Positions 1 through 37,273 of a stretch of DNA of 37,273 bases are shown piece after piece. Location of the stretch: the NCBI RefSeq assembly GCF_013282575.1, contig NZ_JAAAYE010000054.1:1-37273 (forward strand), in the 5' to 3' direction. Both the position numbers and the translations under genes were made by a program. This stretch comes from Paraburkholderia sp. NMBU_R16. Lineage in GTDB: Bacteria > Pseudomonadota > Gammaproteobacteria > Burkholderiales > Burkholderiaceae. The notes under the pieces were generated by a model. It saw only the letters and a list, made by a program, of their open reading frames with translations, had not been told where the DNA came from and ran no database searches. Positions within the stretch are counted from its first letter, which is position 1. Each line of letters begins with the position of its first letter.

Positions 1-139
1 CCAAGCGCAAGGCGCGCGGCTACACGCGCTTCGAAACAATGCGAACCGTGCTGTTCCTCATCGCCGGCAAGCTAGATTTCTCCAGCTTCAACCCGCATGC
101 CTCGTGAGCCGCGTTACCCACTGCATTCTCAAAAGAGCC
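1..139 (+). mobile_element. Right end of an ISL3-like insertion sequence
   Basis: The window opens inside an insertion sequence. The transposase reading frame ends at 107, and 32 bases later the sequence CTCAAAAGAGCC ends at 139. Read from outside, that is GGCTCTTTTGAG, which resembles the terminal inverted repeats of the ISL3 family. The next eight bases (140-147, AGTATTTT) would be the target duplication, because ISL3 elements usually make 8-bp duplications. The left end is outside the window, so neither the repeat pair nor the duplication can be confirmed. The element interrupts the 3' end of the gene on the opposite strand. Confidence 0.5.
3..107 (+). CDS. Transposase, C-terminal fragment cut by the window edge (ISL3-like)
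   Basis: An open frame enters from the left edge and stops with TGA at 105-107, giving 34 residues (KRKARGYTRFETMRTV...). The basic start with an R-G-Y aromatic motif and the hydrophobic LFLIAGKL segment resemble the extreme C-terminus of ISL3-family DDE transposases, as I remember them. The frame is followed directly by a terminal-repeat-like sequence, which fits a transposase near an IS end. The DDE catalytic residues lie outside the window, so the family assignment rests on the tail and the putative repeat only. Confidence 0.5.
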   Translation, partial: KRKARGYTRFETMRTVLFLIAGKLDFSSFNPHAS

Positions 140-437
140 AGTATTTTAATGGCGCGCGTAGTTGCTGCACGATTTCGCGGCCGCAGTAGTCCAGCGCCAC
201 TGATCCGTCGGAGGAATCGGTCGGATTGACTGTGCCGCGTGCTTGGGCCACAGTCCTTGACTCGGCCATGGATGACAACCCTGCCAACCGCTCGTCCAAA
301 ACAGGCCTACGGCTTTGCCCGGGCGTCGCTTGTGATGCTCCAGGCGATGCCCCATCCTGTGCACCATGTGCGGAGGTCCCGGGCAACTCCGTATCGCCCG
401 CGACCGCGCGATTGATTCGCGAAAAAGATTCCGTCAT
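129..437 (-). pseudogene. Putative type III secreted protein gene, 3' end cut off by the insertion sequence
   Basis: A 102-residue frame on the minus strand runs into the IS terminus. Its last few residues and its stop (129-131) come from the element, so the native C-terminus is lost. The N-terminal part is rich in Ser, Gly, Ala, Thr and Gln with few hydrophobic stretches (ESFSRINRAVAGDTELPG near the start), as is common for type III secretion signals. I do not recognise a domain. The ATG at 437 is preferred because GGGGG lies 7 bases upstream; an in-frame ATG at 443 is the alternative. A perfect hrpII-type box at 499-522 points at this gene. An effector role is inferred from promoter and composition only. 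Confidence 0.45.
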
Positions 438-460
438 TGTCATGCCCCCGAAATTCCCTA

Positions 461-522
461 ACGATCAGAGAATCTCGAGTCATTGAGCGGCGATTTCGCG
501 AATTCAGATAAGCAAAGACGAA
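461..522 (-). promoter_or_regulatory. hrpII/PIP-type box and -10-like element
   Basis: On the minus strand TTCG, 16 bases, TTCG occurs at 522-499. This is exactly the hrpII box recognised by HrpB-type AraC regulators of type III secretion in Ralstonia and relatives. The known arrangement places a -10 of the form YAnnRT 30-32 bases downstream. Here GATCGT starts 32 bases downstream (466-461), matching except at its first base. The start codon of the truncated gene follows at 437-443. No type III secretion genes lie in the window. Confidence 0.55.
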
Positions 523-675
523 GTAACGGATCGCTCGTGTAGCCGTACGGCCCGTGCGGCTTCCCGTTGCACGCAGCCGCGTCCAGAGATCCAGTGAGAG
601 CGCGCGCTCGAGCTCGCGCTTGTAGGCGCGCCGCGTCTCCGGTCGCGACCAGCAGATTTGCTAATTACTTCAAAG

Positions 676-709
676 TACTGTATATATGTACTTGTTCATT
701 TATACAGTA
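676..709 (+). promoter_or_regulatory. LexA-like inverted half-sites upstream of the gene at 720
   Basis: TACTGTATA at 676-684 and its exact reverse complement TATACAGTA at 701-709 form a 9-bp inverted repeat with a 16-base spacer. The same stretch contains two overlapping near-matches to the LexA consensus CTGT-N8-ACAG: CTGT-N8-ACTT at 678-693 and TTGT-N8-ACAG at 692-707. It ends 10 bases before the start codon at 720, so a bound repressor would block the promoter. A perfect LexA box is found upstream of another orphan gene at 29382-29397. Confidence 0.5.
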
Positions 710-719
710 TAGGCTCTGT

Positions 720-1007
720 ATGGAACGGCTGATCCGCATTGCGAATGACGACGACCGGCAGGCGCTGGCTTGGCTAATGACGCATGCGGGCAACGTGCGC
801 GTGGCTGAAGCGGCGCGGCACTTGGCGCACTCCGGTCGGCCCGTGTTTGTCTCGGCACTATGTCGTTATCTGGGGATTTGGCCGCCTGCACCACGTCGGC
901 CGATTCGCGCCGCGCAAGACTGCGTGCTCGCGGAGCAGCATTTGGCGCAGATCCGACGGATTCTGGCCGGCGCGAAGCCAGCGGCCGCGGCGGTCCATCG
1001 CCGCTAG
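720..1007 (+). CDS. Small protein of unknown function, possibly SOS-controlled
   Basis: A 95-residue protein begins MERLIRIANDDDRQALAWLM and contains a helical motif (ARHLAHSGRPVFVSALCRYL) and the sequence GIWPPAPRRP. I recognise no domain. The frame is open upstream to 567, but the ATG at 720 is chosen because the LexA-like repeat ends just before it and AGG at 711-713 gives a weak ribosome site. The AEAARHL...VSALCRYLG segment has the look of a helix-turn-helix, so a DNA-binding or recombination-related role is possible but unproven. It stands alone: mntH is convergent on the other strand. Confidence 0.55.
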   Translation: MERLIRIANDDDRQALAWLMTHAGNVRVAEAARHLAHSGRPVFVSALCRYLGIWPPAPRRPIRAAQDCVLAEQHLAQIRRILAGAKPAAAAVHRR

Positions 1008-1046
1008 CCGCGACGCAGGTTGAGTTCACGCCGAGCGAGGCATCCG

Positions 1047-2324
1047 CTACCCAACAATACGCGCAACCAGCACTCCGTTCATCAGCAACACCGCCGCGGC
1101 AAACACGATGGCGAGCAACATTGCGAGCGGCCCGAGTCGATAGCCACCCATGATACGTCGCCGGCAGGCAACCGCCAGCAACGCAATCATGGGCACAGGC
1201 ACAGCGATGCTCAGTACGACCTGGCTCAGCACGAGCGCACGCGTGGCATCCACGCCCATTCCGACGACGATGAATCCCGGGAGCATCGTGACCAGTCGGC
1301 GCAACCAAAGGGGCACGGTAAAGCCGACAAAATCCCGCATGATCATCTGCCCTGCCATCGTGCCGACGACCGAACTCGATATGCCCGATGCCATCAATGC
1401 GGTCAGAAACAGCCCCCCTGCCATCGAACCGAAGAGCGGGATCAATGTCCGATAGGCGACGTCGATCTGTGCCATCTGCGGGAATCCATGGTGAAACGCA
1501 CCGGCAGCCATGGCCACCATCGTCATGTTGACGAGCCCCGCCACGCCGAGTGCGATGACGACTTCCGCGTTGGAATAGCGCAGCAGCGTGCGCCGTTCGT
1601 CGTCGGTGAGGGGCGCGACGCGCTCGCCCGTCAGTCCCGAATGAAGAAACAGTGCATGCGGCATGACCGTGGCGCCCACGATGCCCACCGCCACGAAGAG
1701 CGCCTCGCGATCGGCGACCGTCGGCACGAACGTTCCGTGCGCCACCGCACGCCAGTCGAGCGGCACGAACAGCAATTGCGCGAGATAGGCGATCACAATG
1801 ACGCCCACCAGCGCGCCGATCGCGAGCTCGAGCGGACGAAAACCACGCCCCTGCATCAACAGCAGTCCCCAGGTCAGCGCAGCCGTGACGCCCATCCCGA
1901 TGATGAGCGGCAGATGCGCAACCAGCGAAAAACCGATAGCTGCCCCGAGGAACTCCGCCAAGTCGGTAGCCATCGCTGCGATCTCGGCGACGACCCACAT
2001 CGCCAACGTCACCGGCTTGGGCGCAGCGCGTGCGCAAACGCGGGCCAGGCTCTCTCCCGTCACCACCCCGACGCGCGCCGAAATCGACTGGAACAGCATC
2101 GCGACGACATTCGCAAACAGCACGACCCACAGCAACGCATATCCGTATCCCGCGCCTGCCTGCAGGTTCGTTGCAATGTTCCCGGGGTCCATGTAAGCGA
2201 CCGAAACGACCACGGCCGGCCCGGCGAACGGCAGCAGCATTCGCGCGCCGCGGCGCCGGCCTTCGAGCACTTCGCGAAGCTGCCTGGCCGTACGAGCGCT
2301 CGAGCCTCGCCGACGATCTGACAT
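1047..2324 (-). CDS. mntH: Nramp-family Mn(II)/divalent metal:proton symporter MntH
   Basis: Inner-membrane transporter of about 425 residues with roughly eleven hydrophobic segments. It carries the two metal-binding signatures of the Nramp fold: DPGN at about 46-49 in the first helix (AYMDPGNIATNLQAGAGYGY) and MPH at about 221-223 in the sixth (VGATVMPHALFLHS). In this family these residues coordinate Mn2+ or Fe2+, which is imported with protons. The start at 2324 is chosen because GAGG lies 5 bases upstream; an in-frame ATG at 2339 lacks a ribosome site. It is divergent from coxB across a 209-bp gap, in which I see no clear MntR or Fur site. Length is normal for the family. Confidence 0.93.
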   Translation of the reverse strand: MSDRRRGSSARTARQLREVLEGRRRGARMLLPFAGPAVVVSVAYMDPGNIATNLQAGAGYGYALLWVVLFANVVAMLFQSISARVGVVTGESLARVCARAAPKPVTLAMWVVAEIAAMATDLAEFLGAAIGFSLVAHLPLIIGMGVTAALTWGLLLMQGRGFRPLELAIGALVGVIVIAYLAQLLFVPLDWRAVAHGTFVPTVADREALFVAVGIVGATVMPHALFLHSGLTGERVAPLTDDERRTLLRYSNAEVVIALGVAGLVNMTMVAMAAGAFHHGFPQMAQIDVAYRTLIPLFGSMAGGLFLTALMASGISSSVVGTMAGQMIMRDFVGFTVPLWLRRLVTMLPGFIVVGMGVDATRALVLSQVVLSIAVPVPMIALLAVACRRRIMGGYRLGPLAMLLAIVFAAAVLLMNGVLVARIVG

Positions 2325-2533
2325 GCGCACCTCGTTCATCGCGCCGTCTCGTGAGTGTTCATGCGTCCGATCGAATTCCTACGGGAACAAAACGTGCTCT
2401 TCGGCTGACGTCCCGCCATCGTCGCCGCCGAATGAAACGACCCCGCACTTCGCATGCCAACCGCTGCGGTCCGACACCGCGCGCCGGCCGCCATACGTAC
2501 GCCGGACGGTCTGTCATATTCGGAAGGTCTGTC

Positions 2534-3356
2534 ATGTTCGCCGCCGGTGGGTTCCCCGCCCTCGCGCACGCCACTCCACAGCACGATGCGCTCGCACCTG
2601 CAGGAGTGCAAGCGGCACATATCGCGCGCCTTTGGCACTTCACGCTCATCGTGACAGGCGCGGCCTTCGCCGCAGTGCTTCTGGCCGTCCTCGTGGCGCT
2701 AGCGCGCCGCCGTGCCGATACGCCCGCCGCACCGGATCTGTCCGCCAATACCCGCCCGGAGCGCGGCCCGCGACGGGCCGTCATCGCGGCAACCACCGTT
2801 TCCGTCCTGCTGCTCGTCGGGCTGACAGTGGCCGACGCACTGACGGATCGGGCGCTTTCTAAACTGCCGGCCGCCCATGCGCTGCATATCCAGCTTACCG
2901 GCTGGCAGTGGTGGTGGCAGGCCAACTACGCACCGGAAGACGGCGCACCCGGTTTCGCCGTCGCCAATGAACTGCACATACCCGTAGGCCGGCCCGTGAT
3001 CGTCTCGCTCGCGGCCGGCGATGTCATTCATAGTTTCTGGGTGCCGAATCTCCATGGCAAGAAGGACTTGTTGCCGGGCATCGGTTCGACGATCGAATTC
3101 CGCGCGGACCGGCCCGGCGCTTACCGCGGCCAATGCGCGGAGTTCTGCGGCACCGAACATGCGCTGATGGCCATGACTGTCATGGCCGACCCGCCCGAGC
3201 GCTATGCCGCCTGGGCAGCCGCGCAACGCCTGCCGGCCGCGCCGCCGGACAACGCATTGGCCGCGCGCGGCCGGGCGCTCTTCGAGGCGTCGTCGTGCGC
3301 GAACTGCCATACGGTCCGCGGCACGCATGCGCTCGGCATGCTCGCGCCCGACCTCC
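2534..3356 (+). pseudogene. coxB: Cytochrome c oxidase subunit II (caa3-type), C-terminus lost in a deletion
   Basis: Two membrane helices (near residues 30-55 and 80-105) precede the subunit II signature GWQWWWQ and a full CuA domain with IHSFWVP and GQCAEFCGTEHALM. A fused cytochrome c domain follows with a CANCH heme site, as in caa3 oxidases. It runs normally to A-P-D-L near 3355, where the rest of the cytochrome domain, including the usual axial Met region, is missing. The next bases belong to subunit I in another frame. Translation would continue out of frame to a stop at 3682. The ATG at 2534 has GGAAGG 7 bases upstream; an ATG at 2432 would give a longer signal-like leader. CuA ligands are intact, but the protein could not be normal. 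Confidence 0.85.
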
Positions 3357-4920
3357 TTTCCGCGCATGAACGCCTATGCCTACTGGGTGTTCCTGTTCGG
3401 CGGACTCACGCTGTACGTCGCCTTCGTGCTAGGCGCCGGCCCGCGCGCGGGCTGGTTCAGCTATGTCCCGCTTGCGGGCCCGGATTACGCTGCCGGCAAG
3501 GGCACCGACATCTGGGCGCAGATGATCACGTTCACCGAGCTTTCCTCGCTGCTCGAAGCCATCGTGCTGATCACGACGATCCTCAAGATGCGGGCACCGG
3601 GCATGTCGCTCCCGCATACCGCTTTTCGCATGGGCCACGCTCGTCACGCAGTTCATGGTCATCTTCGCCATGCCGGCCGTGATGCTCGCCAGTACCGCAC
3701 TGATTCTCGACCGGCTCGTCGGTACGCAGTTCTTCAATCCGTCGCTCGGCGGCGACGTCCTGCTCTGGCAACACCTGTTCTGGTTCTTCGGCCATCCGGA
3801 GGTCTATCTGATCTTCATCCCGGCACTCGGCTTCATCTCGTCGATCCTGCCGACCTTCGCGCGGCGACCGATATTCGGCTATACGGCGATCGTCCTCGCG
3901 TTGATCGCAACCGCTTTCCTTGCCTTCGGGCTATGGGTTCACCACATGTTCGCCACCAGTGTGCCGCAACTCGGCAAAAGCTTTTTCACCGCCGCGAGCG
4001 TGATGATCGCCCTGCCCTCCGGGCTGCAAATCTATTGCTGGATCGCCACGCTCGTCACGGGCCGCCTGAACCTCAAAACGCCGCTGCTGTTCGTCCTCGC
4101 GTTTTTCTTCATTCTCGTGCTGGGCGGGATGACCGGCGTGATGCTCGGCTCGGTGTCGCTCGATCTGCAGTTGCACGACACCTATTTCGTCGTCGCACAT
4201 CTTCACTACGTGCTGATCGGCGGAGCCGTCTTCCCGCTCTTCGCCGCCGTTTACTACTGGTTTCCGAAGGTCACGGGACGCATGCTCGACGAGCGGCTCG
4301 GACGCTGGCAGTTCTGGCTCTTCTTCATCGGCTTCAACGTCGCGTTCTTCCCGATGCACTGGCTGGGGCTGCACGGCATGCCGCGGCGCGTCTGGACCTA
4401 TCCGGCCGGTATGGGCTGGTCCACGATGAACCTGATTTCGACCGTCGGCGCGTTGACCATCGCGGCAAGCGTGCTGCTGTTCGTCTTCAACGTCTGGCGC
4501 AGCCTGCGGCACGGGCTCAGTGCGGGCCCGAATCCCTGGGGCGCCGGCACGCTCGAATGGGCCGCGCCGAGCCCGCCGCCGCCTCACAACTTCGACGCGC
4601 TGCCGGTCGTGCACGGCCGAGATCCGCTCTGGGATCCGCCGACGCATCCCGCCCATGTCAGCGGACTTGCGGCCGATGCCCGCGAGGTACTGCTCACGAC
4701 GGTGCTCGACGCGCGCCCGGATCTGCGCTCGCTCTTCCCGACGCCATCGATCTGGCCGTTCGTCAGTGCCGTTGCCACGACGGTGCTCTTCATCGGTTCG
4801 ATCTTCACTCCGTGGGCTGTCGTGTGGGGTTCCCTGCCGGTCGTTATCGCACTGACCGCATGGTTCTGGCCGACGCGACGTCATCACGCGCAAGCCGTGG
4901 CGCTGGAACGCAAGCCATGA
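3357..4920 (+). pseudogene. coxA: Cytochrome c oxidase subunit I, N-terminus deleted and frameshifted
   Basis: Subunit I begins mid-protein at F-P-R-M-N-A-Y (3357), directly joined to coxB. The start codon, the first helices and the first heme a histidine are gone, roughly 170 residues by comparison with the family. The frame then runs to A-P-G-M-S-L at 3611. There the expected AAC codon has become a single C (3612), shifting the frame; R-I-P-L-F-A-W resumes at 3613 and stays open to 4920. The remainder is well preserved: GHPEVY with the cross-linked His-Tyr pair, the VHH CuB ligands, and AHLHYVL for hemes a3 and a. The stop overlaps the next start (ATGA). Two separate lesions argue against a single sequencing error. 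Confidence 0.9.
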
Positions 4921-5546
4921 GCAGCGGCGATGCCTCCTCGCGCGACGGACGCGATTCGGTCGATGTCCGCGATCTGCCGAGCTTCGGCTTCGGACATCGC
5001 AGCGCGATGTGGTGGGCGACGGCTGGACTGATGCTGATCGAGGGCACAGTCTTCGCGATCGCCGTCGCGATGTACTTCTACCTGCGCGATATCAACGCGG
5101 TGTGGCCACTCGGTGCCCCGCCGCCCGAGATGCGCTGGGGCACGGCCAACCTCGCGATTCTGCTCGTGAGCCTTGTGCCGAACGAATTGGCGAAGCGGGC
5201 CGCGCAGCGCCTCGATTTACCGCGCTGCAGGCTCTGGCTGACGATATGCCTCGCGTTTTCCCTGGCCTTTCTCGCCGTTCGCGGTCTTGAATTCGCGGCG
5301 CTCAATGTGAAGTGGTACGCGAACGCCTACGGATCGATCGTGTGGTTTCTGCTGGGCCTGCATACGACGCACCTCGTCACCGATACGATCGATACAGCCG
5401 TGCTCGATGTCCTGCTTTTCACGGGACCGATCGAAGGTCGACGATTCGTCGATGTCAGCGAAAACGCGGTCTATTGGTACTTCGTCGTGCTCAGTTGGAT
5501 ACCGATCTACGCCGTCGTCTATCTGGCGCCGCGGGCACTGTTTTGA
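4917..5546 (+). CDS. coxC: Cytochrome c oxidase subunit III
   Basis: A 209-residue membrane protein with about five hydrophobic segments. It shows the family features: a Glu-containing second segment (MLIEGTVFAIAVAMYFYLRD), a conserved LGLHTTHLVTD stretch, and a terminal ENAVYWYFVVLSWIPIYAV helix. Subunit III supports proton uptake and stability of the aa3-type core and has no redox centre. It starts four bases inside coxA (ATGA overlap), so it was translationally coupled to a gene that is now broken. The reading frame itself is intact. Confidence 0.9.
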   Translation: MSSGDASSRDGRDSVDVRDLPSFGFGHRSAMWWATAGLMLIEGTVFAIAVAMYFYLRDINAVWPLGAPPPEMRWGTANLAILLVSLVPNELAKRAAQRLDLPRCRLWLTICLAFSLAFLAVRGLEFAALNVKWYANAYGSIVWFLLGLHTTHLVTDTIDTAVLDVLLFTGPIEGRRFVDVSENAVYWYFVVLSWIPIYAVVYLAPRALF

Positions 5547-5591
5547 TGGCCGGCCGAGCCGGTCGACCCGGTCGAAGGAGAGGACGCACGC

Positions 5592-5930
5592 ATGAACGCA
5601 ATGAAAACCTGGTTCGCACTGCTGGCGGTACCCGCACTGGTCCTCGCAACACAAAGCGCCGACTATGCTCTCGTTCATTACGCCTGCGCGTGGCACACCC
5701 GAGCGCCGCTGAATGCCGTGAGCGGCATCGCGTTCGCTGTCTCGATTGCGGCGACTGCGCTGGCCTATCGTCGATGGCGCCAAACGTCGGTACCGTTTTC
5801 GGCCAGTTATGAATCGCGCGACGCGCGCGAGGCCTTTCTTGCGTTTGCCGCGACGATCGTTGGCGCGCTGGGCACCCTCGTGCAACTGATGATGTGGTTC
5901 CCGCAATGGCTGCTCTCCGCCTGCCGATGA
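5592..5930 (+). CDS. Small inner-membrane protein of the oxidase operon
   Basis: A 112-residue protein with an N-terminal signal or membrane segment (residues 5-20) and two further hydrophobic stretches (near 42-60 and 84-105). It has no motif I can name. GAAGGAGAGG just upstream gives a strong ribosome site for the ATG at 5592. It lies between subunit III and ctaG and overlaps the ctaG start by four bases, which implies a role in oxidase assembly or stability. That role is inferred from position only. Confidence 0.75.
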   Translation: MNAMKTWFALLAVPALVLATQSADYALVHYACAWHTRAPLNAVSGIAFAVSIAATALAYRRWRQTSVPFSASYESRDAREAFLAFAATIVGALGTLVQLMMWFPQWLLSACR

Positions 5931-6913
5931 GCGTGCTCGCCTGTGCGAGGTCGCCGGTACGGTGGACGTCGGCGCTCGTCGCTGCCGCCTTCGCCGCGCC
6001 TGCCTCGGCGCATGCGCCCGCCACAGCGGCCTCCGGTACACCCGTGTTCGGCTGGGCGTTCGACTCGTGGGCGATCGCCTTGCTCGCGGTGAGCCTGGCC
6101 GCGTACCTCGCGGGATTCGTCCGACTGACGCGACGTTCCCGTCTCGGACGTGGCGCGCGACAGACGCATCTGATGGCGTTCGTCGCGGGGTGGACCGTAA
6201 TCGCCGCTGTACTCGTCTCTCCGCTCGACGCGTTGAGCGCGGCACTTTTTTCGGCGCACATGGTGCAGCATGAAGCGATGATGATCGTCGCCGCGCCGCT
6301 TCTCGTCGCAGGCCGGCCGCTCGGCATCTGGATATGGGCGCTGCCGCAACGCGCCCGTGTGGCGATCGGCCGTGTATTGCGCACACGCGCATGGTCCGCG
6401 GCATGGCGCGCGCTCGTCGCTCCACTGCCGGCCTGGCTTCTTCATGCCGTGGCGCTTTGGGCCTGGCACGCACCGCCACTCTTCGAGAGCGCACTCGCCC
6501 ATTCCGGCGTTCATACGCTGCAACATGCGAGCTTCCTGGGGACCGCCCTGATCTTCTGGTGGTCGATTCTCGGCGAGGGAGCAGCATCGCGCGGTTCGGG
6601 CCACGCGATGCTTTCACTCTTCACGACGATGGTCCATACCGGCGCCCTCGGCGCGCTCATCACGCTTTCGCCGGGCGTCTGGTATCCGTCCTATGTCGAG
6701 CCGACGAGCGCACTCGGCATGGAGCCGCTCGGCGATCAGCAACTGGGTGGGCTCGTCATGTGGGTGCCCGCCTCGCTCGCCTATTTGATCGGCGCGCTGA
6801 TTGTCGCTGGACGATGGTTGACGCGCGCTCGCTCGCCGCTCATATCGCACACGCCATCGGCAGAGCCGATTCCGGAGTCCAATGCCGCGTCGCTCCGGGA
6901 GCCCACCCGATGA
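5927..6913 (+). CDS. ctaG: CtaG (caa3-type) cytochrome c oxidase assembly factor
   Basis: About 328 residues, with a signal-like N-terminus ending A-S-A-H-A near residue 30 followed by around seven membrane helices. Conserved His motifs of the CtaG_caa3 family are visible (HMVQHEAMM, ALWAWHAPPLF, HTLQHASFL, TTMVHTGALGALIT). In Bacillus and others this family is needed to make active caa3 oxidase, probably in CuA or CuB delivery. It differs from the Cox11 type. The start at 5927 overlaps the preceding stop (ATGA); an ATG at 5906 is also in frame. The stop overlaps the cytochrome c gene that follows, so the operon is tightly coupled. Confidence 0.88.
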   Translation: MSVLACARSPVRWTSALVAAAFAAPASAHAPATAASGTPVFGWAFDSWAIALLAVSLAAYLAGFVRLTRRSRLGRGARQTHLMAFVAGWTVIAAVLVSPLDALSAALFSAHMVQHEAMMIVAAPLLVAGRPLGIWIWALPQRARVAIGRVLRTRAWSAAWRALVAPLPAWLLHAVALWAWHAPPLFESALAHSGVHTLQHASFLGTALIFWWSILGEGAASRGSGHAMLSLFTTMVHTGALGALITLSPGVWYPSYVEPTSALGMEPLGDQQLGGLVMWVPASLAYLIGALIVAGRWLTRARSPLISHTPSAEPIPESNAASLREPTR

Positions 6914-8268
6914 AGGCCTCGCTCGCCCTGCGATTGCTGCTGCTGACGCTGCCTGCCATCGTCGCCATCGCGATGGGCAAGGGCGGGCGCGAAACAGCGC
7001 ATGCCTCCACCGACGACGCCAAGCAGGCCGCAGCACCGCATCGGGCCGATGCCGTCTCGGGTGCCGACACCACCCTGCTCGAACGCGGCGCATACATCGC
7101 AAAAGCCGCTGACTGCGCCGGCTGCCATACGGCACCCGGAGGCGGTGCGCCTTACGCGGGTGGACTCGGCATGGGTTCGCCGTTCGGCACCATCGTGACC
7201 AGCAACATCACGCCCGATGTACGCTACGGCATCGGCCGCTACAGCTACGATGATTTCGCAAAAGCACTGCGCGAAGGCGTCGCGCGCGGCGGTAAGCGGC
7301 TCTACCCGGCGATGCCGTATACGGCCTTTTCCAAAATGAGCGATGACGACTTGCACGCGCTTTACGCGTTCATGATGCGGCGCGTGCCGCCGGTGTCGAA
7401 GCCGACGCCTCCCTCCGACGTCGCATTTCCGTTCAACCAGCGCTGGGCGCTGCGTTTCTGGCAATGGGCGTTCATGCCGCATAAGGGCGTTCGACAGCCG
7501 TCGGGACGCGATGCGCAATGGGATCGCGGCGCCTATCTCGTTCAATCGCTGGGCCACTGCGGTGCATGCCATACGCCGCGAGGCTTCGCCTACGAAGAGC
7601 GCGGCTATGACGAATCGGCGCCGCGTTTCCTGACCGGTGGCATCAACGATCATTGGTTCGCGCCGAATCTGACTGGCGATGCGGGCTCCGGCTTAGGCCG
7701 CCTCAGCGAGACCGATATCGCGCGCTTTCTGAAGACGGGCCATGCCGCCGGCATCGTGGCCTACGGCAGCATGGTCGAACAGATCGAGGACAGTACCCAA
7801 TATCTCAGCGATGGCGACCTGCTCGCCATCGCCCACTACTTGAAGTCGCTGCCGACGCGCGAGCCTTCCGGCACGTTTGCACCGCAAGACGCATCGACGC
7901 AGCCCACCGCGAACGGCAATCGCGTGGCCGACGATCAGTCGCTCGGAAACCTCGTCTATCGATCGTTTTGTGCGCGTTGCCACGGGCTCGACGGCAAGGG
8001 CGTGCCCGGTGTGTTCCCCGCGCTCGCCGGCAATCCGTCGGTGCTGGCGAAAGATACGACGTCGCTGATCCGCCTGCTCGTGGAGGGTGGAAACAGCCCC
8101 GCCACGGAGTCAGGGCCGCCTCGCCAACGGATGCCCGCGTTTGCCGGCACACTCGTCGATGCACAGATGGGACAAGTGCTGACCTACATCCGCAGCGCAT
8201 GGGGTAACAACGCTCAGCCGATCAGCGGCAACGACGTCAATGCGCTGCGGCAACTGCTGCATAAATGA
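6910..8268 (+). CDS. Triheme c-type cytochrome (dehydrogenase cytochrome subunit-like)
   Basis: A 452-residue exported protein with a signal peptide (hydrophobic residues 5-22) and three heme sites: CAGCH at 69-73, CGACH at 217-221 and CARCH at 354-358. Length and three-domain layout match the cytochrome c subunit of membrane alcohol, gluconate or sorbitol dehydrogenases, which passes electrons from a periplasmic dehydrogenase to quinone. No dehydrogenase subunit adjoins it. Its place at the end of an oxidase operon, with a four-base overlap to ctaG, suggests it fed electrons to this oxidase. With coxA and coxB broken, its partner is unclear. Confidence 0.85.
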   Translation: MKASLALRLLLLTLPAIVAIAMGKGGRETAHASTDDAKQAAAPHRADAVSGADTTLLERGAYIAKAADCAGCHTAPGGGAPYAGGLGMGSPFGTIVTSNITPDVRYGIGRYSYDDFAKALREGVARGGKRLYPAMPYTAFSKMSDDDLHALYAFMMRRVPPVSKPTPPSDVAFPFNQRWALRFWQWAFMPHKGVRQPSGRDAQWDRGAYLVQSLGHCGACHTPRGFAYEERGYDESAPRFLTGGINDHWFAPNLTGDAGSGLGRLSETDIARFLKTGHAAGIVAYGSMVEQIEDSTQYLSDGDLLAIAHYLKSLPTREPSGTFAPQDASTQPTANGNRVADDQSLGNLVYRSFCARCHGLDGKGVPGVFPALAGNPSVLAKDTTSLIRLLVEGGNSPATESGPPRQRMPAFAGTLVDAQMGQVLTYIRSAWGNNAQPISGNDVNALRQLLHK

Positions 8269-8313
8269 CATGACTCGAACGAGGCGCGCCGGTCGGCCCG
8301 ATGCGTTGCTTGA

Positions 8314-8448
8314 CTATGGCTGACGCTGGCCGCCCTGGTGACGCGGCATCTTTTGCTGATTCTGTTGCTGCTGAGCCTGCCGGTGATCGCCGCGATCATG
8401 CCCGCGCGGGTTGGTCGGCGCGGCTTGGCTGGGTTTTCGCGATGTCAT
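8314..8448 (-). CDS. Small Gln-rich hydrophilic protein
   Basis: A 44-residue frame, MTSRKPSQAAPTNPRG then a Gln-rich run. It is hydrophilic, basic and probably disordered. The ATG at 8448 has a strong ribosome site (AGGAGG ending 5 bases upstream), which is the main reason to think it is real. Small, strongly translated Gln/Gly-rich proteins are frequent in Burkholderia and are often stress-related, but I cannot name this one. It faces the cytochrome gene tail-to-tail. The 256 bp between it and bluB hold no gene I can support. Confidence 0.5.
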   Translation of the reverse strand: MTSRKPSQAAPTNPRGHDRGDHRQAQQQQNQQKMPRHQGGQRQP

Positions 8449-8704
8449 CTGGTCCTCCTGTTGGCTGAAGAAAATCTCCTGGACTCGCCTGTATTGCGTC
8501 GCAACGGCTGTTCCCGGCCCGTGCGCGCGGCTCACACGAGCATGTCCTTTCAGTTCGATCGCGCCCCCTCGCGAGGGCGGCGTGTGGCGGCACGCGTGGT
8601 ATCGTTGAGCCCCGCCCGGCGTTCGGCGCTCCCCATCATCGATTGGCGCGAGCCGCGCCAGCACGTATCAATAGACTTCGCGAGCCTCAAAGGCCAATTT
8701 TTCG

Positions 8705-9361
8705 ATGGCAATGCAATTCGACGACGGGGAGCGCGCGGCCGTATATCGCGCCATCCATGAACGGCGGGACATGCGTCATTTCGTGCGCAAGCCGGTCGAT
8801 CCGCACGTGCTCGCCCGCCTGCTCGATGCGGCGCATCACGCACCGAGCGTCGGATATATGCAGCCATGGAGAATCGTCAGGGTGACCGACGACGCACGGC
8901 GCAAAGCGCTGCACGATGCCGTCGAGCGCGAGCGCGCACGCACAGCGGCTGCACTCGGCGAGCGCAGCGACGAATTCATGAAGCTCAAGGTGGAAGGCAT
9001 GCTCGAGTGCGCCGAGCTGCTCGTCATGGCGCTGATGGATGGCCGCGAAAAGCACGTATTCGGTCGCCGCACGATGCCCGATATGGATCTGGCGTCGGTT
9101 GCCTGCGCGATTCAGAACATGTGGCTCGCTGCACGCGCGGAAGGGCTCGGCATGGGATGGGTGTCGCTCTTCGAGATGGACGACGTTCGCCGCTTGTTGC
9201 GGATGCCGATGGGCGCCCGGCCCGTCGCCATACTGTGCCTCGGACACGTCGAGCGCTTCTATCCTCGGCCGATGCTCGAAATCGAACACTGGGCCCAACG
9301 AATGCCGCTAGCCGAGTGCGTTTTCGAAAACGAATGGCCGCCGACGGACTCCGAGCGCTGA
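8705..9361 (+). CDS. bluB: BluB, 5,6-dimethylbenzimidazole synthase
   Basis: BluB breaks down reduced FMN with oxygen to make 5,6-dimethylbenzimidazole, the lower ligand of cobalamin. The 218-residue protein has the nitroreductase-like fold signatures of BluB: the flavin-phosphate arginines in ERRDMRHF near residue 20, PSVGYMQPWR near 50, and the GLGMGWVSLFE segment near 150. Length matches the family. AAAGG lies 10 bases before the ATG at 8705; an ATG six bases downstream is possible. Three more cobalamin genes lie at 14.8-18.5 kb but are not in the same operon. Confidence 0.93.
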   Translation: MAMQFDDGERAAVYRAIHERRDMRHFVRKPVDPHVLARLLDAAHHAPSVGYMQPWRIVRVTDDARRKALHDAVERERARTAAALGERSDEFMKLKVEGMLECAELLVMALMDGREKHVFGRRTMPDMDLASVACAIQNMWLAARAEGLGMGWVSLFEMDDVRRLLRMPMGARPVAILCLGHVERFYPRPMLEIEHWAQRMPLAECVFENEWPPTDSER

Positions 9362-9383
9362 AAGCCCCAGGCCTCGCGCCCGG

Positions 9384-9629
9384 TTATCCCTCGCAGCGAT
9401 AGAAATCCATGTTCTGTCCGGCGGCGACGGCACGACGCAGCCAATCAGGCGGATCTCCGTAGCCATCCCACGTATTGCCCATCGCATCGCGGTAAAGGAT
9501 GGGCCGTTCAGCCTGCTTGTCGGCGGAAATCGATTCCGCCACAGCTTCGACCGTAATGCCGTATTCGTCCATGCGACGCCGGAGCCAGCGAATCAATCGT
9601 TCGCGAGCCTCGCCTTCAAGCTGTTCCAT
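9384..9629 (-). CDS. Short H-NS-family DNA-binding protein
   Basis: An 81-residue protein whose second half is the H-NS C-terminal DNA-binding motif: YRDAMGNTWDGYGDPPDWL at 46-64, followed by a basic-hydrophobic tail. H-NS proteins bind AT-rich DNA and silence acquired genes. The N-terminal half (residues 1-40) is a short charged helix, shorter than the usual coiled-coil dimerisation domain, so it may act as a modulator or form smaller oligomers. GGAA lies 8 bases upstream of the ATG at 9629. It is adjacent to an iteron cluster. Confidence 0.82.
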   Translation of the reverse strand: MEQLEGEARERLIRWLRRRMDEYGITVEAVAESISADKQAERPILYRDAMGNTWDGYGDPPDWLRRAVAAGQNMDFYRCEG

Positions 9630-9880
9630 CGATGATTCCGGTTGTAGTTGATGCGGGGGTGTGGAGCCCCTTATTTGACCCGAGCCGAATCATACTCGAC
9701 TCGCGGCAGCAGGCGGTTACAACCGCCCAACGGCGGGTCCGGATGGACGCGCGCCAGATTGTGTTTCAGGCCGTCGACGTCAATTATCGATACAAAACTT
9801 CCAAAAAGCAAAACGTCAAAACGAATAACGAGGTCTACTCCGCATATTGCGTCGGAGTATCCCAAAACATGAAAGCCCAT

Positions 9881-10105
9881 CCCGTAAAAGCTCACCATTG
9901 GCGCCGCAGCGCGACAAGGTGAGCCTTTACGGGAGAAAACGCCGGACTTCGCGAGGCACGGCGGGTGCCGATGGGCCGAAAAGCGTCCCGCGAAGCAGAA
10001 AATCGGACGCAAAGCCCCCTGCAACGCACCGCAACGGAGGCAAACAAGTACCCCTTATCCCGAAAAAGCTCACCTCACGCCCAGGGGCTCCTGAAAAACC
10101 TCACC
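9881..10105. repeat. Distal iteron cluster A (four copies)
   Basis: Four 16-bp copies of the origin iteron lie between the H-NS-like gene and the hybrid kinase: CCCGTAAAAGCTCACC at 9881-9896, the reverse form GTGAGCCTTTACGGGA at 9919-9934, CCCGAAAAAGCTCACC at 10059-10074, and CCTGAAAAACCTCACC at 10090-10105. The first two face each other as an inverted pair, the only such pair outside the origin. They sit 21 kb from the origin array. The whole 560-bp gap (9630-10191) has no gene I can support; two overlapping frames there look like chance. Confidence 0.85.
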
Positions 10106-10191
10106 ACGCGGGAGCCCGTGGGCACGAGGCGCGGACGTCGGATAGGGCTCCACCTTCGGACCGTGCCATCGGCCTTGTCGAACGGCGCGGC

Positions 10192-13100
10192 CTAGCCGCG
10201 GTATCCGGTCACCGGTGCGGTGGCTGAACCCGTCGACATGCGTACCATCATGGCCGCGTCCAGCAACGCTTCCATCTGCTCGCGATCGTACGGCTTACGC
10301 AGCATCGCGGCCCCGGCGAGCGCTTCCGGCTTGCGGCCGTCGGGCAGCTCGTCGTACCCCGATGCGAAGATCACGCGCAACCCCGGCTGCAATGCGACCG
10401 CCCGCATCGCCAGTTCGTCGCCGGACAGATCGGGCAGTGCGATGTCCGTCACGATCACATCGAACGTGTGCTTGCCGAGTAGTGCCAGCGCTTGCGTCGC
10501 ATCGGCGGCTTCAGTCACGGCATAGCCGAGATAGGACAGCATGTCCGCCGTGGTGAAGCGAACCATCGGGTCGTCATCGACCAGCAGTACGCGCCCGCGC
10601 AAGCGCCCAGGCATGCGGACGGCGTTGACAGGCTGCGGAGCGTCGGTCTCAAGCAACGACGGCGAAGGCAATGCCGGCTTGCCACGCACCTGATGCCGCA
10701 AGACGTGGCGAATCTTGCGTGCCAGCGCTTCGCGGCTATAGGGTTTGCTGAGCAGATCGACGCCATCGTCGAGCCGGCCGCCATGCACGATCGCGTTATC
10801 GGTGTAGCCCGACGTGAACAGAACCGCGATGTTGGGTAGTCGTTCCCGCGCGCGGCGGGCCAGCTCGGGACTATCGAGCGGCCCCGGCATGACCACGTCG
10901 GTGAATACGAGGTCAATCGGCACCCCGCTCTCGACGATCGCGAGCGCGCTTTGCGCATCCTTCGCCCGCAGCACGCGATAACCGAGCTCGGAGAGCAGAT
11001 CGACGACCGTTCCGCGCACGTCTTCGTCATCCTCGACGACGAGAATGGTTTCCGTACCGCCCGTGATCGGCCCGGCCTCGACTTCGGTCTCGACATCCTC
11101 GGGCTGGCGCGCGCGCGGCAAGTAGAGCCGCACGGTCGTACCTTGCCCGAGCTCGCTGTAGATCTTGATGTGTCCGCCCGATTGCTTGACGAAACCGTAG
11201 ACCATGCTCAGCCCGAGGCCCGTACCACGGCCTTCGGGTTTCGTCGTGAAGAACGGCTCGAAGACACGTTCGAGCAACTCGGCCGGTATACCGCAACCGG
11301 TGTCGGTCACGGCGACCATGACGTATTGGCCGGGCGCCACGTCGGGATGACGCGCGACATAGACATCGTCGAGAAAAGCATTGCCCGCTTCGATCGTGAG
11401 CTTGCCGTGACCCTGCATCGCGTCGCGCGCATTGATGGCCAGATTGAGCAGGGCGTTTTCGACCTGCACCGTATCGACGAACGTATTCCACAGCCCGCCC
11501 GTGATCACCGTTTCGATTTCGACGCTTTCTCCAAGCGAGCGGCGCAGCATGTCGTCGATGCCCCGGATCAGTCTGCCGAGATTGACCGTCTTCGGCGACA
11601 ACGGTTGCCGGCGTCCGAATGCCAGCAGTTGCGAAGCGAGCCTCGAACCGCGTGCCGTCGCGGCAACGGCGGTCTGCAGCCGCTGCTCGGCGCGCAGATT
11701 CCCCGATACGTCGCGGCTCAGCAGTTGAAGATTGCCGGCAATGACCTGCAAGACGTTGTTGAAATCGTGAGCGACACCGCCAGTGAGCTTGCCGATCGCT
11801 TCCATTTTTTGCGCTTGGCGCAATTGCGCCTCGGTATGCAGGCGTTCCGCAATCGCCGCGGCGACGCGTCTTTCCAGTACGACGTTCGCCTCGCGCAAGA
11901 TCTGTTCGGCCTCCTTACGATCCGAGATATCGATGATCGAGCCGATGTAGCCGAGAAACTTCCCGTCGTCACCGAAGCGCGGTACGGCCGCGCCCAACAC
12001 CCAGCGATAATCGCCGGCAGCGGTCCGTACACGGTATTCGGCGCGAAACGGGCGGCGTTCGGCATGGGCATCGAGAAAGTCTTGGCGGGCGCTCTCGCGA
12101 TCCTCGTCGTGCAGTGCTGCCCAGGCGCCTGCGCCTATTGCCTCATCGAGCGTCTGTCCGGTGAACTCGCACCAAGGCTGGTTCAGATAATCGAATTCGG
12201 CCTCCGGCGTGCTGATCCACATCATCACCGGTGCGTGATTGGCCATATTCCGGAAGCGCGCCTCGCTTTCGCGTAGATCGCGTGTAGCCTCGCGTCGCAG
12301 TCTCGCCATCTCGAGGTTCGCATTGACGCGCGCGAGAAGCTCGCGAGCCGAAAACGGCTTCGTCAGATAGTCGTCGGCGCCCGCGCCCAATCCCTCGACA
12401 CTCGCCTCCTCCCCGGCACGCGCGGAAACGAGTACGACCGGCAGATCGCGTAGTTCGGAGTCCGAACGAATTGCACGCAGCAAGTCGAAGCCGTCGAGAT
12501 TCGGCATCATGACGTCGCTCAAGACGACGTCGGGCCTGCGCTCGCGGATCGCCGCGAGCGCTTCGTGCCCATCGGCGGCAGTGTCGACCTCCCATTGCCC
12601 CCGCAACAACCGGCTCACATAGCGGCGCATGTCCTCGTTATCGTCGACGACAAGCACGCGCGCCCCCCTCGTCCGGCTGCCGAACGGCAGCGTCGGCAGG
12701 TCGTCGGCGCGCTCGGACGGGGCTTCGTCGCCGTCCTCCGCGCCCGACTGCGGCAGCCAGCGCAGAGCCTCTTCGACGTATGCGCCCGCACGGTGGGGCG
12801 TCCATGCAAGCAGGCGTTCGGGACCGATGCGATCGGGCGCCAGATGAGCGGTGCCGAATGGAAGGCTCAGGGTGAATGCGGTACCGCGTCCGACCTCGCT
12901 CTCGACAGAGATTGCCCCGCCGTGCAGCTTGACGAGTTCGTGCACGAGCGCGAGCCCGATGCCGGACCCTTCGAAGGAGCGGCTACGCTGTCCCTCGACA
13001 CGGTGAAAACGCTCGAATAAGCGCACCAGCTCGTTCGAGGGAATACCGACACCCGTATCGCGGACCACGATCTGCGCGGCTTCCCCGTCGGCCGACACCT

Positions 13101-14595
13101 GCGTGCGCACCTCGATGCGCCCTTCGAATGTGAACTTGAACGCATTCGACAGGAGATTGAGGACGATCTTCTCCCACATATCGCGGTCGACGTAGACCGG
13201 CTGTGGCAGGCTCTCGCACTCGATAGACAATTCGAGGCCAGCCCGCTGGGTGGCCGACTCGAAACTCGATGCGAGTTCCGCGGTGAACTTGGCCACATCG
13301 GTCGGCTCGAACATCGCTGTCGCACGCCCCGCCTCGATACGCGAGAAATCGAGCAGCGAATTGACGAGCCTGAGCAACCGCACGCTGCTGCGGTGTGCGG
13401 TCAGCAGGCGGCGACGTTGAGGCGGCGCGAGCGCATTTGCCGACGGATCGTTGAGGGCGTCCTCGAGCGGTCCGAGCATCAACGTGAGCGGCGTACGAAA
13501 CTCGTGACTCACGTTCGAAAAGAACGCGGTCTTGGCACGATCGATTTCGGCCAGGACTTCGGCGCGCCGCCGCTCTTCCTCGTAGGCCTGGGCATGGCCG
13601 ATGGCCGCAGAAATCTGCCCGGCAACGAGCCCGAGAAAGCTTCGATAGTTGCCGTCGTACAGGCGATACGGATTGAGCCCGACCACGAGCACGCCAGCCC
13701 GGCCGGTCTCCGCGCCCGGCACGATGGGCAGCAACGCCGCCTGCGCAGGGGACTCGTCCCAAGGACCGCTCGGCAACGGTACGCCAATGCGCCTGCCAAG
13801 CTCCGAGACCAGCGTGGGTGTGCGCGTACGCAATACCTCGCCGACCGGCCAGATCGACGAATCGTCCACGGCGATCGAATGCGGCGCGGCACGGTGGGCG
13901 CGATCGATCCCGGACGCACACGCGAGCGCGAGCGTCGGTGCGCCGATATCGTCAGCCATATACATCATCGCGAACGGCAGATCGCGTGCGTTCGTGCCAA
14001 GCGCCTGCACGCTGCGTGCGCACACTTCCTGCCAGGTTCGGGCACGCGTTGCATCGGCGGCCAGATCGCGCAACAGCGCCAGTTGCCGTTCGCCGATGAC
14101 GCGCGGCGTATCGTCCGTATTGGCGCAAATGATCCCGCCGGCGCTGCCGTCGTCGTTTGGAATGGGGCTGAACGAGAACGTGTAATACGTTTCCTCGCGG
14201 TAGCCGTTACGCTCCATGACGAGCAGTTGCTCCTCGACATAAGTGCCGCGGCCCCCGCTCATCGCCATATCGAGCATCGGCTCGATATCGCTCCATATTT
14301 CGCTCCACACATCCTTTATCGGCCGGCCCAGCGCCCATTCATGCTTGCCGCCGATAATCGACTTGTATGGATCGTTGTAAAAATAGATCAATTGCTTGCC
14401 CCAGCCGATCCAGATCGGCTGGCTCGAATTGAGCATGATGCGCAGCGCGACTTTGAGGCTTTGCGGCCACGTGTCAGGCGCACCGAGCGGCGTCCCACTC
14501 CAATCGAATGCGCGGATGAGTCCGCCCAGTTCGCCGCCGCCCGAAAGAAAGTCCCAACCCTGCGCCTGGCGCAACGAATGCGATGCTTCGTTCAT
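10192..14595 (-). CDS. Orphan hybrid histidine kinase with two kinase cores and three receivers
   Basis: A 1467-residue soluble sensor protein. Order: PAS-like (about 30-165), GAF-like (170-340), HisKA with His364 in NVSHEFRTPL, HATPase (475-580, DTGVGIP), receiver 1 with Asp694, PAS (775-895), second HisKA with His943 in VAHDFNN, second HATPase (1045-1160, DTGCGIP), receiver 2 with Asp1233, and receiver 3 with Asp1384. All phospho-acceptors and receiver lysines (K746, K1284, K1434) are present. I see no membrane segment. The ATG at 14595 has AAGGAA 7 bases upstream; the frame is open further but lacks a signal there. No response regulator gene with an output domain adjoins it, so the output is unknown. 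Confidence 0.9.
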   Translation of the reverse strand: MNEASHSLRQAQGWDFLSGGGELGGLIRAFDWSGTPLGAPDTWPQSLKVALRIMLNSSQPIWIGWGKQLIYFYNDPYKSIIGGKHEWALGRPIKDVWSEIWSDIEPMLDMAMSGGRGTYVEEQLLVMERNGYREETYYTFSFSPIPNDDGSAGGIICANTDDTPRVIGERQLALLRDLAADATRARTWQEVCARSVQALGTNARDLPFAMMYMADDIGAPTLALACASGIDRAHRAAPHSIAVDDSSIWPVGEVLRTRTPTLVSELGRRIGVPLPSGPWDESPAQAALLPIVPGAETGRAGVLVVGLNPYRLYDGNYRSFLGLVAGQISAAIGHAQAYEEERRRAEVLAEIDRAKTAFFSNVSHEFRTPLTLMLGPLEDALNDPSANALAPPQRRRLLTAHRSSVRLLRLVNSLLDFSRIEAGRATAMFEPTDVAKFTAELASSFESATQRAGLELSIECESLPQPVYVDRDMWEKIVLNLLSNAFKFTFEGRIEVRTQVSADGEAAQIVVRDTGVGIPSNELVRLFERFHRVEGQRSRSFEGSGIGLALVHELVKLHGGAISVESEVGRGTAFTLSLPFGTAHLAPDRIGPERLLAWTPHRAGAYVEEALRWLPQSGAEDGDEAPSERADDLPTLPFGSRTRGARVLVVDDNEDMRRYVSRLLRGQWEVDTAADGHEALAAIRERRPDVVLSDVMMPNLDGFDLLRAIRSDSELRDLPVVLVSARAGEEASVEGLGAGADDYLTKPFSARELLARVNANLEMARLRREATRDLRESEARFRNMANHAPVMMWISTPEAEFDYLNQPWCEFTGQTLDEAIGAGAWAALHDEDRESARQDFLDAHAERRPFRAEYRVRTAAGDYRWVLGAAVPRFGDDGKFLGYIGSIIDISDRKEAEQILREANVVLERRVAAAIAERLHTEAQLRQAQKMEAIGKLTGGVAHDFNNVLQVIAGNLQLLSRDVSGNLRAEQRLQTAVAATARGSRLASQLLAFGRRQPLSPKTVNLGRLIRGIDDMLRRSLGESVEIETVITGGLWNTFVDTVQVENALLNLAINARDAMQGHGKLTIEAGNAFLDDVYVARHPDVAPGQYVMVAVTDTGCGIPAELLERVFEPFFTTKPEGRGTGLGLSMVYGFVKQSGGHIKIYSELGQGTTVRLYLPRARQPEDVETEVEAGPITGGTETILVVEDDEDVRGTVVDLLSELGYRVLRAKDAQSALAIVESGVPIDLVFTDVVMPGPLDSPELARRARERLPNIAVLFTSGYTDNAIVHGGRLDDGVDLLSKPYSREALARKIRHVLRHQVRGKPALPSPSLLETDAPQPVNAVRMPGRLRGRVLLVDDDPMVRFTTADMLSYLGYAVTEAADATQALALLGKHTFDVIVTDIALPDLSGDELAMRAVALQPGLRVIFASGYDELPDGRKPEALAGAAMLRKPYDREQMEALLDAAMMVRMSTGSATAPVTGYRG

Positions 14596-14791
14596 GTGGC
14601 AGTTCCTTGCTCGTCGATTCAGCAAAGATATCGCCGCCACCCGCAAAAACCAATATGCCGTATGGCCAAATCGCCGTAAATGCGCGAATAAAAATCGGGC
14701 ACAAATCGTGCGCGACGCGACGACTGCAAGAATTACTGCACGGGCGATCCGCCATCCGACGAATCGGAAACAAAGTTGCGCGACCAACGGC

Positions 14792-15862
14792 TCAAAGCGT
14801 ATCGTCCGTCGTCAATGCCTCGCTGAGCGCCCGATCGAGACGTTCCCACGCGCGTTCGTCGGCGGGCAAGCCGAACCGTAGCCCACGCACGACATCGAAT
14901 CGGCGGACCCAGATGGCGCGACGTGCGAGTCCGTCCTGCAGGCGAGCGGCATCGGCACAGCGTGTCCAGGCGAAGAGCGGCGTATGCGTCGCCTTCAATC
15001 CGTGCCGCTCGAGCAAGGCCACGAGACGCGCCGACGCGTCGCACAGCTGCGTACGCATCGTGCGCTGCCACGGTTCGTCAAGCAATGCGGCCCGCACCAC
15101 GCTACGCGTCGGGCCCGATACGGTCCACGGCCCACGCAGTCCGCGCATTGCGTCATCGAGTGCGGCCGGAGCGAGCGCGAATCCAGCCCGAGCGCCAGCG
15201 AGGCCATAGAATTTGCCGACCGAGCGCAATACGACAAGGCCGTCTGTCTCGACATGCGAGGCCACGCTCAGATGCGGCGTCGCCTCGACGAATGCCTCGT
15301 CGACGATAAGGCCCCCGCCGCGCGAAACGAGCTGACGATGCCAGTCGAGCAGCGTGGCCGCGTCGAACGATTCGGTGCCGGGGTTGTTGGGGTTCACGAC
15401 GACCAGATGCGTCAACGTCGCCGGTAGCGGTACACCCGGAGCAAGAAGGAAATCGGCGGCGTCGCGCCGATCGGCAAACGGCTCCGTGACGAAGCGCTCC
15501 ACCGTAAAACCCGCGGCTGCGAACGCCGGCGCATATTCGCCGTAAGTCAGCAAGCCGATACCGATGCGCCCCACGGGCAGGACCTGCGGCAGCATGCGGA
15601 TGGCCGCTTGCGTGCCCGCAACGGCCAGTGCGCGCGACGCGCCATAATGGGCGGCCGCGATCGCTTCGAGATCGTCGTCGTCATCGGGCAAGCGCAGCCA
15701 CGCCTGCGCGTCGATATCGGGCACCGGATAACCGCATGGATTGATGCCTGTCGAAAGGTCGATCCAGTGTTCGAGAGCAATGCCGTAACGGCGCACGGCT
15801 TCGGAAAGGTTGCCGCCATGAGGCACGGCAACTGAGACGATGGGAAGCTCGGATGTGGACAT
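14792..15862 (-). CDS. cobC: Threonine-phosphate decarboxylase of cobalamin synthesis
   Basis: A PLP-dependent fold-type I enzyme of 356 residues that makes (R)-1-amino-2-propanol phosphate, the linker between the corrin ring and the nucleotide loop (named CobC in Pseudomonas, CobD in Salmonella). Visible features: HGGNL near 15, STGINPCGYP near 37-46, VNPNNPG at 156-162, D188 in IVDEAF, and the PLP lysine K217 in RSVGKFYGLAGARAGF. It starts 7 bp after the cobD stop, so the two genes form an operon, both divergent from cobQ. Confidence 0.92.
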   Translation of the reverse strand: MSTSELPIVSVAVPHGGNLSEAVRRYGIALEHWIDLSTGINPCGYPVPDIDAQAWLRLPDDDDDLEAIAAAHYGASRALAVAGTQAAIRMLPQVLPVGRIGIGLLTYGEYAPAFAAAGFTVERFVTEPFADRRDAADFLLAPGVPLPATLTHLVVVNPNNPGTESFDAATLLDWHRQLVSRGGGLIVDEAFVEATPHLSVASHVETDGLVVLRSVGKFYGLAGARAGFALAPAALDDAMRGLRGPWTVSGPTRSVVRAALLDEPWQRTMRTQLCDASARLVALLERHGLKATHTPLFAWTRCADAARLQDGLARRAIWVRRFDVVRGLRFGLPADERAWERLDRALSEALTTDDTL

Positions 15863-15869
15863 GATCTGC

Positions 15870-16865
15870 TCAAAACACCATTGACGCAGCGGCTAGCAGG
15901 CTCAAGCCGGCCAGCCATGCCAAGAGCGCCCGCCGCACGAGCGACAGCGCCCGCCCGATATCGCTGGCATGCGGCGCGGCGCCGCTGCCGAGCGGTGGAC
16001 GCGCTTCATCGACGCCATGATAGCGGGCGCTTCCGCCGCACGATACGTCGAGGCTGCCGGCGCCGCTTGCCATGACAGGCCCCGCATTGGGGCTGTCCCA
16101 CGCCGCTGCCTGTGTCCGCCAACACCGCAATGCATTGCGCGGATTGCCGCACAGCGCGTAAGTCAGCGCGGTCAGGCGTGCGGGCAGATAGTTGGCCGCA
16201 TCGTCGAGGCGCGCCGCGGCCCAACCGAACCAGATGAACCGGGGCGTGCGATAGCCCCACATCGCATCGAGCGTGTTGACGAGCCGATAGCCCAGCGCGC
16301 CCGGCCCTCCCGCGATGGCGAACCAGAACAACGCCCCGAAGATCGCATCGTTGCCGTTTTCCAGGGCCGATTCGACGGCTGCGCGTGCGACGGCCGATGC
16401 TTCCGCGTCCGAAAGATCGCGCGTGACGATGCGCGATGCCAGCGCGCGCGCGCGCGGCAAATCGCCGTTCATGAGTGCGCCTTCGATGGGAGTAATGTGA
16501 TCGGCAAGGCTGCGCGCGCCCAGCGCGAACCACAGCAACAACGCGTGAAGCACCCATGCAAACGCGAGCGGTAGTACGCGCGTCAGCACGATCGATAGCG
16601 CGACCGGCGGCACGACAGCCACTGCCCAACCGACGATGCCAAGCGCGCGAACGCGCAGCGCGGCCAGCCGCGTGCGCGAATCGCATCGTTCGGTTCGCGT
16701 ATCGACCGTATCGCGGTCGGGGTTGAGCGATCGTTCGAGCCGCTTTGCGAATCGTCCAAATGCGACGAGCGGATGAGCGCGCTGCGGCTCGCCCAGCCAC
16801 CAGTCGAGTACCACGCCCATGATGGCGAGCATGGCGATTGCCGCGAAGGACGGCAGTGCCATCAT
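15870..16865 (-). CDS. cobD: Adenosylcobinamide-phosphate synthase CobD/CbiB
   Basis: Membrane enzyme of 331 residues that joins aminopropanol (phosphate) to adenosylcobyric acid. The N-terminal signature [19 protein letters not shown] near 17-35 and the [21 protein letters not shown] segment are typical of the CbiB family, and several hydrophobic helices are present. The tandem ATGATG at 16865 has GGGAG 7 bases upstream. It is upstream of cobC in the same transcript. The 170-bp gap to cobQ must hold two divergent promoters. I looked there for a cobalamin riboswitch box and saw none. Confidence 0.92.
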
Positions 16866-17035
16866 TGCAATGCTCCCGCCGCAGCGGCCGTTGTTCGGCC
16901 CAGCTGTCGCACGCATGCATATGCGCCGACGCGAGCGGCGGTGACATAATGCAGCCCTGCTTCACGGCACGCGCCCGCCGCGCGATGCTTGCGCCAAAGG
17001 CGCGCTTCATATTCGACCTGCTCAGGACACCATCC

Positions 17036-18508
17036 ATGCCACGCGCGCTGATGATTCAAGGAACGAGCTCCGATTCGGGCAAAAGCACGCTTGTCGGCGC
17101 GCTGTGCCGAATCGCCGTGCGAGCCGGCATCCGCGTCGCGCCGTTCAAGCCGCAAAACATGTCGCTCAACAGCGCCGTCACCGTCGATGGCGGTGAAATC
17201 GGCCGCGCCCAGGCCTGGCAAGCATTGGCGGCCGGCGTCGACGCTCACACGGATATGAACCCGGTGCTGCTCAAACCGAACAGCGACATCGGCGCGCAAG
17301 TCATCGTCCACGGTCGGGCGCGCGGCAACCTCGATGCGCGGGCCTATCATGCGTACAAGCCGATCGCCATGCAGGCCGTGCTCGAATCGTTCGAACGACT
17401 GCGGGCCGCCTACGATCTCGTGCTTGTGGAAGGCGCAGGCAGTCCGGCCGAAATCAACCTTCGCGAGGGCGATATCGCGAACATGGGCTTCGCCGAAGCG
17501 GCCGATTGCCCCGTCGTCGTCGTTGCCGATATCGATCGCGGCGGCGTGTTCGCGCAAATCGTCGGCACGCTCGCGTGTCTTTCGGAGGCTGAACGCGCGC
17601 GCGTCAAGGGCGTGATCGTCAACAAATTTCGGGGCGACCCGGCGCTTCTCCAACCCGGCATCGATTGGGTCGAAGCTCGAACCGGCAAACCCGTGCTCGG
17701 CGTGGTGCCGTTCGTGCCGGGCCTTTGGCTCGATGCCGAGGACATGTTGCCGGCTGCACGGCACGCACCTGCCTCGGGCGACACGGTGTTGCGCGTGATC
17801 GTGCCCGCGCTTCCGCGCATCAGCAATCACACCGATTTCGATCCGCTGCGCGCGCACCCGCAAGTCGACTTCCGCTACGTCCGGGCTGGCGAACCGCTGC
17901 CCGCAGCGGATCTCGTCATTCTGCCCGGCAGTAAAAGCGTTCAACGCGATCTCGCGTGGCTGCGCGCACAGGGGTGGGAAGACTACCTGCGTCGCCATTT
18001 GCGTTATGACGGGAAGGTCATCGGCATATGCGGCGGCATGCAAATGCTCGGACGCGGCATGCGCGATCCGCTTGGCATCGAGAGCGCTACCGAATGCACC
18101 CACGGCTTCGGGCTGCTCGATTTCGAAACCGAGCTCGCGCCCGAAAAACAACTCGTCCGCACCGAGGGTTCGCTGACACTCGGCGATGCGCCAGTGCATG
18201 GATATGAAATCCACATGGGGACGACGACGGGCGCGGCACTCGCGCGGCCGGCCATGTGGCTGCGCCAGGGCGCTGGCGAGGAGCCGCGGCCCGACGGCGC
18301 CATATCGGACGATGGACAGATTTTCGCCACGTATCTGCATGGCCTCTTCGACGGTCCCGATGCCTGTGCGGCATTGCTGCGCTGGGCGGGACTCGATGAC
18401 GCTCAACGCATCGATTACCATGCCCGCAGGCTTGCGTCGATCGACACATTGGCCGACGCGGTTGCCGCGCACGTCGATATACCAGCGCTTTGGCGCTTGA
18501 TCGAATGA
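17036..18508 (+). CDS. cobQ: Cobyric acid synthase CobQ/CbiP
   Basis: A 490-residue amidotransferase that amidates four side chains of adenosylcobyrinic a,c-diamide using glutamine and ATP. The N-terminal synthetase domain has the P-loop-like [10 protein letters not shown] at 9-18, [10 protein letters not shown] at 37-46 and [10 protein letters not shown] near 164-173. The C-terminal class I glutaminase domain has the nucleophile Cys332 in [10 protein letters not shown] and His435 in YLHGLFD. AGGA lies about 9 bases upstream of the ATG at 17036. It is divergent from cobD-cobC. Length is normal and all key residues are present. Confidence 0.95.
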
Positions 18509-18620
18509 GCGGGAATCGCGATGAGCCAAGGCCGTTGTCCGTCGTTGCAAGGAACGGCGTAGTCTAGCGGGTCGCGGGATTTCCGTCGACGATGACGCCT
18601 GCCCCTCCATCGTATGGGGT

Positions 18621-19024
18621 CCCGCAAAAGCTCACCTTACGTCAGGCAGGCAGCGCAGTCGCACATGATCGCGCGCCGCGCCTCTGGCTGATGTCTCCCG
18701 AAAACACTCACCTTGATGGCCGCGGGATAAGGCGTTACGGGCTGCGATCCCGAAAACGCTCACCTTTGGCTTCTTTGGCGCCGCTACTACGAGCCCCCTC
18801 GACGGCCGGTCCCGAAAAAGCTCACCGATGGGACCCAGCGAAGGCGATTCCGTCCTCGCTCCCGAAAAACCTCACCCTCGAGGTGGCTGATATGTTCGTT
18901 CAGCCGTACTTCGTGGTTGGCCTGATCAGCGGCCCGCGTTCTGTAAGCCTCGAACGCCTCGGCATCGCGAGGCGAAACATCGGAGATCAGATAAGCCGTC
19001 ATGAGACTCCCGAAAGTACTCACC
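18621..19024. repeat. Distal iteron cluster B (six copies, one orientation)
   Basis: Six 16-bp iterons, all as CCCG...CTCACC on the plus strand, at 18621-18636, 18697-18712, 18749-18764, 18811-18826, 18861-18876 and 19009-19024. Start spacings are 76, 52, 62, 50 and 148 bp, with no clear helical phasing. Variation is confined to the middle (GCAAAAG, GAAAACA, GAAAACG, GAAAAAG, GAAAAAC, GAAAGTA). They occupy the gap between cobQ and paoC, overlap a decayed gene remnant, and lie about 12.5 kb from the origin array. Orientation is opposite to all origin copies. Confidence 0.88.
18787..19002 (-). pseudogene. Remnant of a DUF1330-like gene amid iterons
   Basis: From an ATG at 19002 the minus strand encodes MTAYLISDVSPRDAEAFEAY and a few more residues that resemble the N-terminus of DUF1330 proteins (small dimeric alpha-beta barrel family, normally about 95 residues). 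After about 28 residues the similarity ends and the frame runs through the iterons, encoding nothing I recognise, to 18787. Only the first strand and helix of the family are present. It is probably a decayed gene whose 3' part was replaced. It could also be chance, since the match is short. Confidence 0.4.
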
Positions 19025-19041
19025 GTCAGGGACGGTCGCGA

Positions 19042-21237
19042 TCACGCGCTCGACGCACCCTCCATCACCAGCTCTGCCGCTGAAATCGGCAACGATCGAA
19101 CACGCTTGCCGGTCGCGGCAAAAACCGCATTCGCGACCGCAGCCGCCACACCCGTCGCGCCGAGCTCACCGATACCTTTTGCGCCGAGCGGACTCGCATA
19201 CGCATCGAACTCGTCGACGAAATGGATTTGGATATCGGACGGAATATCGGCATTGACGGGCACTGCCACGCCAGCCAGGTCTCTGGAAAGCCACCGCCCC
19301 AACGTCGGCTCATGATGCGTGCCTTCCATCGCCGCCATGCCCCAGCCCCAAATGATGCCGCCGATCATCTGGGCGCGCGCCGTGCGCGGATTGACGATAC
19401 GCCCCGCGCTATAACTGCCCACCGCGCGCCGCAGCCGCAGCAAGCCCAGTTCGGGATCGACGGCCACCTCGACGAAGATTGCGCCGAACGTCGAAATGGC
19501 CACGTCGCTGCCCTCGCCGTTCGCATTGAACGGCGCGCCGCCCGGCAAGCTGAACTCGCCGTCGGCTCTGAGCTCCGCTCGTCCGGCCTGACGCATGAGC
19601 TCGAAGATCGATCGCCCGCGCTCGTCGCTGCCGCTACACCGGATCCGGCCGTCCGCCAGCTCGGCTTGCGAATCCGGAATGCCCGCGAGTTCCGCGAGCT
19701 GAGCTCGCACGGCACGCGCCGCGTATAGAACCGAGGCACCGACGCCCATCGTCGACGACGATCCGTAAGTCGGCCCGCCTTTCGGCAATGCCGTATCGCC
19801 CATCGCCAGCGATACCTGATCGAGGGGCAAGCCGAGAACATCCGCTGCGATCTGCGGAAAAATCGTCAATGTGCCGGTGCCGATATCGTGGCAGCCCGTT
19901 TCGATCGTCGCTCGGCCACTAGCGTTGAGCCGCACGCGCGCGACGGACGGAAATCGAAAGCATCCCATCGAGCTTGTCGCCATACCGCAGCCGAGCAGCC
20001 ACGGCCCATCGCGTACCGGCTCCCGGGGACGGTCGTACCAGCCAAAGAGGCGCGCGCCTTCGGTGTAGGCCTCGCGCAGTTTTTTCGACGACCATGGCTT
20101 GCCTGTCGCCGGATCCGTTTCCGCATAGTTGGCGAGACGAAAATCGAGCGGGTCCATGCCCACGAGATGGGCCATTTCATCGATCGCGGAATCCAGCCCC
20201 CACAAACCCGGCCCCTCCCAAGGGGCGCGCATGGCGGTCGGATGATTCACGTTCGCATGCCGCACCTTCTGTTTCGTCTCAATCGCGGGGCTCGCATAGA
20301 CGCCCTGCGACGCGGACGTCGCATGCTCGACGAATTGCTCCGCAATCGACGTCACGTTTTCGACGTCATGGCTCAACGCGCTCAGGCGCCCGTCAGCGTC
20401 GGCGCCAAGCACCATGTGGTGACGCATGTCCGGTTGATAGCCGACCATCGAATACATCTGAGCCCGGCTCAACACGAGCTTGATGGGGCGTTGCAGCACA
20501 CGGGCCGCGGCCGCGGCCAGCAGCTCATGCGGCCAGACGAAACCTTTGCAGCCAAAGCCGCCACCGGTGTGATGGCAAATCACACGCACCTGCTCGGGCC
20601 TGATGCCGAACGCACTCGAGAGCACGGCCTGCACGTTGTAGCCGTGCTGGGTCGTATCGAATATCGTCAGCTCGTCGCCGTCCCAGATCGCCTGGACCGC
20701 TGACGGCTCCATCGGGTTGTGATGCCGCGAAGGTTGCAGGTAATCGGCCTCGTGCCGATGCACGGCGCTCGACAACCCCCGAGCGATGTCGCCTTTCGAA
20801 AACTCGGCGGGTGCGTAAAGATTTTCCGTTGCGATGACAGCCGCGCCTTCACTTTGCGCAACGAAGGGCGAGACTTCGATATCGGCTCGCACGAGTCGAG
20901 CAGCCTGCTCGGCCTGCTCGAGGCGTTGCGCGGCAACCATGGCAATCGCCTGGCCATGATGGCGGATCGTCGTGTCCTGCATCGGCAACAAGGTGATGGC
21001 CGAGGGTGCCGTCACGTTCGCAAAGCGCGGCATGTCGGCAACAGTCAATACGCGAACGACACCCGGCACCGACTCGGCCTCGTGTGTGTCGATCCGCCGA
21101 ATCGTACCTGCGGGCACAGGCGAGCCGACCAGGACCACAAAAAGTGCTCCGTCGAGCCGTTGATCCGCGGTGTACTTCGCCTGGCCGGTCACTTTGATGC
21201 GCCCATCGGGGCGGGGCAGCGCTTCGCCGATGCTCAT
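19042..21237 (-). CDS. paoC: Molybdopterin-binding subunit of an aldehyde oxidoreductase (PaoC-like)
   Basis: A 731-residue xanthine oxidase-family catalytic subunit. It carries the molybdenum cofactor motifs HTGGGFGCKG, MRAPWEGPGLWGLDSAIDEM and a GIGELGATG loop with the catalytic base near Glu691. Residues are closest to PaoC of E. coli, which oxidises aromatic and aliphatic aldehydes to acids. AAGGAGG lies 6 bases before the ATG at 21237. It overlaps paoB by four bases. No chaperone gene like paoD or XdhC follows, so cofactor insertion must depend on a gene elsewhere. The terminus lies just beside iteron cluster B. Confidence 0.9.
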   Translation of the reverse strand: MSIGEALPRPDGRIKVTGQAKYTADQRLDGALFVVLVGSPVPAGTIRRIDTHEAESVPGVVRVLTVADMPRFANVTAPSAITLLPMQDTTIRHHGQAIAMVAAQRLEQAEQAARLVRADIEVSPFVAQSEGAAVIATENLYAPAEFSKGDIARGLSSAVHRHEADYLQPSRHHNPMEPSAVQAIWDGDELTIFDTTQHGYNVQAVLSSAFGIRPEQVRVICHHTGGGFGCKGFVWPHELLAAAAARVLQRPIKLVLSRAQMYSMVGYQPDMRHHMVLGADADGRLSALSHDVENVTSIAEQFVEHATSASQGVYASPAIETKQKVRHANVNHPTAMRAPWEGPGLWGLDSAIDEMAHLVGMDPLDFRLANYAETDPATGKPWSSKKLREAYTEGARLFGWYDRPREPVRDGPWLLGCGMATSSMGCFRFPSVARVRLNASGRATIETGCHDIGTGTLTIFPQIAADVLGLPLDQVSLAMGDTALPKGGPTYGSSSTMGVGASVLYAARAVRAQLAELAGIPDSQAELADGRIRCSGSDERGRSIFELMRQAGRAELRADGEFSLPGGAPFNANGEGSDVAISTFGAIFVEVAVDPELGLLRLRRAVGSYSAGRIVNPRTARAQMIGGIIWGWGMAAMEGTHHEPTLGRWLSRDLAGVAVPVNADIPSDIQIHFVDEFDAYASPLGAKGIGELGATGVAAAVANAVFAATGKRVRSLPISAAELVMEGASSA

Positions 21238-22238
21238 GCGGCACCTCCTTCGGCGCGTTGCGCCGCCCACTGAAGCGCACGCCACGCGGCGTTACGCGCG
21301 ATCACGATCTTGTATGCGTTGTGCGAAAGCGCGCGCGCGGCGGCAAATTCCTGCTCGACCGCTCGACGCGCTTCGGGAGATGCAACGGCCAGCCCCTGCA
21401 GATTGCGTTCGGCCCCGCTCAAGCGCCACGGCCGCATCGCCACGGACCCGAGCGCAATCCGCGCTTTGCGGATCACCCCGCCGTCGAGTTCGAGCCCTAC
21501 CGCCGCCGAGGCAATCGCGAACTCGTAAGATTCTCGTTCGCGGACTTTCAGATAGGCTGAATTCGGCATTGCGCACGGTAACTCGATCGACGTAATCAGT
21601 TCGTCGTCGTCCATGACGTTGTGCTTTCGAATGCCATGGTCGTCGGCTGGCAACGTATGAAAGTCCGCCGCGGAGACCCGACGCGTGCCGCGCGGAGATT
21701 CGATGACGATATCGGCCTCGAGCGCCGACAATGCCACTGCGGGGTCGGACGGTTGAACTGCGACGCAATCGTCGGTCCACCCGAAGATCGCGTGCTTCTC
21801 GTTGATGCCGTGGCGGGCCGCGCACCCCGAACCCGGTGCACGCCGGTTGCAGGGCAGCACTTCGTCCGAGCGAAAGTAAGGGCAGCGCGTCCGTTGCAAC
21901 AGGTTGCCGCCGATCGAAGCAAGGTTGCGCAGTTGAGCCGAGGCGGCTTTGAGGCACGCGTCGGACAGCGCGGGAAAGTCGTTCGCCACACGCGGATGGA
22001 GTGCAACCTCGTTGAGCGTGGCGAGCGCACCGATACGCAGCCCACTCCCGCCGGGGATGCTTTCGATCCCCTTCAGGTCCTGCAGACGCGAAATGTCCAC
22101 TATGTGAGCAGGCTGCTCGATACCGAGGCGCATCCAGTTCAGCAGTTCGGTGCCGCCGGCCAGCAGCGCGGTCCGTTCGCCGAACCGCTTCAGCGCATCC
22201 TGGACATCGGCGGCGCGTGCGTAGGTAAACGGCTCCAT
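21234..22238 (-). CDS. paoB: FAD-binding subunit of the aldehyde oxidoreductase, with extra 4Fe-4S motif (PaoB-like)
   Basis: A 334-residue FAD subunit. The flavin-binding loops LLAGGTELLNWMRLG near 30 and LASIGGNLLQRTRCPYFR near 120 are present. The latter leads into a cysteine cluster (RTRCPYF, LPCNRRAPGSGCAA) which in PaoB binds an additional 4Fe-4S cluster absent from ordinary xanthine dehydrogenases. Electrons would flow from paoC through this subunit. The second of two tandem ATGs (22238) is chosen because GGAGG lies at proper distance; the first, at 22241, is also possible. Both overlap the paoA stop. Confidence 0.9.
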   Translation of the reverse strand: MEPFTYARAADVQDALKRFGERTALLAGGTELLNWMRLGIEQPAHIVDISRLQDLKGIESIPGGSGLRIGALATLNEVALHPRVANDFPALSDACLKAASAQLRNLASIGGNLLQRTRCPYFRSDEVLPCNRRAPGSGCAARHGINEKHAIFGWTDDCVAVQPSDPAVALSALEADIVIESPRGTRRVSAADFHTLPADDHGIRKHNVMDDDELITSIELPCAMPNSAYLKVRERESYEFAIASAAVGLELDGGVIRKARIALGSVAMRPWRLSGAERNLQGLAVASPEARRAVEQEFAAARALSHNAYKIVIARNAAWRALQWAAQRAEGGAA

Positions 22239-22744
22239 CATTGCCCTCCGTTCAGCGCGCTTGCCCCAGCCTTGACGGCTTCGACGATCTGGGGGTACGA
22301 CGAGCATCGACACAAGTTGCCGCTCATCCACTCTCGAATTTCGGCATCGCTTCTCGTATGACCTTCCCGCACGCAACAAACGGCGGACATGATCTGCCCC
22401 GGCGTACAAAAGCCGCATTGAAAAGCGTCGCAGTCGATGAAAGCCTGCTGCATGGGATGCAGCGTTTCGCCTTGCGAAAGCCCCTCGATCGTCGTGATCG
22501 CGCGTCCGTCGGCCTGCGCCGCGAGTACCATGCACGCGTTTACGCGCTGCCCGTCGAGATGCACCGTACACGCCCCGCATTCGCCGAAATTGCAGCCCTT
22601 TTTCGTACCGGTGAGATGGAGATGCTCGCGCAAGGCATCGAGCAATGTGGTGCGTGTATCGAGCACGCAACGATGCGCGGAGCCGTTGACGTTCAACGTC
22701 AGTTCCATCGCGTGCGCAATGTCTGTTGTCGGTGGAATAGCCAC
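22238..22744 (-). CDS. paoA: 2Fe-2S subunit of the aldehyde oxidoreductase (PaoA-like, no Tat signal)
   Basis: A 168-residue ferredoxin-like subunit with two 2Fe-2S sites: the plant-type site CNFGECGACTVHLDG and the second site CGFCTPGQ...NLCRCSSY. Together with the next two genes it forms a paoABC-type enzyme. E. coli PaoA has a twin-arginine signal; here the N-terminus (starting MAIPPTTDIAHAMEL) has none, so the enzyme is probably cytoplasmic. The start is a GTG at 22744 with GGAG 9 bases upstream; an ATG at 22708 would remove the first 12 residues. It is first in the operon. Confidence 0.92.
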   Translation of the reverse strand: MAIPPTTDIAHAMELTLNVNGSAHRCVLDTRTTLLDALREHLHLTGTKKGCNFGECGACTVHLDGQRVNACMVLAAQADGRAITTIEGLSQGETLHPMQQAFIDCDAFQCGFCTPGQIMSAVCCVREGHTRSDAEIREWMSGNLCRCSSYPQIVEAVKAGASALNGGQ

Positions 22745-22932
22745 TTCGATCGTCTCCGTTCGTCGCGTTCTTGTGAACCCGCCTACCGTCGGGCAGCGGG
22801 TTTTAAAGATTAGGCGGTCGTAGTAGGCGATTCAAGCGGCGCACCCGGGGAACCTCGCCTGTCGCGAGCCCTCTTTCTACGAACTTCTGTGCGGTGGGTC
22901 AGTCTGCTCGCGTCGAGCTCGCCCGCACTCTT

Positions 22933-22948
22933 CCCGTAAAAGCTCACC
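22933..22948. repeat. Single distal iteron C
   Basis: CCCGTAAAAGCTCACC, identical to the first copy of cluster A, lies in the 271-bp gap between the methyltransferase gene and paoA, about 8.6 kb from the origin array. Its orientation is opposite to the origin copies. The rest of the gap shows a 7-bp inverted repeat at 22776-22802 but no gene. Confidence 0.85.
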
Positions 22949-23015
22949 GCAGGCCGCCGGGTTGGTAGCCATTGCAGGTGCAGGCCGATAACGCGGGACG
23001 AACGGGAAGAGGCGG

Positions 23016-23594
23016 TTACCGCTGAGTGCTCGACGGCTGCCGACGAAGCGCAGGCCAAACGTACAACGTGGCAGTGCCTGGCAACCCCGATACCTTTCGC
23101 GCCGCGGCCGCTTGCCGGTCCCGAAAGCCGAATGCGAGGGACACCACCGGGGTGCCTTGCTTCAGCATGGTGTCCAGAAAGGCGGCGAGCTTCGGCATCG
23201 GCTTGATCATCAGATAGCAGGCAACGGCATCGGCGTCGCGCAGATCGCATGCGAAGAAGTCGCCTCTTTGCAGGCGGACGTTGGGCATGTTCCGGGTTCG
23301 CAAACGAGCGATCCAGTAGGGGAATGGCGATATTTCGATTCCGTGAATGCGTGCTTCGGGGAAAGCACGAGCCAACGCGCTCACGAGCATGCCCCACCCA
23401 CAGCCAAGCTCGTACAGAACCGCCTGCTCCCGCACGCCGGCCTCTTTCAGCAAGGCAATCACTTCGGCCGCCTCGGCACGGCTCGACGACATCGGAACGA
23501 CGCCCGTCACGAAGTAATAGATCAGCACCGAGAGCGCGACGACGATGCTGGTCGCCAATATGAGCATCGCAAAGATGTCGGACATCGAAGGCAT
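23016..23594 (-). CDS. Membrane-anchored class I SAM-dependent methyltransferase
   Basis: A 192-residue protein with one N-terminal membrane helix (about 8-32), then a Rossmann methyltransferase domain. The SAM-binding motif I, YELGCGWGMLVSALARAFP, is at about 61-79, followed by an acidic motif (IHGIEISPFPYW) and RGDFFACDL. This arrangement occurs in small bacterial membrane methyltransferases of unknown substrate. The C-terminal part is short, so substrate recognition is minimal. It is alone between paoA and an outer-membrane protein gene on the same strand, with 56 bp to the latter. The start could instead be the Met at residue 4. Confidence 0.78.
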   Translation of the reverse strand: MPSMSDIFAMLILATSIVVALSVLIYYFVTGVVPMSSSRAEAAEVIALLKEAGVREQAVLYELGCGWGMLVSALARAFPEARIHGIEISPFPYWIARLRTRNMPNVRLQRGDFFACDLRDADAVACYLMIKPMPKLAAFLDTMLKQGTPVVSLAFGFRDRQAAAARKVSGLPGTATLYVWPALRRQPSSTQR

Positions 23595-23650
23595 GGAGGA
23601 TCGCCTGAAATCGCTATGTCGGTCTATATCCGTTGGGGCCGCGCAATCGC

Positions 23651-24190
23651 CTAAAACCCCATCTTCAATTGGAACCCGATCGTGAAAGGCAGATTGTCGG
23701 AAGGAATCGGCGGCACGAGAATGAAATTCATGCCAACGCGCTTATACGTCACCATGACGATCGGTGCGGCCACCGGCCCGATCGAATGATCGTGACCGAT
23801 GCCCCATCTGCCATAGTTGTATCCCGAAATGATGCCGCCCATGACGGCGAGCCGAACGAATCCCCAGTGAACGAATTCGGGCGCCCACACGCCCCCGCCG
23901 TACCACGACGGACGAGCAAGCGAATTTCGGAACCCGCCTGCGGTCAACGCCCATTGACCGTTGAGCCAGCACTCCACGCCGAGCCCTGGATTCACGTCTT
24001 CGAAAGACTGCTCGGGATGAATGTGATGTGACGCAATCATCGCATCGATCCAGAGTCCGCTGCCGCACCAGTTGGCCGCATGCGCCGGCACCGATGACGA
24101 CAGGACGCCCGCGGCAATAGTCGCCGTCGACAAGGCCACGCGTGCGATCGATTTCCGCGCGTAGCGTGCCACCACTTTCCAACGATGCAT
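23651..24190 (-). CDS. Exported outer-membrane beta-barrel-like protein
   Basis: About 179 residues with a clear signal peptide (basic n-region, hydrophobic core, cleavage after PAHA near residue 38). The mature part has alternating Gly and aromatic residues (GLWIDAMIASHHI, NPGLGVECWLNGQW, GGGVWAPEFVHWGF) and ends with F (IGFQLKMGF), the usual signal for BamA-dependent barrel insertion. A small eight-stranded barrel in the PagP or OmpW size range is likely, but I cannot assign either family. GGAG is 5 bases before the ATG at 24190. It precedes the methyltransferase gene and may share its transcript. Confidence 0.65.
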   Translation of the reverse strand: MHRWKVVARYARKSIARVALSTATIAAGVLSSSVPAHAANWCGSGLWIDAMIASHHIHPEQSFEDVNPGLGVECWLNGQWALTAGGFRNSLARPSWYGGGVWAPEFVHWGFVRLAVMGGIISGYNYGRWGIGHDHSIGPVAAPIVMVTYKRVGMNFILVPPIPSDNLPFTIGFQLKMGF

Positions 24191-24364
24191 GTCCGCTCCG
24201 TTCGCCGGTCTGGCGCCGGCCATGAGTTCTCGTTCGTACGGCTCGAGGCCGCTAGCCGCGCACTGTACCGCAATACGCTGGCAAACCGCGCACGAGGAAC
24301 CGAGGACACGCTCGGTTGAAACAGATCGAACCCGCGACCTTTACGCGTGAACGGACAACCGACC

Positions 24365-24853
24365 TCAAAGCCCGAGATCGGACAACCCCGGATGATCGTC
24401 CGGCCGGCGCCCCAGCGGCCAGCGGTAGAGCCGATCGCTTTCGCGTATCGGCAGATCGTTGATGCACGCAAACCGGCGCGCCATCAAACCATTTGCATCG
24501 AATTCCCAATTCTCGTTGCCGTAGGAGCGAAACCAATTGCCCGAATCGTCGTGCCACTCGTAAGCGAATCGCACGGCAATCCGGTTGCCGTCGTGCGCCC
24601 AGAGCTCCTTGATGAGGCGGTAATCGAGCTCCTTCGCCCACTTACGGCGCAAGAACGCGACGATCTCGTCTCGCCCATTGACGAATTCGGCGCGGTTGCG
24701 CCAGACGCTTTGCGGCGTGTAAGCGAGCGCGACGCGCTCGGGTTCGCGCGTATTCCATCCATCCTCGGCGGCGCGCACTTTCTGAATGGCGGTTTCGCGA
24801 GTAAACGGCGGAAATGGCGGCCGCGATTCGTTCGAATGATTCGGATCCGACAT
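24365..24853 (-). CDS. DUF1348 / NTF2-like family protein
   Basis: A 162-residue protein of the DUF1348 family, which has the cone-shaped SnoaL/NTF2 fold. Recognisable parts are [20 protein letters not shown], a [11 protein letters not shown] segment, [19 protein letters not shown] and the C-terminal CINDLPI. Function in the family is unknown, though it is often linked to small-molecule stress. AAGGAGGGACC upstream gives a strong ribosome site. It lies 55 bp downstream of a TetR-family regulator on the same strand and is probably co-transcribed with it, so the TetR ligand may be related to its substrate. Confidence 0.85.
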
Positions 24854-24908
24854 GGTCCCTCCTTACGTTCAGGCTAGTGAGAAAGTCTTTGTTCGCAAGA
24901 GCGCGCCG

Positions 24909-25541
24909 CTATACCGATGCGCGAGCATCGAGCAACGTCATGGCCGCGGCGCGCGCATCCCGCGCCGCGCCGGCACTGCCGCTCACGAGCGCCACGCCAA
25001 TGGCCCCGTCGATCAGAATCAGCCATTGCCTGGCAAGCGATGCGGCCGCTTTTGTGTCTCGACCTGTGTCCGTGACATAGGCGTCGCACATCACGCGAAT
25101 GAATTGCAGCAACTGCGCCTTGTGCTCGCGTGCGACCACACGAATCGGGTCTTCGGCGCAGCCGATCTCGCCCGACGCATTCAAGAACGCGCACCCATGG
25201 AAGTCCGGCGACACAAACCATTCGCGCAGCACCTCGAACATCCCCAGCAATTGCTCGCGGGCCGTCTTCCCGCTGCGCCGCGTACCCTCGATGAACCAGC
25301 TCATCCAGCGTTCGTGACGCCGCCGCAACGCAGCGGCGACCAGCGCATCTTTCGATTCGAAGTACGTATAAAAGCTTTTGCGCGTGGTCGCGGACTGCCG
25401 GACGATGGCGTCCACGCCGGTCGCATGAATACCCCCCGCATAAACGAGCGCCTCGGCGGCGTCGAGCAGCTTGTCGCGCACACTGCTCCCTGCGGAGCCG
25501 CGTTCGTGCTCGCCGGCGCGATGTCGATCCGTATTTGCCAT
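24909..25541 (-). CDS. TetR-family transcriptional repressor
   Basis: A 210-residue regulator. The N-terminal TetR helix-turn-helix spans about 20-67 (VRDKLLDAAEALVYAGGIHA, then VDAIVRQSATTRKSFYTYFE). The C-terminal ligand domain contains FHGCAFLNASGEI, which is common in the YcdC/NemR-like branch that senses electrophiles, with Cys as a candidate sensor. A perfect palindrome lies 11 bp upstream and is the likely self-operator. It leads the DUF1348 gene and is divergent from a YceI lipoprotein gene whose start is 86 bp away, so it may control both sides. Confidence 0.9.
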   Translation of the reverse strand: MANTDRHRAGEHERGSAGSSVRDKLLDAAEALVYAGGIHATGVDAIVRQSATTRKSFYTYFESKDALVAAALRRRHERWMSWFIEGTRRSGKTAREQLLGMFEVLREWFVSPDFHGCAFLNASGEIGCAEDPIRVVAREHKAQLLQFIRVMCDAYVTDTGRDTKAAASLARQWLILIDGAIGVALVSGSAGAARDARAAAMTLLDARASV

Positions 25542-25552
25542 GGCGCTAAGGT

Positions 25553-25566
25553 AGAACGATCGTTCT
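25553..25566. promoter_or_regulatory. Perfect 14-bp palindrome, probable TetR operator
   Basis: AGAACGATCGTTCT is its own reverse complement. It lies between the TetR gene (start 25541) and the divergent YceI gene (start 25628). The length and A/T flanks fit TetR-family operators, and repression of both genes by the adjacent regulator is plausible. No binding data can be inferred beyond the symmetry. Confidence 0.65.
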
Positions 25567-25627
25567 CCCTTGTCAATCGAGGTTTCGCATATAAGCTATA
25601 AGCCCGATCGAACGCTCAACCACCTCG

Positions 25628-26299
25628 ATGAAAGAACTCAAGACCGCGCGCGTTAAAGCCGCGTACGCCACGCTGTTCGCGCTGATCGCCACGAGCACCG
25701 TCTTGCTGCCCGCATGCACCCCATTGCGGGTGGTGACGCATACCGTCGGCACGGACGAAGCGCGCGTTCCCTCGGGCAGCTATGCGCTCGACGCACATCA
25801 TTGGAGCATCACGTTCGATGTCGACCATTTGAAATATTCGCGCTTTACGATGCGCTTCGACAAAGCGCAGGGGACGCTCGATTGGAAGCCGGGCGGCATG
25901 GAAGCGAGCACCGTGGACGTCTCGATCGACGCATCGAGCGTCGACACCAACGTAGCGCTGCTGGACAAGCTGGTGAAAGGACCGGATATGTTCGACGCAG
26001 CGAACCATCCAACGATTCGCTTCGTCAGCACGCGCGTCATGCGCACGGGCAACGCCGAGGGCAAGCTGGAAGGGAATCTGACGATCCGTGGCGTGACGCG
26101 GCCCGTGGTGTTCGATCTGAAATTCAACGGCTACGGCGTCGATCCGCTGACCAAGGAAAACAAGCTCGGCTTTTCCGCGCAAGGACACTTCAGCCGTTCG
26201 CAATTCGGACTCGGGACGTGGTACCCCGCGGTCGGCGACGATGTGCGCGTCAGAATCGAAGCGGAGTTCGCCCAGCACGCGAACGGCGAGGCGCGATAG
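25628..26299 (+). CDS. YceI-family lipoprotein
   Basis: A 223-residue exported lipoprotein. The signal peptide ends in a lipobox, LLPAC, with Cys30 as the lipidation site. The YceI lipocalin-like domain follows: GSYALDAHHWSITFDVDHL near 50, DVSIDASSVDTNV near 100, FDAANHPTIRF near 124 and the C-terminal FGLGTWYPAVGDDVRV. YceI proteins bind isoprenoid-type lipids in the periplasm and several are induced by high pH or osmotic stress. It is divergent from the TetR gene and convergent with tdh, ending 10 bp from it. Confidence 0.88.
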   Translation: MKELKTARVKAAYATLFALIATSTVLLPACTPLRVVTHTVGTDEARVPSGSYALDAHHWSITFDVDHLKYSRFTMRFDKAQGTLDWKPGGMEASTVDVSIDASSVDTNVALLDKLVKGPDMFDAANHPTIRFVSTRVMRTGNAEGKLEGNLTIRGVTRPVVFDLKFNGYGVDPLTKENKLGFSAQGHFSRSQFGLGTWYPAVGDDVRVRIEAEFAQHANGEAR

Positions 26300-26309
26300 C
26301 GCCCGACGC

Positions 26310-27341
26310 TCAAGCGTCGGTCCAGTCGAGAATCACCTTGCCGCTTTCGCCCGACAACATCGTGGCGAACGCCTCTTCGTAGTCCGCGACCGCAAAGCGG
26401 TGCGTCAGAATCGGCGACAAGTCGAGCCCGCTTTGGAGCATCGCGACCATCTTGTACCAGGTCTCGAACATCTCGCGGCCATAGATGCCTTTGATCTCGA
26501 GGCCCTTGAAGATCACCTGGTTCCAGTCGATCGCCGTTTGCGCGGGAGGAATACCGAGCAACGCGACTTTGCCGCCATGATTCATCGCTTCGAGCAAGCT
26601 CGTGAACGCGCTCGGGACGCCGGACATTTCGAGGCCCACATCGAAGCCCTCCGTCATGTGCAGTTCGGCCATGACATCGCGCAGCGATTCGCGCGCGACA
26701 TTCACGGCACGCGTCGCCCCCATTTTGCGCGCGAGTGCCAGGCGATAGTCGTTGACATCGGTGATGACGACGTTGCGCGCACCGACATGCCGCGCTATCG
26801 CGGCCGCCATGATGCCGATGGGGCCCGCGCCGGTGATTAACACATCCTCGCCGACGAGATTGAACGAGAGCGCCGTATGCGTCGCATTGCCGAACGGGTC
26901 GAAAATAGCCGCGAGATCGTCGGAGATCTCGTCGGGAATCTTGAAGGCGTTGAATGCAGGAATGACGAGAAATTCCGCGAATGCGCCCGCGCGATTGACG
27001 CCGACCCCCACGGTATTGCGGCACAGATGCCGGCGTCCGGCTCGGCAGTTGCGGCAAAAGCCGCAGGTGATGTGACCTTCGCCCGATACGCGATCGCCGA
27101 TGGAAAAACCGCGCACCTCCTGCCCCATCGCCACGATTTCGCCGACGTACTCGTGGCCGACCTGCATCGGCACGGGAATCGTCTTTTGCGCCCAGTCGTC
27201 CCATTTCCATATATGGATGTCGGTTCCACAGATCGCGGTCCGCTTGATGCGGATCATGACATCGTTATGACCGACCTCGGGTTTCGCCACACGCGTCAGC
27301 GTCAAACCAGGCGCCCGCTCCAGTTTCGCCAGTGCTTTCAT
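26310..27341 (-). CDS. tdh: L-threonine 3-dehydrogenase
   Basis: A 343-residue zinc alcohol dehydrogenase-family enzyme that oxidises L-threonine to 2-amino-3-ketobutyrate with NAD. The catalytic zinc ligands Cys38 (AICGTDIH) and His63-Glu64 (VGHEY), the structural zinc cysteines 93, 96, 99 and 107, and the Rossmann motif [10 protein letters not shown] are present. AGGGGC lies 7 bases before the ATG at 27341. It follows kbl after 19 bp, so the two are one operon that turns threonine into glycine and acetyl-CoA. The divergent XRE-cupin gene upstream is the likely regulator. Confidence 0.95.
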
Positions 27342-27360
27342 CGTTTTCGCCCCTTGCCTT

Positions 27361-28560
27361 TCAAACGATGCCAAGCGATTTGCCGACCCGCTTGAAGGCG
27401 TTGACTGCACGATCGATCTGTTCGGGCGTGTGCGCCGCGCTCATTTGCGTGCGAATGCGCGCACGCCCTTTCGGCACGACCGGATAAGAAAAGCCGATGA
27501 CGTAGACACCCTCTTGCAGCAACGCATCGGCCATGCGCGAAGCCATTTGTGCATCGCCAAGCATCACCGGGATGATCGGATGTTCGCCCGGCACGAGCGT
27601 AAAACCGGCCGCGCTCATTGCCTCCCGAAAACGCTCACCATTGGCGCGTACGCGACCCCGCAACTGGGCGCCTTCGTCGCTTCGCAACAACTCGAGCACG
27701 GCGAGCGATGCTGCCGCGATACTGGGCGCGAGCGTATTCGAGAAGAGATAAGGACGCGAACGCTGGCGCAGGAGTTCGACGATTTCGCGGCGCGCCGCGA
27801 CATAACCGCCCGACGCGCCGCCAAGCGCCTTGCCGAGTGTGCCCGTCAGAATGTCCACGCGACCCTCGACGCCGCAGTATTCGGGCGTGCCACGGCCATG
27901 TTCGCCGATGAAGCCGACCGCGTGCGAATCGTCGACCATGACGAGCGCGCCATAGCGATCGGCGAGTTCGCAAATGCCGGCGAGATTCGCAATGATGCCG
28001 TCCATCGAAAAGACACCATCGGTTGCAATCAGCTTGAAGCGTGCCCCGGCCGCGTCGGCCTCGCGCAACTTCGCTTCGAGATCGGTCAGATCGTTGTTCT
28101 TGTAGCGGTAGCGTTTGGCTTTCGAGAGCCTCACGCCGTCGATGATGCTCGCGTGATTGAGCTCGTCACTGATGATGGCGTCGTTCTCGTCCGTCAGCGT
28201 CTCGAACAATCCGCCGTTTGCGTCGAAGCAGCTCGAATAGAGAATCGAATCGTCTGTGCCGAGAAATTCGGAAATGGCATGTTCGAGCGTCTTGTGCACG
28301 GATTGCGTGCCGCAAATGAATCGCACCGATGCCATGCCGAAACCATCGTCGTCGAGCCCTTGCTTCGCCGCCGCGATCATGCGCGGATCGTTCGCGAGAC
28401 CGAGATAATTGTTCGCACAGAAATTCAGCACTTTTTCGCCGTTTGCGAGCTGGATGGCTGCGGATTGCGGACTGGCGATGACGCGCTCGGATTTGTAAAA
28501 ACCGTCGGCCCGGATCTGGTCGATCGTCTTGCGCAAATGGGCAAGATAGGTTTCGCGCAT
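27361..28560 (-). CDS. kbl: 2-amino-3-ketobutyrate CoA ligase (glycine C-acetyltransferase)
   Basis: A 399-residue PLP enzyme of the alpha-oxoamine synthase family. It cleaves 2-amino-3-ketobutyrate with CoA to glycine and acetyl-CoA, the second step after Tdh. [13 protein letters not shown] near 47-59, [11 protein letters not shown] near 132-142, [11 protein letters not shown] at 209-219 and the PLP lysine K244 in [10 protein letters not shown] are all visible. AGGAG precedes the ATG at 28560 by 8 bases. One perfect iteron core lies in the coding sequence at residues 308-313. It is first in the kbl-tdh operon. Confidence 0.95.
27624..27639. repeat. Iteron copy inside the kbl coding sequence
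   Basis: CCCGAAAACGCTCACC on the plus strand is identical to a copy in cluster B (18749) and is the exact reverse complement of the origin copy at 32853. On the coding strand it specifies G-E-R-F-R-E of Kbl, a moderately conserved stretch, so it may be partly constrained by the protein. Whether Rep binds it is unknown. Confidence 0.7.
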
Positions 28561-28674
28561 CGTTGCTGCTCCTGTGAGAGTCGGTACGAATCGCGCCCTC
28601 CCCGGATCGCGGGTCGATGCGCTCATGTAGCTGTTATAGTCGGTCATCGTCGATATCGGACGATTTCAATTTTT

Positions 28675-28699
28675 CGAACATAAGTTCGATATATCGAAC
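28675..28699. promoter_or_regulatory. Overlapping palindromes between kbl and the XRE-cupin gene
   Basis: GTTCGATATATCGAAC at 28684-28699 is a perfect 16-bp palindrome. It overlaps CGAAC-ATAA-GTTCG at 28675-28688, so three CGAAC/GTTCG half-sites are spaced regularly. They lie 24 bp upstream of the XRE-cupin start (28723) and about 115 bp upstream of kbl, in the only space available for the divergent promoters. These are the probable operator of the XRE-cupin regulator. Confidence 0.65.
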
Positions 28700-28722
28700 A
28701 ACTTTAAGCGATCGGAAACCAA

Positions 28723-29343
28723 ATGGCAAGCACGGGCAACCGGCGCGGCCCGCACGCGTCTTCACCCGCCGTTGGAGCGAGCCCCGCCAGCGCCGCGCCA
28801 CCGCGCGTCGGTGAGCAAATTCAGCGGCTCAGAATGGATCGCAAGATGACGCTCGACGACCTGTCTCGGGCAGCGGGGGTGTCGAAGTCGATGCTGTCGG
28901 AGATCGAGCGCGACAAGGCAAATCCCACCATCGCTGTCGCATGGCGGTTGACGAACGCGCTCGGCGTCAGCCTCGACCAGCTGTTCGCCACGCACAAAGC
29001 GCCGGAAACCATCACCGTAGCAGGTCCACACGATATTCCGACGCTCGATGGGCACGAAGCGAAGTATCAACTGCGCGTATGGGGCCCCATCGAGCTCGCG
29101 GGCAAATTCGAATGGTATGAATTGACGTTGCAAGCCGGGGGCGCCCTCGTCTCCAATGCTCATGAACCGGGTACGCGCGAACATCTGACCGTGCTGCAAG
29201 GTTCGGTCGAGGTCGAGGTCGACGGGGTGGTCAAGCGCCTGAAAACCGCCGATACGGCGCGTTACGTGGCGGATGTCGATCATGCGGTGCGCAATGCTGG
29301 CAAAAGTGAAGCCAAAGCGTTGCTCGTCGTCATCCACGGATAA
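28723..29343 (+). CDS. XRE-family regulator with C-terminal cupin domain
   Basis: A 206-residue regulator. After a low-complexity Ala/Pro/Ser-rich start (1-27), an XRE helix-turn-helix spans about 29-85 (GEQIQRLRMDRKMTLDDLSR, GVSKSMLSEIERDKANPTIA). A cupin-2 domain covers about 120-205, with the metal-site-like H-E-P-G-T-R-E-H-L and VEVEVDG strands. Such proteins commonly sense amino acids or related metabolites. It is divergent from kbl-tdh, and a symmetric operator lies between them, so control of threonine catabolism is likely. GGAA lies about 5 bases upstream of the ATG. Confidence 0.88.
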   Translation: MASTGNRRGPHASSPAVGASPASAAPPRVGEQIQRLRMDRKMTLDDLSRAAGVSKSMLSEIERDKANPTIAVAWRLTNALGVSLDQLFATHKAPETITVAGPHDIPTLDGHEAKYQLRVWGPIELAGKFEWYELTLQAGGALVSNAHEPGTREHLTVLQGSVEVEVDGVVKRLKTADTARYVADVDHAVRNAGKSEAKALLVVIHG

Positions 29344-29381
29344 TTTCAACGCTCGACTGGCTGCAGTCTTCGGTCACGATA

Positions 29382-29397
29382 CTGTATATTTGTACAG
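29382..29397 (+). promoter_or_regulatory. Perfect LexA box
   Basis: CTGTATATTTGTACAG matches the proteobacterial LexA consensus CTGT-N8-ACAG at every fixed position and has the usual AT-rich core. It lies 25 bp upstream of the start codon at 29422. The preceding gene ends at 29343, so the box can only serve the downstream gene. Confidence 0.78.
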
Positions 29398-29421
29398 GTT
29401 ATCTCGATATTCGAACCGGCC

Positions 29422-29805
29422 ATGAGAGAACAAGACCTCGCTGCAATACGCTTGCGGGCGGCAGCCCGCGACCTCGAACAAATCGTCCGCCATATCGCAG
29501 CGCGCTACATCGTCCAGGGCGTGCCGCTGACATGGCGCCTGCTTCATGCCATCGAAGCCGAGGCGCTCGCCGATCTCGGTTTCGCAAGCCGCCACGAAGC
29601 GTTCATCCTCGATCTGTTCAAGCGCCCGGCGGACCTGGCTTATCCCGAAACAGACGACCCCGCCACGTTCGGGCGATCGAACGCGCTGCCAGCCGCGCTG
29701 GCGTTCGCAGTCGCGGCGTATGAAGAAGCACAGGAAAAACCGCCGGCCGGCGGCACGCGAAAGCAGGCGGACCGGTCACCCCGCGCTCAAGGCCAGCGCG
29801 GCTAA
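29422..29805 (+). CDS. Orphan protein of unknown function under LexA control
   Basis: A 127-residue protein with an alpha-helical look: an amphipathic first helix (DLAAIRLRAAARDLEQIVRH), VPLTWRLLHAIEAEALADLGF, a segment FILDLFKRPADLAYPETDDPA, and a Lys/Arg/Gln-rich disordered tail (105-127). I recognise no family. The perfect LexA box upstream argues that it is induced by DNA damage. It shares the control type, small size and lack of neighbours with the gene at 720, but I see no sequence similarity between them. Candidate roles are damage checkpoint or stability functions, unproven. Confidence 0.6.
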   Translation: MREQDLAAIRLRAAARDLEQIVRHIAARYIVQGVPLTWRLLHAIEAEALADLGFASRHEAFILDLFKRPADLAYPETDDPATFGRSNALPAALAFAVAAYEEAQEKPPAGGTRKQADRSPRAQGQRG

Positions 29806-29854
29806 GCGGCGCGTGCATGCGCGGACGGCTCCTGGAGACACTCACGCAAGCCCT

Positions 29855-29870
29855 CCCGAAAAAGCTCACC
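29855..29870. repeat. Single distal iteron D
   Basis: CCCGAAAAAGCTCACC lies in the 112-bp gap between the LexA-controlled gene and the 3' end of the KfrA-like gene, 1.6 kb from the nearest origin iteron. It has the same orientation as the other distal copies, opposite to the origin copies. Confidence 0.85.
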
Positions 29871-29917
29871 TTGAGCGTCGGGCCCCGGGCGGACTGAGTC
29901 GCAGGCAGCTCGACCCG

Positions 29918-31126
29918 TCAGGCATGCGAATCTGTGCCGTGCCCGCTCATGAAGCGGGTTACCGCTTCGAGCCGTGAATGGCCGACCCCCGACGAATGCT
30001 CGCATTCGGGGCACTGCAATTCGTAACCATCGTCGAGTTGACCGAGTTCCGGCTCGCCATCCGGACACTTCGGGCAACGAGCGGGCAGCAATACATGCCC
30101 ATCGAGCAGCGTTCCGAGCGTGGCGAAATGCGCATCGCTCAGTCGGCCGGCCAGCGCAAGCTCGCAGACGACATCGGCTAATTCCGGCGAAACAGCGGAG
30201 CGTGCACGTAGCGCATCGAGCTCGCGCGTCAAGGCATCGATTTCGTCGGACTGCCCGCGCACCTGCGTTTCGAGGCGATCGGCCTTTCCCTTGGCGGCAC
30301 TCAATTGCTGAATGAAGTCGAATTCTTTCCGGCTGGCATCGCGAATTCCGGCCTGATAGGTACTGGCCATACTGCGCAACGAATCGAGCTCGACCAGCAT
30401 CGGCTTGACCCGGCGCTCGGCTTCGGCGATCGCATCTTTGATCTGAGCGGCGTAGTGCTCCGCGTTTTGCCGCATTTCCGCGTGAAGCGAATCGATGCGT
30501 TCGCGTAATTTTGCGTTCGTCGCGCGTTCGTCATCGAGCAACCGGGCGAGCTTTTCATTGTCGACCAGGAGTCGCGCTGCGGTAGCGGACAATGCCTCGT
30601 GACTCGATGCGCGCTGTGTCTGCGCACTGGCGGACTCGGCCTCGAGTTCGCGTACGCGTGCCCAAGCAGTCTGAGCGAGAGACTCGCTGCGTTGGAGCGC
30701 CTCGTTCAGCGTTTCGTGGCGAACCTCGGCATCACGCACGCGGCGTTGAGCGTCTTCGAGTGTCGCCTGTATTTCGAGGCGCTCGGCCTCGAGCATTTCT
30801 TTCGCATGCGCGAGTGCCTGCTCGAACAGCTCGCCGAGCAGTTCTCCGGCCTTGTCTTCCAGCGACGACGGAATCGCCCCTGCGCCGATCTTGACCTTCG
30901 CAGTTTCGCGAATACGTTCCCAGAAATGATCGATGTCTTTTGGGATGTCGCTCGCGCTACCGGTTTGCGTCAACTCCCGCACAGTAGCCATCGAAGGACG
31001 GATGCCCAAATCGAAAAACAACCGCTTGCACGCATGGAGCGACAATTCGCGGCGATGCAGGCCGCGGGCCTTCATCGATTCCAACTCTTGCCGGATCAGC
31101 TGTCGTTGCTCGTCTAGGATGGACAT
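29918..31126 (-). CDS. kfrA: KfrA-like DNA-binding coiled-coil protein with C-terminal zinc ribbon
   Basis: A 402-residue protein. The N-terminus (about 1-110) has the plasmid KfrA DNA-binding signature: GIRPSMATVRELTQTGSASD then FWERIRE. A long heptad-rich coiled coil follows (about 110-330), rich in Glu, Ala, Leu and Arg. The C-terminus has RCPKCP and QCPECE, 20 residues apart, a likely zinc ribbon that the plasmid RK2 KfrA does not have as far as I recall. KfrA binds its own promoter and supports plasmid maintenance, interacting with partition proteins. It reads away from the origin and is divergent from rep. Inverted repeats abut its start. No strong ribosome site is visible. Confidence 0.82.
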   Translation of the reverse strand: MSILDEQRQLIRQELESMKARGLHRRELSLHACKRLFFDLGIRPSMATVRELTQTGSASDIPKDIDHFWERIRETAKVKIGAGAIPSSLEDKAGELLGELFEQALAHAKEMLEAERLEIQATLEDAQRRVRDAEVRHETLNEALQRSESLAQTAWARVRELEAESASAQTQRASSHEALSATAARLLVDNEKLARLLDDERATNAKLRERIDSLHAEMRQNAEHYAAQIKDAIAEAERRVKPMLVELDSLRSMASTYQAGIRDASRKEFDFIQQLSAAKGKADRLETQVRGQSDEIDALTRELDALRARSAVSPELADVVCELALAGRLSDAHFATLGTLLDGHVLLPARCPKCPDGEPELGQLDDGYELQCPECEHSSGVGHSRLEAVTRFMSGHGTDSHA

Positions 31127-31186
31127 GAACGCAAACTCGGTTTCAATGCGTTCGGATCATAACGGATTACGTAGCAAACAATACGT
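31127..31186. promoter_or_regulatory. Inverted repeats upstream of kfrA, candidate self-operators
   Basis: GAACGCA at 31127-31133 and TGCGTTC at 31147-31153 form a perfect 7-bp inverted repeat with a 13-base spacer, directly abutting the kfrA start codon where the ribosome site should be. A second one, ACGTA-N8-TACGT, is at 31169-31186. Known KfrA proteins repress their own promoter through inverted repeats, so these are candidates for that site. Confidence 0.45.
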
Positions 31187-31514
31187 TAGAACGTCGATCT
31201 GTCGTTTTTCGGCGACTGACCAGTTGCATCGTCGATCCGAGGGCTTCCGCGGCGGGGCGGTGCGAGCAGATCCGTGAAACAAAGCGAAGGAGCTCAAGCA
31301 AACCTTTGATTGCAAAGGGAAGTATCCAAGCACCGTCGATAGCGCTCATGTTTCACGCACACGTGTCCTCCAGCCGTGGGAGGTTTGCCCAACATTTTTC
31401 AACTACACACGACGGTCTTTCTTGAGAGTCATAGAAGTAAACACCCTTGAACCTTATTTAAAAACGTTAACGACTCCGTAATCCCTTGCTGCTCATGGGT
31501 TTGCGCGGTGCAAC
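31187..31514. other. Non-coding leader of the origin with AT-rich tract
   Basis: No gene is supported here. The stretch ends with an AT-rich segment at about 31451-31472 (ACCTTATTTAAAAACGTTAA) about 40 bp before the phased iterons. In iteron origins such tracts are where the helix opens. I looked for DnaA boxes (TTATNCACA) and found none that match well by eye. A computed scan would be better. Confidence 0.5.
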
Positions 31515-32868
31515 GTGAGCTTTTGCGGGGGCAATCGTGAGACGTTGCGGGAGCGTTGCGTGATGGGGTTCGGGAATGACCGTGAGCCGCTGCGGGATAG
31601 GTCGTGAGCGGATTCGGGAGCCCGACCGAAGACGGGCTCGCCGAAACGTGAGCCTTTACGGGATCGCTCGGGCGCCTGCGTCCCGCCCTTCGTGGCACGA
31701 GGATCCGGTAGCACCATCGAGTAAGTGAGGTGTTTCGGGAGCGCTGTGCACCGCGATTTACATGTCCAATCTACCCCCCTGAGAGGCCAACGTGAGCAAA
31801 CACGGGAACCATGGCCCATTTGAGGTGAGGCTTTTCAGGAGCACATCGCCGTTTGCCGGGGAGGTCCTCTGAAGGGTGAGCTTTTACGGGACTATGCCGA
31901 TGGTTTCGCGTCGACGGCCTTCGCGCGTTCTGCTGCTCTCCGGCGGCATTTTCTACGGTGAGCATTTTCGGGACCTTTGCGAAATTGCTGCGCCATTTAA
32001 CAGGAGCATGCCTGCGCGCACTCGAAGGTGAGTATTTGCGGGATGCGTTGAGGCCGGTCGCCTCTGGGGACTAAGAAAGTCAGTCATTACTCTCGCCGCG
32101 AGCCGCGCCGGCGTTGATTGGTGAGTGCTTATCGGGGCGTGCGGTAGACGCAAAGGTGAGGGTTTGCGGGGAGCTTTCGTGGATGGCGGCATAGCTCTTT
32201 CATCGGGGGTTCGTCTGTCTGAGGTGAGGGAATACAGGAGAGGCAGCGATGAAAGAGGTTTCTCGAGGAGTTGTCTCTAAGTGCAGGTAGCGACAGATAA
32301 ATTTGCTGAGCACTGATCGATAGGTGAGACTTTGCGGGGGTGAGCGGATCCATGGTCGACGAGAGCCGGATCGCTCGTCGCGAGGCACAAAGGTGAGTGT
32401 TTTCAGGACCATTGCGAAGGCCGTTTTTCGGGCGTTGCGGTTGGGACCGCGATCGGACGGGCCTTGTACGGTATGTCAGGTGAGGGGTTTCGGGATGCTC
32501 TGTCGGTACCTGCTGCGAGCCGATATCGCACTACGGGCCCCGCGAGCGCTTCGCCGTACGCCAGGTTGCGGACGTCGTTGCGATTTGCAGCGGCGTTGCC
32601 TATTGCTTGCAGCTCTGCGCGCGTCGGTCGAGGTGTGAGCGCGCGAGTTCGACCATCTGGGAATATGTGAGTCAGCCTGCGAGTCAAGCGGGTTCTTCCG
32701 GGCGGAGCGCGGGTTCGTCGTGAAATCGCGACAATCGATAAAGTGAGCTTATTCAGGACCCTGCGCAGGCATTTCGCACCGCCTGTCGACCACTCACTTT
32801 GCGCTATGCCGCAACAGACAACGCTCGTTGCGCGACTCCGTCTTCCGGCTAGGTGAGCGTTTTCGGGA
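31515..32868 (+). repeat. Origin iteron array (20 copies) of the replicon
   Basis: Twenty copies of a 16-bp iteron, consensus GTGAGnnTTTnCGGGA, all in the same orientation. Starts: 31515, 31537, 31560, 31582, 31604, 31648, 31725, 31792, 31825, 31876, 31958, 32028, 32121, 32156, 32224, 32324, 32393, 32480, 32743 and 32853. The first five are 22-23 bp apart, two helical turns, and the sixth is 44 bp on. The rest are irregular (33 to 263 bp). GTGAG is invariant except for one GTGAT (31560). The 3' part varies between CGGGA, CAGGA, CGGGG and one CGGGG variant at 32132. The phased group next to the AT-rich tract is probably the minimal origin; the rest may be regulatory. Confidence 0.92.
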
Positions 32869-32869
32869 T

Positions 32870-32919
32870 TCACCGGAGGTGAGGCGCCGTTTCTTGGCCA
32901 GATTCACCAAACACGGTGA
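32870..32919. promoter_or_regulatory. Inverted half-iterons in the rep promoter region
   Basis: TCACC-GGA-GGTGA at 32870-32882 and TCACC-N6-GGTGA at 32904-32919 are inverted pairs of the conserved GGTGA end of the iteron. In iteron plasmids, inverted half-iterons of this kind at the rep promoter bind Rep dimers and repress its transcription. A possible -10 (TATGCT, near 32956) lies 40 bp downstream, with no convincing -35. Confidence 0.6.
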
Positions 32920-32988
32920 GAGCCTGCCTATAGACGAGGTTCACCGCACTCCGGTATGCTCTTGGCAAATCTCTTCTTGACCTGACGC

Positions 32989-34347
32989 ATGGCAACGAAG
33001 CGCGCGAAGAAAACCGATGTGGTGAGTCCAAGCTCCGCCGAGTTGCGCAAAGCGGTCGAGGCCATCGCGATTCAGCCGAAGAGCGGCAAAATCACGCTGC
33101 TCACCCGCAAGCTGTTCAACGTCCTGCTGGCTGTTGCGCAGCAGGCGGACGATTCGGGCGATACGTACAGGGCACTGCTGTCGGACATCGTTGCGAACTC
33201 CGCCTTCGACTCGAACGACACGGCGCTCGTCAAAGAACATTTGCGTCGCATGGTGTCCGTGCAGGTCGAATGGAGCCAGGGCACGTCGAGCCAGAAGCCG
33301 GGGCGCAAGTGGGGCATCTCGACGCTGATTGCCGATGCGGAAATCCTCGAAGATCCCGCCACGCGCCGCGTGTGGGTGGAGTTTTCGTTCGCGCCGAAGA
33401 TCAAGAAAAAGCTCCTCGACCCGGTGCAGTATGCACGCTTGAGCCTGCAGTTTCAAAGCCAATTGCGCAGCAGCGCGGGCTTGGCGCTGTACGAGATTTG
33501 TGTGCGCTACCTGACGAATCCGAGCCACCTCACAATGCGCGAATCGTGGGCGTGGTGGCGGCCGATTCTCTCCGGTACGCCCGATACGGAAGCTGGCGAC
33601 GAAGCGAAACGCGAGTACAAGTACTTCAAACGCGACTACCTGCGGCCCGCTATCGCCGAAGTGAATGCGGTGACGAACATCTTCGTCGAGTTGATCGAAC
33701 ATCGCGAGGGACGCAGGGTGGCGGAGATACAGTTTCGGGTGACCGAGCGCAAACAGCCCATGCTCGCGCTGGATGAACATCCGAACGTCTTCGACAGCAC
33801 ACTCGTGGACCGCATGGTGAAGCTCGGCATTCCGCTCAAGGAAGCGCAAGCGCTTTATGCGGACAGTGAAGAGAATCGAATACGCGCCGCGCTGCAGATG
33901 ACCGAGCAACGCATGCGCAGTACCACGTTGCCCCCCGTTCGCAGCGCGGCTGCCTTGTTCAAGGACGCGCTGAAGAAAGGCTATGCGCCTGCCGTGGAGA
34001 TTCCAGCGCCGGCAGAAGGTGCGGCCAAGGCCTCGGCTATCTCGGCGCCCACGGACGAGCTCAAGGCACGGCTCGTCGACGAGTATGGCGCTTACCGCCG
34101 CAAGGAAGCCAAGGCGCTTTACGAGGAGCAAGGCGAGTCCGAGCAGGAGCTGGCTAGGCGCTCGTTCGAGGAGGACACCCTGGCTGAGCTCGGTGCGCAC
34201 ATGCGCGACGAATGGCGCCGCCGTGGGCTCAATTCCAAGTTGGTCGAAACGGCATTTTTCGACTGGCTCGCACGCAAGACTTGGGGTGAGCCGACGGACG
34301 GCGATCTACTCGCCTTTACGCTTCGCCATTCGCGCGCGACTGCGTAG
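32989..34347 (+). CDS. repA: Replication initiator protein, Rep_3 type
   Basis: A 452-residue initiator that binds the iterons and opens the origin. The N-terminal winged-helix repeat is seen in residues about 20-150 (AEAIAIQPKSGKITLLTRKL-like start, FNVLLAVAQQ, FSFAPKIKKKLLDPVQYARL), then the second winged helix (SAGLALYEICVRYLTNPSHL, FKRDYLRPAIAEVNAVTNIF) typical of Rep_3/RepB family proteins. The C-terminal 200 residues are extra, Ala/Glu/Arg-rich and helical, making it longer than plasmid Rep_3 proteins, as in chromid initiators. It is preceded by the iteron array and faces parB tail-to-tail. The ribosome site is weak. Confidence 0.9.
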   Translation: MATKRAKKTDVVSPSSAELRKAVEAIAIQPKSGKITLLTRKLFNVLLAVAQQADDSGDTYRALLSDIVANSAFDSNDTALVKEHLRRMVSVQVEWSQGTSSQKPGRKWGISTLIADAEILEDPATRRVWVEFSFAPKIKKKLLDPVQYARLSLQFQSQLRSSAGLALYEICVRYLTNPSHLTMRESWAWWRPILSGTPDTEAGDEAKREYKYFKRDYLRPAIAEVNAVTNIFVELIEHREGRRVAEIQFRVTERKQPMLALDEHPNVFDSTLVDRMVKLGIPLKEAQALYADSEENRIRAALQMTEQRMRSTTLPPVRSAAALFKDALKKGYAPAVEIPAPAEGAAKASAISAPTDELKARLVDEYGAYRRKEAKALYEEQGESEQELARRSFEEDTLAELGAHMRDEWRRRGLNSKLVETAFFDWLARKTWGEPTDGDLLAFTLRHSRATA

Positions 34348-34418
34348 GCGCCGCTGCGGTATCTTCGCTTCGCCCTATCCCACCCCACCCCTTCTTCTGC
34401 GATTCGTCTTCGGGGCAC

Positions 34419-34440
34419 GCTGCCCTACTGTGCGGGCAGC
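34419..34440. terminator. Hairpin between rep and parB, possible bidirectional terminator
   Basis: GCTGCCC at 34419-34425 and GGGCAGC at 34434-34440 form a 7-bp GC-rich stem with an 8-base loop that spans the parB stop codon. The two convergent genes end 78 bp apart, so a shared terminator is expected. No T-tract follows on either strand, which weakens the call. Confidence 0.3.
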
Positions 34441-35474
34441 AGAATTGCCTCGAGCTGGCGAAGAATCTCGTCGCGCTTTTCCCGTGCCAGCCCACGTAGC
34501 CGCAACTCGATGCGGTCATCGCCGTAGGATTTCAACTCTCCCACCGACGCGCCGTCCAACTTGATCTCCACGCGCTGGGCGTAACGCTGCCTGCCAACGG
34601 GCTTGGAATTTTCCTGCGGGCCGGTGCGGCCTTTGACGATGTCGGCGACTTGGCGCGTGCTCAGATCGTCCGAGAGAATCTTGTTGATCAGTCGCAGCGT
34701 GGCTTCGACACCTCGCGCGGCATGATATCGGCCGACCTGATAAGCCATGTTCGAGCCGAAGCGATCGGGCCTGGCAACCATCTCCTGCATGATCGATTCG
34801 GGCAGTTTCGACAGAGAGAGTGCTACCGCGACGGTCGATTCGTCGAGGCCCAAATGTTCAGCGAGTTCCTTTTGGCTCTGGAAGTGCTGTTCGTCGAGAA
34901 AGCGACGCCACACTACCGCATTGTCGAAAACCGTCTGCGAATCACGCTGGACGTTCAGATCGTAGCCAAGCTTATAGCTCTGGATGCCGACGGGAAGGTC
35001 AACGACGATGGCTTTGACGGTTTCCTTGTTGGCCTCCTTGAGCGCTCGGACACGACGGCCGCCGTCGCTGACGAAGTAGGTGCCCGGATTGCCGTAGTCG
35101 GGAATGACGTGGATGGCCTGCTGTTGCCCTTGCTTCGCCAGATTCACCGCCAGCTCCGCGATCGAAGCCTTGATATAGAAATGGCGCGGATTGAATGGGC
35201 TCGGTTTGATCGCCTTGAGATCGAGCTCGATAACTTGCCCCGGAGTGTAGCCATGGGTCACGCGCCAAGCGCGGTATTCGGGGGACTCGTTCGCATCATC
35301 GTTATCAGCGGGAGCAGTCATCGTGGTCGTCTTCGGCGTCAGCTTCGAAGGCGATGCTGCATCGTTCTTGACGAGGGTATCGATGGCGTTGAGCCGATCG
35401 AGCGCCGTTCGCTTTTCACTGCTCGTGGTATCCGGCCGCGCTTGAAAGCCTTTGGCGAATTGGGACGGTTTCAT
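34425..35474 (-). CDS. parB: Chromid partition protein ParB
   Basis: A 349-residue centromere-binding protein. The N-terminal 65 residues are variable and disordered. The ParB nuclease-like domain covers about 80-180 (SPFNPRHFYIKASIAELAVN, QQQAIHVIPDYGNPGTYFV), with SDGGRRVRAL at 136-145 where many ParB proteins have GERRxRA. The helix-turn-helix is at about 198-225 (SQKELAEHLGLDESTVAVAL). The C-terminal domain (about 300-349) should dimerise. AAGGA is 6 bases before the ATG. It follows parA after 24 bp. A parS palindrome lies in that gap. Confidence 0.93.
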   Translation of the reverse strand: MKPSQFAKGFQARPDTTSSEKRTALDRLNAIDTLVKNDAASPSKLTPKTTTMTAPADNDDANESPEYRAWRVTHGYTPGQVIELDLKAIKPSPFNPRHFYIKASIAELAVNLAKQGQQQAIHVIPDYGNPGTYFVSDGGRRVRALKEANKETVKAIVVDLPVGIQSYKLGYDLNVQRDSQTVFDNAVVWRRFLDEQHFQSQKELAEHLGLDESTVAVALSLSKLPESIMQEMVARPDRFGSNMAYQVGRYHAARGVEATLRLINKILSDDLSTRQVADIVKGRTGPQENSKPVGRQRYAQRVEIKLDGASVGELKSYGDDRIELRLRGLAREKRDEILRQLEAILLPAQ

Positions 35475-35482
35475 TGAGGGTC

Positions 35483-35498
35483 CTTTATGCGCATAAAC
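35483..35498. other. parS site 1, between parA and parB
   Basis: CTTTATGCGCATAAAC contains the perfect 14-bp palindrome TTTATGCGCATAAA (35484-35497). It abuts the parA stop codon and overlaps the parB leader just upstream of its ribosome site. The same core recurs at 36262 and 36793. I recall GTTTATGCGCATAAAC as the parS of chromosome 2 in B. cenocepacia. Confidence 0.82.
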
Positions 35499-36161
35499 TC
35501 AGGGGAGCAAGGCCGCGATCTCGTCGGCACAAGCGCGAATTTCCGCCGCGGCGAGCTTCGCGCCCCGGTCGTTCATCTGCAATACGGTCTGACCGAGAGC
35601 CATTGCCTGCTTGTATGCCTCTCTCGTCGGAATCTGTGTTTTCAATAATGGGAAGCCGAGGTCTTCCAGCGCGCGCTTGAGTTCGCGCGTCAGCATTCTT
35701 TTTTCCTCGGTCTTGTTGAGTAGAAATACCGCCTTCAGATCCTCGTTCATGACTTGCGCCTGCTGAACAAGCTTGACCAGTCCTACGCTCGACCAGTAGT
35801 CAGCGGGCGACGACGACGTCGGAATCACTGCAATCGACGCGGCAAGCAGGACCACGCCCGAGACTTTCTCCGTAATAGACGGCGGGCAATCGACGACGAT
35901 AACGTCGTAGTCGCCGATGAACTTCTTTATCTCGCGGTGAATTTGCCCCCCTGCCTCTGCGAGATTGACGACCGGGAACGGGATGCCGGTGTCTCCGTCG
36001 GACGACGCGCTCGACCAATGAATGAGAGTGTTTTGGCCATCGGCGTCGACCACGAGGACTCGCTTGCCTTTCTCGTGAAAAGCCGCACCGAGATGCATAG
36101 CGATGGTGCTTTTGCCGACTCCGCCTTTCTGTTGGGTAACCGCGACGATCTCAGCTGCCAA
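35499..36161 (-). CDS. parA: Partition ATPase ParA
   Basis: A 220-residue Walker-type ATPase that moves ParB-parS complexes over the nucleoid. The deviant Walker A motif KGGVGKST is at 12-19, Walker A' VLVVDADGQN near 34-43, and Walker B VIVVDCPP with D90. It lacks the N-terminal DNA-binding domain of type Ia ParA. The start is TTG at 36161: GGAG lies 8 bases upstream, no ATG or GTG is suitably placed, and the next Met (residue 21) comes after the P-loop. A promoter at 36189-36216 gives a leader of about 20 bases. It is first in the parA-parB operon. Confidence 0.93.
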   Translation of the reverse strand: MAAEIVAVTQQKGGVGKSTIAMHLGAAFHEKGKRVLVVDADGQNTLIHWSSASSDGDTGIPFPVVNLAEAGGQIHREIKKFIGDYDVIVVDCPPSITEKVSGVVLLAASIAVIPTSSSPADYWSSVGLVKLVQQAQVMNEDLKAVFLLNKTEEKRMLTRELKRALEDLGFPLLKTQIPTREAYKQAMALGQTVLQMNDRGAKLAAAEIRACADEIAALLP

Positions 36162-36188
36162 TTTATTCGCTCCGTAACAGGTCGATGA

Positions 36189-36216
36189 ATTCTACCTGGG
36201 AGATTTTTTATTTCAA
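36189..36216 (-). promoter_or_regulatory. Sigma-70 promoter of parAB
   Basis: On the minus strand TTGAAA (36216-36211), a 16-base spacer and TAGAAT (36194-36189) make a good sigma-70 promoter directly upstream of parA. Transcription would begin near 36182. parS site 2 lies 44 bp upstream of the -35 element, close enough for ParB to affect it. Confidence 0.65.
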
Positions 36217-36259
36217 TGATTTATGTGGCTCTTGCGCGACGATATGTCGTTTGGACGAG

Positions 36260-36277
36260 GGTTTATGCGCATAAACC
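36260..36277. other. parS site 2, upstream of parA
   Basis: GGTTTATGCGCATAAACC is a perfect 18-bp palindrome, the longest of the three parS copies, and matches the remembered B. cenocepacia chromosome 2 parS over all 16 inner bases. It lies about 100 bp upstream of parA. Confidence 0.87.
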
Positions 36278-36428
36278 GCCCTTGGCGCGAGCGGGATGCG
36301 TTTTTCGATGAGAGGCCTTCGTCGCTGGACGTCAACAGCGGCTTTTTGCGTGGTGGGCGGTTCCCATCGAAACGCCCTAGCTTACGGGGCGCAGCTTGCA
36401 TCATCGGGCGTTGTCTTTAAGCTGGTTC

Positions 36429-36498
36429 GAGAGCCGAGAGCCGAGAGCCGAGAGCCGAGAGCCGAGAGCCGAGAGCCGAGAGCCGAGAGCCGAGAGCC
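36429..36498 (+). repeat. Perfect tandem array, ten copies of the heptamer GAGAGCC
   Basis: Ten uninterrupted identical copies of GAGAGCC make a 70-bp microsatellite-like array, between parS 2 and parS 3. The 7-bp unit is not a multiple of three, so length changes would shift any reading frame. No convincing gene crosses it. Such arrays arise by slippage and can vary between strains. Confidence 0.95.
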
Positions 36499-37067
36499 GA
36501 CTACATCGTGCGGATCTGAACAACCCAGAACACTGGCTAGCGTCTCGTGGATCTAGCGCGTGCATGACGCGAACCGCACGCCGAGCGCGCGCGGCGTGGC
36601 GACATTGAATGCTTGCGCAATTGCGTCGGCCGAAAGCGTTTTCTGGATCGACGGACACCTGTATCAGGCGCCTATCGCCGGATCGGAATGGCGTCCACTC
36701 TTTGATGCCCCGTCGCAGACCGGTCTTCGTGGCTCGCGCCCCTCGGTGATCGCGCTTTTGCACTCTTCCGGTCGTCGGCCACTGGGCAACGCTTTATGCG
36801 CATAAAGTCCTCAGTTCCCGCGGACGGTTGCCCGTGCCAAATGACAACCAAACGTTGCGCTGGGGCTGACGAGTAGCCCGTAACCTGGCCAGAGGCGACC
36901 GCCAGCCAATCGGCGCCGAGCAGGCACCTTCTAACAGCACCCGCTGCGCCACGGTCTTACAGTCCATAAGACGCGAACCGATCCGGAGCCAGCTCATTAC
37001 TACGTCATCGCGATACCTTCGACAAAAAATAAAAATACATTGAATTCGACGACGAGCAATTGGTTTC
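36499..37067. other. Region without a supported gene, containing parS 3
   Basis: An open frame at 36560-36805 encodes no family I recognise and has no ribosome site, so it is not called. The base composition becomes more AT-rich near 37020-37050. The one clear element is parS 3 at 36792-36807. Confidence 0.5.
36792..36807. other. parS site 3
   Basis: CTTTATGCGCATAAAG is a perfect 16-bp palindrome with the same 14-bp core as the other two sites. Its outermost base pair is C-G rather than G-C, as on the left side of site 1. It lies 515 bp from site 2 on the far side of the heptamer array, so the three sites spread over 1.3 kb. Confidence 0.82.
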
Positions 37068-37271
37068 CTAACAACTCCCCGCTGTCCTGCCGTCGCGCAG
37101 CACGCTTATCTCTCGAAGCGCGCCACGTATTTCCGGAGCACATGCACTAACAGCTTGCTGAAATACCACTCGCCTGGTCATCGGACGAGGTGGCCGAAGC
37201 GTTGATAAGAAAGCCCTGTCTGCCTCCTGAAGATCATGCGCGGTAGCGACACATTCACCGAGAAGTTGTTC
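37068..37271 (-). CDS. Possible C-terminal end of an unknown gene, cut by the right window edge
   Basis: On the minus strand a frame enters from the right edge and stays open for 67 codons to TAG at 37070-37068. It reads EQLLGECVATAHDLQEADRA and later MTRRVVFQQAVSACAPEIRG. The composition looks coding and helical, but I recognise no family and the beginning lies outside the window. At this GC content an open frame of 67 codons can be chance. Confidence 0.25.
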   Translation of the reverse strand, partial: EQLLGECVATAHDLQEADRAFLSTLRPPRPMTRRVVFQQAVSACAPEIRGALREISVLRDGRTAGSC

Positions 37272-37273
37272 AC

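Follow-up and report, generated by a model that had tools for sequence, protein, structure and literature searches.

In Escherichia coli, the origin-proximal locus datA binds the initiator and limits initiation, acting on DnaA via nucleotide hydrolysis, and in plasmids P1 and F the incA and incC iteron sets outside the minimal origin limit copy number. Chromosome II (chrII) of Vibrio cholerae, a chromid, carries copies of its origin's initiator sites beyond the origin itself, as does the replicon described here; six of these external sites are active within ~74 kb, some 40 kb from the origin, they lower the copy number of an ori2 plasmid, and they have been compared with datA (Baek and Chattoraj, 2014; PMC3937223). 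When one of the external sites was deleted, no growth phenotype resulted, although the ori/ter ratio moved in the expected way (PMC3937223), and a later ChIP-seq study found that coding genes contain some of the RctB sites (PMC11711613). RctB recognizes 39-mers as well as 12-mer iterons, and the function of its sites was tested (PMC3937223), whereas here a single motif occurs together with a Rep3 protein and the function of the sites is predicted. The present arrangement further differs from that of V. cholerae in its near sites, which begin 3 kb off repA, in its orientation bias, in conservation at the codon level and in the presence of 4–20 exact distal sites per genome (13 genomes tabulated).

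For chromosome 2 (c2) of Burkholderia cenocepacia J2315 the iteron consensus ctCCCGAAAAacCTCACCTtt has been given, which is the same motif as here, and a legend in that paper mentions further copies across the genome as well as a second c2 cluster, 140 kb anticlockwise from the origin (Du et al., 2016; PMC4948915). The original prediction, that no such layout had been described for a Burkholderia-type chromid, is qualified by the second cluster and the other copies, which were already in print (PMC4948915). The accessible part of that account gives them without near clusters, orientation, the site in hpnD, conservation or a role (PMC4948915), and we found no description of the near clusters or the hpnD site in the open-access literature, supplementary tables aside.

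Results

The window, that is the whole analysed stretch of 37,273 nucleotides, is the entire contig C54 of its genome. It encodes RepA, a 452-aa Rep3-family initiator (32989 to 34347, + strand), in which Rep3_N (E 1.2e-11) and Rep3_C (E 7.9e-10) both exceed the Pfam cut-off, identifying it as a Rep3 winged-helix initiator; a sequence search for RepA gave no solved structural relative. The origin array at 31514 to 32867 contains 17 matches to CCCGAAAAAGCTCACC with up to five mismatches, all on the - strand, of which the one at 32168 overlaps another match and is probably due to chance, and 12 copies exceed the threshold of the weight matrix described below. Twenty origin copies had been counted originally, which is fair as a loose count, since three more degenerate copies can be added by eye to the 17. 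Across 80 named loci, the origin arrays hold 11–16 above-threshold copies on the - strand and none on the + strand. The array, carrying the Burkholderia c2 consensus, adjoins rep and parAB, as is characteristic of an iteron-type chromid origin with a Rep3 initiator. Beside it, the AT-rich stretch at 30989 to 31489 is probably the unwinding region; in 100-bp bins over up to 98 loci, mean AT was 0.46–0.52 at -2000 to -1500 as compared to 0.36–0.40 at -3500 to -2500. A KfrA_N-domain gene (29918 to 31126, - strand; E 3.9e-19) also adjoins the origin, and on the other side lie parB (34425 to 35474, - strand; ParB_N, HTH_ParB) and parA (35499 to 36161, - strand; AAA_31/CbiA). Three TTTATGCGCATAAA palindromes between 35484 and 36806 (starting at 35484, 36262, and 36793) are presumably parS, and at least two were present at similar positions in 17 of 18 other assembled regions; none was found in the assembled region of G088.

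Thirteen distal copies of the iteron had been predicted in the window, 12 of them inverted relative to the origin array and all but one intergenic, and the analysis confirmed each of these statements. Cluster A (9881 to 10105) comprises four iterons in the order + - + + (9881+, 9918-, 10059+, 10090+), flanked on one side by an H-NS-like gene and on the other by a gene for a hybrid sensor kinase, and in G001 and G003 iterons in the order + - + lie between the same two gene families. The 96-aa ORF that the site at 9881 overlaps has no Pfam match and is probably not a gene. H-NS-like genes adjoin cluster A as well as several far loci. Cluster B (18621 to 19024) comprises six iterons, all on the + strand (18621, 18697, 18749, 18811, 18861, and 19009), in a convergent gap between a cobQ gene (+ strand, ending at 18508) and a molybdopterin-dehydrogenase gene (- strand, 3' end at 19042); clusters at about -9.9 to -9.1 kb in G003 (six sites) and G010 (11 sites) are possibly related to it. 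The three remaining copies, likewise on the + strand, are single: one at 22933 to 22948 (-10.1 kb), where both neighboring genes are on the - strand, one at 27624 to 27639 (-5.4 kb) within the coding sequence of an aminotransferase gene, which is probably the only genic copy, and one at 29855 to 29870 (-3.1 kb) in the gap where a DUF2471 gene and the KfrA_N-domain gene converge. Of 79 named loci, 78 have an inverted site between -2.5 and -4.3 kb. Since the window ends 4.3 kb beyond the repA start, the downstream arm lies outside of view. Elsewhere in the assembly, synteny places a pair of sites on contig C27 just off the left end of the window and equates C65:8971/9075 with the far pair of relatives. 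The expectation that the motif recurs beyond chance was borne out, as a pattern with 12 fixed bases occurred 22 times in the window's own genome (19 times in contig C54) and its reversed control did not occur at all.

Scanning of relatives, which had been proposed as a check, was done with a weight matrix trained on 1299 origin copies, excluding distal copies; some genomes were counted twice in training (as a G-region and as a named locus), and the scan covered training genomes too. Over 765 kb drawn from 15 genomes it returned 158 non-origin sites, compared to none with the reversed matrix. Distal and origin sites had near-identical base profiles, flanks included, and their median match scores of 24.4 and 23.4 did not differ significantly (one-sided p 0.10 for stronger distal sites). 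Twenty-two genomes have 2–4 contigs and a RepA of at least 78% identity, and 13 of these were tabulated; outside the 13 are G017, G037, G067, and G076 (small g8 genomes) and G057, G086, G099, G121, and G126, of which G057 and G121 were scanned near repA. In the 13 genomes, 229 of 243 exact sites lay on the RepA replicon, so that the motif is not equally frequent elsewhere; equal frequency would have spoken against the original prediction. Outside the origin there were 122 of the 229, with 4–20 per genome; 116 lay within 350 kb of repA and 74 within 60 kb, a zone corresponding to 5.5% of replicon length. Sites that share the origin's sequence and lie outside it on the same replicon have the sequence and location expected of titration or handcuffing loci.

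The motif tracks RepA across the family, in counts that are not corrected for phylogeny: RepA relatives of at least 78% identity occur in 64 of 150 family genomes, all 64 carry the motif (60 of them in 9–27 copies), and among genomes without a RepA match it was seen in six of 81, as one copy each. By genus index, g1 and two g14 genomes match Trinickia, G019 matches Caballeronia, G081 (g21) Paraburkholderia and G054 (g8) Mycetohabitans, and we infer that g12 represents Burkholderia sensu stricto. Near clusters lie within ~40 kb of the origin, and g12 and g1 genomes also have a far group ~130–320 kb away. A far cluster at 132–186 kb is present in five of six g12 genomes, resembling the 140-kb cluster of B. 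cenocepacia (PMC4948915), and the sixth, G088, has its far cluster at ~250 kb on the other side of the origin. The small g8 genomes G017 and G037 have origin sites only (two and three, respectively), and on the 61-kb replicon of Candidatus Vallotia lariciata nine sites exceed a low threshold of 12, all of them at the origin, which fits distal sites that are dispensable on a small replicon and, equally well, erosion in a reduced genome.

An iteron in hpnD (HpnD equivalog), located ~9.5–17 kb downstream in most genomes examined, reads TCG GTG AGR NTN TTC GGG (one AAG) in 25 of 26 RepA genomes and reaches the threshold in none of 13 genomes without a close RepA. It is written with very rare arginine codons, AGR making up 0.7% of arginine codons in the rest of hpnD. 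The exception among the 26 is the window's own genome, where the site is lost (best score 5.0). Similarly, the aminotransferase iteron is kept in all eight g1 genomes examined, while the ortholog has no iteron in seven of seven genomes of other genus indices. These two patterns show that the distal sites are kept by selection as DNA sites, even within a gene. The rare codons that hold a predicted initiator site in a metabolic gene are a hint that protein-coding sequence can come under constraint from replication control.

According to heuristic gene calls, 127 of the 158 sites are intergenic and 29 are inside genes, the hpnD and aminotransferase sites among them. Convergent gaps hold 53 of the 158, compared to 4.4% of random positions, and divergent gaps hold seven, with no excess over the 6.5% of random positions. 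As to orientation, 67 sites within 60 kb of the origin in the 13 genomes read CCCG...CTCACC toward the AT-rich stretch and seven read away, whereas the far groups at 60–350 kb are mixed (29 toward, 13 away). The suggestion that inverted orientation aids looped pairing is unsupported as given, since the downstream hpnD site is oriented like the origin copies and the far groups show both orientations. The near zone is better described as sites on both arms reading toward the AT-rich stretch, the right arm being represented by one orthologous hpnD site. The hpnD sites of Mycetohabitans point away, and of ten downstream sites within ~10–11 kb in the 80 named loci, eight point away and two toward.

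Discussion

The distal copies are predicted binding sites for the chromid's own RepA, and we consider it probable that this origin-proximal array titrates or handcuffs the Rep3 initiator and thereby exerts negative control of initiation. RepA held at outside sites would be kept off the origin, and distal sites may also pair with origin-bound RepA; due to their closeness to the origin, the distal sites would be duplicated soon after initiation and would then oppose a second round. Motif identity, confinement to the replicon, closeness to the origin and conservation fit the titration or handcuffing proposed originally, of which the looping-by-inversion argument is weak, while RepA binding itself, the sign of the effect, the choice between titration and handcuffing and the timing are parts that we infer. 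Such a brake would resemble datA in being origin-proximal and initiator-limiting and would differ from it in that datA works through nucleotide hydrolysis on DnaA; we know of no ATP use by Rep3 proteins. It shares with incA and incC the extra iterons outside the minimal origin, although those adjoin the rep gene and the sites described here are spread over tens to hundreds of kilobases. Counted against a brake are the loss of the hpnD site in the window's own genome, the off-replicon sites and the few distal sites of G027 (both described below), the restriction to origin sites in G017 and G037, as well as the external-site deletion without growth phenotype in V. cholerae (PMC3937223).

Titration alone leaves the orientation bias unexplained. 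We speculate, and hold it to be unlikely, that predicted initiator sites form an orientation-coded domain on the chromids of the Burkholderia group, a domain that would work as a fork-driven counter and close the origin once it has fired. With most near sites on either arm pointing at the unwinding region, outgoing forks would meet them from the same side, displacing RepA in a set order and immediately creating two new sites; if true, this counter would be partly written into the hpnD coding sequence. The bias might instead be a by-product of strand composition, with the G-/T-rich motif strand on the leading strand, an explanation that concerns orientation only, is compatible with a brake and seems to us doubtful but conceivable. 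GGTGAGNNTTTNCGGG appears to have a leading-strand type of skew, but chance sites are nearly absent (no control matches in 765 kb), and skew therefore cannot create sites, although it could still bias which orientation persists. Improbable in our view is a polar, segregation or nucleoid-organizing signal around the origin, with RepA's use of the sites incidental. The 67 to 7 bias, the minority-orientation site of cluster A that keeps its order in two relatives and the H-NS-like genes beside cluster A and far loci would suit such a signal, which is opposed by the mixed far groups, the outward-pointing Mycetohabitans hpnD sites and the eight of ten downstream sites directed away. We know of no Rep3 protein with a segregation or nucleoid-organizing role.

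That RepA is a transcription regulator with the distal copies as its operators is very unlikely, even though a promoter could lie in the tandem or divergent gaps that hold 74 of the 127 intergenic sites. The convergent excess without a divergent one, the seven divergent sites being at or below chance, argues against promoter control as the main role, as do the 29 sites inside genes, and in V. cholerae the only transcription that RctB reportedly controls is its own, apart from one weak exception (PMC11711613). It is hardly credible that the sites are functionless relics of an origin that was duplicated or rearranged. In g12, the far clusters do mimic the origin, with a one-strand array partly in 23-bp register and inverted sites ~3 kb off, but relics would decay, and the distal scores equal those of the origin, gene neighbors are conserved, and the synonymous codons held in hpnD already contradict this explanation.

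In our judgement, how plasmid-derived second chromosomes fire once per cycle is an open question studied largely in one model, V. cholerae. The chromids of the Burkholderia group seem to provide a second example, one that employs another initiator and belongs to a large, well-studied group, and their sites are constant enough to be named and deleted.

Exact sites off the RepA replicon numbered 14 of 243 in the 13 genomes, compared to two reversed-control matches, and seven of the 13 had none. One 16-mer recurs at main-replicon places in three g12 genomes, G079 (twice), G097, and G140. It was considered as a trigger site on the main chromosome and was rejected as a coding coincidence, since in G079 it encodes VPETLTDI in frame in a D12-class adenine methyltransferase gene and the other copies have similar flanking DNA. 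Three further off-replicon sites are one orthologous site on a third replicon, the site on G102:C3 belongs to a copy of the repeat holding the chromid distal site C1:348051 (86% over 594 bp), and the remaining six had no counterpart among the compared loci. No crtS-like site was seen among the 14 off-replicon neighborhoods of the 13 genomes, in a motif scan that could miss a true equivalent, as crtS of V. cholerae is without the iteron motif (PMC11711613). Among diverged initiators, the Rep of G027 (41% identity) is accompanied by related iterons of the form GGTGAG...ACAGGGA, for which a matrix from 14 copies found three distal sites above 13 in 80 kb as compared to two in the control. This gives no support for co-variation of distal sites with the initiator, and with so few distal sites in G027 the layout looks clade-specific. 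G025 carries GGTGAAC-type repeats.

Distal iterons and their orientation

All thirteen iteron copies that the original prediction placed outside the origin were found, and their inversion also held, with twelve on the + strand as against an origin array, upstream of repA, in which every copy lies on the - strand. The window is the complete contig C54 of a draft genome in 562 contigs, and the pattern CCCGNAAANNCTCACC matched 22 times in this genome, 19 of these on C54, compared to none for the reversed control. A domain search placed the Rep3 initiator gene at 32989-34347; parB and parA follow it, and a KfrA_N-domain gene lies on the opposite side. Ten CGAGAGC heptamers form a perfect array at 36428-36500, near probable parS sites.

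A weight matrix built from 1299 origin copies (15 assembled regions and 80 named loci, some genomes being in both) identified 158 non-origin sites at threshold 17 in 765 kb from 15 genomes, compared to none with the reversed matrix, and 216 non-origin sites with no control matches in the 80 named loci with flanks of up to 10 kb on each side. Origin arrays of these loci hold 11-16 copies in a single orientation throughout, and, among the 79 loci with sufficient upstream sequence, 78 carry an inverted copy between -2.5 and -4.3 kb, all but L080. By gene context, 53 of the 158 sites fall in convergent gaps, 7 in divergent and 67 in tandem ones; 29 are intragenic and two lie at edges. For random positions the shares are 4.4, 6.5, 9.2, 0.9 (edges) and 79% (intragenic).

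To the left of the origin array, at about -2000 to -1500 bp, the sequence is AT-rich, and thus the array, like most of the near sites, points toward this stretch. Upstream sites were 145 + and 25 - in 19 assembled regions, with 13 - and 1 + downstream; the named loci gave 163 + and 43 - upstream. A strict orientation rule is nevertheless disfavoured, since the bias weakens beyond 60 kb (29 sites toward and 13 away at 60-350 kb from repA), most near sites of the right arm are one orthologous site, and the few downstream sites of the named loci are 8 + and 2 -.

Association with RepA and its replicon

RepA at 78% identity or more was found in 64 of 150 family genomes and at about 40% in five, and was absent from 81 at E 1e-60. 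The motif was present in all 64, with 9-27 exact copies in 60 of them and 1, 2, 3 and 5 in four small-genome members of genus index g8. The five genomes with the 40% Rep had 1-3 exact copies, and six of the 81 genomes with no RepA match had just one. By manual count, the reversed pattern gave 29 matches over all 150. Exact sites were tabulated for 13 of the 22 RepA genomes in 2-4 contigs. The RepA replicon carries 229 of the 243 sites. Of these, 107 belong to the origin; the other 122 comprise 74 sites up to 60 kb from repA, 42 sites between 60 and 350 kb away and 6 still farther. The 14 off-replicon sites exceed the two control matches.

The third replicon (0.9-1.3 Mb) of three g12 genomes carries an orthologous single chromid-type iteron with flanks 84-97% identical (L208, G097:C4:518312; L211, G140:C3:176393; L210, G021:C3:772961), possibly a site of cross-talk between the second and third replicons. 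In G102, a Mycetohabitans-index genome, a stretch repeated on two replicons has an iteron in each copy (C1:348051, L217; C3:24799, L216). The 61-kb replicon of Candidatus Vallotia lariciata retains repA, parAB and origin iterons (L031, 28562-29498), with no distal iterons at threshold 12.

Selection on intragenic sites

The downstream site lies inside hpnD (the G112 protein is an NCBIfam HpnD equivalog, 333.5 bits against a cut-off of 278.6). Across 25 RepA genomes of six genus indices it reads TCG GTG AGR NTN TTC GGG, with AAG replacing AGR in G054, and scores 20.7-26.6. Elsewhere in hpnD, 0.7% of arginine codons are AGA or AGG, and 15% of glycine codons are GGG. Among 96 columns with an invariant residue (Met and Trp excluded), eight use one codon in all 25 genomes, and four of these fall in the short iteron motif. 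The top iteron score was 12.2 in hpnD of 13 genomes with no RepA match or the 40% Rep; four further such genomes gave no hpnD match. The site is still kept where hpnD lies elsewhere on the same contig (G019 and G055 of g10; G054 and G102 of g8). Only our genome, of 26 RepA genomes examined, has lost it (best score 5.0); its hpnD (C51:31661-32527, L223) has the ordinary codons GTG CGG ATT TTC GGC at that place, and C51 bears another iteron at 3259. A second intragenic site, at 27624 of the window, is kept in all eight g1 genomes examined and absent from all seven orthologs of its gene examined in other genera.

These patterns indicate selection on the sites as DNA. The simplest account would be that distal sites brake initiation via titration, handcuffing or both, RepA presumably binding them and thereby influencing initiation. 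The same account draws on RctB of V. cholerae, for which external sites were shown to act as an initiation brake (PMC3937223). In a later ChIP-seq study, RctB sites also occurred within coding genes, and mutating single sites had little effect for those mutated (PMC11711613). A far cluster on B. cenocepacia c2 was already mentioned (PMC4948915); within the literature searched, a dense, near, oriented and selected iteron array with a Rep3 initiator appears to be new.

Conserved neighbours of distal sites

Cluster A (9881..10105) has an H-NS-like gene on one side and a hybrid kinase gene on the other, and lies 15 to 33 kb from repA depending on the genome. Its order is + - + + in the window and + - + in the relatives G001 and G003, so that the opposite-orientation site at 9918 is itself conserved. 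Near the end of contig C27 is an iteron pair whose counterpart in G001 and G003 sits between gene families F43 and F41, a match that places the C27 pair directly left of the window. Cluster B (18621..19024) occupies a convergent gap adjoining cobQ. Another pair in our genome, C89:9565/9588, spaced 23 bp and adjoining a SWIM zinc-finger gene, had no counterpart in the regions compared.

In the far groups of g12 (six loci), 2-7 sites share one strand and partly keep a 23-bp register, and another 2-3 sites, inverted, lie about 3-4 kb away; those of g1 (seven loci) have two sites spaced 82-104 bp adjoining a nucleoside hydrolase gene. Three neighbour families recur in both: F13, which has no Pfam match, a sigma-54 activator family and an H-NS-like family. 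All six g12 loci have the full set, and six of the seven g1 loci have one or more of the three; since the sigma-54 activator and H-NS-like families are common, F13 is the better marker of far loci. In our genome, the far pair C65:8971/9075 likewise adjoins a nucleoside hydrolase gene, and none of the three families occurs in the stretch examined around it. The anatomy of the g12 far clusters (L156-L159, L169) resembles that of the origin itself, and H-NS-family genes adjoin both cluster A (gene at 9384-9629) and several far loci (e.g., gene at L161:7721-8014).
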